Shown in pieces: positions 1 to 64,000 of a DNA stretch of 64,000 bases. Source of the stretch: Zygaena filipendulae (taxonomy: Eukaryota > Arthropoda > Insecta > Lepidoptera > Zygaenidae); NCBI GenBank assembly GCA_907165275.2, contig OU015673.1, positions 8,616,001 through 8,680,000 of the forward strand, written 5' to 3'. The translations under genes and the position numbers were made by a program. The notes under the pieces were generated by a model. The model had not been told where the DNA came from. It saw only the letters and a list, made by a program, of their open reading frames with translations, and did no database searches. Numbering within the stretch: the stretch's first letter is position 1; every line of letters begins with the position of its first letter.

Positions 1-46
1 GTGACTCGGGAGCTCGTGTTGGTAAATATCCGCGTGGGAACCGGGC

Positions 47-88
47 AGTGCCGAGTGCCGAGTGCCGAGTGCCGAGTGCCGAGTGCCG
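47..88. repeat. 7-bp microsatellite (AGTGCCG)x6
   Basis: Six uninterrupted copies of AGTGCCG, followed by a partial copy. No coding context is visible. Confidence 0.9.
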
Positions 89-93
89 AGTGC

Positions 94-2400
94 GTGCGCC
101 GGGCGGCCCGGACACTGAACAAATAATCACTAAGCTACGTTAGAGTCGCCCGGCACTTTCATACTAATCGCTGATTTCGCTGAACCGATTTATGAAAGCA
201 TTTTGTGCCAACCTTAACCTTACCAATGTAAGACGCGGTCAGGGGGATTCGGTTAGGTATTCCAAAGCAGGTGAGGAAGTTCAAGGCAGTGTCTATGGGC
301 AGGGCCCGGACGCTGTCCGCTGTCCACTGCAACAGCTGCCCGCCGCTCGGGCACTCGCGTCATCGGCGAGAGCCGCCGGAACTCTACGGCTCTATATGGG
401 CGACACGCGGCGCGCGTACATACAGCGAAAGATGTACCTATGCCAGTCGGTGAACTTTATCACTAAGTAGGTACATAAATAAAATGTTATTAAACAAAAA
501 TATTGAGGTACTTATAACAAAAATATAGTACCTATTAAAATCCTCCGCCGCGTCAATCCGTCTGTCTGTTCGCGATAAACTTAAAAACTACTGAATAGAT
601 TTCATGCAGTAGATACGAGTGGTTTATGTGGAAGGTTTAAGTATATCATTTGCCAAGTTTTTTTGTAAACTGGTTGAAATATTATAACGATAAATAATTA
701 TTGGAAGTGTCGGGATAAAAGCGCATTAAATTTTGCATACCTACCTACTACACGTCAGGGGGACATTTTTGTCCCGGAATTCCCTTGGGAACTACGAAAT
801 TAAAAGTGAAAAGTGAAGTAAAAATTTGTGAAAGTGATTACATTATAATACCTGATGCCAACTCTGCTCTCGTAAAACACAAAATCTGCTCCCACATCTA
901 TAAGGGTCTTCCCGCATAAAGCCGCGCCCCGACCAGAGAACCGTTCGCGCACGAGCCAACCCTCCAGCGCGCGCGGGGCGCACCTACCCACCTGCTGTCG
1001 CACTGCGACCGCAACGCAATTTGTGCAACGCCGCGCCGCGCCGCACTAAACATTGCTGATTATTTTTTAAATATCGTTATCTACTTCAATGATTTATTAT
1101 ATGTAGAATGTCTTTGATCTACTATCTTTAAACGAGCAATTCTTGTATACATCTATACCTATATTATACAATCTGAATCTCGGAAACGGCTCCAACGATT
1201 TTCGTGTTGTATGCAGGGGGTTTCGGGGGCGACTAATCGATCTTAGCTTGGTTTCATTTTTAGAAAACGTTGTTTTATCCATGTTTTTAGACAGATGGCG
1301 TTACGAGCGAGGTTTCATTTTTATCCACAGAGCAAATGAAATTGGCGATGTTTCCGTACAAAGATTTACCAAAAAAAAAATCATCAAATCATCCAGGTAC
1401 TCTTATTAAAATAAGACGTAGTCAAGTTATATACAATGTTATTTTGTATCACTAAATCGGAAAGGAAATCGTTTAAAAGCAAAACCGTAATTTATCTGCA
1501 CGCGTGTTCCGGTCGCTCACGTTGCATTGTAGGTCAGAGGTTGTGTTGTCGCCTGTAGGTCGCTGTCCGCTGACCTATATCGTTTCCATTACGAATAGTA
1601 GATCAACAGAAGTTCAAATATTTTCTGGAGTTACTAAAATATAAAAAAGATACTCTGTTAGAGGATCAATCGCTTGATCCTTCCGCGCCCGTTATCAATG
1701 TTAGGTCTGCACGGTGCCGGTGCCGGTGCCGGTGCCGGTGCCGGTGCCGGTGCCGGTGCCGGTGCCCCAGAGAGCACAGCCGACAGCGCGAGCGGCGCGA
1801 CCCGGACCTTGACCTAGCGGTATAACTTTAACGTTTGCTTCGTTATCGATTTATTCAAAACATGTAATTAGCCTATATTATACCTACCTACATATGTAAC
1901 CATAGCGTTGTGGGTTTGACATCTGCCACTCGGGCGGTGGGCATTGTTATCTATATTAGGTTGGGACTAGTGCTACCTCGCGCCTTCGCTCGCGCTACAG
2001 ATTGTCGGGAGCGAACCATTCTTCAACAAATTGGGGCTATCAATGCGCTTCAAATGACTACAGGGAGGCTAGTTTCTCATTGAATTTGATTTATTTATTA
2101 TTGAATACAAATTACAATATCGATTAAGAAAAAGAAACTGAGAAACAAGTTTTTCTTCACATTCAATACTCATCAGTCCAGTAGTCCTCTGTTATAGTTA
2201 TACACATAGTAACAGTTTGTTTGTGCGGAGCTTTAGGTATGTCGTTATGTATGTATGTATGTTGTTTTCGATGTTCAGCAAAACATGCGTGTGAGTTCAG
2301 TCGGTTAGCGAAATGTTGACTGTTGATAATAACATGTAGTAGATACACTCGTCAGCACAGGTCAGTGAGTACAGTGTAATGGCGCGGTACGACACGATAG
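94..2400. other. Non-coding, probably mitoferrin intron or upstream DNA
   Basis: No open frame here resembles a known protein. About 541-800 resembles a degenerate copy of a common lepidopteran dispersed repeat (a stretch around GTCTGTCTGTTCGCGATAAA, then a motif around GTCCCGGAATTCCC). A GGTGCC hexamer array lies at 1712-1766. The mitoferrin exons encoding the N-terminal two thirds are not found, so this stretch is most simply intron. Confidence 0.45.
1712..1766. repeat. Hexanucleotide microsatellite (GGTGCC)n
   Basis: About nine tandem copies of GGTGCC in an otherwise unremarkable non-coding stretch. Confidence 0.9.
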
Positions 2401-2420
2401 TGGACACGCGTAACCTGCGG

Positions 2421-2483
2421 GGCTAAGATGCGCAACACGATAAAATTTTATCGAGCCATTTTATCGTGTTGCGCATCTTAGCC
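2421..2483. repeat. Perfect inverted repeat, 26-bp arms with 11-bp loop
   Basis: The arm at 2421-2446 is the exact reverse complement of 2458-2483. Its core is GATGCGCAACACGATAAAAT. Such a compact perfect hairpin is typical of the stem of a small foldback MITE. No flanking target duplication is obvious. Confidence 0.85.
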
Positions 2484-2703
2484 CGCGGTCGCTCCGCGCT
2501 CGCGCTAGTACCTAATATAACCTAATATTACCGAGAGGCCATGGAGGCGCGCGCGGGGGATAGGGCGGCGGGGGGGGGCGGTCTCGCCACACTCGCAAAG
2601 GAAACTTCCATTGCTGGCGTGCAAAATACAGTATTTTTGGTAAATGCAGGGAAAAAAAATTGTACAAAAATAAATTGTAATCCTTATGTATCGGGCAGCA
2701 TTC

Positions 2704-3064
2704 AATCAAATCAAATCAAATATTCTTTATTGTCACCAAAAACATAAATATGAAAAAAATACATGGTGGGAAATACAGGCAACAAAGGCCGGCCTTATTG
2801 CTTAAAAGCAATTTCTTCCAGGCAACCTGTAACTATAATAGTATAGGTACTTAACTAGAAAGATAAAAAAAGTGAAAGTCAAATTAAAAATATAACTAGC
2901 ATACTATAAGGGTGGGTGGTGCTGTGAGGTCGCAGTACATTTTATATACATACACAATATATAAACATTTATATAAAACAATAATAATAAGAGACAAACA
3001 AATAAATAAGTAGGCGACATATACACATAAAATAAATATATAAAAAAATAATAAAAAGAAACAT
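2704..3064 (-). mobile_element. 5'-truncated LINE 3'-tail fragment
   Basis: On the minus strand this reads as the 3' UTR of a lepidopteran LINE: a segment around GGAAGAAATTGCTTTTAAGC, then AATAAAGAATATTTG and a short TTGAT-rich simple tail near 2704-2722. No coding sequence remains. Assignment rests on similarity to LINE tails I recognise, not on a search. Confidence 0.5.
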
Positions 3065-3066
3065 TA

Positions 3067-3411
3067 CAACGTGTTAATGAATTAACTGAAAACCTGATAC
3101 ACCCCATTTAAAAAATTAAACAATAATATGATTAAAATATATTTTAAGTCGAAAAAATGTATACTTTAAAAGTTATTCGACATTAGTTTGTGGGTGATCT
3201 GTCTACGAATTTCCAAGCGCTACGCCCGCGCCTACTGGTTCGAATTTTTTTGCTGCGGGCGGCGTACGCGCCAAATATTGTATTATAAATAATTTAGACC
3301 TGGGCTAGTAAAAAAAAAAACATAACCTATATTAAAACGTTGTGCGATCGATTCGCTAGTCGATTCTGAGCAAACTACTTTCTAGTTTTCAGTTAATTCA
3401 TTAACACGTTG
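3067..3411. mobile_element. MITE with 27-bp terminal inverted repeats and TA target duplication
   Basis: The left end CAACGTGTTAATGAATTAAC (from 3067) is repeated in inverse at 3385-3411, and TA flanks both sides (3065-3066 and 3412-3413). The 345-bp interior has no open frame. TA duplication and short inverted repeats suit a Tc1/mariner-type non-autonomous element. Confidence 0.7.
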
Positions 3412-3502
3412 TATAAATAAAATTGAAAAATAATTAAAAATATTCGAATAGTAATATTGGATACAACCATATTATATAATATAAACATAAGGAATTTTCC
3501 AT

Positions 3503-3990
3503 GCAGTTGCCCTGTGGAACTCTCTGCCACATGAAATCCGTGACTGTAGGACTATCTCTTTATTTAAAAAGCGAGTCAAGGAACACTATCTATCACTGTT
3601 TGTGTAGCTATTGTATTCATTTTTGTATTTATTTATAGTTATAGTATTTATTTCTATATATTACGTGTTATTATATATTATATTGTCATGTAATTTTATG
3701 TAGGTATGTAGTTAGATAATGTTATTATTATTATGTTTATTTGGTTCTATTATTTTGTATGTATATTATTATTGTACTATTATTGTATTATTATTTTATT
3801 ATTATTGTATTATTATTGTATTGTACTTATCGAACAGATGCACACCAGATCAGCCTATTCTTTTCTCTTTTCCTGTAGCGGGTCTGCTGGAAGAAATTCC
3901 ACATGGAATAAGCATGACCCTTGTACATGATTACTTTTATACTTTTTTTCCTTTTTTGTTGTCCTGTGTGCATTAATTGTTAAATAAATA
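3503..3990 (+). pseudogene. LINE ORF2 C-terminus and 3' UTR fragment
   Basis: Codons 3503-3607 encode about 34 residues ending in a TAG stop. The peptide contains WNSLPHEIRD and FKKRVKEHYL, the pattern that closes the reverse-transcriptase ORF of Jockey/CR1-like LINEs. An AT-rich 3' UTR follows to about 3990, ending in TAAATAAATAAATAAG. Everything upstream of the C-terminus is missing, as expected of a 5'-truncated insertion. Confidence 0.6.
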
Positions 3991-4530
3991 AATAAGTAAC
4001 CGCTGAACACACATAAAGTTAATATCAAAAGAAATTCATCCAAATTCATCCAGCATTCATCCACATTGCTAGTTTGACAGTTGACGTTTTGTTGCCGGGT
4101 AGGTATGCGTTTCGTTCTGAAATTCCCCGCGCTGCCCTGCGGGTGCTCCGGGTGGTCCAGACCAGTCACAGTTGTTAATATAAAAAAGCGCGACAGTTGA
4201 AATAGGTATAAAAATAATAGTAATTTTCGTACAATTGACTGAAATATAGTACGATACTTTAAAATATAGTACAGGCGGCAACCCTAGTTATGTGATATAT
4301 TATAGTGCATGTAGGTACCTACTCCACGCAAGTGGCCGAGGTAAAATGTAGCAGAACAAGAATAAACACCGGCAACGGAAGTCGGTTTGGACGAGAAAAA
4401 TTACCTTCCTATGTTGTTTGAAATATAGGATATCTTGGAAAGCAAACTGCTGTTGACTAAATATTCGGTGACCGTTGTACGGGACCCTTCGCTGCGCGTG
4501 ATCCGACGGCGGCCCGCGTGTCCCGCCCTG

Positions 4531-4664
4531 AGCCGAGTTGACGACCCTCATCGCTGTAGGAAACTGTCGTCAAGTCGCGTGGTCACGGAAAATCGTCCGA
4601 TTTTGCGTGACCACGTGCCACGACGATACGTTCCTTAGTTTTCTATAGCCAACTTGGATAAGGG
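4531..4664. mobile_element. Degenerate palindromic MITE (related to 8265-8456)
   Basis: It starts AGCCGAGTTGACGA and is centred on GTGGTCACGGAAAATCG / CGATTTTGCGTGACCAC, then reads on to CGTTCCTTAGTT. The same ordered motifs occur in the better-preserved palindrome at 8265-8456, so I read it as a decayed copy of that family. Confidence 0.55.
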
Positions 4665-5339
4665 GGCCGGTGTCGGGTAGCGGGCTGCCGTCAACATCGC
4701 GCCCTGTAGCGGCCCTACTGTGCGTACGTACTGTGTAGTCAAGTGGCGCGGCTCGCTGCCTGTAGCGGCGGCGCGGCGAGCGGCGCGCGGCGAGCGGCGC
4801 GCGGCGTGCCTCCGTGCAGTGACTCGGCCGCGGCCGTCGGCGTAATCTTATCAGCAGTGGTTGTATCTTATCGGTGCCAGTGTAGTGATACCGCTCGCGC
4901 TATCAGTGGCAGGTAGGGCGGTGACCTTGGACTAGTTGTCGGCGTGCTCTGCTCTCTGTGTGCCCTTCGCCGTTGCCGAGGGCGCGCCGCCGGTGGGTCG
5001 GAGAGAATATCCCACTCGACTTAGATGCTTATTGGTCCACGTCAGTGGTAGTGTGTGCGCCCAATGCATGGACCAAAAAGCATTTGAAGAAAGAGAGGTC
5101 ACGTCGGCATGGCGTCACGTCTAGCAAAACAACTCTAATAACGATGTAGTATAGTTAAATTAATATACTTGGAAGTGATTGAATCCACTTGGTTTTCATA
5201 GACACAAACAAGGGTAGGCTGATTTGATTGTTCGCAAATCACATATACTTTTTAATGTACCTAATAAACAACACGTGTAGTGATCGATAACAACTGATAA
5301 ATCACTATTTATACCTTTATATTTTTTGCTTTGTTTAGG
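4665..5339. other. GC-rich stretch without a recognisable gene
   Basis: About 4680-5000 is GC-rich and CpG-rich, with short repeated GGCGCGCGGCGAGC blocks. No open frame here resembles a carrier protein. It could be a CpG-rich regulatory stretch or a non-coding exon, but the sequence alone does not decide. Confidence 0.3.
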
Positions 5340-5516
5340 TATCCTAACTAATATTATGAATGCGAAAGTGAGTTTTTTGTTACGCTTTCACGCCATAACG
5401 GCTCAACGGATCATCATGGGTACATAGGGTACTTTTTATCCCGGAATTCCCGCGGGAACTCCGACATTACCACGGGTGACATTTCCGCGGGTGAAACCGC
5501 GGGGCACAGCTAATTT
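5340..5516 (+). mobile_element. Short dispersed lepidopteran repeat (Lep1/Helitron-like)
   Basis: It begins with CCTAACTAATATTATGAATG followed by CGAAAGTG, continues through a TTACGCTTTCACGCC block and a CCCGGAATTCCCGCGGGAA block, and ends near CGCGGGGCACAGCTAA. These ordered motifs belong to a very abundant non-coding repeat of lepidopteran genomes often attributed to Helitrons. Confidence 0.6.
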
Positions 5517-5785
5517 TAAACAAAACCACACTTTTTCGGGTTGAATAGTTAGATTGTTACATAGATAAAGTTTGCGAGCCACAGTTCATTGTTGTTTCTA
5601 GAGATTGAACGCCAACATGGCGAATATGCGGTATTCTAATTTCTAATTGTAGGTATTTCGTAAAACCGCAATGTTAATTTCAATTTGACGCATGCGAAGT
5701 TAGCCGCCAATGTCAAAATAAATAATAAAGTGAGTGCAGCGGTCGCAGGTAGGTCTGTGATGTGTAATGTGTGGGGTGGTTGCAG

Positions 5786-6881
5786 TGGTGAAGCAGCGGC
5801 TGCAGATGCTGAACTCGCCGTACCGCGGCGTGTGGGAGTGCGCGCGCGGCGTGTGGCGCGCCGAGGGGGCGCGCGCCTTCTACCGCTCCTACGGCACGCA
5901 GGTCGCCATGAACGTGCCCTTCCAGGTGCGTGCCGTCCCCCTGAGTGCGCACAGTGTATGTATGCCGTGTACCGTACCAGTGTACTGTACCGTGTCCGTA
6001 CCGGGTCGCAACTCGCAGGCGCTGCACTTCGTGTCGTACGAGTGGTGCCAGGCGCGGCTGAACCCGTCGCGCGCGTACTCGCCCGCGGCGCACGCGCTGA
6101 GCGGCGCGTGCGCGGGCGCGCTGGCCGCCGCCGCCACCACGCCGCTGGACGTGTGCAAGACGGTGCTCAACACGCAGCAGCACGCGCGCGCCGACTCGCT
6201 GCCCGAGGCGGCGGCGCACGTGCTGCGCGCCTCGGGGCCCGCCGGCTTCCTCAAGGGCGTCAGCGCGCGCGTGCTCTACCAGATGCCCGCCGCCGCCATC
6301 TGCTGGCTCACCTACGAGACCTTCAAGCACGCGCTGCAGGTACCCACCCACCCATACACACGTGACGCATGCACGGGACCCCGGCGCGCGGCGCCCGTGG
6401 AGTGCCATTGTATTACAAACAAACAAATTAAAATTGAATTGAATTGATAAACTTTATTTGACACGACACAAAGATTTACAGCATACGTAGGTATACAACA
6501 ACTAAACATATAAATACCTACTTCATTCATTCAGCAGTTTTAAAATAAATGGTTAAATTGAAGGATAATATAATATCATCATAACGAGTCGCGGCCCCCG
6601 CTCAATCTCGTTCTACCTATGTGTACTGAATAAAATAAAATAAAATAAAATCTCCTCTCTAGGATGTAACGAAAATCTGTGATCGTTCGTTTGTTTGACA
6701 GTTAACTAAAATAAATCACCGCGTGTTGCAGGTGGAGGTGCGGTGCGAGGAGGGCGCGCCCCCCGCGCCGGCGAGCGCGGCGGGGGCGGCGCCCCCCGCG
6801 GCCTGCGCGCCCGCGCCGCCCCCGCTGGTGGGCGCGGCGCTGCGGCTGGCGGCCGCCGACGCGGGCCTCACGCGCACCTAG
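5786..6881 (+). CDS. mfrn: Mitoferrin-like mitochondrial carrier, last three coding exons
   Basis: Carrier of the SLC25 family, most like mitoferrin, which imports iron across the inner mitochondrial membrane for haem and Fe-S synthesis. Three exons with consensus splice sites and matching phases: 5786-5925 (enters with two bases of a split Val codon), 6019-6339 and 6732-6881 (TAG stop), about 203 residues in all. Exon 1 starts VVKQRLQMLNSPYRG, where the mitoferrin second repeat continues from its PAE. Exon 2 holds the third carrier signature TTPLDVCKTVLNTQ and CWLTYETFKHAL. The last exon is an Ala/Pro-rich tail. The first repeat and the start codon are not in the window and should lie to the left. 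Third codon positions are almost all G or C, unlike the AT-rich introns. Confidence 0.85.
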
Positions 6882-8264
6882 CCGCGCCGCCGCCGCCTCC
6901 ACGCGCACCCGCACCCGCACCCGCACCCGGCCCCAACGAGACGAACGGATTTTTTTTTAAAGTTTTTACGACGGTTTTAATATAGTATAAACTGTGATGT
7001 TTCTTTTTTTAAATTAATATATTATTTACGTTAGTATATCGTTGGATGCGAGTCGCGGGAGGGCGGGGTGCAGAGGGTGGGGTGGTGGGCGGGGCGGGGC
7101 GCGTCGCTGTTGTTGACTGGAAGTCGGGGAAGTTGAGAGTTAAAGTGGAAGGTGGGGGAGGGGAGAGACGGGAGGTTATATTATAGTGTTGATATATTAT
7201 TCATTTGTTATTGTTATCCCCCCCCCCTCCCCCCCCTCCCCCGCATCCTGGCACGTGTTCTGTTGAGGTCGGTGCGACAAGTATTGTAACTATGTGATAC
7301 GCGACGCGGCGCGGTGCCGTGCCGTGCGGTGCGGCGCCGTGCGGTGCGGTGCGGTGCAGTGCCGCTCGACAGTATACTGCACAAATCCACAAATTTACTC
7401 GTATCGTAAGATTAATCGAAGGAAATATCGAAACGCAAACCATAATTTTTTAACTTAACTATCCGATAAAATAACGACGACGAATGATGCCTGAGGGTCT
7501 CCCGATGCTCCTTTGCTATTGTCGCCGACGCGCGACGGGTCACGATTTCTCGTACAATGTTTTTCTTAATGCACACCTACTGATATGTCCCTCGATTAAA
7601 ATTACAGTTTTTTTTTAAATTGCGATGTTAATTATGTAAATGGTTTTTTTTTTGTTTTAAATAGGTATTAAAAATTATGATGTAAAAACAGCAGGGCTTA
7701 CTAACGTAGATTCGAAGCGCGTTGACCTCTCTACCTCCGCAACGCAGATTGTTTATTGCGATTTAGTGCGATGCGTTGCGGCGATAGTGTTCAGTATGCT
7801 ATGCCTCATACGGGCTCGTTTAATGCGCTTCGTCTCTGGCCTGGAGTGTGAATGATGACGCCTACGTCGGTCGCTTTCCACGGCACAAAGTGTATACGTG
7901 TACCTAGTTGATAGCATTTATTGTCAGTAGGTATATGAAGTCATCTCATGTGCGATGCGGGGCGTGTACAATGTACATATTATGTAGAAGTTTGTATATA
8001 GGATTGGTTGTCGATGTCGACTGCTCAGTCGCAGGCGATGTCGAGCGGTGCAAGGGTTCATATAAATGTCAATTGAGTATCGTTCAACAGTGTCGCATTT
8101 CATCCGATGAAGTGTGTTTAATTCGCCCGACAGAGGCGTCGCGCCCCATCGGTGTACCCGCGGCTAGCTCGTGTGCACAGTAGTGAGTAGTCAGTACTGT
8201 CGGACGGCCCGTCGCCGGCGCGCGTCGCGGGCTTCACGCCGGGGCGGGGGCGGGGGCGGGCCCC
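6882..8264. other. Probable mitoferrin 3' UTR and intergenic DNA
   Basis: No gene seen. It contains a C-rich pyrimidine block at 7218-7246 and GCGGTGCC-like simple repeats near 7305-7360. A possible poly(A) signal AATAAA lies far downstream at 9502-9507, so the 3' UTR could be long, but no nearer signal was established. Confidence 0.35.
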
Positions 8265-8456
8265 TTAGCCGAGTTGACGATCTACACCCGTCGAGTGCCA
8301 GCGCATACACAACTAAGGAACGCAGTCGTCCCGTCACGCGGTCACGCTAAATCATCCAATCAATCGAGTCCAGCTTAGCGTGACCGCGTGACGTGACGAT
8401 TGCGTTCTTTAGTTGTGTATGCGTTGACGTCGGGTATAGATCGTCAACTCGGCTAA
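8265..8456. mobile_element. Palindromic MITE, about 190 bp
   Basis: TTAGCCGAGTTGACGATCTA at the left end is matched in inverse by a right end finishing TAGATCGTCAACTCGGCTAA. Inner segments GCATACACAACTAA and GTCACGCGGTCACGCTAA also have inverse partners. Almost the whole element can fold into one long interrupted hairpin. There is no coding capacity. Confidence 0.8.
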
Positions 8457-8852
8457 TGCGGCCAGGTCAATCTGCGGCCAGTTTCGGCCTTCGCTTCATC
8501 ACCGACATGACGTATCTACGAGTTTTATTTTGTAATATAACGTTTGGGTCAATAGGAATAGGAGTCGCTACTCGCTCCCGATCGTGGAGCGATCTCGCGG
8601 CCGGACACGGTGAGGTGCCGTTTCGACTCTAGTGAGATTATCTTATATTCACATTCGTGTGCTACTTTTATTGAGGGCGTGAGTGTGCGAGTGAGAGAGC
8701 GAGCGAGCGAGCGAGCGAGCGTGTGCGACACGTTATTAGTAGAGTTGCAAATAAAATTATAATATTCGTTTAGGACGCACCGAATGTCATTTTAAAACAA
8801 TGCATCAAGAGCGGGCGGAGTATTTAGATATTATATAGTAATAAGGGTGTCG

Positions 8853-8976
8853 CCCCCCCCCCCCGCCCCCGCCCCCGCCCCCGCGCCGTGTGCTGCGAGT
8901 GTGGGTGCATTGGTACTGTTGTGTGTAGAGCAGCGCGCGGGGCGCGGGGCGGGGGGGGGGGGGGGGGGGGGGGGGG
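8853..8976. repeat. Poly-C/CCCCG tract and uninterrupted 26-G run
   Basis: A run of C followed by CCCCCG repeats at about 8853-8883, then a GC-rich stretch with a pure G run at 8951-8976. The G run could form a quadruplex, and its length may be unreliable in assembly. Confidence 0.8.
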
Positions 8977-9689
8977 CGAGCGCGCCGGATATTTTAAGAG
9001 AAATCGTTCGATGTGAACTTTTGTTAATTATTTTTTGTTACATGTTGTTAAAACTTGTCGAAATTAAAATTATAATAATAATTAGGTATACCTAATAACA
9101 AACACAATATTGTATAGTAATAGGTATGATGCGTGTGCGTGTGTATGGGAGACGATACAAGCGTCGGTGTGCGAGACGAGCGAGGGGCGGCGCGGCGCGG
9201 GGCGGGGCGTCGCCGGTGCTACGGGGGGGCGGGGCGGGGCGAGGGAGCGAGCTCTTCCGAATGTAACAGATAATATTAGCTATTCTTATATCATTGTTTG
9301 TGAATATTAATTATATCATTATTGAACGTATTTGTTATATTTATGAGTTGTATTATATAGAACGAGTGAAAGCTCCATATTATTTTAGACTTGGATTTTC
9401 GTAACTTGTAATGTCTACCACGCGCTAGGTGGGCCCCGGCGGCCGCGAGCCGACACGGGCTCAAAGTGAAAAGTAAACAGTCACAATCTCGAAGAGAATG
9501 AAATAAACAGTTGGACAATACTGGCGGTGTTTTATTGGTCCCTCGCCGGAGCGGAGCGCGGAGCTGTCTACTTGTTGTACCCATCGACGTGTTTCTATTT
9601 TATTTTATTTTGGAGGAAAACCTTACGGCTAATGTAACAAAATTAAATATATAAAATGGCAGACAACAGCCATTCGCGGAATTCATAAT

Positions 9690-9945
9690 TACATAAAAAG
9701 TGTAAAATGTATAAAGAGATTTGGATTATAGTACATTGTTATCCCAGGGGTGAAAGTAATCCTCGATCTATTGGCGCCCTCGCTACGCTCGGGCGCCAAA
9801 CCCCGTCTCGGCACTAAATAAGTCTTTCTCCCGAGGGTAACACTGTGCTTTTCATTACGAATGCAAGGAAAATCAAAATAAAAATTAGCTAAAGAAAAAA
9901 TGAGTGAAGATCGGATAGTCGCTTGACACTTTCCCACCTATTTCT
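9690..9945 (+). repeat. Left arm of a large inverted repeat
   Basis: The flanking parts of this segment recur in inverse orientation at 10630-10748 plus 15132-15230, which were one continuous arm before the LTR element inserted. The middle block, with the stem GGCGCCC...GGGCGCC, keeps the same orientation in both arms, so it is flipped relative to its flanks. This looks like a foldback-type DNA element. Confidence 0.65.
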
Positions 9946-10023
9946 TTTTCTTTGGCCGGCTAGCTATTCAGCCAGTATTTTTTATTTACATTGTGGCGAC
10001 CTAAAAATAGTATATTTCATTAT

Positions 10024-10137
10024 AAGTGCGGAAAGCCTGTCATTGCAAAGAGTTCCGACAAATGTCTACCCGAGCCGAGGCGCAGCCGTAGGTGAGGGTT
10101 GACAGTCGGAACTAGTTGCAATGACGGTTCCGCACGT
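10024..10137. repeat. Hairpin element between the inverted arms
   Basis: GTGCGGAA, TGTCATTGCAA and AGTTCCGAC on the left are mirrored by GTCGGAACT, TTGCAATGACGG and TTCCGCAC on the right, around a 40-bp loop. It may be the core of the foldback element or a separate small MITE. Confidence 0.65.
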
Positions 10138-10748
10138 GTACTGAACAACTATTTTTAATACAGTTACGAAAAAATTAAGCAATTTAATAAAATATCAAAA
10201 ACACAACAAACTCAACTAAGTTCCAACTGTGATCAAGAGATGGCGCTAGTCGTATTAGTAATGCGAAACCTACGTTTCGCAATGCAAAAAGTGTGTCAAA
10301 GTCGTGTCGCCATTTTTGACAGTTGGCAAAAAGAACGCACGAGTTCGGGAAAGGTAAACAAAAAGCTCGAGTATGTAATAGCCCACATCCCGAACGCTAA
10401 ACGTCCCTGCAATACGCCACTTTTTGAGCAACTGTATTAAAAAGTATTTTTCATTACTCATACTCGGAAAGTAGGTCTGAAGTTGCCTGAGAAGCGGGTT
10501 GAAAGTAACACTTTTCAGGCCTAGGGAGAATCGCTTTCAACTGACAGCTGGATACTGCAGAAACTCAAGTTTTTTTTTATGTCATCGGGGGCATACTTAC
10601 TGGCCAGTAGCACACCTAATGGTTGATTTATGTAAAATAAAATTCACTCATTTTTTTCTTTGGCTAATTCCTATTTTTATTTTGACTTTCCTTGCATTTG
10701 TAATGAAAAGCACAGTGTTATCCTCGGGAGAAAGACTTATTTAGTCCC

Positions 10749-10916
10749 TGTAGTATATTCAATGAAAGTCGAGTCACTTTGATTTAATCTTTAATTGAGC
10801 CGTTGTAGGTACTAGACAATATAACATGGAGTCGTTCCAAGTCCTAACACGGAACACAGACACACAATCGACAGAGAGTCCTTTCATAGACAAAGCAAAC
10901 ATTGCTTTACACTACA
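10749..10916 (-). repeat. 3' LTR of the gypsy element
   Basis: 168 bp, identical to 14964-15131, with 6-bp terminal inverted repeat TGTAGT/ACTACA. Confidence 0.93.
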
Positions 10917-10983
10917 TCTCTCCTTACAAGATACTAAATATATATTAGGAAATAAGGAATATAATAAGCATCTAATTACTAAA

Positions 10984-13900
10984 CTAATCAGTGACATAGT
11001 CCCTAAGCCACTGTGGCCGAGTCCTAACTCGGATCGGGCGAGCTGGACTCATAGTTTGAGACTCGGGTATCGAGCTCTGAGTAACCTCTGGATGAGGTAC
11101 TGGATCCTTTGTTCCATCATCCAGACCTCGACCCCCGTACCAACCGACAGAATTATCATTCGGAGATAACAAACTTTCTACACTTACAGATCTCTTAACA
11201 TTACCTTTATTATGACCTTGCTGAATGTAGGGGGCCGGAATCAGGTGCCACCTATTTCGCCTATACTGACCTCTGTCCGTTTCTATCATGTAAGATCTAT
11301 ACGGTAGCAGTTCCACTACCTCCCCATACATCCTCAAGTCCGTCATCCACACTCTATCTCCTACTCTCAGATCTGACAAAGGCTTAGCTCTATGCCTCTT
11401 ATTATATTGAAGAGCTTGTTTTTCTTTAATAACTTTATTTTTTTTTGATACTTCAAGTGAACTCTTTGTTTGTAATTGAGTCGTAGGCAATGGTAGGAAA
11501 GATCTCAGCTTTCTTCCCATTAATAGTTCAGCTGGGGAATACCCATTTTCTAATGGTGTGGTTCTGTATGCTAATAGGGCTTTATCAATATGCTTATTAT
11601 TTTTTTTTATTAGAGACTTAGCTATCTTCACCGAGTTCTCCGCCAAACCATTTGATTGACTGTAGTAAGGAGAACTTGTACTATGGATAAAATTGTATTC
11701 TTGAGCAAATTTTTTAAACTCACATCTAAATTGAGGGCCATTGTCTGATCTGAAAGTCTCACAAATTCCATATCTAGAAAACAATTCCTTAACTTTATTA
11801 ATTATAATAGCTTCTGACATAGACCCACCCAGTTCAAATATTTCAAAAAATCTAGAATAGTAGTCTGTCACAATCAAATACCATTTATTTAAGAAAAATA
11901 AATCTGCAGCTATTGTTTGCCACGGTCTAGTTGGAGGTGCTTCATCTTTACAAAAGGTGTTTGTAGGATTAGATCTATGTTCAATACAATTAGGGCAATC
12001 TCTTATTAAGTTTTCCAGTTGAACACTCAACCCTATCCACCATACTGCCATTTGAGCTCTACGCCTACATTTTACTATCCCCTGATGACCCATATGAATG
12101 TAGTTAAGAATTTCATTTTGTAAATTGATTGGAATCACTATTCTAGATCCTTTTAAAATTAGATCCTCACATACACTAAAATCATATCTGTATTGATAGT
12201 AAGGTAATAATTCAACAGGAATCTTACTTTTTTCTGGCCATCCTTCAATACAATATTTAGTAAGTAATTGACAAATTTTGTCTTCATCCTGTTCTCTTCT
12301 AATTTTCTCTAAGTATACATCTTTTATTGGAAAATTATTCACAATGAAGTTTACATAAGCAGTTGAGTCATCTCTACCATTTTGTATATTATGGTTAAGA
12401 GGAGATCTGGAAAGAGAATCTGGTAAAACTAAATCTTTACCTGGTACATATTTAATAGTATAATTAAACCGCATCAACCTGATTCTGAACCTTTGCAAGC
12501 GTGGTGTCATATCATCTAAATGTTTTGTTTGTAAAACTTGCAATAGTGGTTTATGGTCTGTTTCGAAAATGATGTCAATCCCTGTAATATACTCATGTAA
12601 TTTCTCTGCAGCCCAGGTAAGTGCAAGTGACTCCTTTTCTATCTGAGAATATCTACGTTCTGTATCTGTCATAGTCCTTGAAATGTATGCAACAATTTCT
12701 CTCTCCCCACTCAGGTTTTCTTGCATGAGGCATCCTCCCAATCCATATGAACTGGCATCAGCACTTACAATAACTTTTTTATCATGGTCAAAAAACGACA
12801 ATGTGGGTGCTTGACTAAGAAGTGTTTTAACCTCATTAAAAGATTTGTCTTGATTCGGGCCCCAAAGAAAAGCATTTTCCTTTCGAAGCAAGTTATGTAA
12901 AGGAGCCAAACACTGAGCCTTTCCCTTAAGGTGTTTAGAAGCAAAATTAACTATTCCCAAGAATCTCTGTAGTTCAATTTTATTAGTAGGCTGTGGGAAC
13001 TCTAAAATAGCCTGTACTCTATCTGGATCCACGGAAAACCCTTTTGGTGTGATTGAAAATCCTAAATATTTTATCTCTTGTAATCCTATGAGGCTTTTTT
13101 GCTCATTGATTGTCAAACCTTCCTTGGACAATCTACTTAAGACCTGTCTTAAGCACCTATCATGCTCCTCTATCGAATCTGCATAGATAAGTATATCGTC
13201 AACATGAAATATTACTTTGAGATCTTTTAGTATTTTTGAAAATTTCATGACAAAATATTCTGGTGAACAATTCAAACCAAAAGGTAATCTTTTATATTTG
13301 TATCTACCAAAAGGGCAGATAAACGTTGTTAAGAGCTGACTTGCTTCATCAAGTTTAAGCTGATGGAAGCTTTTTGTTATGTCAATCTTAGAAAAATATT
13401 TAGCATTTTTAATCTGTGCCAAAGTATATTCCACCTTATTAATGGGGAAATATGGTCTTAAAACTGCTTTATTAAGCTGAGTGTAGTCACAACATAATCG
13501 AATTTCATCATTATTTTTAGGAACACAAACTATTGGAGCCACCCACTCTGTTACCTCATCCACCGGTTCTATTATGTTTAAGTTTTCCAATCTTGTTAAT
13601 TCTTTCTCTAATTTTTTTAGCAGGCCGATGGGCACCACTCTCGGAACAGACTGTACATATGGTTGAGCATCAGGTTTTAGCTTAATCGAGATAGTATCTT
13701 TAAATTCTCCCAGTTCCTGTAATAAAGATGGAAATTCTTTATTTATATCAACATTACTTTTGGTTTTAGAATATATTTCGTTTAAGTTAAGACTTATGAT
13801 TTTTAATTGTTCACTAGCTGTTCTACTTAAAATTGGAGTTTTTATTGATTTTACCACATAAGCCTTAGTGTGTAGTCGTTGGTTTTTGAATTTAAGAGTG

Positions 13901-14916
13901 ATGTCTAAAGAACCTAAAACCTCCAAGTTTCTCCCATCTGCTACTTTCAAACAAATGTCACACTTCTGTAATTTAGCCAAGTGACTCTCTGGGATGAAAG
14001 TTAAAGGTAAGCAAATTATGTCAGCACCTGAATCTATCAAAAACTGTCCCTTCTTATAAAACTCTTCAATATGAATATCACACATCCACGCGGAGCTGTC
14101 ATCTTTGTCGATACACCATAGAAAGTACTGATTACCGTTACTACCTTGTACTTCTTCTTCTTCTGGCACCTGAAGTCTCTTCACTACTCGCACAGGTCTT
14201 CTGCAGACCTTTGCAAAGTGTCCCCGAGTTTTGCAATTGTAGCATTCTGATTCTCGAGCCGGACACATATTTCTTGTATGTGCATCAAATCCACAATAAT
14301 TACAGTTTGCTGGTACTCGTGGTATTGTTTGCCTATTGTTGATTACCCCTTTCTTTACTATACTTATCTCTCGATCCTCCCGTACCTCTTTGTGGTTGTA
14401 GAGCTCTTCAGTTTGTTTTTTCTGAATTTCCCACTGTCGAACATTGTTAGTAGCTTCCTGTAAGGTCAGGTCTTTTTTCATTTGCAATTTTTCGCTTAAT
14501 TTACTGTCTGCTATGCCCACCACTATTTTGTCTCGTAGTATCTCCTCCTTAGTGATAGTTTCAAAAGCGCAATTCTTGGCTAGTTTATGTAAATCGGATA
14601 AAAAGGCATCCACTGACTCTCCCGGTCTTTGTTTACGGTTATTAAATTTTGCCCTTTCGAAGATGAGATTGCATCTTGGTGCAAAGTAGGCTCCTAAGGC
14701 CTCCACCAGATCTTCATACTTTTCGCATTTCGGTAACTGCGCCACCACTTCGGAGCTCCTCTCACCCATGCAGTAGAGTAATAGCTGACGCTTTTCATTA
14801 ACGTCTTGTTTGCCCGTTATTGCGATGTACTGGGCAAAACGTTCGATCCAACGCGGCCATGATGCTGGATCATCGAAATTAAACTCCTCCGGCGCTTTGA
14901 TAAATGGGAGATCCAT
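10984..14916 (-). CDS. Gag-Pol polyprotein of the Ty3/gypsy retrotransposon
   Basis: A single frame of 1,310 residues. Gag occupies roughly residues 1-190. Two zinc knuckles near 205-245 read CNYCGFDAHTRNMC and CYNCKTRGHFAKVC. The aspartic protease motif FLIDSGAD lies near 290. The reverse transcriptase has LPFGLNCSPEYF and the catalytic box HVDDILIYAD near 575. RNase H shows ADASSYGLGG near 718 and TDHKPLLQVL. The integrase has an HHCC finger around 942-977 and a DDE core with ADLFF near 1003, SDNGPQF near 1058 and GLAENS near 1092. All catalytic motifs are present with no internal stop. There is no env frame. The short LTRs and single frame recall the Mag-like lineage, but I did not establish the clade. 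Confidence 0.92.
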   Translation of the reverse strand: MDLPFIKAPEEFNFDDPASWPRWIERFAQYIAITGKQDVNEKRQLLLYCMGERSSEVVAQLPKCEKYEDLVEALGAYFAPRCNLIFERAKFNNRKQRPGESVDAFLSDLHKLAKNCAFETITKEEILRDKIVVGIADSKLSEKLQMKKDLTLQEATNNVRQWEIQKKQTEELYNHKEVREDREISIVKKGVINNRQTIPRVPANCNYCGFDAHTRNMCPARESECYNCKTRGHFAKVCRRPVRVVKRLQVPEEEEVQGSNGNQYFLWCIDKDDSSAWMCDIHIEEFYKKGQFLIDSGADIICLPLTFIPESHLAKLQKCDICLKVADGRNLEVLGSLDITLKFKNQRLHTKAYVVKSIKTPILSRTASEQLKIISLNLNEIYSKTKSNVDINKEFPSLLQELGEFKDTISIKLKPDAQPYVQSVPRVVPIGLLKKLEKELTRLENLNIIEPVDEVTEWVAPIVCVPKNNDEIRLCCDYTQLNKAVLRPYFPINKVEYTLAQIKNAKYFSKIDITKSFHQLKLDEASQLLTTFICPFGRYKYKRLPFGLNCSPEYFVMKFSKILKDLKVIFHVDDILIYADSIEEHDRCLRQVLSRLSKEGLTINEQKSLIGLQEIKYLGFSITPKGFSVDPDRVQAILEFPQPTNKIELQRFLGIVNFASKHLKGKAQCLAPLHNLLRKENAFLWGPNQDKSFNEVKTLLSQAPTLSFFDHDKKVIVSADASSYGLGGCLMQENLSGEREIVAYISRTMTDTERRYSQIEKESLALTWAAEKLHEYITGIDIIFETDHKPLLQVLQTKHLDDMTPRLQRFRIRLMRFNYTIKYVPGKDLVLPDSLSRSPLNHNIQNGRDDSTAYVNFIVNNFPIKDVYLEKIRREQDEDKICQLLTKYCIEGWPEKSKIPVELLPYYQYRYDFSVCEDLILKGSRIVIPINLQNEILNYIHMGHQGIVKCRRRAQMAVWWIGLSVQLENLIRDCPNCIEHRSNPTNTFCKDEAPPTRPWQTIAADLFFLNKWYLIVTDYYSRFFEIFELGGSMSEAIIINKVKELFSRYGICETFRSDNGPQFRCEFKKFAQEYNFIHSTSSPYYSQSNGLAENSVKIAKSLIKKNNKHIDKALLAYRTTPLENGYSPAELLMGRKLRSFLPLPTTQLQTKSSLEVSKKNKVIKEKQALQYNKRHRAKPLSDLRVGDRVWMTDLRMYGEVVELLPYRSYMIETDRGQYRRNRWHLIPAPYIQQGHNKGNVKRSVSVESLLSPNDNSVGWYGGRGLDDGTKDPVPHPEVTQSSIPESQTMSPARPIRVRTRPQWLRDYVTD

Positions 14917-14963
14917 CGCCCTTTAGATCTAATTTCTATAATCTCTGAACACCGCTGCCACCA

Positions 14964-15131
14964 TGTAGTATATTCAATGAAAGTCGAGTCACTTTGATTT
15001 AATCTTTAATTGAGCCGTTGTAGGTACTAGACAATATAACATGGAGTCGTTCCAAGTCCTAACACGGAACACAGACACACAATCGACAGAGAGTCCTTTC
15101 ATAGACAAAGCAAACATTGCTTTACACTACA
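14964..15131 (-). repeat. 5' LTR of the gypsy element
   Basis: 168 bp, identical to 10749-10916. For the minus-strand element this is the promoter-bearing LTR. Confidence 0.93.
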
Positions 15132-15230
15132 GTCCCTCGATCTATTAGCGCCCTTGCTACGCTCGGGCGCCAATCCCCGTCTCGGGACTAAATAAGTTAC
15201 TTTCACCCCTAGGATAACAATGTACTATTT
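15132..15230 (-). repeat. Distal piece of the right inverted-repeat arm
   Basis: It continues the inverted arm that ends at 10748. The LTR element separates the two pieces, and the GTCCC duplication marks the split. Confidence 0.65.
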
Positions 15231-15600
15231 TTTTTAGATCTCTATCACTTCAATACAATATTATCAATGAATATGATTTTTAGTTTTAGTTATATGCTTT
15301 GAGAAGCTCAGTCGATGCGTCTTAAGCCTGCAATGTTTTAACGATAACTTAATCACTCGGGCAAAGGAAAGGCATAGTCTAGTTCGACGTATTGCTTTAT
15401 TAGAAATGTAAAAAAATTACAAAAATGTTTTTTCTCTTCGATCTATTAATGATATACTTACATAATACTAATCAATAATGAGAACAATTATCTTACTTTC
15501 TTTAGACTTTCAGTCTATTATTATGCAGGTTAGTACTTCTCCTATTATTTTAATGTACGATGTTATATTAAGATAGAAAAATACATAGTATGTAAATACA

Positions 15601-15606
15601 TTTATT
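15601..15606 (-). terminator. Poly(A) signal AATAAA of the aminopeptidase gene
   Basis: TTTATT on the + strand gives AATAAA on the minus strand, 65 bp beyond the TGA stop at 15671-15673. Confidence 0.6.
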
Positions 15607-15670
15607 ATGCTGGTTGTAACGTGTCGTCGCGGGCGGCGGGCGGCGGGCGGCGGGCGGCGGGCGGCGGCGG

Positions 15671-18600
15671 TCAGCAGCTGCGCACGAGGCCGTAGTGCGC
15701 GGCGAGCGCGAGCAGCGGCGCGGCGGTGGGCGGGCGCGGGAAGGTGCCGGCGCTGCCCGCCACGTCCAGGTGCGAGTAGCGCGCCGCGCCCGCCTCCAGC
15801 CCGGCCGCCAGCAGCAGGAAGGCGGCGGGCGCCTGGTGGCCGCGCGGCGTGGCCGTGGACGGGCGCGCCTCCGCCTGCAGCAGCTGGTCGCCGGCCGCCT
15901 GCCCCCGGTGCGCGCGCAGGTCCTCGCGCCGCAGCGACGACTCCTCCAGCGGCTCGCCCAGCGCCTCGGCCGCCGCGCGCAGCCGCGCCGCGTGCCCCGC
16001 CGCGCGCGCCGCGTGGTTGTCCAGCACCACGCCGTAGCCCTCGCCCACCGCGCGCGCCGCGTGCCCCGTCAGCGTCGCCACCGTGTACAGGTGCGCCGCC
16101 CGCTCGCCGCGCGCGCGCCCAGCCAGCTCCGCCAGCAGGTCCGCCATGGCGAGCCGCCCCTCCGCGTCCGTGTTGCCCACGCGCACCGCCAGCCCGCGCC
16201 GGCTGCGCAGCAGCTCGTCCGCCACGTACGCCTCCTCGCCGACCGAGTTGCGCAGCAGCGCCAGCGCCGCCACCGCCTTCACCCGCCCGCGCAGCAGCTG
16301 GCACGCGCGCACGAAGCCCGCCACGGCCGCCGCGCCGCACACGTCGCGCGACATGCCCGCCATCGCGCCGCCCGTCTTGATGTCGCACCCGCCCGTGTCG
16401 TACGTCACGCCCTGCAACACGCCAACACGCGCCCGCCGGTCATCGGGGCGGTGAGTGCCGCCTGCCACTCGCCGCCCGCGCCGTCTCGCGCCCCGAACCC
16501 TACTCACCTTGCCCACCAGCATCACGGTCTGCTCGTACTCCTCGGGCTCGTACTCCAGGAACACGATGCACCCTGTCGAACACACGAGCACGGGTGAATC
16601 ACGGCCGGGAGAGCACGACGCGGGGAGGGCGCGGGCGCGGGCGCGGGCGGCCCGTGGAGAGTGACGTCACCTCTGTGTCTCGGCACGGAGTCGGCGGCGC
16701 GGCTGACGGCGGCGAACAGCGGGTACTCGCGCGCGATCTGCGCCGCGTCGTCCAGCACGCGCACCGCCACCCGCGCGCCCCCGCCGCCGTCCCCCTCCGG
16801 CGGGAAGGCGTCGCGCAGCAGGGCGGCGGCCCGCAGCGGCGTCATGCGCTCGGGGTCGGCGCCGCCGATGTCCCTGGCCAGGCCGCGCGCGCGCTCCAGC
16901 GCCGCCGCCTCGCGCAGCAGCTCCCCCGCCGCGCCCGGGGCGAGCGCCGCCGCGGGGGGCGCCCACACGCCCAGCGCCTCGGGCGCGCTCGCCTGCGCCG
17001 GGAACGACTCGCGCACCTGCAGCGGCTGCGGACAAGCGCGCGCGACGCGGGCAGTGCGGGGCCGGCTCGGGCTCGGGCTCGGGCTCGGGCCCCCGCCCCC
17101 CGCCGCTGCCCCCCGCCCCCCGCACTCACCACGTACAGCGCCTCGAGTGCGCCGAGCAGCGCGACGAGCTGCGCGCGAGGCCACGCGGGCAGCGGCGCGG
17201 GCAGCGCCAGGAGGGGCCGCCGCGCGCCCGCCTCCACCGCGCGCCGCACCCCCGCCAGCGCCGCCTCGTACACCGACCTGCGCCCGCGCCGAACGATTTA
17301 CGTAACTATTTACTGGGCGCTCGTAGTAGTCGGTAGTAGAGGCGGTGCTCGTGTGCTCACCTGACGTCGTCGTACTCGGTGAGCGGGCCGGTGGGCGCCA
17401 CCACGAGCCGCCCCCCGGCCGCCGCCTCGCACGGCACCACGCCCACGCTCTGCGACACGGCCACGTATCGAATCATTCGCAATTATTTATTATTATTATT
17501 TATTTATTTATTTATTTATTTCAAAAACCACATAATTCTTACAGGCTAACCTAATGCGATTATATGATATGATATGATTATATTATGTACTGTGCAGGCA
17601 AGTTAAATTGTAGATATTATACTGAGATACGTAGACCGTACGTTACGAGCTAGTTAGTACTCCCCTACTTTTTTTAAAAACTAGTTTCATAGCCTAGTTT
17701 TATCCCCCGCGATATCTGATGTATAAGCTATATTATTGTAAGGTTTCATTTAAATCCATTCAATAGTTTTTGCGTGAAAGAGTAACAAACATCCATCCAT
17801 ACTCACAAACTTTCGCGTTTATAATATTAGCAGGATATACAGTCGAATTGAGAACTTCCTCCTTTGTTTGGAAGTTGGTTGAAAAGCGATAAAATTTTAA
17901 TGTACTTTAGAATTCTACATATTTACAATATCTGTGTGTGCATTAATAGAGTCGGTAACGTGACGATATACCGGTGTAGGTAAGACATCGTTTGTTTCTA
18001 GTAGGTATGTACCAAATAGAAACAAACGACGTCTAATCTACAGTATCTAGGTAAACGCATGGAAGTAATCATAGCGAAGCCATTGTGAATAGTTTAGTTT
18101 AGTTTAGTTTATTTTATTTCGTACTATCAGTGTTAACAAAATGTCAAGATAAAATGTCACAGAGAATAGTACAATTGTCAAATAATAATAATAATATGAT
18201 GATACAATACAAAAATAATAATATTACAAAATAGTAATAAAATAGCAATGTCAAGTAAATTTAATATCTAAAAATATGAATAAATTCTATTATATAGTTT
18301 TTACATAAAATTCATTTATGGAGTAATATGCTTTATCCAATAAATAGGCTTTCAATCGGCGATAAAAAGTTTTGTCATCATTTTCTTTCCGTAAATCTGC
18401 GGGTAGCTGCTCGTAATATGTAGGTCCAATTACTCGCGGGTTTTTACTTGCTAATTTTGTTCTACGTGATACAGTCTCAAGTTTTTCAGTATTACGAAGA
18501 TTTCGCCCACCACCCGTTCGGCGTCTGAAGTCAGTCATGTTTTGTCTTACATATTTTACTATCTCAAATATGTAAAGTGAGCACAACGTCATAATTCCTT

Positions 18601-21600
18601 GTTGTTTAAAAAGGTTCCTACACGATTCTCTTGGCTTTACTCCCGCGACTATCCTCAGTGCACGTTTCTGAAGGACGAATACCCGTTGATGATCAGTGGA
18701 ATTGCCCCACAACATAACACCGTACGCCATCACAGAATGGAAGTGTGCAAAATATACCTGACGCATGATATTTTTTGAGACTAACGGGCATACTCTACGT
18801 AAGGCATATGCAGCACTACTTAGTTTGGCGCAAAGAGCCTGAACGTGGGATTTCCAGTTGATGTTGGAGTCTAAAGTGAATCCGAGGAAACGGCATTCGT
18901 CAGATAACGGCACAGGGCAGTCTAACGTAGGTGCAATTGAAGGTGGTCGCGCGGAAAATAGCAATAGTTTAGATTTTGCCGTATTTAATATCAGGCCGTT
19001 CACTGTGAACCAGTCGAGGAGTTGTTTGTGAGTGTTTATTATTTTTGTGTTAAGTTGTTCATATGTACGTGCACTGACCACAATGGTTGTGTCATCCGCA
19101 AACAAAACAGCTAAACCATTTCTAATGAAATTTGACAAGTCGTTAATGAAAATCAGGAATAGTGTATTCCCTAAGGATGAACCCTGAGGGATACCGATGG
19201 TGACGTCACCAGTCTTCGACCTAATTTTGCAGCAGTCTGTAGCTACTTGTACTGTTTGGGTTCTATCAGATAAGAAAGATTTTAGTAGCCTATGACAGTT
19301 ATTTTGAATACCATATAATGATAATTTGTCCAGTAATAATTCTCCTTGTATAACATCAAATGCCTTAGTGAGATCACAAAATATTCCTGCAACCTTATAT
19401 TTATCGTCAATACCTGTTATTATCGAATCAATAACTTTGTGAGCTGCTGTATTTGTGGACTTATTTTTGCGATATGCAAATTGCTTTTCGGACAACAGAT
19501 CGTTTTGTTCTAGATGTTCCATGATGCTTTTGGATATTAGGGACTCGATTAGTTTAGAAATACTGGGTACGATCGTAATGGGTCTATAACTATCTACCTG
19601 AGCTTTGTCACCTTTCCCTTTGAACACTGGGCAAACTCTGGTACTTTTCAACACATCTGGATAAATTCCTTTTGCAAACATTTCATTAATAAATGCTACT
19701 AACATCTCAACTATGACTGGCCACACTGATAATAAAATGTTCAATGAAATGTCATAGATGTCCAGAGTGTTTCCAGTGTGTAACATATCCATTAATAGTT
19801 TTGTCAGCATATCATTTGTTACGGTAGGTAAATAATATTCCGGAGGATTTGTAGTGCTGGAATAACGAGTTAGGTATTCAATGGCCTTTCCTTTTAATAT
19901 AATTGATACAATTAGCAGACGTAAATAACATCACTTATATTATATACACACCGGCAGAATTAGCGGAACATAAAAAGGCAGAGTATAGAAATAATTACGT
20001 ATATATATTAAAAAAGGAACGAAGTAAAATGCGAATTAGAAAGACTTTTTAGTTTTATGTTTTTGGAAGTCAGTTTTAATTTTTTTGTTAAAATTTTGTT
20101 TATTTCTCGCTTTTAAGTGACTTAATTGGTAATTTCTCTAAATTACAATAGCCTAATGTCAACTGTTCATCACCTTTTATAAAATATTGCTTTTCCCGAT
20201 GCAGAGACGTTAATTGTTGAGGAGTTCTCCTAGTACATCACCATCAGTTCCACTTCACCATACACATTGTGACGAGCATAAATTGTTTAGAAACCATATT
20301 AAAGATAACGAATCGAAACCCGTGAAATACCCGTGGAATTGAGTAGTTCCGATGACCATCTGTGGTCTTCATCATCAGTTCCACTTCTTCAAATTTTGCT
20401 TTTCAAAAGCAAATGAACGATTTACTATAAAAAATACAAAAATCGCTATACCACCTATAATTTTTGAAGAGTTCCCTCGATTTCTCCAAGATCCTATCAT
20501 TAGATCCCAACGAGGTGGCAATGGGACCTAATTGGGAGTATATCCTTTCAAACAAAAAAAGAATTTTTCAAATCGGTCCAACCGTCTTCGAGTAATCGGT
20601 GAACATACATAAAAAAAAATTACTACAGCAAAAAGTGTCGTGACAACTTTTCGTAAGAATTTTTTCCGTCTAGCCCCCTTTCACAACGCGCGATAAGGAA
20701 CTTCGTTCCAAAATTATTATCAGACATGAAGTAATAAACTAATATACATCTTTTAACATGGACTTTAAGAAGTTTTTAGTTAAATTTTATTAAAAGTAAT
20801 CAAAATAAAAAAAAAACAGTCTAGTTTGTGAGAACACAGACAATGTTGCAAATAAAAGTTGAATCACGAAGGGGAAACACACGTTATTAATCGTTCATTT
20901 ATTTAGTGTTAAAATCACAGTAATCTTTAATTTGCAACATTATTTGTGTGCTCACAAATTAGAAAAAAAGTGTTTTTTTTTTTTATTATTATTTTAAATA
21001 AAATTTAATAATTTAATTACAAACTTTTAAAGTGTTAAAAGATGTATATTAATTTATTACTTCAAGTCTAATTATTATTTGTTTTAATATATATACGTAA
21101 TTATTTCTATACTCTGCCTTTTTATGTTCCGCTAATTCTGCCGGTGTGTATATGTATAGCTAACACGGTTTTATAGGTACATATTATATAATGTTACCAT
21201 GTCAATGGTAACGTGCGCGTGACCGATAGAGAAGTACCTACAGCCGCGTGAGTGAGTGTAGCCACAGAAGCGACACTCTCCATCTCCCAGCAATGTTATG
21301 CCTCCTCATACCCCGCAATACCTCACGAAAGTAAATTCCGCGGAAAGTTTGACACATAAAGTAGGTATGTTCCGTAAACACCGAGAGCACTGTAAGGTAT
21401 GACGTCACTGCAGTATAGCCGTACTTATAAAGTTAGTTAAACTGAGCAATACTCACGCGATCAAGTGATCCAACCACTGAGAGCACCAGCTTACCTCGAA
21501 AGCGCCAGTGGTAAGAGTACAAAAAGGGCGACGATTATGACGTCATACCGCCTACTGCGGATACTGTGGCAGTATACTGAAAGTGGGAGGACTGGGCCAG

Positions 21601-21975
21601 GCCTATCAGTGCATTCCGGAACATATCCATGGAATCTGGATGTGACAATTACTCACTAACAGCTGACAGGTACTGTCAGCTCGCCGTCAACCTTACGAGT
21701 TACGATACGGCATACGCACACACGCACGACACGAGTAAGTCCAAGCCTCAGTTCATTTGTATGGAGTGTCAGAGCCGCGTGAGTGAGTGTACCTTCTCCA
21801 GCGCCTTGTCGAGGCGCAGCGCGTCGTCGAGCGCGCGCTGCAGCGGCGGCGGCGGCGGCGCGGCGCCCGGCACGTGCAGCAGCACGAGCGCGTCGTGCGC
21901 CGCGTCGCCGCCGCCGCCGCCCGGGCCCGCCGCCAGCGACACGCGCGCGCCGTGCACGCGCAGCTCCCCACCCAT
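15671..21975 (-). CDS. M17 leucyl aminopeptidase-like protein, six coding exons
   Basis: A di-metal cytosolic exopeptidase of the M17 family, closest to the insect proteins annotated as putative aminopeptidase W07G4.4. Minus-strand exons with matching phases: 21793-21975 (ATG), 17361-17449, 17130-17277, 16671-17025, 16508-16572 and 15671-16411 (TGA), giving 526 residues, which suits the subfamily. The catalytic half is clear: MLVGK joined across an intron to GVTYDTGG (metal-binding Lys and Asp), MSRDVCGAAAV, and NTDAEGRLAMADLL, the M17 signature with metal ligands Asp and Glu plus the catalytic Arg. Exon 1 carries a possible 3' splice site (GGTGCAG) just before the ATG, so an upstream 5' UTR exon is likely. 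Codon use is extremely GC-rich. Intron 1 is 4.3 kb and carries transposons. Confidence 0.88.
17640..17835 (-). mobile_element. Short dispersed lepidopteran repeat in intron 1
   Basis: It ends with CTTTCGCGTTTATAATATTA followed by GCAGGAT, the reverse orientation of the same abundant repeat superfamily as at 5340-5516. Non-coding. Confidence 0.55.
18093..19935 (-). pseudogene. 5'-truncated Jockey/CR1-like LINE, reverse transcriptase part
   Basis: An open minus-strand frame (first in-frame ATG 19808-19810, stop at 18290) encodes at least 506 residues of a non-LTR reverse transcriptase: SYRPITIVPSISKL, FAYRKNKSTNTA, FCDLTKAFDVI, GIPQGSSLGNTLF, the catalytic LFADDTTIVV, and a C-terminal RRVCPLVSKNIMRQVYFAHF. 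The frame reads on upstream to about 19925 without a start codon, and no endonuclease is present, so the copy is 5'-truncated. The 3' end is a short AAACT-type tail, TTTAG repeats on the + strand at 18094-18112. It lies in intron 1 of the aminopeptidase gene in the same orientation. Confidence 0.8.
19942..21153. mobile_element. Foldback element with long inverted arms, 1.2 kb
   Basis: The outer 70 bp, starting ATATACACACCGGCAGAATT, is repeated in inverse at 21080-21153. Further inside, 20727-20860 is an imperfect inverse of about 20925-21068 (shared motif AATATACATCTTTTAACA and a TTGTGAG/CTCACAA pair). The right arm runs continuously, while the left arm is interrupted by about 700 bp (20015-20726). 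No transposase frame. It lies in intron 1 of the aminopeptidase gene. Confidence 0.7.
21154..21792. other. Intron sequence, no feature recognised
   Basis: The remainder of aminopeptidase intron 1. No gene or clear repeat seen. Confidence 0.4.
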
Positions 21976-24093
21976 CGCTGCACCAATGGAACATGTTGCA
22001 AAAACGGGAAAATCCTTTTGAGAGCTTCCGTTGCGTACACTGCGTAAACGGTAACTGCTAACTGCAGTGATAGTAGATTAGTAGCCAAGGGCTGTAAGGC
22101 ATTAATTGCAGCTCGAGATATCCTATATGTACAAAAATGACTATACTGAGAGAGAGTAGGTACAGAGAATACTAAATGAGGAACAACCATTAGAACAAGC
22201 TGGCTTTACAATTTAGATCACACAATTTAGCACTATCGACCATATTCATACTATCAACTAATAAATGACATGTAAATTGAATGTGAAATATTATAATAAT
22301 AGTACTGTAAATTATGAAATAAATGAATGAAAATAAATACAATGAATAATCAAATATTCTAAAAGCAAATCACAATTTTTTTAACAAAATTGAAAATAGG
22401 TACAGAAAGTCTACTTGGAAGGACATAAATTTTTAAAATGTGAAACCCACTAAAAACTGCTCTAAGTAGATAGTAGTTATGTTTATGAAGTCCATTAAAC
22501 TATGTACCTAGTGTAAATACTAAAATTCTAATTAGGATACTGACAGATTCACAACCATTTATCTTACTTGACTAGTAGGTGCCTAACTTAGCCATTTGGG
22601 GGAATTAAAGACAAGTGTATTAAACATTTTGATATGGTTAATGCCTTAGCCGAGTGCTCACAGGGTAAGTGACTCTCACACAGAAGTATGGCCACTATCC
22701 GGATTTTGCACTGTTTCCAAAAAATATTGTAGTTTGATAAAATGTTGATTATATTGTAAATAAAGTTATAGAGTCACCAGGTTTTTATATTTTTATTTTA
22801 ATTAGTACTGAGTGCCACCAATGTCTGACACTCAATGTGTTTACCTAATATTGTTGTTATGTTTATGCAAAGGATTTTATCATTAGTTTTTTTTGTAATG
22901 TTTATGTTAAATATAAATGGTGACCTACAGATTACTATTCCGTTTAATTTGTTTTATAATTGGCAGCCTTCCTAGACCAGTGTTGTGGTTCACGCCACAA
23001 TACATACGGAGTGGGGACCATTTTTGGTTTAATTTATTTTCAAAAATGTAATTATGTAATAGTAATGCCACATAAGCGTTATAATATTATTTAGGTACTT
23101 ACTACTTACCAAATAAGTGAATGTAGGTAAGTATATTTGAAGTGGCCATGCGGTTTTTTTTAAATGTTATTCTTATACTTTACAGCTGCCTATCTGAAAA
23201 TACCTAGGTACTTGCATTGACAAAATATCTTGCAAAAAAAGACGTGTGTGATCTCGGGTAGCAAAAATAAACATTCGTTTTTATGAATTTATAAAATCAT
23301 CTGTTTTCTGAAAAACTTCGGATAAGTTAGAGGGCATACCGTTCACCGGCACTTACTGTAAATCACTGCAAATGCAAAGAAAATATAATCGTTGTGTAAA
23401 TCACTGGATGATGATTCCGTATCTTGACGATCTTTATTTAATTTACAACACGATTCCGTATCTTGACGATCTTTATTTAATTTACAACACGACAGGCCAG
23501 CTTATTGTAGAGCGGGATCGCAACAAAAAACTACAATTGGACAATTGGTACCTACGGGATAGGTAAACAAAGATCGTTCAGAACAGAGAGAAGGTAATCA
23601 CTACGTTTTAAGAGACGGGACTTCCTTACTTGGTTTTGGAATCCATTTAGCAGACCCAGCAATACCAACACAGCGAAAATTTAAATGTCAAAATACTTCA
23701 TAACTCATGGGTACCAACATTAACGAGAACAATAGGGATGGCCACATGTAGTTCCTGATTAAATCGATATCGATAAATTATCATTAGAGCATCGTGGGCT
23801 TCATACCAGGTGAATTAAATCTACAACGGGGGAAAACATTTGTCGTAAAATTGAAACAATAAATTATTATTTTTATTTATTTATTATTATTCCAATATTT
23901 TAGTTTGTCATGATGATGATGTTATTAGATAGATAGATATTTATTTTCTCTTTAAAAATTACATTTACATTTTATGTCAAAAGTAAATGATTTACTTCGC
24001 AGTGCCTCCTTGTTGAGCCTTGTTTAAATTATCGGGAGAAATATCCTCCGAAAGCGAAAAACTTTCGTTTATCTTCCGACATTCGTTCCTTAC
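21976..24093. other. AT-rich intergenic DNA without a recognised gene
   Basis: Upstream of the aminopeptidase ATG. No convincing coding exon. It contains the 39-bp tandem duplication described separately. Later exons of the THAP gene should lie here if that gene is intact, but I could not define them. Confidence 0.4.
23413..23490. repeat. Exact 39-bp tandem duplication
   Basis: Two adjacent perfect copies of a 39-bp unit starting GATTCCGTATCTTGACG. Both copies are identical, so the duplication is young. Confidence 0.9.
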
Positions 24094-24184
24094 ATCTCCA
24101 CAGACATATTTTATATCGTGAAGTTTTTCGATTGGAATGTAAGCTAAGTCATCATTTCCAATATTTTTTACCCATTGTCGACAT
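24094..24184 (-). CDS. Single exon of a THAP-type zinc-finger protein
   Basis: A 91-bp exon with a consensus acceptor (TTTCAG) and donor (GTAAGG). It encodes CRQWVKNIGNDDLA and IPIEKLHDIKYVCGD. Invariant-type features of the THAP DNA-binding domain are visible: the Trp in the CRQW context, and the Cys of the final C2CH ligand set, which would be followed by HF in the next exon. Neighbouring exons were not identified, so this is a partial gene or a remnant. THAP domains occur in chromatin factors and in P-element-type transposases, and I cannot tell which applies. Reading through the donor gives a short frame ending at 23992. Confidence 0.55.
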
Positions 24185-27054
<2,870 letters not shown>

Positions 27055-27060
27055 GGCTTG

Positions 27061-27510
27061 GACGAGTTAGGTTTGGACGAGTTAGGTTTGGACGAGTTAG
27101 GTTTGGACGAGTTAGGTTTGGACGAGTTAGGTTTGGACGAGTTAGGTTTGGACGAGTTAGGTTTGGACGAGTTAGGTTTGGACGAGTTAGGTTTGGACGA
27201 GTTAGGTTTGGACGAGTTAGGTTTGGACGAGTTAGGTTTGGACGAGTTAGGTTTGGACGAGTTAGGTTTGGACGAGTTAGGTTTGGACGAGTTAGGTTTG
27301 GACGAGTTAGGTTTGGACGAGTTAGGTTTGGACGAGTTAGGTTTGGACGAGTTAGGTTTGGACGAGTTAGGTTTGGACGAGTTAGGTTTGGACGAGTTAG
27401 GTTTGGACGAGTTAGGTTTGGACGAGTTAGGTTTGGACGAGTTAGGTTTGGACGAGTTAGGTTTGGACGAGTTAGGTTTGGACGAGTTAGGTTTGGACGA
27501 GTTAGGTTAG
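27061..27510 (+). repeat. 15-bp telomere-variant tandem array, 30 copies
   Basis: The unit in telomere register is TTAGG-TTTGG-ACGAG, repeated 30 times without visible divergence. Each 15-mer is three pentamers in phase with the canonical repeat: the first canonical, the second a one-base variant, the third more diverged. It runs seamlessly into (TTAGG)5 at 27502-27526. This is a proterminal variant-repeat region. Confidence 0.95.
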
Positions 27511-27528
27511 GTTAGGTTAGGTTAGGTT
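27502..27528 (+). repeat. First canonical (TTAGG)5 segment
   Basis: Five TTAGG units plus TT, ending where element E1 begins. Confidence 0.95.
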
Positions 27529-27617
27529 CCCCCCCGAATTGGGTCCCCGCCTTGTCGTGGCGGGGGGGCTCTAGTAACCGTGGACTCGTCACCCACGGTG
27601 AAGCTAAGAGGGACCCA
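27529..27617 (+). ncRNA. HDV-like self-cleaving ribozyme fold, non-coding-element type
   Basis: P1 is C7 (27529-27535) with G7 (27562-27568). P2 is TGGGTCCC (27540-27547) with GGGACCCA (27610-27617). P3 is GCC/GGC around loop TTGTCGT (27549-27561). P4 is CCGTGG/CCACGG (27578-27598). The joining strand into P2 contains GCTAAG, with candidate catalytic C at 27604. P3 abuts P1 directly, as in HDV. Comparable copies: 28408-28495 (E2), 29486-29575 (E3), 44023-44111 (E8), 51454-51542 (E11), 54948-55036 (E13), 59884-59972 (E15). Some have P2 as GGGTTCC/GGAACCC, a compensatory change. Unusual points: nucleotide 1 is C, and P1.1 is not clear. Confidence 0.68.
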
Positions 27618-28216
27618 GAGGCGGGCCGGAATGCCGGATGCGGCGCTGATCTGGGGGACGGCGCTGCGCCCGACATGAGGCACCGGACGGGGCCGTCTCA
27701 CCCACTTGCAGGCGGCAAGCACGGGGTCGAGGCGGCCCATGTAGGTGGCGCTGTCGTCCTCCGGGGCGGCGGCGCCACTGAGGCGGGCTGCGGTGGCTCG
27801 GGGAGCACCGCGGCTGAGGGTTAGAGGCCGTGGAGACGTTTTTTCCTCTGCGGCCTCGACGGGGCCGCCCCGGTGATTGGCGGCGTGGAGGGGCTGCGGG
27901 GGGAGGGGAGTGCTGGCGCGGAGCTAGTCGGCCCTCCTCACCCTCTGTGGCCGTCGTGGTGGGCGGCGGGGCCACTGACCCGACCCGTCGCAGGGGGCCT
28001 TGGGCGCCGGTCATGGGCCCGACCGGCGTCCTTTGCACAAGGTCCCCGAGAGGGAGGAGGACGGCGGTGCGTCGCGTGTTCCGGCGCATCGTCGTCATTC
28101 TGAGGGGCACTCGTGCCCCTCGAGGAGGAGCCCGGCAACGGGCTGGCGCCGTCGGGGCTGCGGAGCATGCGAAAGCGATTCCCGTGGCCCCGGCAACAGG
28201 CGCGGAGGAGGAACAC

Positions 28217-28341
28217 CCCAGGGTTTTTAGTGGGTAGCATTCCCGCCCTTCTCAGGGCGGGTTGCCCTTTTCAGGGCAGAGTCCCACATAACCATCGCCC
28301 CGGCCCGGGGGCGGTGGTATGCATAAAGCATTTTCCCTGGG
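28217..28341 (+). ncRNA. Cloverleaf-like 3' domain (type CCCAGGG)
   Basis: Closing stem CCCAGGG (28217-28223) with CCCTGGG (28335-28341). Second stem GTGGG (28230-28234) with CCCAC (28283-28287), enclosing two small hairpins (CCCGCCC/GGGCGGG and TGCCC/GGGCA). Third stem ACCATCGCCCC with GGGGCGGTGGT (28291-28318). Fourth stem ATGC/GCAT (28319-28331). Poly(A) follows within two bases. The same type ends E2, E3, E5, E6, E9, E10, E11, E13 and E15. In E6 the inner hairpin is CGCCC/GGGCG, a compensated change. Confidence 0.75.
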
Positions 28342-28407
28342 TCAAAAAAAAAAAAAAAAAAAAGGTTAGGTTAGGTTAGGTTAGGTTAGGTTAGGTTAGG
28401 TTAGGTT

Positions 28408-29219
28408 CCCCCCCGATTGGGTCCTCGCCTTGTCGTGGCGGGGGGGCTCTAGTAGCCGTGGACTCGTCACCCACGGTGAAGCTAAGAGGGACCCAGAGGC
28501 GGGCCGGAATGCCGGGTGCGGCGCTGATCTGGGGGACGGCGCTGCGCCCGACATGAGGCACCGGACGGGGCCGTCTCACCCACTTGCAGGCGGCAAGCAC
28601 GGGGTCGAGGCGGCCCATGTAGGTGGCGCTGTCGTCCTCCGGGGCGGCGGCGCCACTGAGGCGGGCTGCGGTGGCTCGGGGAGCACCGCGGCTGAGGGTT
28701 AGAGGCCGTGGAGACGTTTTTCCTCTGCGGCCTCGACGGGGCCGCCCCGGTGATTGGCGGCGTGGAGGGGCTGCGGGGGGAGGGGAGTGCTGGCGCGGAG
28801 CTAGTCGGCCCTCCTCACCCTCTGCGGCCGTCGTGGTGGGCGGCGGGGCCACTGACCCGACCCGTCGCAGGGGGCCTTGGGCGCCGGTCATGGGCCCGAC
28901 CGGCGTCCTTTGCACAAGGTCCCCGAGAGGGAGGAGGACGGCGGTGCGTCGCGTGTTCCGGCGCATCGTCGTCATTCTGAGGGGCACTCGTGCCCCTCGA
29001 GGAGGAGCCCGGCAACGGGCTGGCGCCGTCGGGGCTGCGGAGCATGCGAAAGCGATTCCCGTGGCCCCGGCAACAGGCGCGGAGGAGGAACACCCCAGGG
29101 TTTTTAGTGGGTAGCATTCCCGCCCTTCTCAGGGCGGGTTGCCCTTATCAGGGCAGAGTCCCACATAACCATCGCCCCGGCCCGGGGGCGGTGGTATGCA
29201 TAAAGCATTTTCCCTGGGT

Positions 29220-29265
<46 letters not shown>
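28408..29265 (+). mobile_element. E2: non-coding telomere-targeted retroelement
   Basis: 858 bp, nearly the same as E1, with 7-C/7-G P1 ribozyme fold at 28408-28495, the CCCAGGG-type 3' domain, and a 45-A tail. No element-encoded protein. Confidence 0.75.
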
Positions 29266-29267
<2 letters not shown>

Positions 29268-29279
29268 TTAGGTTAGGTT

Positions 29280-29503
29280 CCCCCCCGAATTGGGTTCCCC
29301 CCCCCGAATTGGGTTCCCCCCCCGAATTGGGTTCCCCCCCCCGAATTGGGTTCCCCCCCCCGAATTGGGTTCCCCCCCCCGAATTGGGTTCCCCCCCCCG
29401 AATTGGGTTCCCCCCCCGAATTGGGTTCCCCCCCCCCGAATTGGGTTCCCCCCCCCGAATTGGGTTCCCCCCCCCGAATTGGGTTCCCCCCCCCGAATTG
29501 GGT
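29280..29503 (+). repeat. 12 tandem copies of the element's own 5' terminus
   Basis: Unit: a run of 7-11 C plus GAATTGGGTT. The GGGTT of each unit resembles the AGGTT of the flanking telomere, which suggests slippage at the 5' junction during insertion. Confidence 0.9.
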
Positions 29504-30324
29504 TCCCGCCTTGTCGTGGCGGGGGGGCTTAGTAGCCGTGGACTGTCCACCCACGGTGAAGCCAAGAGGAACCCAGAGGCGGGCCAGAATGCCGGCGAGT
29601 GCGGCGCCGTTGATTTTATCCGGCGCCGCGCCCGGCATGAGGCACCGGGAGGGGGCCATCTCACCCACTTGCAGGCGGCAAGCATGTGGTCGAGGCGGCC
29701 CATGTAGGTGGCGCTGTCGTCCTCCGGGGCGGCGGCGCGACTGAGGCGGGCTGCGGTGGCTCGGGGAGCACCGCGGCTGAGGGTTAGAGGCCGTGGAGAT
29801 GTATTTCCTCCGCGGCCTCGACGGGGCCGCCCCGGTGATTGGCGGCGTGGAGGGGCCGCGGGGGGAGGGGAGTGCTGGCGCGGAGCTAGTCGGCCCTCCT
29901 CACCCCCTGTGGCCGTTGTGGTGGGCGGCGGGGCCACGGACCTGACCCGTCGCAGGGGGCCTTGGGCGCCGGTCATGGGCCCGACCGGCGTCCTTTGCAC
30001 AAGGTCCCCGAGAAGGAGGAGGACGGCGGTGCGTCGCGTGTTCCGGCGCATCCTCGTCATTCTGAGGGGCACTCGTGCCCCTCGAGGAGGAGCCCGGTGA
30101 CGGGCTGGCGCCGCCGGGGCTGCGGAGCATGCGAAAGCGATTCCCGCGGCCCCGGCAACAGGCGCGGAGGAGGAACACCCCAGGGTTTTTAGTGGGTAGC
30201 ATTCCCGCCCTTCTCAGGGCGGGTTGCCCTTTTCAGGGCAGAGTCCCACATAACCATCGCCCCGGCCCGGGGGCGGTGGTATGCATAAAGCATTTTCCCT
30301 GGGTCAAAAAAAAAAAAAAAAAAA
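29280..30324 (+). mobile_element. E3: non-coding element with 12-fold iterated 5' end
   Basis: Same family as E1/E2, but the first 18 or so bases (C7-11 then GAATTGGGTT) are repeated 12 times (29280-29503) before the ribozyme continues. The body and 3' domain are normal, with a 19-A tail. P2 here is TGGGTTCC/GGAACCCA and the joining strand has GCCAAG. Confidence 0.75.
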
Positions 30325-30343
30325 GGTTAGGTTAGGTTAGGTT

Positions 30344-30433
30344 CCCCCTCAATCGGGTCCGCGCCTTGTCGTGGCGAGGGGGCTTAGTAGCGGCTGGATG
30401 CATCTTTCCCAGCCGTGAAGCTAAGCGGACCCG
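30344..30433 (+). ncRNA. HDV-like self-cleaving ribozyme fold, ORF1-only type
   Basis: 90 nt. P1 is CCCCCTC (30344-30350) with GAGGGGG (30376-30382). P2 is CGGGTCCGC (30354-30362) with GCGGACCCG (30425-30433), 9 bp. P3 is GCC/GGC around TTGTCGT (30363-30375), stacked directly between P2 and P1 strands. P4 is GGCTGG/CCAGCC (30392-30414). The joining strand ends GCTAA, with candidate catalytic C at 30421. Topology and size match HDV. Same sequence at 33582-33671 (E5), 48203-48292 (E10) and 56510-56599 (E14). Confidence 0.72.
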
Positions 30434-30654
30434 CTAGCATATCGTAATCCCGCTCTGAGTGTCGTGGTCATGTCTCGCGGCTCAGAGTGGGACCGAGGGT
30501 TCACCGTAAAACGTGGACCACGAGGAAGAAAACCTCTATAAAAAATTACCCCGGATCCCCCGCTTGTGGCGGTCGCCGGGGGGTTCGCCGGGGACTGTGG
30601 CCCGGATACGAGGCCGTCACGGGGGGCATACCTCGACAATTTAAATAGCAAACC

Positions 30655-33246
30655 ATGGATAAGCGCGCTTGTGAAAAAAATCCCCACGTGGGTACCGGCC
30701 CCGAAAGGGCCGGCCAGTCCCACCCCGGACAAGCTCCGGGCCGCCCCTCGTATGTGGGGGGGGCAGCAACGCGTAGACGGGAAGGTGTAGTTTTAAGTGG
30801 GGGTGAGGGGTGGCCACCTCCAGATCCAAGGCCACCCAAATACCAACAATTCTTGGCATGGAAGGACATGATGCGTGTTAAGGAGTGGGAGGCGAATCTC
30901 GCTGTCATGAGCGAGTCGCAAATAAAAGAGAAGGTGCGTCAGGAGGGAGAGGTCTTCGTGAGGACCCTCACCAAGGAACTGGACGACATGGTGTTCGGGG
31001 TAATCGAGGTGGCGAACGCCACCCCCCGGCAAAAGGCACTGTATCATCATTCTACGGATGACATCGAGAAGTACGTGCCCAAAGAAATGCGCTACAGGCT
31101 TGAGCTGCTGCTGGCTAGGCGCCAAGAGCTTAGAGCCGAGGCTTGCACCAGTAAGCAGAGGGTCGCGCAGTCTTCCACCGCGGCCCAAGAAAAGAAGGTA
31201 GAAGCCCACCCGGCATTGAACATTGAGGGCGGGGTTTCCTCGCCTCAAGATGGAGTGGATCCTGTGAACCCAAAGAAGGTTATACAGGCATCTGGATCAT
31301 GCGCCACCCAATGTGTTGTTCCTTCCCTAAAATCTCCAGTAGTTGTTTTGGAGAGGATGGACGTGCAGACGGCGTCTGGTTCGGACGACGTTACGTCATC
31401 AGCCTGCTCGTCCCGCGACAGCAGTGTATCACGGAAGCGACAGCGGTGTGAGTCTCAGCCTCACGCCCGGGCAGCCAAAAGAGGCCGCAAGTTGGAAACG
31501 GCAGGGCGCAGTATAGAGGAGAGAGTCGCCAGGGCCGGTAAAGGGTCAGGCTCAGGGGTCGGAGATATAGCGGCCAATGAAGAGTCAGCCAACGTCCTTC
31601 GAGACAAAATCTTTGAGGACACGGAGGCTATCTGCCGCGTCGCCAGCACATCGGGCAACCTTAAGGGGACATTTATCCGAGACCTTAAGGAGGCAGCGGC
31701 GCGGATAGAAGACAGAGCCAAAGTCCTAGCGGCACACTCCGTGTCCGAGGAAACGGCGAAACTGGCGGCTGAAAACGCCCGTCTTCGTGCGGAGGTCGAC
31801 GTTCTTCGAAAGGACTTCGCCGCCCTCCGTGCGGAGATTGAGACGGAGCGGGCCAGGGTGCGTGCCGCTCCGTCCCTACCGGAAGTGACTGCGGAGCGGC
31901 GGGAGCAACCTCTCTCAGAGGAGCTCTTGCGTACCATCGCCCATATGGTGGACGCAAGAGTAGATGGGAGGCTGATACCCGACCGCCCACGCCCGCCTCT
32001 CCAACACGAGAGGCGGATATCAGAAAGGACGCTACCGGCCACCTCGACTCACGAGGCAGTGCCGGTCACCGAATCAGGAAGGGAAAAGGTGCGCAGAAGG
32101 AGGAAGGCCACCAAGGCAACCGCACAAGCCCCCAGGGAGGATGCCCCCCGTCAACTGCCCCCGGCACCGGCGAACATGGACGCTGGTTACTCGGAGGTGG
32201 TTAAACGGGGGAAAGGGAAGAAAAAAGGCAAGGCTGCCCTGACCTCGGCGCCTGTTGCGCCGGCGAAGAAGTCTTCGCAGGGGCAGTCGGCGCCGCGAGC
32301 GGCGGCAGCCAAGTCAAAAAAAGGAGGAAAGGTGCGGCCAAAAGCGCCGGTGCCTAGCAAGCTCCGTACCCCTCGATCAGCGGCTGTGGTGATACAACTG
32401 CAGCCAGAAGCTGAGCGAACAGGGCGGAGCTACCGAGATGTTCTGACCGAGGCCAAGTCCAGGATTAAACTGGCTGACCTCGGAATAACAGATATGAAGC
32501 TCAGGATTGCCGTGACCGGAGCGCGCATCCTGGAGGTGTCAGGAGCGGAAAGCAGCGATAAGGCAGACGCCCTCGCTGCTGCCATGAGAGGAGTTTTCCC
32601 CGCTGGGGATGTACGGGTCACAAGGCCAGAAAGGCGCGTGGAGCTGCGCATCTCCGGCCTGGATGAATCCGTCACCACCGGGGAAATAGCGGCCAAAGTC
32701 GCCCAGCAAGGCGGCTGTCTGGAGGGGTCCGTATCCGTCGGAGAAATCCGGCATGCCCCCTCCAGGACTGGCACCGCCTGGGTTCGTTGCCCGGTCGCGG
32801 CGGCCAAGGCACTGGCGCTGAAAGGGCGCCTATTGGTGGGGTGGGTGGCAGCGAAAGTCACCTTGTTGCCGCCCCGACCTTTGCGGTGCTTCCGCTGCCT
32901 CCATGCTGGCCATGTGGGGCGGAAATGCACCGCCGAGATCGATAGAGGCGGACTGTGCTACCGTTGCGGCCTTCCCGGCCACGTTGCGGCGGCATGCAGC
33001 AGCCAGCCTCGGTGCGTCTTGTGCGCCGAAGCTGGCAAACCGGCGGGGCATCGATTGGGGTCGCAGAGTTGCGGCGCCCCCAAGCGAATCCCGAGAAGGA
33101 CACCAAAAGCGGCCGAAGTGTCTCCGGCCGCCGCCGGTGCTGCCCAGCCCACAGTGGCCGGGCACGAGTCACCCACGACGGTGGCACAGGTGGGGTGTCC
33201 TCGCCCCAGTGGCCCTCCTGTAGAGGCCGCTATGGACGCGAGCTGA
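30655..33246 (+). CDS. ORF1 protein (Gag-like) of E4
   Basis: 863 residues from an ATG about 220 bp after the ribozyme. The N-terminal half is charged with probable coiled coil (RLRAEVDVLRKDFAALRAEI), and a Lys/Ala/Pro-rich linker follows. A conserved domain (RSAAVVIQLQPEAERTGRSY onward) precedes three zinc knuckles near residues 745-805: CFRCLHAGHVGRKC, CYRCGLPGHVAAAC and CVLCAEAGKPAGH plus a distal Cys. This knuckle set is typical of R1-clade ORF1 proteins, which bind element RNA and, in SART, bring it to telomeres. No stop or frameshift. Confidence 0.85.
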   Translation: MDKRACEKNPHVGTGPERAGQSHPGQAPGRPSYVGGAATRRREGVVLSGGEGWPPPDPRPPKYQQFLAWKDMMRVKEWEANLAVMSESQIKEKVRQEGEVFVRTLTKELDDMVFGVIEVANATPRQKALYHHSTDDIEKYVPKEMRYRLELLLARRQELRAEACTSKQRVAQSSTAAQEKKVEAHPALNIEGGVSSPQDGVDPVNPKKVIQASGSCATQCVVPSLKSPVVVLERMDVQTASGSDDVTSSACSSRDSSVSRKRQRCESQPHARAAKRGRKLETAGRSIEERVARAGKGSGSGVGDIAANEESANVLRDKIFEDTEAICRVASTSGNLKGTFIRDLKEAAARIEDRAKVLAAHSVSEETAKLAAENARLRAEVDVLRKDFAALRAEIETERARVRAAPSLPEVTAERREQPLSEELLRTIAHMVDARVDGRLIPDRPRPPLQHERRISERTLPATSTHEAVPVTESGREKVRRRRKATKATAQAPREDAPRQLPPAPANMDAGYSEVVKRGKGKKKGKAALTSAPVAPAKKSSQGQSAPRAAAAKSKKGGKVRPKAPVPSKLRTPRSAAVVIQLQPEAERTGRSYRDVLTEAKSRIKLADLGITDMKLRIAVTGARILEVSGAESSDKADALAAAMRGVFPAGDVRVTRPERRVELRISGLDESVTTGEIAAKVAQQGGCLEGSVSVGEIRHAPSRTGTAWVRCPVAAAKALALKGRLLVGWVAAKVTLLPPRPLRCFRCLHAGHVGRKCTAEIDRGGLCYRCGLPGHVAAACSSQPRCVLCAEAGKPAGHRLGSQSCGAPKRIPRRTPKAAEVSPAAAGAAQPTVAGHESPTTVAQVGCPRPSGPPVEAAMDAS

Positions 33247-33456
33247 CACCACTCCACCACCTTCGTTGCTTCTGGGGGCGTTCCGGGGGGACGGGCGTCC
33301 CTGCTATAGAAGCACGAGGAAGAAAGGCGCGTTTCGGACGCTCCGGCGCACCTTTACCCGAGTCGGTCGCCTCCAGGGAGGCGACGTCGCGGCGGGGGAA
33401 CGGATATGCTATAGCGGTTACCGTTCCTTCGCCGACGCGCGACTGAGAAGGAGTGC

Positions 33457-33545
33457 CGTGGAGTTTTAGCCGGTCGGAGCCCGGCATAACCACCCGCCGT
33501 CCCCACGACGCGGTGGTACGCGATGTCCATATGCGTTTCTCCACG
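33457..33545 (+). ncRNA. Cloverleaf-like 3' domain (type CGTGGAG)
   Basis: Closing stem CGTGGAG (33457-33463) with CTCCACG (33539-33545). Second stem GCCGG (33469-33473) with CCGGC (33481-33485). Third stem begins ACCACC and ends GGTGGT. Fourth stem ACGC/GCGT. Poly(A) begins two bases later. Every stem differs in sequence from the CCCAGGG type yet stays paired. Same type in E8, E12 and E14. Confidence 0.75.
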
Positions 33546-33581
33546 TAAAAAAAAAAAAAAAAAAAAAGGTTAGGTTAGGTT

Positions 33582-36500
33582 CCCCCTCAATCGGGTCCGC
33601 GCCTTGTCGTGGCGAGGGGGCTTAGTAGCGGCTGGATGCATTTTTCCCAGCCGTGAAGCTAAGCGGACCCGCTAGCATATCGTAATCCTGCTCTGAGTGT
33701 CGTGGTCATGTCTCGCGGCTCGGAGTGGGACCGAGGGTTCACCGTCAAAAGTGGACCGCGAGGAAGAAAACCTCTATAAAAAATTACCCCGGATCCCCCG
33801 CTTGTGGCGGTCGCCGGGGGGTTCGCCGGGGACTGTGGCCCGGATACGAGGCCGTCACGGGGGGCATATCCCGAAACCACATAGCAACAACAAAGATGAA
33901 AGCGCAAAAGGACAATAACAGAATACCCCAGGAGGGTACCGGCCTCGAAAGGGCTGGAGAACCCCTCCCTGGGCCCTCGGGCTCAGGCAGCTCCTCGTAT
34001 CTGGGGGGGGCACCTTTGCGTTCCGTCTTTAATGACGAAGAAGGAGTTAGAAGAAGAGTAAAGCGGGTGAAACACCGCCCGCTCATTGTAGATCCCCAAC
34101 TCATTAAGAGCTGGAAGGGCTGGCCCGAGGACCTCACGACCCTCACAGAGCAGGAGATACACGACCAGGTCCGTCGGGAGTGTTCATCTCTTGTTAAGGA
34201 GTTCATTGAGGAACGGGCAGCCTTCCGCGATTCGGGTGATCCTTGCGACAGTCGTGGGCCAATCTGGGAGCTCGTGTGGACCCTCTCAGAGGAAGAGCTC
34301 CAAGAAGAGGTCAGACGCGACATGTCGTATAGGATCACATATTTCATAGACAAGAGGAAGCAGCAGCTAATAACTGCCACCCCCGCGGCGACTGCCGCTC
34401 CGCCGTCTGGTTCGGGCGTGGGGAAAATTGCCGCCCCCTCTTTGAAATCACCTGTTGTGGTTTTAGAGAGGATGGAGGTATCTCCAGCGTCGGTCTCGGG
34501 CGGCCGTGCGTCAGTCGCCTGCTCGTCCCGTGACAGCAGCGGGACAAGGAAACGACTGCGAGAGGGTATGGAGGAGGACGATCCGCTCTCCGACAGCTCC
34601 GCCGGATCCCAGTCGGGAGGCGACGGACCTAAGAGGGGGCGCAAGAGCGCTAGGGCGAAGTCGCGCAACGTAGAGGAGCGCGTCGCCAGAGCCGGAAAAG
34701 GCTCGGGCTCGGGGGTTGGGGCTGCCTCGCTCAATGAGGCATCTTGCGACCTTAGAGACCGTATTTTTGAGGACACGGAGGTCATCTGCCGTGTCGCCGT
34801 GACGGCGGGACACCTGAAGGGCACAGATATCCGGGCCCTGAAGGAAGCGGCGGCACGGATAGATGACAGGGTCAAGGCCCTCGCTGAACGCTCCGTCACT
34901 GAGGAGACAGCAAGGCTGGCGTCGGAAAACGCTCGCCTGCGCGTGGAGGTTGACAGACTACGCAAGGAATTCGCCGCCCTCCGCGCGGAGATGATCGGAG
35001 CTCGAAGTGCTCCCACGCCACCCTCAGGTAGGCAAGAACAGGAGGCTCGGGAGCAGCCTCTCTCTCAGGAGGTGCTGCTGGCCACGATCCGACACATGGT
35101 CGAGGCCGCAGTTGAGGGGAGACTGCTTCCGGAGCGACGACGCCCACCCCTCCAACATGAGGGACGGTCGTCGCAACAAGAGGCTGCAGCTTCAGCTGCC
35201 GGCAATACTGCGCCGGCACCTGTGAGCCAGCCTAACAAGGGACCAAAGAAGGGATCTAAGAAGAGGGTAAAGGAACCCTCCCAACCGGTCCCAGAGAAGG
35301 ATGCCCCCCGTTCACTCCCACCAGCTCCGGCGAATATGGACGCTGGCTACTCGGAGGTAGTGAAACGGGGGAAGAAAAAGAAGAAGGGAAAGGCTGCCCC
35401 GACATCGGCGCCTGGCGCACCGGCGAAGAAGTCTCCGCCGGGACAATCGGCGCCGGGGTCGGCGACAACCAAGTCAAAGAAAGGGAAGGCGGCTAGGCCC
35501 AAAGCGCCAGGGCCGAAAAGACTCCGCCTCCCTCGCTCGGCGGCAGTAGTCATCCAGCTGCAGCCGGAAGCCGAGCGGGGGGGTCGCAGCTACCGCGACG
35601 TGCTGACCGAGGCCGCGTCCAAAATAAAACTGACCGACCTCGGCATCACTGATATGAAGTTTAGGTGCGCCGTAACCGGAGCACGCATCTTGGAGGTGCC
35701 AGGGGCGGACAGCGGCGAGAAAGCAGACGCCCTCGCCGCTGCTATGAGAGGAATCTTCCCCGCTGAAGATGTGCGGGTCACCAGGCCGGAGAAACGCGCA
35801 GAGCTGCGCATCTCTGGTCTGGATGACTCTGTTACCAGCGGGGAAGTAGCAGCCAAGGTTGCCCAGCAGGGTGACTGCCCGGAGGGGTCCGTATCAGTCG
35901 GAGAAATCCGGCATGCCTCCTCCGGAATCGGCACCGCCTGGGTGCGCTGTCCGGTCGCGGCGGCTAAGGCGCTGGCGCTTAAAGGGCGTCTCCTGGTGGG
36001 GTGGGTGGCAGCCAAAGTCACATTGCTGCCGCCCCGACCTCTGCGGTGCTTCCGCTGTCTCCACGCGGGACATGTGGGGATCAAGTGCACCGCGGAGGTC
36101 GATCGAGGTGGCCTATGCTACCGCTGTGGCCAGCCTGGCCACGTTGCGGCAGCGTGCAGCAGCCAGCCTCGGTGCGTCTTGTGCGCCGAGGCTGGCAAAC
36201 CAGCGGGGCACCGTTTGGGGTCGCAGAACTGCAGCGCCCCCAAACGTGGCCAAAGAAGATCGCCCAAAGCGGCCGGAGCGACTCCGGCCGCCGCCGGTGA
36301 AGCCCAGCCCGCAGCGGCCGGGCAAGAATCCGCCATGGCGGTGACATAGACCACCATGACGAGGTCCTCCGGGTGACAGAGTGGGGTACCTCTGCCGCCC
36401 GTCGGAAGGGACCTCGAGACTATGTGGCGCGTTAGGTGTTCCGGCGCGCCACTCCTATTATTATTTTTAGCAGAAGAAGGAGGGGGGACTTAGGTCCCCC

Positions 36501-36710
36501 GGGATTAAGTCCCAGAAAAGGAGCCGGACGCTCGGCTATGCGCTGTCGGGGTCGCGGAGCATGCGAGAGCGAATCCCGTGACCCCGACGCTAGGCGCTGA
36601 GAAGGAACACCCCAGGGTTTTTAGTGGGTAGATCGCCCTTGTCAGGGCGGAGTCCCACATAACCACCGCCTCTTACCCTATGGCGGTGGTATGCATAAAG
36701 CATTTTCCCT

Positions 36711-36742
<32 letters not shown>
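33582..36742 (+). mobile_element. E5: ORF1-only SART-related element
   Basis: 3,161 bp with an E4-type 5' end (ribozyme and leader) but a CCCAGGG-type 3' domain, and a 28-A tail. No ORF2. Nearly identical to E10. Confidence 0.82.
33896..36349 (+). CDS. ORF1 protein (Gag-like) of E5
   Basis: 817 residues. I chose the ATG at 33896 because it matches the position of the starts in E4, E10 and E14. The frame is also open upstream to an earlier ATG at 33725 inside the leader. Features: acidic serine-rich segment, coiled coil (LRVEVDRLRKEFAALRAEM), basic KKKKKGKA linker, conserved domain from RSAAVVIQLQPEAERGGRSY, and three zinc knuckles (CFRCLHAGHVGIKC, CYRCGQPGHVAAAC, CVLCAEAGKPAGH...). Intact. 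Confidence 0.85.
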   Translation: MKAQKDNNRIPQEGTGLERAGEPLPGPSGSGSSSYLGGAPLRSVFNDEEGVRRRVKRVKHRPLIVDPQLIKSWKGWPEDLTTLTEQEIHDQVRRECSSLVKEFIEERAAFRDSGDPCDSRGPIWELVWTLSEEELQEEVRRDMSYRITYFIDKRKQQLITATPAATAAPPSGSGVGKIAAPSLKSPVVVLERMEVSPASVSGGRASVACSSRDSSGTRKRLREGMEEDDPLSDSSAGSQSGGDGPKRGRKSARAKSRNVEERVARAGKGSGSGVGAASLNEASCDLRDRIFEDTEVICRVAVTAGHLKGTDIRALKEAAARIDDRVKALAERSVTEETARLASENARLRVEVDRLRKEFAALRAEMIGARSAPTPPSGRQEQEAREQPLSQEVLLATIRHMVEAAVEGRLLPERRRPPLQHEGRSSQQEAAASAAGNTAPAPVSQPNKGPKKGSKKRVKEPSQPVPEKDAPRSLPPAPANMDAGYSEVVKRGKKKKKGKAAPTSAPGAPAKKSPPGQSAPGSATTKSKKGKAARPKAPGPKRLRLPRSAAVVIQLQPEAERGGRSYRDVLTEAASKIKLTDLGITDMKFRCAVTGARILEVPGADSGEKADALAAAMRGIFPAEDVRVTRPEKRAELRISGLDDSVTSGEVAAKVAQQGDCPEGSVSVGEIRHASSGIGTAWVRCPVAAAKALALKGRLLVGWVAAKVTLLPPRPLRCFRCLHAGHVGIKCTAEVDRGGLCYRCGQPGHVAAACSSQPRCVLCAEAGKPAGHRLGSQNCSAPKRGQRRSPKAAGATPAAAGEAQPAAAGQESAMAVT

Positions 36743-36744
<2 letters not shown>

Positions 36745-36796
36745 TTAGGTTAGGTTAGGTTAGGTTAGGTTAGGTTAGGTTAGGTTAGGTTAGGTT

Positions 36797-37421
36797 GACG
36801 ACCCACGGTGAAGCCAAGAGGAACCCAGAGGCGGGGCCAGTATGGTCGGTTGCGGCGCCGGTACGCACTCCCGGTGCCGCCCTTCCCGAGGCCACGGGCC
36901 GCTTCCTCGGGGTGTGTGGACAGCCCGGACGAAGTGGCCCGAGTGGGAGGCGCTGCTGCCCTCACGGGCGGCGGCGTGGAGGGTCTGTGGGGGAGGGGGA
37001 GCGTCGGTCTGACCAGCCGAGCTTCCCAACCCCTGCGGCCTTTTGGCGGCGGGTCCCCATCCCGCTGCCGGGGACTTCGGGCGTCGGACGTGGGGCCGTG
37101 CGGCGCCCACTACATGGAGTCCCCGAGAAGGAAGGATGGCGGTGCGTCGCGTGTTCCGATGCATCGTCATCACGGAGGCGGTGCCCGTCTCGGGCTGGCG
37201 CTGCCGGGGCTGCGGAGCATGCGAAAGCGATCCCGTGGCCCCGGCAACAGGCGCGGAGGCGGTGAACACCCCAGGGTTTTTAGTGGGTAGTATTCCCGCC
37301 CTTCTCAGGGCGGGTCGCCCTTTTCAGGGCGGAGTCCCACATAACCATCGCCCGCCCCAGGGCGGTGGTATGCATAAAGCATTTTCCCTGGGTCAAAAAA
37401 AAAAAAAAAAAAAAAAAAAAA
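36797..37421 (+). mobile_element. E6: 5'-truncated non-coding element
   Basis: 625 bp. It starts inside ribozyme P4 (GACGACCCACGGTGAAGCC), so P1-P3 are lost. The CCCAGGG-type 3' domain and a 27-A tail are intact. The inner hairpin CGCCC/GGGCG and a shortened third stem differ from E1 but remain paired. Confidence 0.72.
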
Positions 37422-37525
37422 GGTTAGGTTAGGTTAGGTTAGGTTAGGTTAGGTTAGGTTAGGTTAGGTTAGGTTAGGTTAGGTTAGGTTAGGTTAGGTT
37501 AGGTTAGGTTAGGTTAGGTTAGGTT

Positions 37526-37676
37526 CCCCCTCACCCCCTGGAGTTCTGCCTCCGGGGGACCCCGGGCCTTGTCGTGGCGAGGGGGCCCGAACCACATCGG
37601 CGCGGACTGCTCTATGTCTCATCATGGTACATGAGGCATAGGGTGTGTCTATGTGCGGGTGTGGTCGCGAACCGGG
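37526..37676 (+). ncRNA. HDV-like ribozyme fold of the autonomous element
   Basis: P1 CCCCCTC (37526-37532) with GAGGGGG (37579-37585). The P1-P2 joint carries an extra hairpin CCCCC/GGGGG (37534-37558). P2 CCCGG (37561-37565) with CCGGG (37672-37676). P3 GCC/GGC around TTGTCGT (37566-37578). A long P4 is closed by CCACATC (37592-37598) with GGTGTGG (37658-37664). The joining strand is TCGCGAA, with candidate catalytic C at 37668 in CGAA. The P3 loop is the same as in the short elements although the other helices differ. Confidence 0.65.
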
Positions 37677-38261
37677 AGGGCGGCATTACCCGGTCCTCGG
37701 GCTTGGTAAGGCCGTCTACATTATTCGCGCTCTTTGTTCGGAGTATTCGGCGTTGCTCTCGACTCTGAGTCAGCGAAAAAGGAGGTGGCTTTCACAGCCT
37801 TTGTACATATTGTACAGCGACGCGCTCTATTGAGCTTGTGCATCCTTGCACGGAGGGGTGAGAGGCTCTTTACACCTCTCACGGCGCGGCGGGCCACAGG
37901 GCCAATGTGCCTATGTTGGTTAGGGATTATACGTCCCCCGTCGGGCGAACTTGTTATCCGGTTGCCTCTGTGGTCATGTCTCGCAAGCGACCGGACCAAG
38001 GAGCTTGCCTTGACCGGCCGGCCCAAGGGGAAGGAAAACCCCAATAAAAAACCCGCAATGAGTGCGCGCTGGGGCGCCCTTAGGGGCCTTGCGTGGCGCC
38101 ACTCCCCTGCTCTCTGAGCAGGTGCTCGGTGCGTTAAATCGGACAGCTAGCGGCCGACTCGTGGGCACCTCCCGCACCCACGCAGTAGTAGGGACAGCTA
38201 AGCTTGGGCATGCTTAGTGGTATTTTAAAAGCCCACTATAAGCATTTACCCGCCGTCAACA

Positions 38262-40517
38262 ATGCTCCTCTCCCGAGGACGTTGGGGGACGGCAAGTAGT
38301 CATGAAGGAGAGCTTATGGGACCAAAAATAAATCAAATTAAAAGTAAAAGTAAAGAGAAGGTAGAGGAGAAGAGGGAGGAGCTCGAAAAAGAGCTCAGAG
38401 TTGTTGTCGTGCGTACGCCGACGCCGTCAACATCTCGTGCAGCGGAGGCTGCAGACCGCCATAGGGCGGACAATAGCGCCACAGCGCTCTCTGACTCGGA
38501 CGACGGATCGATGTACAGCGTACCATCTGTAGCATCGGTCCGACTGTTCGAGTCACCGGAGCCAGGCAGCTCCAAGTTCTGGAGGGAGAGAAACAGGAAG
38601 AGGGCTCGACTGTCGGACGAGGAGTTTAGTTCGACAGAGTCGCCTTCTACTGGCACAAAGAAGAGGGGCCGCGGAAGACCCCCCACAACCGGGGAATACG
38701 TGGGCCTTGCCGAAGCCAAGAGAGCCTTGGCCAGGGAGCAGGAAGAGGAGCTTGAGAGGCGAGCCCAGGCCGAGCTCCTAGACCTGATGGCGGAGGCAAG
38801 GATCACGAGATCTTCGTGCCCCACCCCCATGGAAGCGACTCAACATCCCGGTCCAGAGGTCTCGGCCGACGTCCATAAACGGATAGAGGCCAGCATCGGG
38901 ATTGTTGAGAAGGTAATGAAGACCTCCGCGAACCTGAAGGGCACGTACGTGAGTGCCCTGAAGAAGGCGGTGACGTGCTTGCGCGAGGACTTCTATGAGT
39001 TGGCCAAGCGCACTGTCACGGAGGAGACGAGGATACTCCAGGAGGACAACGCGCGCCTCCGACGACTCCTGGAGTCTCTCCAAAAAGAGATGGCGGAGCT
39101 GCGGACCCTGATGCAGGACAGGCGACCGCAGGAGACCCCCCAGACGCCTACTGACCTGGAAGAGCTGGAGAGTAGGCTGATGGGGCGGTTGGTTGACCGT
39201 CTCAACGCGCGCATAGAGGGACTGGAGCCTCGACTCAACCCCGAGCCGAAACTCCGGCCCCCGTTGGCGGCGGACCGAAAGGAGAAAAATAGAAGAGAGC
39301 TGGGAGGGCCCTCGAGGCCAACCCAGAAGCAAGACTTCCTCAAAAAGAACGCACCCCCGTCGGAAGGGATGGAGGGGACAGCGATAAAGAAAAAGGGGAA
39401 AACCAAAAGCAAGAAGAGGAACGAGGATGAAAGTGTGGCCAGAGCATCACAGCCGGAGCCCACTCAGGTTCCGTCGACGTCCCGCGCCCTTGCGGCGACC
39501 CAGTCCGACCAGAAAGACTCCAGAGAGAGCTGGGCGACGGTCGTCTACAAGGGCGGAAAGAGGAAAACGACCCAGGGGGCTCCGGCTCAACCTACGAGGA
39601 GGCCCCAAACGAAAGCGAAACAAGCGCAAAGGGCGCGCAACACGGATAAGACTCCGACCCGGCCGCGACCGGGGGAGGCCAGAAGGGCTTCCAAACCTGC
39701 ACCGAAGCCCAAGCTGAAGGCTCCTAAATCCGCGGCCGTGGTCATATCCCTGACCAAGGACGCCGAGGAGAGAGGTGTCACCTACGCGACAGTGGTCCGC
39801 GAGGCGAAGACCAAAGTCGACTTGGCGGACGCGGGCATCGAGTCCGTGAAGTTCCGCAGGGCGGCGACGGGGGCTGCTATATTGCAGATACCCGGCGCCT
39901 CCAGCGGACCGAAGGCTGAGGTGCTGGCCGAGAAGCTGAAGGCGGCCATCTCTGGCGAGGGAGTCAGGATTTACACTCCGGTGAAGTGCATCGACGTTAG
40001 GGTCACAGAGTTGGACGACTCGGTCACTTCATCGGAGCTGCAGGAAGCCCTCGCCCAGAAAGGGCAGTGCCCGGCGGAACACATCCGCGTTGGCGCGCTG
40101 AGGCTCGACCGCAGGGGCATGAACGCCGCATGGGCGCAGGTGCCGATTACCGCCGCCAAGATGCTGGTGGGCGGTAAATTCAAGATCGGCTTCATCGAGG
40201 GCAAGATAACCCCTGCGAAGCCCAGGCAGACCCGGTGCTTCAGGTGCCTGAGATTGGGGCACGTTGCAGCGAAGTGCCCCGATGAGGACCGGAGCCAGCT
40301 GTGCTACAGATGTAGCCAGCCGGGGCACCGGGCATCATCTTGCAGCGCCAAACCCCACTGCGTGCTTTGCGCGGACGCCGGGAAGAAGGCGGACCACCGA
40401 CTGGGAGGGAAAAACTGTTCGGCCCCCAGTCAGGTGAAGAAGAAGAAGCCAGTGGCGAACACGGATGCCGCCCAGCCGACGGGCGCGATGGAGACTGGAG
40501 AAATCGCAGGGGACTAA
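38262..40517 (+). CDS. ORF1 protein of the SART-like element E7
   Basis: 751 residues from the first ATG; a second ATG at 38316 (MGPKINQIKSKSK) would give 733. Contents in order: Ser/Asp-rich region, an AT-hook-like KKRGRGRPPTTGEY, coiled coil (ARLRRLLESLQKEMAELRTL), basic linker, the conserved domain from KSAAVVISLTKDAEERG, and three zinc knuckles CFRCLRLGHVAAKC, CYRCSQPGHRASSC and CVLCADAGKKADH. The stop TAA (40515-40517) overlaps the ORF2 ATG as TAATG. Confidence 0.87.
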   Translation: MLLSRGRWGTASSHEGELMGPKINQIKSKSKEKVEEKREELEKELRVVVVRTPTPSTSRAAEAADRHRADNSATALSDSDDGSMYSVPSVASVRLFESPEPGSSKFWRERNRKRARLSDEEFSSTESPSTGTKKRGRGRPPTTGEYVGLAEAKRALAREQEEELERRAQAELLDLMAEARITRSSCPTPMEATQHPGPEVSADVHKRIEASIGIVEKVMKTSANLKGTYVSALKKAVTCLREDFYELAKRTVTEETRILQEDNARLRRLLESLQKEMAELRTLMQDRRPQETPQTPTDLEELESRLMGRLVDRLNARIEGLEPRLNPEPKLRPPLAADRKEKNRRELGGPSRPTQKQDFLKKNAPPSEGMEGTAIKKKGKTKSKKRNEDESVARASQPEPTQVPSTSRALAATQSDQKDSRESWATVVYKGGKRKTTQGAPAQPTRRPQTKAKQAQRARNTDKTPTRPRPGEARRASKPAPKPKLKAPKSAAVVISLTKDAEERGVTYATVVREAKTKVDLADAGIESVKFRRAATGAAILQIPGASSGPKAEVLAEKLKAAISGEGVRIYTPVKCIDVRVTELDDSVTSSELQEALAQKGQCPAEHIRVGALRLDRRGMNAAWAQVPITAAKMLVGGKFKIGFIEGKITPAKPRQTRCFRCLRLGHVAAKCPDEDRSQLCYRCSQPGHRASSCSAKPHCVLCADAGKKADHRLGGKNCSAPSQVKKKKPVANTDAAQPTGAMETGEIAGD

Positions 40518-43500
40518 TGGCCCTGCGGTTTCTTCAGACGAATATCAACCACTGCGCCAGGGCTCAGGATCTTCTTCTCCAGAGCCTGGCGCAGTGGAAG
40601 ATACACATCGCCGTGGTCGCCGAGCCATATTTGGTCCCAGATCGGGGTAACTGGCTGGGCTCTCGCGACGGATCCGTCGCGATTGTTGTCAATAACATCG
40701 ACGGCAACAACGCGATTGCTTCGTCCCTGGTCGGAGTGGGCTGCGCGGCCTGCAAAGTTGGAGAGGTGGTCGTCGTGGGTGCTTACTTCTCGCCGAATAG
40801 GACTGTGGCGGAGTTCGAGTCCTATCTGGCGGGAGTAAGCAACATGGTCGAATGGGCGAGGCCTCAGAAGGTGATAGTGGCCGGAGACCTCAACGCCAAG
40901 TCTACGGTGTGGGGGTCTTCGGTCACCGATCGGTACGGAGAGGTGCTGATGGAGTGGATCGCAGCCCACAACCTGGTACCGCTCAACCAAGGGACGGAGC
41001 AGACCTGCGTGAGGCAGCAGGGCGGGTCCGTCGTGGATGTAGCTTTCGCGAGCCCCATCTTGGCGCGACGGATCCCGGGCTGGGAAGTCCTGACGGAGGT
41101 GGAGACCTTATCAGATCACCGGTATATCCGGTATCACGTTCTCCCTTCGTCAGCGACACCGATCAGCCCACCACCGGCAGAGACAGGACCCAGATGGTCG
41201 CTGAAGAGCCTGAACAAGGAAGAGGCTGAAGTGGCGTCTGTGGTCAGGGCTTGGTGCCCCGCACCCGAGGAGCCCACAATCGAGGGGGAGGTGGCCTGGT
41301 TTGCCGAGTCCGCGGCGCACATCTCCGATTGCGCCATGAAGCGGACGCAGAGGCCGCCCCCGAGAGACCAGGTGTACTGGTGGAATGCGGAGCTCGCGCA
41401 ACTCAGGCGCGACTGCGTGACCGCCAGAAACCAGTACACCAGGTACCGGAGAAGAAGAAGGAGGAATGACCCGGAGGAAGAGCGCCGCCTCTACGACGTG
41501 TACCGGGACGCGAGGACAGCCCTGCGCCGAGCGATAGCCGAGGCTAAGGAGCGGGCGTGGTCCGAGCTCATCGACACGCTCGAGTCGGACCCCTGGGGGC
41601 GGCCCTACAAACTCGTCATGAGTAAGCTCCGCCCCTGGGCCCCGCCGCTAACATCCGGGATGGAGCCGGCGCTACTGAGATCGGTGGTGTCGTCTCTGTT
41701 CCCGGCGGGGAACGCCCCCTTGGCCGAGACGGCCGAGCCGGCGCCTCAGGACTCCGTCCCTGAGGTGTCCGCCGGGGAGGTGGAGGCCGCAGTGTGCAGG
41801 CTCGCAGGCAAGAGGACCGCCCCCGGCCCGGATGGGGTGCACGGCCGGATCTGGGTCCTCGCCCTGCGGAACGAGTTGGGGGAGCGATTCCAGCGCCTCC
41901 TGACGAAGTGCCTGGAGGACGGGCGGTTCCCCGGGAGGTGGAAGCTGGGGAAGCTCGTCCTGCTGCGGAAGCCCGGCAGACCGGCGGACGCCCCGTCGGC
42001 GTACCGGCCGATTGTTCTGCTGAACGAGGACGGCAAGCTCTTCGAGCGCGTTATAGCCGGCCGCGTTCAGGGGCATCTGTCCACGGAGGGGCCGGACCTG
42101 GCCGACGCCCAGTATGGTTTCCGGAGGGGTCGCTCGACCATAGATGCGATCGGGAGGCTCCGGGACATATGCGAGGAGGAGGTGTCACAGGGCAGGGTAG
42201 TTATCGCGGTGTCTTTAGACATCGCTAACGCTTTTAACACCCTGCCCTGGGAGGCAATCCTGGAGGGGATGCGGCAACATAACCTGCCGCCCTACCTCAT
42301 AAGGATAGTGAAGAACTACCTCGAGGGCCGGGAGATCATCTTCCCGACCCGAGAAGGCTGGGGCCGTCACGCTGTGTCCCGGGGCGTACCGCAAGGGTCT
42401 GTGTTGGGCCCCTTGTTGTGGTCCATAGGCTACGACTGGGTCCTGCGGGGGTCGTTCGTCAATGGCGTCGAGGTGTTGTGCTACGCCGACGACACCCTCG
42501 TAGTGGCGAGAGGTCGCGACCACAGAGAGGCGAAACTGAAGGCGACGGCTGGGGTCGCTCAGGTTGTGGCGCGAATAAGGCGTCTGGGCCTCGAAGTGGC
42601 CCTCCACAAATCGGAGGCGATCGCCTTCCATGGCGCGCGCAGGGCTCCACCGGCCGGGGACGCCCTCGTGGTGAGCGGGTGTCCAATTGAGATCGGGTCC
42701 ACCCTGAAGTACCTGGGCCTGGTGTTGGACTCCCGCTGGACGTTCAAGCCGCACTTCGCGGCACTGGCCCCCAAGTTGGCCGCCACGGCTTCGGCTCTGA
42801 GCCGGATAATGCCGAACATCGGCGGGCCAGGCGGGGGGTGTCGCCGCCTATTCGCGGGCGTCATCCGGTCGATGGCATTGTACGGTTGCCCGATTTGGGC
42901 ATACGGGATGTCCTCCCAGAACGAGGCGGTGCTGAGGCGGTCGCAACGGGCTATAGCCACTAGGGTTGCGCGGGCCTACCGCACGGTGTCATACGATGCC
43001 GTGTGCGCTATAGCCGGAACCGCACCGTGGCAGCTCGAGGCGACCGCCCTGGCAGACATTCACTGGCACCGGGTGAGCGCGAGGCAGAGTGGGGAGGAGC
43101 CCTCCCCGGTGACAGTGAATGAGTGGAGAGAGCGCGGCCGGAGATGGGTCGCTCAAGAGTGGGCCCGTGGACTAGCGGCCTCAAGAGTTGGGGCGTGGAC
43201 CGTGTCAGCATTGCTGCCGGTCCTACCGGAATGGACGGGGAGGCGGTGGGGGCACCTGTCCTACCGACTTGTGCAGATGCTGTCCGGACACGGCTGTTTC
43301 GGCAGCTATCTGCACAAGATCGGTAGGGAACAGACCCCCGCTTGCCACCACTGTGGCTGCGCGGTGGATACCGCCAGCCACACCCTGAAGGACTGCCCGG
43401 CATGGGATGCTGAAAGAAGCTCCCTGTCGGGCCACATCGGACTTGATTTAAGCCTCCCCGCAGTAGTGGGGAGCATCCTGGAGAGTGACGCCAAGTGGAG

Positions 43501-43642
43501 GGCGTTCAGCGCCTTCTGCGAGGCCGTTTTGATGAAGAAGGAGGAGGCGGAGCGCCTGCGGGAGATCGCCCCAGACGCGCTGCCGCAGAGGAGGCGCAGG
43601 CCTGGTGGGCGGCGGCGGAATTTCCTCCGCCTCCCCCAGTAG
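40517..43642 (+). CDS. ORF2 of the SART-like element: endonuclease plus reverse transcriptase
   Basis: 1,041 residues from the ATG in the TAATG overlap; the frame is open further upstream but this start fits the known SART1 stop-start coupling. APE-type endonuclease at about 1-210: TNINHC near residue 9, AEPY (E36), GDLNAKS (D124, N126), SDHRYI (D200-H201). Reverse transcriptase: YRPIVLLNEDGKLFER, YGFRRGRSTIDAI, SLDIANAFNTLPW (D568), RGVPQGSVLGPLLW, CYADDTLVVA (D658-D659). C-terminal zinc finger CHHCGCAVDTASHTLKDC near 941. It nicks TTAGG repeats and primes reverse transcription there, by analogy with SART1. No disabling mutation seen. Confidence 0.9.
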   Translation: MALRFLQTNINHCARAQDLLLQSLAQWKIHIAVVAEPYLVPDRGNWLGSRDGSVAIVVNNIDGNNAIASSLVGVGCAACKVGEVVVVGAYFSPNRTVAEFESYLAGVSNMVEWARPQKVIVAGDLNAKSTVWGSSVTDRYGEVLMEWIAAHNLVPLNQGTEQTCVRQQGGSVVDVAFASPILARRIPGWEVLTEVETLSDHRYIRYHVLPSSATPISPPPAETGPRWSLKSLNKEEAEVASVVRAWCPAPEEPTIEGEVAWFAESAAHISDCAMKRTQRPPPRDQVYWWNAELAQLRRDCVTARNQYTRYRRRRRRNDPEEERRLYDVYRDARTALRRAIAEAKERAWSELIDTLESDPWGRPYKLVMSKLRPWAPPLTSGMEPALLRSVVSSLFPAGNAPLAETAEPAPQDSVPEVSAGEVEAAVCRLAGKRTAPGPDGVHGRIWVLALRNELGERFQRLLTKCLEDGRFPGRWKLGKLVLLRKPGRPADAPSAYRPIVLLNEDGKLFERVIAGRVQGHLSTEGPDLADAQYGFRRGRSTIDAIGRLRDICEEEVSQGRVVIAVSLDIANAFNTLPWEAILEGMRQHNLPPYLIRIVKNYLEGREIIFPTREGWGRHAVSRGVPQGSVLGPLLWSIGYDWVLRGSFVNGVEVLCYADDTLVVARGRDHREAKLKATAGVAQVVARIRRLGLEVALHKSEAIAFHGARRAPPAGDALVVSGCPIEIGSTLKYLGLVLDSRWTFKPHFAALAPKLAATASALSRIMPNIGGPGGGCRRLFAGVIRSMALYGCPIWAYGMSSQNEAVLRRSQRAIATRVARAYRTVSYDAVCAIAGTAPWQLEATALADIHWHRVSARQSGEEPSPVTVNEWRERGRRWVAQEWARGLAASRVGAWTVSALLPVLPEWTGRRWGHLSYRLVQMLSGHGCFGSYLHKIGREQTPACHHCGCAVDTASHTLKDCPAWDAERSSLSGHIGLDLSLPAVVGSILESDAKWRAFSAFCEAVLMKKEEAERLREIAPDALPQRRRRPGGRRRNFLRLPQ

Positions 43643-43798
43643 CACTGACCTCCAGGACTAAGACGATGGGCGTGCGCGCACCTGTGCGCGCCCAAGGAGA
43701 GCCGCGCGTCCGAGGACGCCACGCGGCGACCACTTGGCGGGGTTAAAGGACTAAGCCTTAGGCGATGCCTTGCCCCGCCATCGCGGAGTGGAGTGGGC

Positions 43799-43902
43799 CC
43801 TGGGGTTTTAGTGGGTAGGGGCCATTTTGGCCGAGTCCCACACTCCCCGCGCCACCTGTACATATCAGCCCAGGCGCGGGGGTGCGTAAATGCATTTCCC
43901 CA

Positions 43903-43904
<2 letters not shown>
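43799..43904 (+). ncRNA. Cloverleaf-like 3' domain of E7 (type CCTGGGG)
   Basis: Closing stem CCTGGGG (43799-43805) with CCCCAGG (43898-43904). Second stem GTGGG (43811-43815) with CCCAC (43837-43841), enclosing GGCC/GGCC. Third stem CCCCGCGCC (43845-43853) with GGCGCGGGG (43873-43881). Fourth stem TGC/GCA (43883-43894). A third independent version of the same architecture. Confidence 0.72.
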
Positions 43905-43935
<31 letters not shown>

Positions 43936-44189
43936 TTAGGTTAGGTTAGGTTAGGTTAGGTTAGGTTAGGTTAGGTTAGGTTAGGTTAGGTTAGGTTAGG
44001 TTAGGTTAGGTTAGGTTAGGTTCCCCCCCGAATTGGGTTCCCGCCTTGTCGTGGCGGGGGGGCTTAGTAGCCGTGGGTACTGTCCACCCACGGTGAAGCC
44101 AAGAGGAACCCTGAGGCGGGCCGGAATGCCGGTGAGTGCGGCGCTGAGAAGGGCCAGCGCTGCGCCCGACATGAGGCACCGAGACGGGT

Positions 44190-44945
44190 AGGTTGCGCCT
44201 CTCGGGCGCTTTGGCGTGGGGGCGCGACTGAGGCGGGTCGCGGCGTAAAAACCGTGGCCGGGAGAGGGGACGGTAGGTTGCGCCTCTCGGGCGCTTTGGC
44301 GTGGGGGTGCAACTGAGGTGGGCCGCGGCGTAAAAAACCGTGGCCGGGAGAGGGGAGCGTAGGCCGTGCCTCTCGGGCGCTTTGGCGTGGGGGCGCGGCT
44401 GAGGCGGGTCGCGGCGTAAAAACCGTGGCCGGGAGAAGGGCCGGAATGTTCGGGTGCGGCGCCGTCGATTTCATCCGACGCCGCGCCCGGCATGCGGCAC
44501 CGGGACGGGTAGGCCGTGCCTCTCGGGCGCTTTGGCGTGGGGGCGCGGCTGAGGCGGGTCGCGGCGTAAAAACCGTGGCCGGGAGAAGGGCCGGAATGTT
44601 CGGGTGCGGCGCCGTCGATTTCATCCGACGCCGCGCCCGGCATGCGGCACCGGGACGGGTAGGCCGTGCCTCTCGGGCGCTTTGGCGTGGGGGCGCGGCT
44701 GAGGCGGGTCGCGGCGTAAAAACCGTGGCCGGGAGAAGGGCCGGAATGCTCGGGTGCGGCGCCGTCGATTTCATCCGACGCCGCGCCCGGCATGCGGCAC
44801 CGGGACGGGTAGGCCGTGCCTCTCGGGCGCTTTGGCGTGGGGGCGCGGCTGAGGCGGGTCGCGGCGTAAAAACCGTGGCCGGGAGAAGGGCCGGAATGTT
44901 CGGGTGCGGCGCCGTCGATTTCATCCGACGCCGCGCCCGGCATGA
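44190..44945 (+). repeat. Internal tandem array, 150-bp period (E8)
   Basis: Units with starts at 44431, 44581, 44731 and 44881 have an exact 150-bp spacing, preceded by shorter 85-90-bp related units. The unit includes TCTCGGGCGCTTTGGCGTGG and a self-complementary stretch around GCGCCGTCGATTTCATCCGA. Counterparts: 51612-52290 (E11), 55110-55715 (E13), 60047-60650 (E15). Confidence 0.85.
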
Positions 44946-47386
44946 GGCACCGGGAGGGGGCCGTCTCACCCACTTGCAGGCAGCAAGCACGTGGTCGAGG
45001 CGGCCCATGTAGGTGGCGCTGTCGTCCTCCGTCGTCGACAAAAACACAGGTCAGGGACCTTGTACAGAAGGACTATGAGTCCCTGCGTGATATACTCATC
45101 GCGGAGCACCAGGGCATTGTGGAGGACAGTTCGAAGAACACAAACAACCTCAAGGCACGGGAAGAGTATCTGATGTCCCTTAGCATCACCGACTTAAAGG
45201 AGGTGCTAAGGGATGACATGATGTACCGACTTGAGGTGCTTCTTGCGGAAAGGGAAAAGAGAAGGGTCGCCCTAACAAAAGGGGCCACAGGAGGGAAACC
45301 ATCTACCTCCTCACTAAGATCGCCAGTAGTGGTTTTAGAGAGGATAGATGCGCATGAGTTTGAGGACTCGGACGACGTCATGTCGATTGGTTCTGCTACG
45401 GGGAGTATAGGGGGAGGCGGGAAAAGGAAGCGCCATGACTTCGAGCTGGAGGATTCCGATGATATATCCTCCGCCGAAGACTTCGCTGGCACGCCCCTCC
45501 CCAGCAGAAAGAAACCTGCAGCAGGTGGGAAACGCGGACGGGGACGGCCGCCTACGACCGGCGAATACGTCGGCCTGGCCAAGGCGAAGGCCGACCTTGT
45601 CGCCATGGAAAGAGCAGAGCTGGAGCTCCAAGCGGAGAAGGACGTGCTGGCCCTAAGTCAGAAGGCCCGCGTCCTAAGACCAATTGGAAGAGCCCAAAGA
45701 GAGGAACTCGGGCTGAAGCTCAGTGACCGGGTCGTGGAAACCACGGACGACCTGCGAGAGCACATCATCGAGGATGCCGACCTCATATCCTCCATCGCCG
45801 TAAAATCCGGACATCTTAAGGGCACCTTCGTGCGAGCCCTGAAGGAGGCGGCGATGCGGATTGAGGATCGTGCCAGGGAATTGGCTGGAAACTCTGTTTC
45901 CGCAGAGACGGAAAAGCTGTCGGCGGAGGTGAGGCACTTGAGGAGGGAAAACTCCCGCCTCTGCGAAGAATTGGCGGAACTCCGCAAGGAATTCGCTGCC
46001 TTCCGCGCGGAGGCGGAGTTAGAGCGAGCTCGCGCCGCTGTAGCGCCCCCGCCGCCGCCGCTGCCACCGTTACCGGAAAGGATTGAGGAGGATATACCCC
46101 GGGAGCAACCTCTCTCCCAGGATGAAATTATGCGCACTGTGCGCAATATAGTCGACGCGCGACTGGAAGGGAGTTTGCTCCCGGATAGACCAAGGCCGCC
46201 TCTCCAGCATGAGAGACGGTCTCTTGACGAGACGCCCCCGGCTTTGACAGCCCCGCCAGCAGTTACAGGCGGCGCCACTACAAAGACGACGAAAGGGAAA
46301 CGCGGGCGACGGAAACCCTCTCGCAAGAAGGAACTGCAAGGGCCTAACAAGAACTCGGCCCCCGCCGCTCCCGCTACCCGTGAAACCGCGGCCCCAGGGT
46401 CCTACTCAGAGGCTGTGAAAAGAGGGAGGTCAAAGAGAGGCAAGAAAGGAGCTTCCTCTCTCTCAGCGCCCAACGCCAATGCGACGGGCAAAAAGAAGGC
46501 GCCGAAGAAACCGGCGACAACAACTGAGACGACGACGGGACGCAGAAAGCCTGCGCCGTCCAAACTACGTCCGCCCCGCTCAGCAGCCGTGGTTCTGCAG
46601 CTGCAGCCCGCGGCAGAGGAGAAGGGCCTTACGTACAAGGATGTACTAACCGAGGCCACGTCGAAAATCAAGTTGGCTGACCTCGGCATCACGGCACTCA
46701 ACTTCAGGCTCGCAGCAACTGGAGCGCGCATCCTGGAGGTGCCAGGGACGACCAGCGGCGAGAAGGCAGACGCCCTCGCCACTGCACTGCGAGGACTTCT
46801 CCCCGCTGAAGACGTGCGGGTCTCCAGGCCGGTGAAGTGCGCCGAACTGCGCATTTCCGGACTGGATGACTCCGTCACCAGCGGGGATGTAGCCGCCAAG
46901 GTGGCTGAGACGGGAGGATGCCCGGTGGGGGCCGTCACTGTCGGTGAGATCCGGCAAGCCCCCTCCGGCACTGGTACCGCCTGGGTGCGATGCCCAGTAG
47001 CGGTCGCGAAGACGCTCGCACAAAGAGGGCGATTACTGGTGGGCTGGACGGCTGCACGAGTGACGCTGCTGCCGCCACGAACGATGCGGTGCTTCCGCTG
47101 CCTAGAAGGCGGACATGTGGGGCGGAACTGCACCGCAGAAGTCGACAGGAGCCGGTGTTGCTACCGGTGCGGCGTGCCTGGGCACATAGCCGCCACGTGT
47201 TTCGGCGAGGTCCGGTGCATTATATGCACCGAGAACGGTAAGCCGGCGAGGCACCGACTGGGAGCTTGGAGTTGCTCAGCCCCCAAGAAGCCCGCGAGAA
47301 GGCCACCGACGAAGACGACCGGTTCTGCTCCGGTCGCCGTCAGTGCTGCCCAGCCAGGGCAGGGAGCGGTCATGGAGGTGACTTAG
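44942..47386 (+). CDS. Chimeric, N-terminally replaced ORF1 (E8)
   Basis: From about 45038 this matches E14 ORF1 (TQVRDLVQKDYESLRD onward), with the AT-hook-like GKRGRGRPPTTGEY, coiled coil, and zinc knuckles CFRCLEGGHVGRNC, CYRCGVPGHIAATC and CIICTENGKPARH. The original N-terminus is lost. An in-frame ATG at 44942 in the non-coding-element part would add about 32 unrelated residues. Whether this is translated is unknown. Confidence 0.6.
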   Translation: MRHREGAVSPTCRQQARGRGGPCRWRCRPPSSTKTQVRDLVQKDYESLRDILIAEHQGIVEDSSKNTNNLKAREEYLMSLSITDLKEVLRDDMMYRLEVLLAEREKRRVALTKGATGGKPSTSSLRSPVVVLERIDAHEFEDSDDVMSIGSATGSIGGGGKRKRHDFELEDSDDISSAEDFAGTPLPSRKKPAAGGKRGRGRPPTTGEYVGLAKAKADLVAMERAELELQAEKDVLALSQKARVLRPIGRAQREELGLKLSDRVVETTDDLREHIIEDADLISSIAVKSGHLKGTFVRALKEAAMRIEDRARELAGNSVSAETEKLSAEVRHLRRENSRLCEELAELRKEFAAFRAEAELERARAAVAPPPPPLPPLPERIEEDIPREQPLSQDEIMRTVRNIVDARLEGSLLPDRPRPPLQHERRSLDETPPALTAPPAVTGGATTKTTKGKRGRRKPSRKKELQGPNKNSAPAAPATRETAAPGSYSEAVKRGRSKRGKKGASSLSAPNANATGKKKAPKKPATTTETTTGRRKPAPSKLRPPRSAAVVLQLQPAAEEKGLTYKDVLTEATSKIKLADLGITALNFRLAATGARILEVPGTTSGEKADALATALRGLLPAEDVRVSRPVKCAELRISGLDDSVTSGDVAAKVAETGGCPVGAVTVGEIRQAPSGTGTAWVRCPVAVAKTLAQRGRLLVGWTAARVTLLPPRTMRCFRCLEGGHVGRNCTAEVDRSRCCYRCGVPGHIAATCFGEVRCIICTENGKPARHRLGAWSCSAPKKPARRPPTKTTGSAPVAVSAAQPGQGAVMEVT

Positions 47387-47743
47387 CGAAGTGTACCTTC
47401 GTGCCTCGGGGGCGTCCCGCGGGGGCGGGGCGTCCTCGCATAGAGGTGCGAGGAGGGAGGGCGCGTTCTGTCATTCCGGCGCGTCCTCATACATGAGACG
47501 GTCGCCATAACATCTGGCGACGTCGCTGGCGGGGTTGCGGTAGTTTACCATCGTGTTCCCGTGACCCCGCCGCCCTTCGCGACAGGGAAGGAATACCGTG
47601 GAGTTTTAGCCGGTCGGAGCCCGGCATAACCACCGCGTCGCCCCCGTGATGCGGTGGTACGCGATGTCCATAAGCGTTTCTCCACGTAAAAAAAAAAAAA
47701 AAAAAAAAAAAGGTTAGGTTAGGTTAGGTTAGGTTAGGTTAGG

Positions 47744-48103
47744 TGACCTTGGGCGCCAGTCACGGGCCCGACTGGCGTCCATTGCACAGGGTCCCCGGGG
47801 CGGTGCGTTGTGTGTTTCCAACGCGCCGCCCTTGTTCTGAGGGGCACTAGTGGGCCCCTCGAGGAGGAGCCCTTCATTGGGCTGGCGCTGCCGGGGCTGC
47901 GGAGTATGCGAAAGCGATTCCCGTGGTCCCGGCGATAGGCGCGGAGAAGGAACACCCCAGGGTTTTTAGTGGGTAGCATTCCCGCCCTTCTCAGGGCGGG
48001 TCGCCCTTTTCAGGGCGGAGTCCCACATAACCATCGCCCCGGCCCGGGGGCGGTGGTATGCATAAAGCATTTTCCCTGGGTCACAAAAAAAAAAAAAAAA
48101 AAA
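47744..48103 (+). mobile_element. E9: strongly 5'-truncated non-coding element
   Basis: 360 bp keeping only the last part of the body and the CCCAGGG-type 3' domain, with an A-rich tail starting CACAAAA. Its 5' junction is TTAGG/TGACC, out of phase with all other insertions. Confidence 0.7.
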
Positions 48104-48202
48104 GGTTAGGTTAGGTTAGGTTAGGTTAGGTTAGGTTAGGTTAGGTTAGGTTAGGTTAGGTTAGGTTAGGTTAGGTTAGGTTAGGTTAGGTTAGGTTAGG
48201 TT

Positions 48203-51200
48203 CCCCCTCAATCGGGTCCGCGCCTTGTCGTGGCGAGGGGGCTTAGTAGCGGCTGGATGCATCTTTCCCAGCCGTGAAGCTAAGCGGACCCGCTAGCATA
48301 TCGTAATCCCGCTCTGAGTGTCGTGGTCATGTCTCGCGGCTCGGAGTGGGACCGAGGGTCCACCGTCAAAAGTGGACCGCGAGGAAGAAAACCTCTATAA
48401 AAAATTACCCCGGATCCCCCGCTTGTGGCGGTCGCCGGGGGGTTCGCCGGGGACTATGGCCCGGATACGAGGCCGTCACGGGGGGCATATCCCGAAACCA
48501 CATAGCAACAACAAAGATGAAAGCGCAAAAGGACAATAGAATACCCCAGGAGGGTACCGGCCTCGAAAGGGCTGGAGAACCCCTCCCTGGGCCCTCGGGC
48601 TCAGGCAGCTCCTCGTATCTGGGGGGGGCACCTTTGCGTTCCGTCTTTAATGACGAAGAAGGAGTTAGAAGAAGAGTAAAGCGGGTGAAACACCGCCCGC
48701 TCATTGTAGATCCCGAGTTCATTAAGAGCTGGAAGGGCTGGCCCGAGGACCTCACGACCCTCACAGAGCAGGAGATACACGACCAGGTCCGTCGAGAGTG
48801 TTCATCTCTTGTTAAGGAGTTCATTGAGGAACGGGCAGCCTTCCGCGATTCGGGTGATCCTTGCGACAGTCGTGGGCCAATCTGGGAACTCGTGTGGACC
48901 CTCTCGGAGGAGGAGCTCCAAGAAGAGGTCAGACGCGACATGTCGTATAGGATCACATATTTCATAGACAAGAGGAAGCAGCAGCTAATAACTGCCGCCC
49001 CCGCAGCGACTGCCGCTCCACCGTCTGGTTCGGGCGTGGGGAAAATTGCCGCCCCCTCTTTGAAATCACCTGTTGTGGTTTTAGAGAGGATGGAGGTATC
49101 TCCAGCGTCGGTCTCGGGCGGCCGTGCGTCGGTCGCCTGCTCGTCCCGTGACAGCAGCGGGACAAGGAAACGACTTCGAGAGGGTATGGAGGAGGACGAT
49201 CCGCTCTCCGACAGCTCCGCCGGATCCCAGTTGGGAGGCGACGGACCTAAGAGGGGGCGCAAGAGCGCTAGGGCGAAGTCGCGCAACGTAGAGGAGCGCG
49301 TCGCCAGAGCCGGTAAGGGCTCGGGCTCGGGGGTTGGGGCTGCCTCGCTCAATGAGGCATCTTGCGACCTTAGAGACCGTATTTTTGAGGACACGGAGGT
49401 CATCTGCCGTGTCGCCGTGACGGCGGGACACCTGAAGGGCACAGATATCCGGGCCCTGAAGGAAGCGGCGGCACGGATAGATGACAGGGTCAAGGCCCTC
49501 GCCGAACGCTCCGTCACTAAGGAGACAGCAAGGCTGGCGTCGGAAAACGCTCGCCTTCGCGCGGAGGTTGACGGACTACGCAAGGAATTCGCCACCCTCC
49601 GCGTGGAGACGATCGGAGCTCGTAATGCTCCCATGCCACCCTCAGGTAGGCAAGAACAGGAGGCTCGGGAACAGCCTCTCTCTCAGGAGGTGCTGCTGGC
49701 CACGATCCGACACATGGTCGAGGCCGCAGTTGAGGGGAGACTGCTTCCGGAGCGACGACGCCCGCCCCTCCAACATGAGGGACGGTCGTCGCAACAAGAG
49801 GCTGCAGCTTCAGCTGCCGGCAATACTGCGCCGGCACCTGTGAGCCAGCCCAAGAAGGGACCAAAGAAGGGACCCAAGAAGAGGGTAAAGGAACCCTCCC
49901 AACCGGTCCCAGAGAAGGATGCCCCCCGTTCACTCCCACCAGCTCCGGCGAATATGGACGCTGGCTACTCGGAGGTAGTGAAACGGGGGAAGAAAAAGAA
50001 GAAGGGAAAGGCTGCCCCGACATCGGCGCCTGGCGCACCGGCGAAGAAATCTCCGCCGGGACAATCGGCGCCGGGGTCGGCGACAACCAAGTCAAAGAAA
50101 GGGAAGGCGGCTAGGCCCAAAGCGCCAGTGCCGAAAAGACTCCGCCTCCCTCGCTCGGCGGCAGTAGTCATCCAGCTGCAGCCGGAAGCCGTGCGGGGGG
50201 GTCGCAGCTACCGCGACGTGTTGACCGAGGCCGCGTCCAAAATAAAACTGACCGACCTCGGCATCACTGATATGAAGTTTAGGTGCGCCGTAACCGGGGC
50301 ACGCATCTTGGAGGTGCCAGGGGCGGACAGCGGCGAGAAAGCAGACGCCCTCGCCGCTGCTATGAGAGGAATCTTCCCCGCTGAAGATGTACGGGTCACC
50401 AGGCCGGAGAAACGCGCAGAGCTGCGCATCTCTGGTCTGGATGACTCTGTTACCAGCGGGGAAGTAGCAGCCAAGGTTGCCCAGCAGGGTGACTGCCCGG
50501 AGGGGTCCGTATCAGTCGGAGAGATCCGGCATGCCTCCTCCGGAATCGGCACCGCCTGGGTGCGCTGTCCGGTCGCAGCGGCTAAGGCGCTGGCGCTTAA
50601 AGGGCGTCTCCTGGTGGGGTGGGTGGCAGCCAAAGTCACATTGCTGCCGCCCCGACCTCTGCGGTGCTTCCGCTGTCTCCACGCTGGACATGTGGGGAGC
50701 AAGTGCACCGCGGAGGTCGATCGAGGTGGCCTATGCTACCGCTGTGGCCAGCCTGGCCACGTTGCGGCAGCGTGCAGCAGCCAGCCTCGGTGCGTCTTGT
50801 GCGCCGAGGCTGGCAAACCGGCGGGGCACCGTTTGGGGTCGCAGAACTGCAGCGCCCCCAAACGTGGCCAAAGAAGATCGCCCAAAGCGGCCGGAGCGAC
50901 TCCGGCCGCCGCCGGCGAAGCCCAGCCCGAAGTGGCCGGGCAAGAATCCGCCATGGCGGTGATATAGACCACCATGACAAGGTCCTCCGGGCGACAGAGT
51001 GGGGTATCTCTGCCGCCCGTTGGAAGGGACCTCGAGACTATGTGGCGCGTTAGGTGTTCCGGCGCGCCACTTCTATTATTTTTAGCAGAAGAAGGAGGGG
51101 GGACTTAGGTCCCCCGGGATTAAGTCCCAGAAAAGGAGCCGGACGCTCGGCTATGCGCTGTCGGGGTCGCGGAGCATGCGAGAGCGAATCCCGTGGCCCC

Positions 51201-51329
51201 GACGCTAGGCGCCGAGAAGGAACACCCCAGGGTTTTTAGTGGGTAGATCGCCCTTGTCAGGGCGGAGTCCCACATAACCACCGCCTCTTACCCTATGGCG
51301 GTGGTATGCATAAAGCATTTTCCCTGGGT

Positions 51330-51389
<60 letters not shown>
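48203..51389 (+). mobile_element. E10: ORF1-only SART-related element
   Basis: Nearly identical to E5 from ribozyme to 3' domain, with a 59-A tail. No ORF2. Confidence 0.82.
48517..50967 (+). CDS. ORF1 protein (Gag-like) of E10
   Basis: 816 residues, one codon shorter than E5 near the N-terminus (DNR instead of DNNR). It differs by a small number of substitutions, some silent and some not (for example PEF instead of PQL near residue 62). Same coiled coil and three zinc knuckles (CFRCLHAGHVGSKC first). Intact. Confidence 0.85.
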   Translation: MKAQKDNRIPQEGTGLERAGEPLPGPSGSGSSSYLGGAPLRSVFNDEEGVRRRVKRVKHRPLIVDPEFIKSWKGWPEDLTTLTEQEIHDQVRRECSSLVKEFIEERAAFRDSGDPCDSRGPIWELVWTLSEEELQEEVRRDMSYRITYFIDKRKQQLITAAPAATAAPPSGSGVGKIAAPSLKSPVVVLERMEVSPASVSGGRASVACSSRDSSGTRKRLREGMEEDDPLSDSSAGSQLGGDGPKRGRKSARAKSRNVEERVARAGKGSGSGVGAASLNEASCDLRDRIFEDTEVICRVAVTAGHLKGTDIRALKEAAARIDDRVKALAERSVTKETARLASENARLRAEVDGLRKEFATLRVETIGARNAPMPPSGRQEQEAREQPLSQEVLLATIRHMVEAAVEGRLLPERRRPPLQHEGRSSQQEAAASAAGNTAPAPVSQPKKGPKKGPKKRVKEPSQPVPEKDAPRSLPPAPANMDAGYSEVVKRGKKKKKGKAAPTSAPGAPAKKSPPGQSAPGSATTKSKKGKAARPKAPVPKRLRLPRSAAVVIQLQPEAVRGGRSYRDVLTEAASKIKLTDLGITDMKFRCAVTGARILEVPGADSGEKADALAAAMRGIFPAEDVRVTRPEKRAELRISGLDDSVTSGEVAAKVAQQGDCPEGSVSVGEIRHASSGIGTAWVRCPVAAAKALALKGRLLVGWVAAKVTLLPPRPLRCFRCLHAGHVGSKCTAEVDRGGLCYRCGQPGHVAAACSSQPRCVLCAEAGKPAGHRLGSQNCSAPKRGQRRSPKAAGATPAAAGEAQPEVAGQESAMAVI

Positions 51390-51391
<2 letters not shown>

Positions 51392-51453
51392 TTAGGTTAG
51401 GTTAGGTTAGGTTAGGTTAGGTTAGGTTAGGTTAGGTTAGGTTAGGTTAGGTT

Positions 51454-52956
51454 CCCCCCCGAATTGGGTCCCCGCCTTGCCGTGGCGGGGGGGCTCTAGT
51501 AGCCGTGGAATCGTCACCCACGGTGAAGCTAAGAGGGACCCAGAGGCGGGCCGGAATGCCGGTGAGTGCGGCGCTGAGAAGGGCCAGCGCTGCGCCCGAC
51601 ATGAGGCGCCGAGACGGGTAGGCCGTGCCTCTCGGGCGCTTTGGCGTGGGGGCGCGGCTGAGGCGGGTCGCGGCGTAAAAACCGTGGCCGGGAGAGGGGA
51701 CGGTAGGTTGCGCCTCTCGGGCGCTTTGGCGTGGGGGTGCAACTGAGGTGGGCCGCGGCGTAAAAACCGTGGCCGGGAGAAGGTCCGGAATGTTCGGGTG
51801 CGGCGCCGTCGATTTCATCCGACGCCGCGCCCGGCATGCGGCACCGGGACGGGTAGGCCGTGCCTCTCGGGCGCTTTGGCGTGGGGGCGCGGCTGAGGCG
51901 GGTCGCGGCGTAAAAACCGTGGCCGGGAGAAGGGCCGGAATGTTCGGGTGCGGCGCCGTCGATTTCATCCGACGCCGCGCCCGGCATGCGGCACGGGACG
52001 GGTAGGCTGTGCCTCTCGGGCGCTTTGGCGTGGGGGCGCGGCTGAGGCGGGTCGCGGCGTAAAAAACCGTGGCCGGGAGAAGGTCCGGAATGTTCGGGTG
52101 CGGCGCCGTCGATTTCATCCGACGCCGCGCCCGGCATGCGGCACCGGGACGGGTAGGCCGTGCCTCTCGGGCGCTCTGGCGTGGGGGCGCGGCTGAGGCG
52201 GGTCGCGGCGTAAAAACCGTGGCCGGGAGAAGGGCCGGAATGTTCGGGTGCGGCGCCGTCGATTTCATCCGACGCCGCGCCCGGCATGAGGCACCGGGAG
52301 GGGGCCGTCTCACCCACTTGCAGGCGGCAAGCACGTGGTCGAGGCGGCCCATGTAGGTGGCGCTGTCGTCCTCCGGGGCGGCGGCGCCACTGAGGCGGGC
52401 CGCGGTGGCTCGGGGAGCACCGCGGCTGAGTGTTAGAGGCCGTGGAGATGCTTTTCCTCTGCGGCCTCGACGGTGCCGCCCCGGTGATTGGCGGCGTGGA
52501 GGGGCTGTGGGGGGAGGGGAGTGCTGGCGCGGAGCTAGTCGGCCCTCCTCACCCCCCTGCGGCCGTCGTGGTGGGCGGCGGGGCCATCTACCTGACCCGT
52601 CGCAGGGGGCCTTGGGCGCCGGTCATGGGCCCGACCGGCGTCCTTTGCACAAGGTCCCCGAGAGAGGGAGGAGGGCGGCGGTGCGTCGCGTGTTCCGGCG
52701 CATCGTCGTCATTCTGAGGGGCACTCGTGCCCCTCGAGGAGGAGCCCGGTGACGGGCTGGCGCCGTCGGGGCTGCGGAGCATGCGAAAGCGATTCCCGCG
52801 GCCCCGGCAACAGGCGCGGAGGAGGAACACCCCAGGGTTTTTAGTGGGTAGCATTCCCGCCCTTCTCAGGGCGGGTTGCCCTTTTCAGGGCAGAGTCCCA
52901 CATAACCATCGCCCCGGCCCGGGGGCGGTGGTATGCATAAAGCATTTTCCCTGGGT

Positions 52957-53043
<87 letters not shown>
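51454..53043 (+). mobile_element. E11: non-coding element with 150-bp array
   Basis: 1,590 bp: ribozyme fold with a one-base loop variant (TTGCCGT), tandem array, shared body, CCCAGGG-type 3' domain, and the longest pure A tail in the window (86 A). Confidence 0.75.
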
Positions 53044-53045
<2 letters not shown>

Positions 53046-53107
53046 TTAGGTTAGGTTAGGTTAGGTTAGGTTAGGTTAGGTTAGGTTAGGTTAGGTTAGG
53101 TTAGGTT

Positions 53108-54928
53108 CACTTGAGGAGGGAAAACTCCCGCCTCTGCCACTTGAGGAGGGAAAACTCCCGCCTCTGCGAAGAATTGGCGGAACTCCGCAAGGAATTCGCT
53201 GCCTTCCGCGCGGAGGCGGAGTTAGAGCGAGCTCGCGCCGCTGTAGCGCCCCCGCCGCCGCCGCTGCCACCGTTACCGGAAAGGATTGAGGAGGATATAC
53301 CCCGGGAGCAATCTCTCTCCCAGGAGGAAATTATGCGCACTGTGCGCAACATAGTCGACGCGCGACTGGAAGGGAGTTTGCTCCCGGACAGACCTAGGCC
53401 GCCTCTCCAGCATGAGAGACGGTCTCTTGACGAGACGCCCCCGGCTTTGACAGCCCCGCCAGCGGTTGCCGGCGGCGCCACCACAGAGAAGAAGAAAGGG
53501 AAACGCGGGCGACGGAAACCCTCTCGCAAGAAGGAACTGCAAGGGCCTAACAAGAACTCGGCCCCCGCCGCTCCCGCCACCCACGAAGCCGCGGCCCCAG
53601 GGTCCTACACGGAGGCCGTGAAAAGAGGGAGACAGAAGAGAGACAAGAAAGGAGCTTCCTCTCTCTCAGCGCCCAACGCCAATGCGACGGGCAGGAAGAA
53701 GGCGCCGAAGAAACCGGCGACAACACCTGAGACGACGACGGGACGCAGAAAGCCTGCGCCGTCCAAATTACGTCCGCCCCGCTCAGCAGCCGTGGTTCTG
53801 CAGCTGCAGCCCGCGGCAGAGGAGAAGGGCCTTACGTACAAGGATGTACTAACCGAGGCCACGTCGAAAATCAAATTGGCTGACCTCGGCATCACGGCAC
53901 TCAACTTCAGGCTCGCAGCAACTGGAGCGCGCATCCTGGAGGTGCCAGGGACGACCAGCGGCGAGAAGGCAGACGCCCTCGCCACTGCACTGCGAGGACT
54001 TCTCCCCGCTGAAGACGTGCGGGTCTCCAGGCCGGTGAAGTGCGCCGAACTGCGCATTTCCGGACTGGATGACTCCGTCACCAGCGGGGATGTAGCCGCC
54101 AAAGTGGCTGAGACGGGAGGATGCCTGGTGGGGGCCGTCACTGTCGGTGAGATCCGGCAAGCCCCCTCCGGCACTGGTACCGCCTGGGTGCGCTGCCCAG
54201 TAGCGGTCGCGAAGACGCTCGCACAAAGAGGGCGATTATTGGTGGGCTGGACGGCTGCACGAGTGACGCTGCTGCCGCCGCGAACGATGCGGTGCTTCCG
54301 CTGCCTAGAGGGCGGACATGTGGGGCGGAACTGCACCGCAGAAGTCGACAGGAGCCGGTGTTGCTACCGGTGCGGCGTGCCTGGGCACATAGCCGCCACG
54401 TGTTTCGGCGAGGTCCGGTGCATTATATGCACCGAGAACGGAAAGCCGGCGAGGCACCGACTGGGAGCTTGGAGTTGCTCAGCCCCCAAGAAGCCCGCGA
54501 GAAGGCCAACGACGAAGACGACCGGTTCTGCTCCGGTCGCCGTCAGTGCTGCCCAGCCAGGGCAGGGAGCGGTCATGGAGGTGACTTAGCGAAGTGTACC
54601 TTCATGCCTCGGGGGCGTCCCGCGGGGGCGGGGCGTCTTCACATAGAGGTACGAGGAGGGAGGGCGCGTTCTGTCATTCCGGCGCGTCCTCATACATGAG
54701 ATGGTCGCCATAACATCTGGCGACGTCGCTGGCGGGACGTCGCTGGCGGGGTTGCGGTAGTTTACCATCGTGTTCCCGTGACCTCGCCGACCTTCGCGAC
54801 AGGGAAGGAATACCGTGGAGTTTTAGCCGGTCGGAGCCCGGCATAACCACCGCGTCGCCCCCGTGATGCGGTGGTACGCGATGTCCATAAGCGTTTCTCC
54901 ACGTAAAAAAAAAAAAAAAAAAAAAAAA
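53108..54928 (+). mobile_element. E12: 5'-truncated ORF1-only element with duplicated 5' edge
   Basis: It starts within the coiled-coil part of an E14-type ORF1. The first 30 bp, starting CACTTGAGGAGGGAAAACTC, are present twice in tandem (53108-53137 and 53138-53167). The rest of ORF1, the CGTGGAG-type 3' domain and a 24-A tail are normal. Confidence 0.78.
53111..54589 (+). pseudogene. N-terminally truncated ORF1 (E12)
   Basis: Open frame of about 490 residues, closest to E14. It retains the coiled-coil end, basic linker, conserved domain (RSAAVVLQLQPAAEEKGLTY) and all three zinc knuckles, but no native start codon. Confidence 0.75.
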
Positions 54929-54947
54929 GGTTAGGTTAGGTTAGGTT

Positions 54948-56415
54948 CCCCCCCGAATTGGGTTCCCGCCTTGTCGTGGCGGGGGGGCTTAGTAGCCGTG
55001 GGTACTGTCCACCCACGGTGAAGCCAAGAGGAACCCTGAGGCGGGCCGGAATGCCGGTGAGTGCGGCGCTGAGAAGGGCCAGCGCTGCGCCCGACATGAG
55101 GCACCGAGACGGGTAGGTTGCGCCTCTCGGGCGCTTTGGCGTGGGGGCGCGACTGAGGCGGGTCGCGGCGTAAAAACCGTGGCCGGGAGAGGGGACGGTA
55201 GGTTGCGCCTCTCGGGCGCTTTGGCGTGGGGGTGCAACTGAGGTGGGCCGCGGCGTAAAAAACCGTGGCCGGGAGAGGGGAGCGTAGGCCGTGCCTCTCG
55301 GGCGCTTTGGCGTGGGGGCGCGGCTGAGGCGGGTCGCGGCGTAAAAACCGTGGCCGGGAGAAGGGCCGGAATGTTCGGGTGCGGCGCCGTCGATTTCATC
55401 CGACGCCGCGCCCGGCATGCGGCACCGGGACGGGTAGGCCGTGCCTCTCGGGCGCTTTGGCGTGGGGGCGCGGCTGAGGCGGGTCGCGGCGTAAAAACCG
55501 TGGCCGGGAGAAGGGCCGGAATGCTCGGGTGCGGCGCCGTCGATTTCATCCGACGCCGCGCCCGGCATGCGGCACCGGGACGGGTAGGCCGTGCCTCTCG
55601 GGCGCTTTGGCGTGGGGGCGCGGCTGAGGCGGGTCGCGGCGTAAAAACCGTGGCCGGGAGAAGGGCCGGAATGTTCGGGTGCGGCGCCGTCGATTTCATC
55701 CGACGCCGCGCCCGGCATGAGGCACCGGGAGGGGGCCGTCTCACCCACTTGCAGGCAGCAAGCACGTGGTCGAGGCGGCCCATGTAGGTGGCGCTGTCGT
55801 CCTCCGGGGCGGCGGCGCCACTGAGGCGGGCCGCGGTGGCTCGGGGAGCACCGCGGCTGAGTGTTAGAGGCCGTGGAGATGCTTTTCCTCTGCGGCCTCG
55901 ACGGGGCCGCCCCGGTGATTGGCGGCGTGGAGGGGCTGCGGGGGGAGGGGAGTGCTGGCGCGGAGCTAGTCGGCCCTCCTCACCCCCTGCGGCCGTCGTG
56001 GTGGGCGGCGGGGCCATCTACCTGACCCGTCGCAGGGGGCCTTGGGCGCCGGTCATGGGCCCGACCGGCGTCCTTTGCACAAGGTCCCCGAGAGAGGGAG
56101 GAGGGCGGCGGTGCGTCGCGTGTTCCGGCGCATCGTCGTCATTCTGAGGGGCACTCGTGCCCCTCGAGGAGGAGCCCGGTGACGGGCTGGCGCCGTCGGG
56201 GCTGCGGAGCATGCGAAAGCGATTCCCGCGGCCCCGGCAACAGGCGCGGAGGAGGAACACCCCAGGGTTTTTAGTGGGTAGCATTCCCGCCCTTCTCAGG
56301 GCGGGTTGCCCTTTTCAGGGCAGAGTCCCACATAACCATCGCCCCGGCCCGGGGGCGGTGGTATGCATAAAGCATTTTCCCTGGGTCAAAAAAAAAAAAA
56401 AAAAAAAAAAAAAAA
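54948..56415 (+). mobile_element. E13: non-coding element with 150-bp array
   Basis: 1,468 bp, full-length ribozyme fold (54948-55036), array, CCCAGGG-type 3' domain and 28-A tail. It differs from E15 at only a few positions outside the poly(A). Confidence 0.77.
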
Positions 56416-56509
56416 GGTTAGGTTAGGTTAGGTTAGGTTAGGTTAGGTTAGGTTAGGTTAGGTTAGGTTAGGTTAGGTTAGGTTAGGTTAGGTTAGGTTA
56501 GGTTAGGTT

Positions 56510-59500
56510 CCCCCTCAATCGGGTCCGCGCCTTGTCGTGGCGAGGGGGCTTAGTAGCGGCTGGATGCATCTTTCCCAGCCGTGAAGCTAAGCGGACCCGC
56601 TAGCATATCGTAATCCCGCTCTGAGTGTCGTGGTCATGTCTCGCGGCTCAGAGTGGGACCGAGGGTTCACCGTAAAACGTGGACCGCGAGGAAGAAAACC
56701 TCTATAAAAAATTACCCCGGATCCCCCGCTTGTGGCGGTCGCCGGGGGGTTCGCCGGGTTCTGTGGCCCGGATACGAGGCCGTCACGGGGGGCATACCCC
56801 GACAACAATCGCAACAAGCACAATGGACAAAACGCACAAGGCAAAAACTCCCCAGGTGGGTACCAGCCTCGAAAGGGTTGGAGAGTCCCACCCCGGCAAA
56901 GGTCCGGGCAGCCCCTCGTATCTGGGGGGGGCACCTGTGCGTTCGGACGTTGTGGACGTCGTGAAGAAGAAGGCACCTAAGTGCACATGGGGTGAGGGGG
57001 GGCCGCCTCCGGATCCAAGGCCCCCCAACCAACGACGACTTGTGGAATGGCCACGGCTAATGGAAGAGAGAGAATGGGAGCGCGACCTAACGTCGCTGAC
57101 AAAAACACAGGTCAGGGACCTTGTACAGAAGGACTATGAGTCCCTGCGTGACACACTCATCGCGGAGCACCAGGGCATCGTGGAGGACAATTCGAAGAGC
57201 CCAAACAACCTCAAGGCACGGGAAGAGTATCTGATGTCCCTTAGCATCACCGACTTAAAGGAGGTGCTAAGGGATGACATGATGTACCGACTTGAGGTGC
57301 TTCTTGCGGAAAGAGAAAAGAGAAGGGTCGCCCTAACAAAAGGGGCCACAGGAGGGAAACCATCAACCTCCTCACTAAGATCGCCAGTAGTGGTTTTAGA
57401 GAGGATGGATGCGCATGAGTTTGAGGACTCGGACGACGTCATGTCGATTGGTTCTGCTACGGGGAGTATAGGGGGAGGCGGGAAAAGGAAGCGCCATGAC
57501 TTCGAGCTGGAGGATTCCGATGATATATCCTCCTCCGAAGACTTCGCTGGCACGCCCCTCCCCAGCAGAAAGAAACCTGCAGCAGGTGGGAAACGCGGAC
57601 GGGGACGGCCGCCTACGACCGGCGAATACGTCGGCCTGGCCAAGGCGAAGGCCGACCTTGTCGCCATGGAAAGAGCAGAGCTGGAGCTCCAAGCGGAGAA
57701 GGACGTGCTGGCCCTAAGTCAGAAGGCCCGCGTCCTAAGACCAATTGGAAGAGCCCAAAGAGAGGAACTCGGGCTGAAGCTCAGTGACCGGGTCGTGGAA
57801 ACCACGGACGACCTGCGAGAGCACATCATCGAGGATGCCGACCTCATATCCTCCATCGCCGTAAAATCCGGAAATCTTAAGGGCACCTTCGTGCGAGCCC
57901 TGAAGGAGGCGGCGATGCGGATTGAGGATCGTGCCAGGGAATTGGCTGGAAACTCTGTTTCCACAGAGACGGAGAAGCTGTCGGCGGAGGTGAGGCACTT
58001 GAGGAGGGAAAACTCCCGCCTCTGCGAAGAACTGGCGGAACTCCGCAAGGAATTCGCGGCCTTCCGCGCGGAGGCGGAGTTAGAGCGAGCTCGCGCCGCT
58101 ATAGCGCCCCCACCGCCGCCAGCACCACTGGAAAGGATCGAGGAGGAAGTACCCCGGGAGCAACCTCTCTCCCAGGACGAAATTATGCGCACTGTGCGCA
58201 ACATAGTGGACGCGCGACTGGAAGGGAGTTTGTTTCCGGACAGACCAAGACCGCCTCTCCAGCATGAGAGACGGTCCCTTGACGAGACGCCCCCGGCTTT
58301 GACAGCCCCGCCAGCGGTTGCCGGCGGCGCTACCACAAAGACGACGAAAGGGAAACGCGGGCGACGGAAACCCTCTCGCAAGAAGGAACTGCAAGGGCCT
58401 AACAAGAACTCGGCCCCCGCCGCTCCCGCGACCCAAGAAGCCGCGGCCCCAGGGTCCTACTCGGAGGCCGTGAAAAGAGGGAGACAGAAGAGAGGCAAGA
58501 AAGGAGCTTCCTCTCTCTCAGCGCCCAACGCCAATGCGACGGGCAGGAAGAAGGCGCCGAAGAAACCGGCGACAACACCTGAGACGACGACGGGACGCAG
58601 AAAGCCTGCGCCGTCCAAACTACGTCCGCCCCGCTCAGCAGCCGTGGTTCTGCAGCTGCAGCCCGCGGCAGAGGAGAAGGGCCTTACGTACAAGGACGTA
58701 CTTACCGAGGCCACGTCGAAGATCAAACTGGCTGACCTCGGCATCACGGCACTCAACTTCAGGCTCGCAGCAACTGGAGCGCGCATCCTGGAGGTGCCAG
58801 GGACGACCAGCGGCGAGAAGGCAGACGCCCTCGCCACTGCACTGCGAGGACTTCTCCCCGCTGAAGACGTGCGGGTCTCCAGGCCGGTGAAGTGCGCCGA
58901 ACTGCGCATTTCCGGACTGGATGACTCCGTCACCAGCGGGGATATAGCCGCCAAGGTGGCTGAGACGGGAGGATGCCCGGTGGGGGCCGTCACTGTCGGG
59001 GAGATCCGGCAAGCCCCCTCCGGCACTGGTACCGCCTGGGTGCGCTGCCCAGTAGCGGTCGCGAAGACGCTCGCGCAAAGAGGGCGATTATTGGTGGGCT
59101 GGACGGCTGCACGAGTGACGCTGCTGCCGCCACGAACGATGCGGTGCTTCCGCTGCCTAGAAGGCGGACATGTGGGGCGGAACTGCACCGCAGAAGTCGA
59201 CAGGAGCCGGTGTTGCTACCGGTGCGGCGTGCCTGGGCACATAGCCGCCACGTGTTTCGGCGAGGTCCGGTGCATTATATGCACCGAGAACGGCAAGCCG
59301 GCGAGGCACCGACTGGGAGCTTGGAGTTGCTCAGCCCCCAAGAAGCCCGCGAGAAGGCCACCGACGAAGACGACCGGTTCTGCTCCGGTCGCCGTCAGTG
59401 CCGCCCAGCCAGGGCAGGGAGCGGTCATGGAGGTGACTTAGCGAAGTGTACCTTCGTGCCTCGGGGGCGTCCCGCGGGGGCGGGGCGTCCTCACATAGAG

Positions 59501-59740
59501 GCCCGAGGAGGGAGGGCGCGTTCTGTCATTCCGGCGCGTCCTCATACATGAGACGGTCGCCATAACATCTGGCGACGTCGCTGGCGGGGTTGCGGTAGTT
59601 TACTATCGTGTTCCCGTGACCCCGCCGCCCCTCGCGACAGGGAAGGAATACCGTGGAGTTTTAGCCGGTCGGAGCCCGGCATAACCACCGTGTCGCCCCC
59701 GCGATGCGGTGGTACGCGATGTCCATAAGCGTTTCTCCAC

Positions 59741-59789
<49 letters not shown>
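56510..59789 (+). mobile_element. E14: ORF1-only SART-related element
   Basis: 3,280 bp: ribozyme fold (56510-56599), leader, complete ORF1, CGTGGAG-type 3' domain, 47-A tail. No ORF2. Source-type sequence for E8 and E12. Confidence 0.83.
56823..59441 (+). CDS. ORF1 protein (Gag-like) of E14
   Basis: 872 residues from MDKTHKAKTPQVG; an in-frame ATG at 56679 in the leader exists but is not conserved in position. The N-terminus resembles E4 and E5 (GESHPGKGPGSPSYLGGAP). An AT-hook-like GKRGRGRPPTTGEYVGLAKA also occurs in E7 ORF1, so E14 is closer to the autonomous element in this part. Coiled coil (VRHLRRENSRLCEELAELRK), basic linker, conserved domain, and zinc knuckles CFRCLEGGHVGRNC, CYRCGVPGHIAATC and CIICTENGKPARH. 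Intact. Confidence 0.85.
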   Translation: MDKTHKAKTPQVGTSLERVGESHPGKGPGSPSYLGGAPVRSDVVDVVKKKAPKCTWGEGGPPPDPRPPNQRRLVEWPRLMEEREWERDLTSLTKTQVRDLVQKDYESLRDTLIAEHQGIVEDNSKSPNNLKAREEYLMSLSITDLKEVLRDDMMYRLEVLLAEREKRRVALTKGATGGKPSTSSLRSPVVVLERMDAHEFEDSDDVMSIGSATGSIGGGGKRKRHDFELEDSDDISSSEDFAGTPLPSRKKPAAGGKRGRGRPPTTGEYVGLAKAKADLVAMERAELELQAEKDVLALSQKARVLRPIGRAQREELGLKLSDRVVETTDDLREHIIEDADLISSIAVKSGNLKGTFVRALKEAAMRIEDRARELAGNSVSTETEKLSAEVRHLRRENSRLCEELAELRKEFAAFRAEAELERARAAIAPPPPPAPLERIEEEVPREQPLSQDEIMRTVRNIVDARLEGSLFPDRPRPPLQHERRSLDETPPALTAPPAVAGGATTKTTKGKRGRRKPSRKKELQGPNKNSAPAAPATQEAAAPGSYSEAVKRGRQKRGKKGASSLSAPNANATGRKKAPKKPATTPETTTGRRKPAPSKLRPPRSAAVVLQLQPAAEEKGLTYKDVLTEATSKIKLADLGITALNFRLAATGARILEVPGTTSGEKADALATALRGLLPAEDVRVSRPVKCAELRISGLDDSVTSGDIAAKVAETGGCPVGAVTVGEIRQAPSGTGTAWVRCPVAVAKTLAQRGRLLVGWTAARVTLLPPRTMRCFRCLEGGHVGRNCTAEVDRSRCCYRCGVPGHIAATCFGEVRCIICTENGKPARHRLGAWSCSAPKKPARRPPTKTTGSAPVAVSAAQPGQGAVMEVT

Positions 59790-59791
<2 letters not shown>

Positions 59792-59883
59792 TTAGGTTAG
59801 GTTAGGTTAGGTTAGGTTAGGTTAGGTTAGGTTAGGTTAGGTTAGGTTAGGTTAGGTTAGGTTAGGTTAGGTTAGGTTAGGTT

Positions 59884-61322
59884 CCCCCCCGAATTGGGTT
59901 CCCGCCTTGTCGTGGCGGGGGGGCTTAGTAGCCGTGGGTACTGTCCACCCACGGTGAAGCCAAGAGGAACCCTGAGGCGGGCCGGAATGCCGGTGAGTGC
60001 GGCGCTGAGAAGGGCCAGCGCTGCGCCCGACATGAGGCACCGAGACGGGTAGGTTGCGCCTCTCGGGCGCTTTGGCGTGGGGGCGCGACTGAGGCGGGTC
60101 GCGGCGTAAAAACCGTGGCCGGGAGAGGGGACGGTAGGTTGCGCCTCTCGGGCGCTTTGGCGTGGGGGTGCAACTGAGGTGGGCCGCGGCGTAAAAAACC
60201 GTGGCCGGGAGAGGGGAGGGTAGGCCGTGCCTCTCGGGCGCTTTGGCGTGGGGGCGCGGCTGAGGCGGGTCGCGGCGTAAAAACCGTGGCCGGGAGAAGG
60301 GCCGGAATGTTCGGGTGCGGCGCCGTCGATTTCATCCGACGCCGCGCCCGGCATGCGGCACCGGGACGGGTAGGCCGTGCCTCTCGGGCGCTTTGGCGTG
60401 GGGGCGCGGCTGAGGCGGGTCGCGGCGTAAAAACCGTGGCCGGGAGAAGGGCCGGAATGCTCGGGTGCGGCGCCGTCGATTTCATCCGACGCCGCGCCCG
60501 GCATGCGGCACCGGGACGGGTAGGCCGTGCCTCTCGGGCGCTTTGGCGTGGGGGCGCGGCTGAGGCGGGTCGCGGCGTAAAAACCGTGGCCGGGAGAAGG
60601 GCCGGAATGTTCGGGTGCGGCGCCGTCGATTTCATCCGACGCCGCGCCCGGCATGAGGCACCGGGAGGGGGCCGTCTCACCCACTTGCAGGCAGCAAGCA
60701 CGTGGTCGAGGCGGCCCATGTAGGTGGCGCTGTCGTCCTCCGGGGCGGCGGCGCCACTGAGGCGGGCCGCGGTGGCTCGGGGAGCACCGCGGCTGAGTGT
60801 TAGAGGCCGTGGAGATGCTTTTCCTCTGCGGCCTCGACGGGGCCGCCCCGGTGATTGGCGGCGTGGAGGGGCTGCGGGGGGAGGGGAGTGCTGGCGCGGA
60901 GCTAGTCGGCCCTCCTCACCCCCTGCGGCCGTCGTGGTGGGCGGCGGGGCCACTTACCTGACCCGTCGCAGGGGGCCTTGGGCGCCGGTCATGGGCCCGA
61001 CCGGCGTCCTTTGCACAAGGTCCCCGAGAGAGGGAGGAGGGCGGCGGTGCGCCGCGTGTTCCGGCGCATCGTCGTCATTCTGAGGGGCACTCGTGCCCCT
61101 CGAGGAGGAGCCCGGAGACGGGCTGGCGCCGTCGGGGCTGCGGAGCATGCGAAAGCGATTCCCGCGGCCCCGGCAACAGGCGCGGAGGAGGAACACCCCA
61201 GGGTTTTTAGTGGGTAGCATTCCCGCCCTTCTCAGGGCGGGTTGCCCTTTTCAGGGCAGAGTCCCACATAACCATCGCCCCGGCCCGGGGGCGGTGGTAT
61301 GCATAAAGCATTTTCCCTGGGT

Positions 61323-61356
<34 letters not shown>
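59884..61356 (+). mobile_element. E15: non-coding element with 150-bp array
   Basis: 1,473 bp, almost identical to E13; ribozyme fold 59884-59972; 33-A tail running into the long TTAGG array. Confidence 0.77.
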
Positions 61357-61358
<2 letters not shown>

Positions 61359-62153
61359 TTAGGTTAGGTTAGGTTAGGTTAGGTTAGGTTAGGTTAGGTT
61401 AGGTTAGGTTAGGTTAGGTTAGGTTAGGTTAGGTTAGGTTAGGTTAGGTTAGGTTAGGTTAGGTTAGGTTAGGTTAGGTTAGGTTAGGTTAGGTTAGGTT
61501 AGGTTAGGTTAGGTTAGGTTAGGTTAGGTTAGGTTAGGTTAGGTTAGGTTAGGTTAGGTTAGGTTAGGTTAGGTTAGGTTAGGTTAGGTTAGGTTAGGTT
61601 AGGTTAGGTTAGGTTAGGTTAGGTTAGGTTAGGTTAGGTTAGGTTAGGTTAGGTTAGGTTAGGTTAGGTTAGGTTAGGTTAGGTTAGGTTAGGTTAGGTT
61701 AGGTTAGGTTAGGTTAGGTTAGGTTAGGTTAGGTTAGGTTAGGTTAGGTTAGGTTAGGTTAGGTTAGGTTAGGTTAGGTTAGGTTAGGTTAGGTTAGGTT
61801 AGGTTAGGTTAGGTTAGGTTAGGTTAGGTTAGGTTAGGTTAGGTTAGGTTAGGTTAGGTTAGGTTAGGTTAGGTTAGGTTAGGTTAGGTTAGGTTAGGTT
61901 AGGTTAGGTTAGGTTAGGTTAGGTTAGGTTAGGTTAGGTTAGGTTAGGTTAGGTTAGGTTAGGTTAGGTTAGGTTAGGTTAGGTTAGGTTAGGTTAGGTT
62001 AGGTTAGGTTAGGTTAGGTTAGGTTAGGTTAGGTTAGGTTAGGTTAGGTTAGGTTAGGTTAGGTTAGGTTAGGTTAGGTTAGGTTAGGTTAGGTTAGGTT
62101 AGGTTAGGTTAGGTTAGGTTAGGTTAGGTTAGGTTAGGTTAGGTTAGGTTAGG
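61357..62153 (+). repeat. Pure telomeric array, GG(TTAGG)159
   Basis: 797 bp without a visible variant. It separates the + strand SART-like train from the opposite-strand TRAS-like element. Confidence 0.97.
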
Positions 62154-64000
62154 TTTTTTTTTTTTTTTTTTTTTTTTAGTCCTAATCAATTGTCCCTCTG
62201 ATATATGTCAGAGACCTTTTTTATCTTATTCTTGTTCTTTCTAATTTAGTTTTTAATCCTTTACAGTCACTCACACATTCACTCTTTACTCATTAACTTT
62301 ACATTACTTCTGTCGCTCGCAATCCAATTCGCACTAACTCAATAAATCCATCTTTACCTAAAACTTTGTCCATTTACTTCCTATTTGACTTAAAATTTTC
62401 ACTTATAGTTTATCAATATTTATTAAATTTCTTCTATAAAACCCATTATCCTTTTCGATCGCCCTATTATTTGTATTCCCGCTTTCTAAATTATGCCTTT
62501 TCCTCTTACTCATTATTATTTCCTATGTATGCCTATTATTTGTTTATTTTTGTACCTTAATTACCCTTTTAATTTCATTTATCCTAAAATATTTTGTTTG
62601 CTAGCCTATATATACTCAAATATATATTTTAGCAAACCTTACTTTTTCTTGTTTTTATTCGTTACTTTTTTAACTATTACTTTACAGAATTCCAAAAATA
62701 TATTTCTATCTTTTTTACTTTTAACAATTTCGGCCAAATTTGTTTCACTTACTTTCCTTTCTAATTGAATTTCCAGATCTAATCTTTCCCTACCGTACAT
62801 TGGGCATTCTACCAAGACATGTAGTACGCTCTCTGTCTTTTCGGGATCACAGGAGCACGATGGGTTCTCCTTGCATTTGAATCGATGCAAATACTCGGAG
62901 AACCCACCATGCCCCGTTAATGCCTGAGTAATCAATGGGCCCATTCGAATTTTCCGCACCGTGCCATACGCTTCGACTGCGTCCGGAAAGAAGGCCTTGG
63001 TTACGCAAGCAGTCAGACCCTCTTTGTAGCGCCGGTTCCACTCATCAAGCGAGTCCAGCCGGATTTGTCGCTTGATGAATGAAACCGGGCATAAATCGTA
63101 TTTAGGTTTTACCTTAAGGTTCAGAGCAGCGTCCTTCGCGAGCTCGTCGGCCCTTTCATTTCCCTCCCATCCCACATGTGCCTTTATCCAAAACAGATTA
63201 ATTTTGCTCCCTTTCTTTTCTAATTTAACAATGTTTTTATTTATTTCAGCTACAAGGGGATGGAGGGGAAACCCACCAACGACCGCTTCGAGAGCAGACC
63301 GCGAGTCGCAAAAGACGCTGGTCTTCCTGGCCGTGCTCTGCAGCGCGCGCTCCGTGGCTCCGAGCAATGCCAGCAGTTCGGCCTGGTAGACGGTGCAGAA
63401 ATTTTCCAACTTCATCTTTTTTGTTTTTATTTCCCTCCCGTTTTTCCAAATTGTCAATGCTGCCCCAACTTTTCCTTCAATTTTGCTGCCATCCGTAAAA
63501 ATCATCTCCTCTTCACTTCCGCACCGCTCCATTTCTGCACCGTCCACCACGCACTCGAACTCCAGCTTCTTTTGCTCGGAGGGATGCTGCAAGCTTGTGA
63601 AGGCCATCGGGCTCTCCACTTCCCGATCTCCTACCACTCGCCGTGAATACCCCTTCTTTGTTTCAAACAGAGACGCCGCCTCGCGGACCCTTATATCAAG
63701 GGGGAGTATTCCGGCGAGTAGTAGGGCCGAGTTCAGTGAGACCGTTCGATAGGCCTTCACAAGCTTCTGCGCGAACCCGCGCTGCACAACGTCCAACTGC
63801 TTGCGCACCCCGATCTTCGCTGCAGCAGGCGCCCATGCGCTCGCTGCATAGAGGATTGTGGGTTCGACCACTGCCGTATATATGGTCTTGATTATCTCGG
63901 GTTCCAACCCCCATTGCACCTTTGCGGCTCTCGACAGTTGACGATAGAAACCCAATGCTTTTCGACACACATTGACAACATGTGTGCCGAATGTGAGTCG
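62154..64000 (-). mobile_element. TRAS-like telomere-specific non-LTR element, 3' part
   Basis: Minus-strand element whose poly(A) (T run 62154-62177) joins CCTAA repeats, the orientation known for TRAS and opposite to SART. An AT-rich 3' UTR covers 62178-62638, then ORF2 continues past the window edge. Its 3' UTR shows none of the cloverleaf motifs of E1-E15. Confidence 0.8.
62639..64000 (-). CDS. ORF2 C-terminal part with RNase H (TRAS-like), partial
   Basis: About 453 residues open to the window end. The start, endonuclease and catalytic reverse-transcriptase motifs lie outside. First come thumb-region residues (LTFGTHVVNVCRKALGFYRQ), then a type I RNase H with its acidic set: IFTDGSKIEG (D), YQAELLALLGA (E), CDSRSALEAV (D), and WIKAHVGWEGNERADELAKD (H and D). 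The C-terminal zinc motif includes CKENPSCSCD and HVLVECPMY. RNase H after the reverse transcriptase is a feature I associate with TRAS elements and do not see in E7 ORF2. Confidence 0.8.
   Translation of the reverse strand, partial: RLTFGTHVVNVCRKALGFYRQLSRAAKVQWGLEPEIIKTIYTAVVEPTILYAASAWAPAAAKIGVRKQLDVVQRGFAQKLVKAYRTVSLNSALLLAGILPLDIRVREAASLFETKKGYSRRVVGDREVESPMAFTSLQHPSEQKKLEFECVVDGAEMERCGSEEEMIFTDGSKIEGKVGAALTIWKNGREIKTKKMKLENFCTVYQAELLALLGATERALQSTARKTSVFCDSRSALEAVVGGFPLHPLVAEINKNIVKLEKKGSKINLFWIKAHVGWEGNERADELAKDAALNLKVKPKYDLCPVSFIKRQIRLDSLDEWNRRYKEGLTACVTKAFFPDAVEAYGTVRKIRMGPLITQALTGHGGFSEYLHRFKCKENPSCSCDPEKTESVLHVLVECPMYGRERLDLEIQLERKVSETNLAEIVKSKKDRNIFLEFCKVIVKKVTNKNKKK

Follow-up and report, generated by a model that had tools for sequence, protein, structure and literature searches.

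Candidate HDV-like ribozymes at the 5' ends of SART-type telomeric retrotransposons in Zygaena filipendulae

Retrotransposons inserted in the telomeric repeats of Zygaena filipendulae very probably begin with an HDV-like self-cleaving ribozyme that would trim the telomeric leader of the transcript to the first nucleotide of the element (C1). We infer this cleavage from the sequence; the structure, its covariation, its position, its copy number, and mostly uniform junctions were observed directly. By means of this fold, the RNA of each element is probably freed from telomere transcripts. The window, i.e. the whole stretch of 64,000 nucleotides analysed, contained an array of 15 elements, all oriented along the G-rich telomere strand, each ending in poly(A) (17-84 nt) followed by AGGTT. 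The insertion site lies between TT and AGG in (TTAGG)n, with AGG joined to the poly(A), as is the case for SART1Bm, which has an average poly(A) of 20 nt (PMC7265360; the word ribozyme is absent from that text). One element (37526-43931) carries a zinc knuckle in ORF1, and an APE-like endonuclease and reverse transcriptase in ORF2, the latter ORF matching TRAS1 ORF2p (1wdu) with 48.6 bits. Based on target, orientation, and ORFs, the best reading is that of SART-type elements targeted between TT and AGG, together with non-autonomous kin. The first-pass annotation had reported the motif at three 5' ends (27529-27617, 30344-30433, and 37526-37676). All three fold as claimed, with correct coordinates and letters, but this count was too small: 12 of the 15 elements bear the motif (5' ends at 27529, 28408, 29280, 30344, 33582, 37526, 44023, 48203, 51454, 54948, 56510, and 59884). 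It is absent from the elements at ~36798, ~47745, and ~53108, which look 5'-truncated. The features, all on the + strand, are as follows.

27529..61354, +, array of 15 elements in (AGGTT)n
27529..27617, +, candidate type B ribozyme, element without an ORF of at least 150 aa (RF02682, 17.8 bits, E 0.14)
28408..28495, +, candidate type B ribozyme, element without an ORF of at least 150 aa (fold)
29280..29487, +, repeated 5'-terminal units, C-run plus GAATTGGGTTCC, ahead of the ribozyme at 29488
29488..29575, +, candidate type B ribozyme of element 29280 (fold)
30344..30433, +, candidate type A ribozyme (RF02682, 13.9 bits from 30344, E 1.3)
30344-30350/30376-30382, +, its P1
30351-30353, +, its J1/2
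30354-30362/30425-30433, +, its P2
30363-30365/30373-30375, +, its P3
30366-30372, +, its L3, UUGUCGU
30383-30385, +, its J1/4
30390-30397/30409-30416, +, its P4, flanked by AGUA (30386-30389) and GAA (30417-30419)
30421-30424, +, its J4/2, CUAA, with candidate catalytic C30421
33582..33671, +, candidate type A ribozyme, ORF1-only element (fold)
37526..37676, +, candidate type C ribozyme, autonomous element (fold; P2 CCCGG/CCGGG, long P4, J4/2 CGAA with C37668)
37526..43931, +, autonomous SART-like element, 6406 bp, with ORF1, ORF2, and poly(A)
44023..44112, +, candidate type B ribozyme, ORF1-bearing element, outer P2 pair U.U (RF02682, 17.1 bits, E 0.2)
48203..48292, +, candidate type A ribozyme, ORF1-only element (fold)
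51454..51542, +, candidate type B ribozyme, L3 variant UUGCCGU (RF02682, 17.2 bits, E 0.18)
54948..55037, +, candidate type B ribozyme, outer P2 pair U.U (fold)
56510..56599, +, candidate type A ribozyme, ORF1-only element (fold)
59884..59973, +, candidate type B ribozyme, outer P2 pair U.U (fold)

The 12 ends represent three lineages (A, B, and C, with B split into two subtypes) and are thus not independent. Each can be folded into the nested double pseudoknot P1-P4 of HDV ribozymes, in which P3, with loop UUGUCGU, lies directly against P1' and P2' follows C-N-A-A, C30421 and C37668 being the C of C-N-A-A as annotated; P2 of type C counts just 5 bp. The U-to-C variant of L3 was indeed found at 51454. 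Pairing in P2 proved compensated as claimed, but with an outer U.U in the ends at 44023, 54948, and 59884 and, for the 9-bp P2 of type B, one bulged A. J1/2 is a bare 3-4 nt in types A and B; in type C it is a 9-bp hairpin at the P1.2 position (within 37533-37561), which is alike in the large HDV-like ribozymes described in PMC4908430.

Covariation supports this fold. The seven distinct rows comprise 182 pair cells, of which 97.3% are paired; among the 26 pairs, 11 are altered on both sides. Neither value was reached in any of 500 shuffles, in keeping with the covariation that the first-pass annotation had described. Similarly, the covariation score was 0.337, versus 0.138 for shuffled (0/500) and at most 0.103 for slid registers. 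Sliding lowered the paired cells from 97% to 48-59% and the compensated pairs from 11 to 1-3, and the number of further pair types was equalled in 34 of 500 shuffles. The alignment was segmented by hand according to structure, omitting the bulged A of type B, as MAFFT, applied to all 12 ends, put type C in the wrong place and displaced P1 and P2'. Between lineages, the ribozyme block shares 80-86% of its aligned bases, and the 200 nt downstream 0.72-0.75 (0.69-0.72 for shuffled sequence). A general HDV descriptor (7-bp P1, 5-bp P2, 3-bp P3, L3 U..HCG, and C.AA), written with knowledge of the earlier claim, matched all 12 motif-bearing ends plus one + strand site (37789) in the window, and nothing on its - strand; 100 one-strand shuffles of 27529-61354 yielded 0.34 anchors on average and never more than 3. 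When P2 was sought beside C.AA in 2000 shuffles of each downstream stretch, that of A30344 (9 bp) was equalled in none, that of B27529 (9 bp) in 11, that of B44023 (7 bp) in 34, and that of C37526 (5 bp) in 41 (gap 0) or 67 (gap up to 2), so that the P2 of type C on its own is weak.

In the genome of Z. filipendulae, 407 exact cores were counted, and 87 sampled telomeric 5' ends comprised 70 ribozyme ends, eight ends of a type D, and nine other or truncated ones. An exact 7-bp P1 and C-N-A-A occurred in 70 out of 70 sampled ends with the core GCCTTGYCGTGGC, a core that the parse itself required. In these ends, P2 (G-U allowed) was formed in nine of nine positions in 51, in eight of nine in 13, and in five of nine in the six of type C; two type A copies had one unpaired P2 pair and 11 type B copies a U.U outer pair. 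L3 was UUGUCGU in 69 and UUGCCGU in one, the U and G of the trans U-G pair that HDV requires (PMC3386971) thus being present, and J4/2 was CUAA (45), CCAA (19), or CGAA (6). Searched elsewhere, the exact core had no match in viral contigs; a Hyphomonas contig, the sole junction-pattern match among genome contigs, was rejected by eye as it lacked such a fold.

The two weak points conceded by the first-pass annotation are real. First, position 1 is occupied by a C paired with G in all 12 ends of the window, whereas HDV-like ribozymes usually start with G1. Second, P1.1 amounts to no more than one standard pair: in all 70 parsed ends, the G of L3 has a possible partner in the C directly following P1', and the second position opposes U to U in 64 and U to C in six. 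Of six comparisons of ribozyme stretches with Rfam, as the annotation had proposed, four had an HDV-type model in first rank, and nothing in Rfam matched at gathering score. RF02682 headed the ranking for short stretches of one type A and three type B ends, among them A30344 and B27529 (E 0.14 to 1.3, below gathering), its matches starting at the predicted 5' boundary; 27529-27616/27617 was also matched by RF00094 (14.5 bits, E 3.3). The best scores were 17.8 versus a gathering score of 44 (RF02682) and 14.5 versus 50 (RF00094). The HDV models did not match the type C end (37510-37690), nor the type B end 44023 on the longer stretch 44010-44130. A pseudoknot-free covariance model trained on the 11 type A and B ends recovered these, and type C weakly (11.8 bits, E 0.57, wrong start); pseudoknot-free minimum-energy folding of four ends (one of A, one of C, and two of B) never gave P1 in the proposed register. 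Both RF00094 (HDV) and RF02682 (Faecalibacterium prausnitzii) share with the present ends the topology, the abutting P1-P3, and CGUGG after the variable part of L3, and GCUAAG at J4/2 is also found in the 51454 alignment; they differ in having G1 instead of the present C1-G37. The low Rfam scores, C1, and the weak P1.1 would suit an HDV-shaped structured 5' UTR with a role in packaging or translation, whose cleavage was lost or never present. This is quite unlikely, given that the U, C, and G of L3 and C-N-A-A are constant in 70 of 70 ends while stems and loops vary, which would hardly be explicable without catalysis, although the parse required the core.

The R2 element has the 28S rDNA as target and a restriction-like endonuclease, unlike the present elements, with their (TTAGG)n target, APE-like endonuclease, C1, and UG at the P1.1 positions of L3. 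The R2 ribozyme combines a P1 of 6-7 bp, a P2 of at least 5 bp, a 7-nt L3 with conserved C and G, and a catalytic C, and cleaves at the 5' junction or upstream of it (PMC3774820, PMC5035012). P1, P2, the 7-nt L3, and the candidate catalytic C are R2-like here; L3 equals R2 L3 CCUCCUCGUGG save two bases, at the P1.1 positions (PMC5035012). Moreover, ribozyme-ended telomeric retrotransposons are already described: a telomere-specific SART is listed among elements with HDV-like ribozymes (PMC11620745, citing Ruminski et al. 2011), contradicting the idea that this telomeric family lacked a description. By target, orientation, and ORFs the element class is the same, with the ribozyme in the 5' UTR, and the present case is a further example, in which the non-autonomous copies and the stacked 5' ends may go beyond what is described. 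It is also a densely sampled one: three ribozyme lineages reside together, copies lacking ORFs keep the ribozyme, and genomic cores number in the hundreds.

As annotated, P1 begins at the first non-telomeric base, which holds for 11 of the 12 ribozymes in the window but not for element 29280, whose ribozyme proper starts at 29488, behind 12 repeated units (its own first included) with C-runs of 7 to 10 and no telomeric unit between them. Fragments preceding other 5' ends likewise resemble element starts without a telomeric unit, and may be traces of template jumping. The stacked fragments look as if template RNAs had ended at C1; they could alternatively stem from duplication at the DNA level. 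For types A and C, the descriptor gave no start with P1 reaching into the telomeric repeat; for type B, starts lying 1 or 2 nt further upstream, within UU and pairing as G.U, were accepted as well. The telomere/element junction was identical in 57 of 70 ribozyme ends, which counts against cleavage at C1 if judged by the R2 survey, where ribozymes that cut at the 5' end of the element itself go with variable junctions (PMC3774820).

The type D ends (8 of 87) are as sharp as the ribozyme ends, without the motif. By eye, they had neither a U...CG L3 abutting P1' nor a conserved C-N-A-A and were rejected as HDV ribozymes; of six distinct sequences, five form a three-way junction with CCGUG/CACGG as its closing stem and the sixth adopts another fold, and Rfam returned no match for the one sequence submitted. 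Such sharp ends without the motif lend some weight to an alternative in which the conserved 5' block is an internal Pol II promoter starting at C1, its fold being incidental or acting at DNA level only. Indeed, SART1 and TRAS1 of Bombyx contain a downstream promoter element (DPE), which sits at a constant distance, and the promoter of L1Tc overlaps an HDV-like ribozyme, so that both functions may coexist (PMC4748587). This explanation is nevertheless very unlikely, as L3 lies at +23, +24, or +44 in different ends, letters +28 to +33 vary, and the compensated base pairs of P2 and P4 are left unexplained; no DPE at fixed spacing was seen. Lastly, that few lineages were aligned to fit, making stems seem compensated by chance or common ancestry, is hardly credible in view of the collapse of pairing in slid registers and the single other descriptor site, despite the three lineages only, the hand segmentation, the type C P2 equalled by 2-3% of shuffles, and the pair types equalled in 34 of 500.

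An HDV-like ribozyme is hence the reading supported by the fold, the junction position, the compensated P1, P2, and P4, the U, C, and G of L3, and C-N-A-A. A (UUAGG)n transcript running into an element would fold as P1-P2-P3-P4, the C of C-N-A-A would serve as general acid, and the chain would be cut just before C1, so that the element RNA would begin at C1 with a 5'-OH and carry no telomeric leader. This trimmed RNA may serve for translation or as template for target-primed reverse transcription between TT and AGG, whereby insertion would restore the junction of TT with C. Copies without ORF2 keep the ribozyme and would be mobilised in trans, borrowing the ORF2 of autonomous elements. Since the elements point along the G-rich strand, a TERRA-like transcript that reads outward from the subtelomere may be cut at each of them. 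If cleavage is real, telomere transcription would be tied to retrotransposon RNA supply, and the array would offer a system to ask how a defined RNA 5' end yields uniform insertion junctions. It is unlikely, as a wider proposal, that one TERRA-like transcript forms a polycistron that is cut per element and feeds autonomous and parasitic elements, the D end being a second 5'-processing RNA; if true, telomere transcription itself would supply both alike. As a separate observation, 5' modules are exchanged between elements. In favour of the ribozyme, the 20-nt core is exactly alike in type A and type C elements whose ORF2 identity is 54%.

A nested HDV-like pseudoknot was found at the divergent 5' ends of 12 of the 15 retrotransposons inserted, all on the + strand, in the telomeric (AGGTT)n array (27529-61354 of the window, C24:8616001-8680000; genome 366 Mb, 56 contigs); the first-pass annotation had proposed it for three such ends. 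At their 3' ends all 15 elements have a stretch of A that leads into AGGTT, and 12 of the 15 start with CCCCC directly after TT. The TTAGG repeat and the kind of element point to a moth or butterfly as the probable host. The fold consists of a 7-bp P1, P2, P3 (GCC/GGC) with its loop L3, P4, and a C-N-A-A strand before P2' that holds the candidate catalytic C, and it occurs in three 5'-end lineages (types A, B, and C):

30344, 33582, 48203, 56510: candidate ribozymes, type A
27529, 28408, 29488, 44023, 51454, 54948, 59884: candidate ribozymes, type B
37526: candidate ribozyme, type C
37526-43931, + strand: autonomous element; ORF1 carries a zinc knuckle, ORF2 an APE-like endonuclease and a reverse transcriptase (RT)

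Among solved structures, the endonuclease part of this ORF2 matched TRAS1 ORF2p, and the RT part matched R2 and LINE-1. The target rule TT|AGG of the window elements, with poly(A) joined to AGG, is the one given for SART1Bm in PMC7265360. The bodies 44023-47709 and 56510-59787 are 97% identical, yet carry 5' ends of type B and type A, respectively; 5' modules appear to have been exchanged between element bodies.

The L3 sequence was UUGUCGU in the window ribozymes, the single U-to-C variant recognized earlier (UUGCCGU) occurring at 51454 only. The covariation claimed for P1, P2, and P4 stood up to shuffling: in seven distinct stem rows, 97.3% of 182 cells were paired, and both partners had changed in 11 of 26 pairs, of which P1 holds one and P2 and P4 five each, P3 being invariant. 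These rows stand for few lineages and were segmented by hand along the proposed structure, omitting a single bulged A of type B. None of 500 shuffles equalled the real rows in paired cells, compensated pairs, compensated cells, or covariation score; 34 of 500 did so in the number of further pair types. Compared with shuffles of the downstream stretch, P2 was strong for type A (0/2000 as good), fair for type B (11/2000 and 34/2000), and weak for type C (41/2000 or 67/2000).

Recognition by the Rfam HDV models, the check proposed at first pass, was obtained in rank and start at 30344 and 27529, but not in score, as nothing matched at the gathering threshold, nor at the type C end (37510-37690). 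On short stretches, RF02682 was the best match for 30344 (13.9 bits, E 1.3), 27529 (17.8 bits, E 0.14), 51454 (17.2 bits, E 0.18), and 44023 (17.1 bits, E 0.2), each match starting at the predicted base. RF00094 covered 27529-27617 end to end (14.5 bits, E 3.3; third in the list), and the HDV models had no match on a longer stretch round 44023. Since unrelated families (abiF, asR3, mir-1896) scored in the same range, these matches are suggestive, not significant, with rank and exact boundary rather than score carrying the weight.

The exact core GCCTTGTCGTGGCGNGGGGG occurred 407 times in the home genome (reversed control, 0). Twenty stretches were sampled, mostly telomeric arrays picked from the first 100 listed core places, together with loci of the core and protein searches; L001, on a bacterial contig, and L042, which is masked, were excluded. 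They contained 93 telomere right-hand ends of at least two repeat units each, from which four in opposite orientation, continuing into poly(T), and two variant telomere units preceding an end already counted separately were set aside. The remaining 87 comprised 70 ribozyme ends (24 A, 40 B, 6 C), eight ends of a further type (D), of which two follow a short prefix, and nine other or truncated ends. The exact 7-bp P1, the L3 pattern, and C-N-A-A were present in 70/70 ribozyme ends, the parse itself requiring the core; the joining strand read CUAA, CCAA, or CGAA, as proposed. No sampled end combined the core with a broken P1, and core-less ends were, by eye, type D, truncated, or unrelated, not decayed ribozymes. 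With G-U allowed, P2 was paired 9/9 in 51 ends, 8/9 in 13, and 5/9 in six. An uncompensated P2 mismatch occurred once in each of two type-A copies, and U.U at the outer pair in 11 B copies.

In the parsed ends, J1/4 consists of C followed by one to three pyrimidines. The first pass had seen no clear P1.1; one pair is possible in 70/70 ends, between G at L3 position 3 and the first C of J1/4, but the neighbouring U opposes U (64 ends) or C (six), so that P1.1 amounts to one pair at most, which would be reversed relative to HDV. AGUA opposes GAA at the P4 base in 64/64 parsed A and B ends (required by the parse, no A or B end being left unparsed), which resembles a bulged-G (loop E) motif. The type C J1/2 forms a 9-bp hairpin (z -3.5, equalled by 1/200 shuffles), at the position of P1.2 in large HDV-like ribozymes (PMC4908430).

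Autonomous elements with A-type ends were present in the sampled arrays, one of which shares 54% ORF2 identity with the type C element. The protein search gave at least 44 matches, a lower bound because 42 of 3060 candidates were scored. They fall into a group at 96-100%, apart from a single short piece at 83%, and another at 53-56%. Copies outside telomere arrays occur at L043 (~940-1060, reverse-complement coordinates) and L044 (~925-1050), their ribozymes beginning 10-11 nt past a short TTAGGTTAGGT stretch.

The junction TT|C1 was exact in 57/70 ribozyme ends. The 13 deviant junctions comprised two with one extra base, one AGGTC, one unrelated 10-mer, and nine with prefixes that resemble the beginning of an element: C-runs (three, ambiguous), CCCCCT (also heading the truncated copy L041), CCCCCTCAC, CCCCCCCGAAT, a repeated 19-mer at 29280, CCGTGGACCT, and the D-like CCGTGTCTGGGT. 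No telomeric units lay inside these nine prefixes. Heads of 6-12 nt resembling an element start, either of the copy's own type or of a different one, were seen at L012, L014, L016, L017, L024, L031, L035, and L041. At 29280-29487, copies of the first ~19 nt of a type-B element are stacked ahead of its ribozyme, 12 units including the ribozyme's own with no telomeric units between, as if reverse transcription had restarted several times at the RNA 5' end. Duplication at the DNA level could also produce prefixes, but they are most simply read as jumps of reverse transcriptase from one RNA to another, each with its 5' end at +1. Such jumping speaks for defined RNA ends and says nothing on how these are made; type D behaves alike without the motif.

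Type D (CCGTGGACCTGCCCGG...) is a fourth 5' end, on ORF1-bearing elements in the same arrays as the ribozyme ends:

L015 4133, 7794; L038 5145 (reverse-complement coordinates): D ends
L020 1485; L023 3257: D ends

No HDV core was seen in D ends, which folded mostly as a three-way junction, and the copy in L023 had no Rfam match.

We infer that the ribozymes cleave, that telomeric transcripts read through into the elements, and that ORF2 is used in trans. Read-through RNA out of the telomeric repeats would fold into the ribozyme, the C of C-N-A-A would assist a cut before C1, and the trimmed element RNA would go to translation and target-primed insertion. As the window elements share the orientation of the G-rich telomere strand, transcription that starts in the subtelomere (taken as left of 27 kb) and runs outward would give a series of elements, most of them headed by a ribozyme. 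HDV-like ribozymes of telomere-specific SART are already listed in PMC11620745, citing Ruminski 2011, where they are reportedly described. A title and abstract search, covering few subscription papers, found no work on them in non-autonomous telomeric elements, which is no proof of absence.

Further features of the window were as follows:

44187-44959, 51697-52303, 55112-55734, 60047-60670: 85-bp and 150-bp tandem repeats close 3' of type-B ribozymes
62157-64000: poly(T) preceded by 800 bp of TTAGG; probably the 3' terminus of an oppositely oriented TRAS-type element
25477-27508: 526-copy AAC array, then 30 copies of TTGGACGAGTTAGGT, immediately ahead of the telomeric array
10984-14922, - strand: LTR retrotransposon open frame; its RT, RNase H, and integrase domains pass the cut-off, whereas protease falls below it
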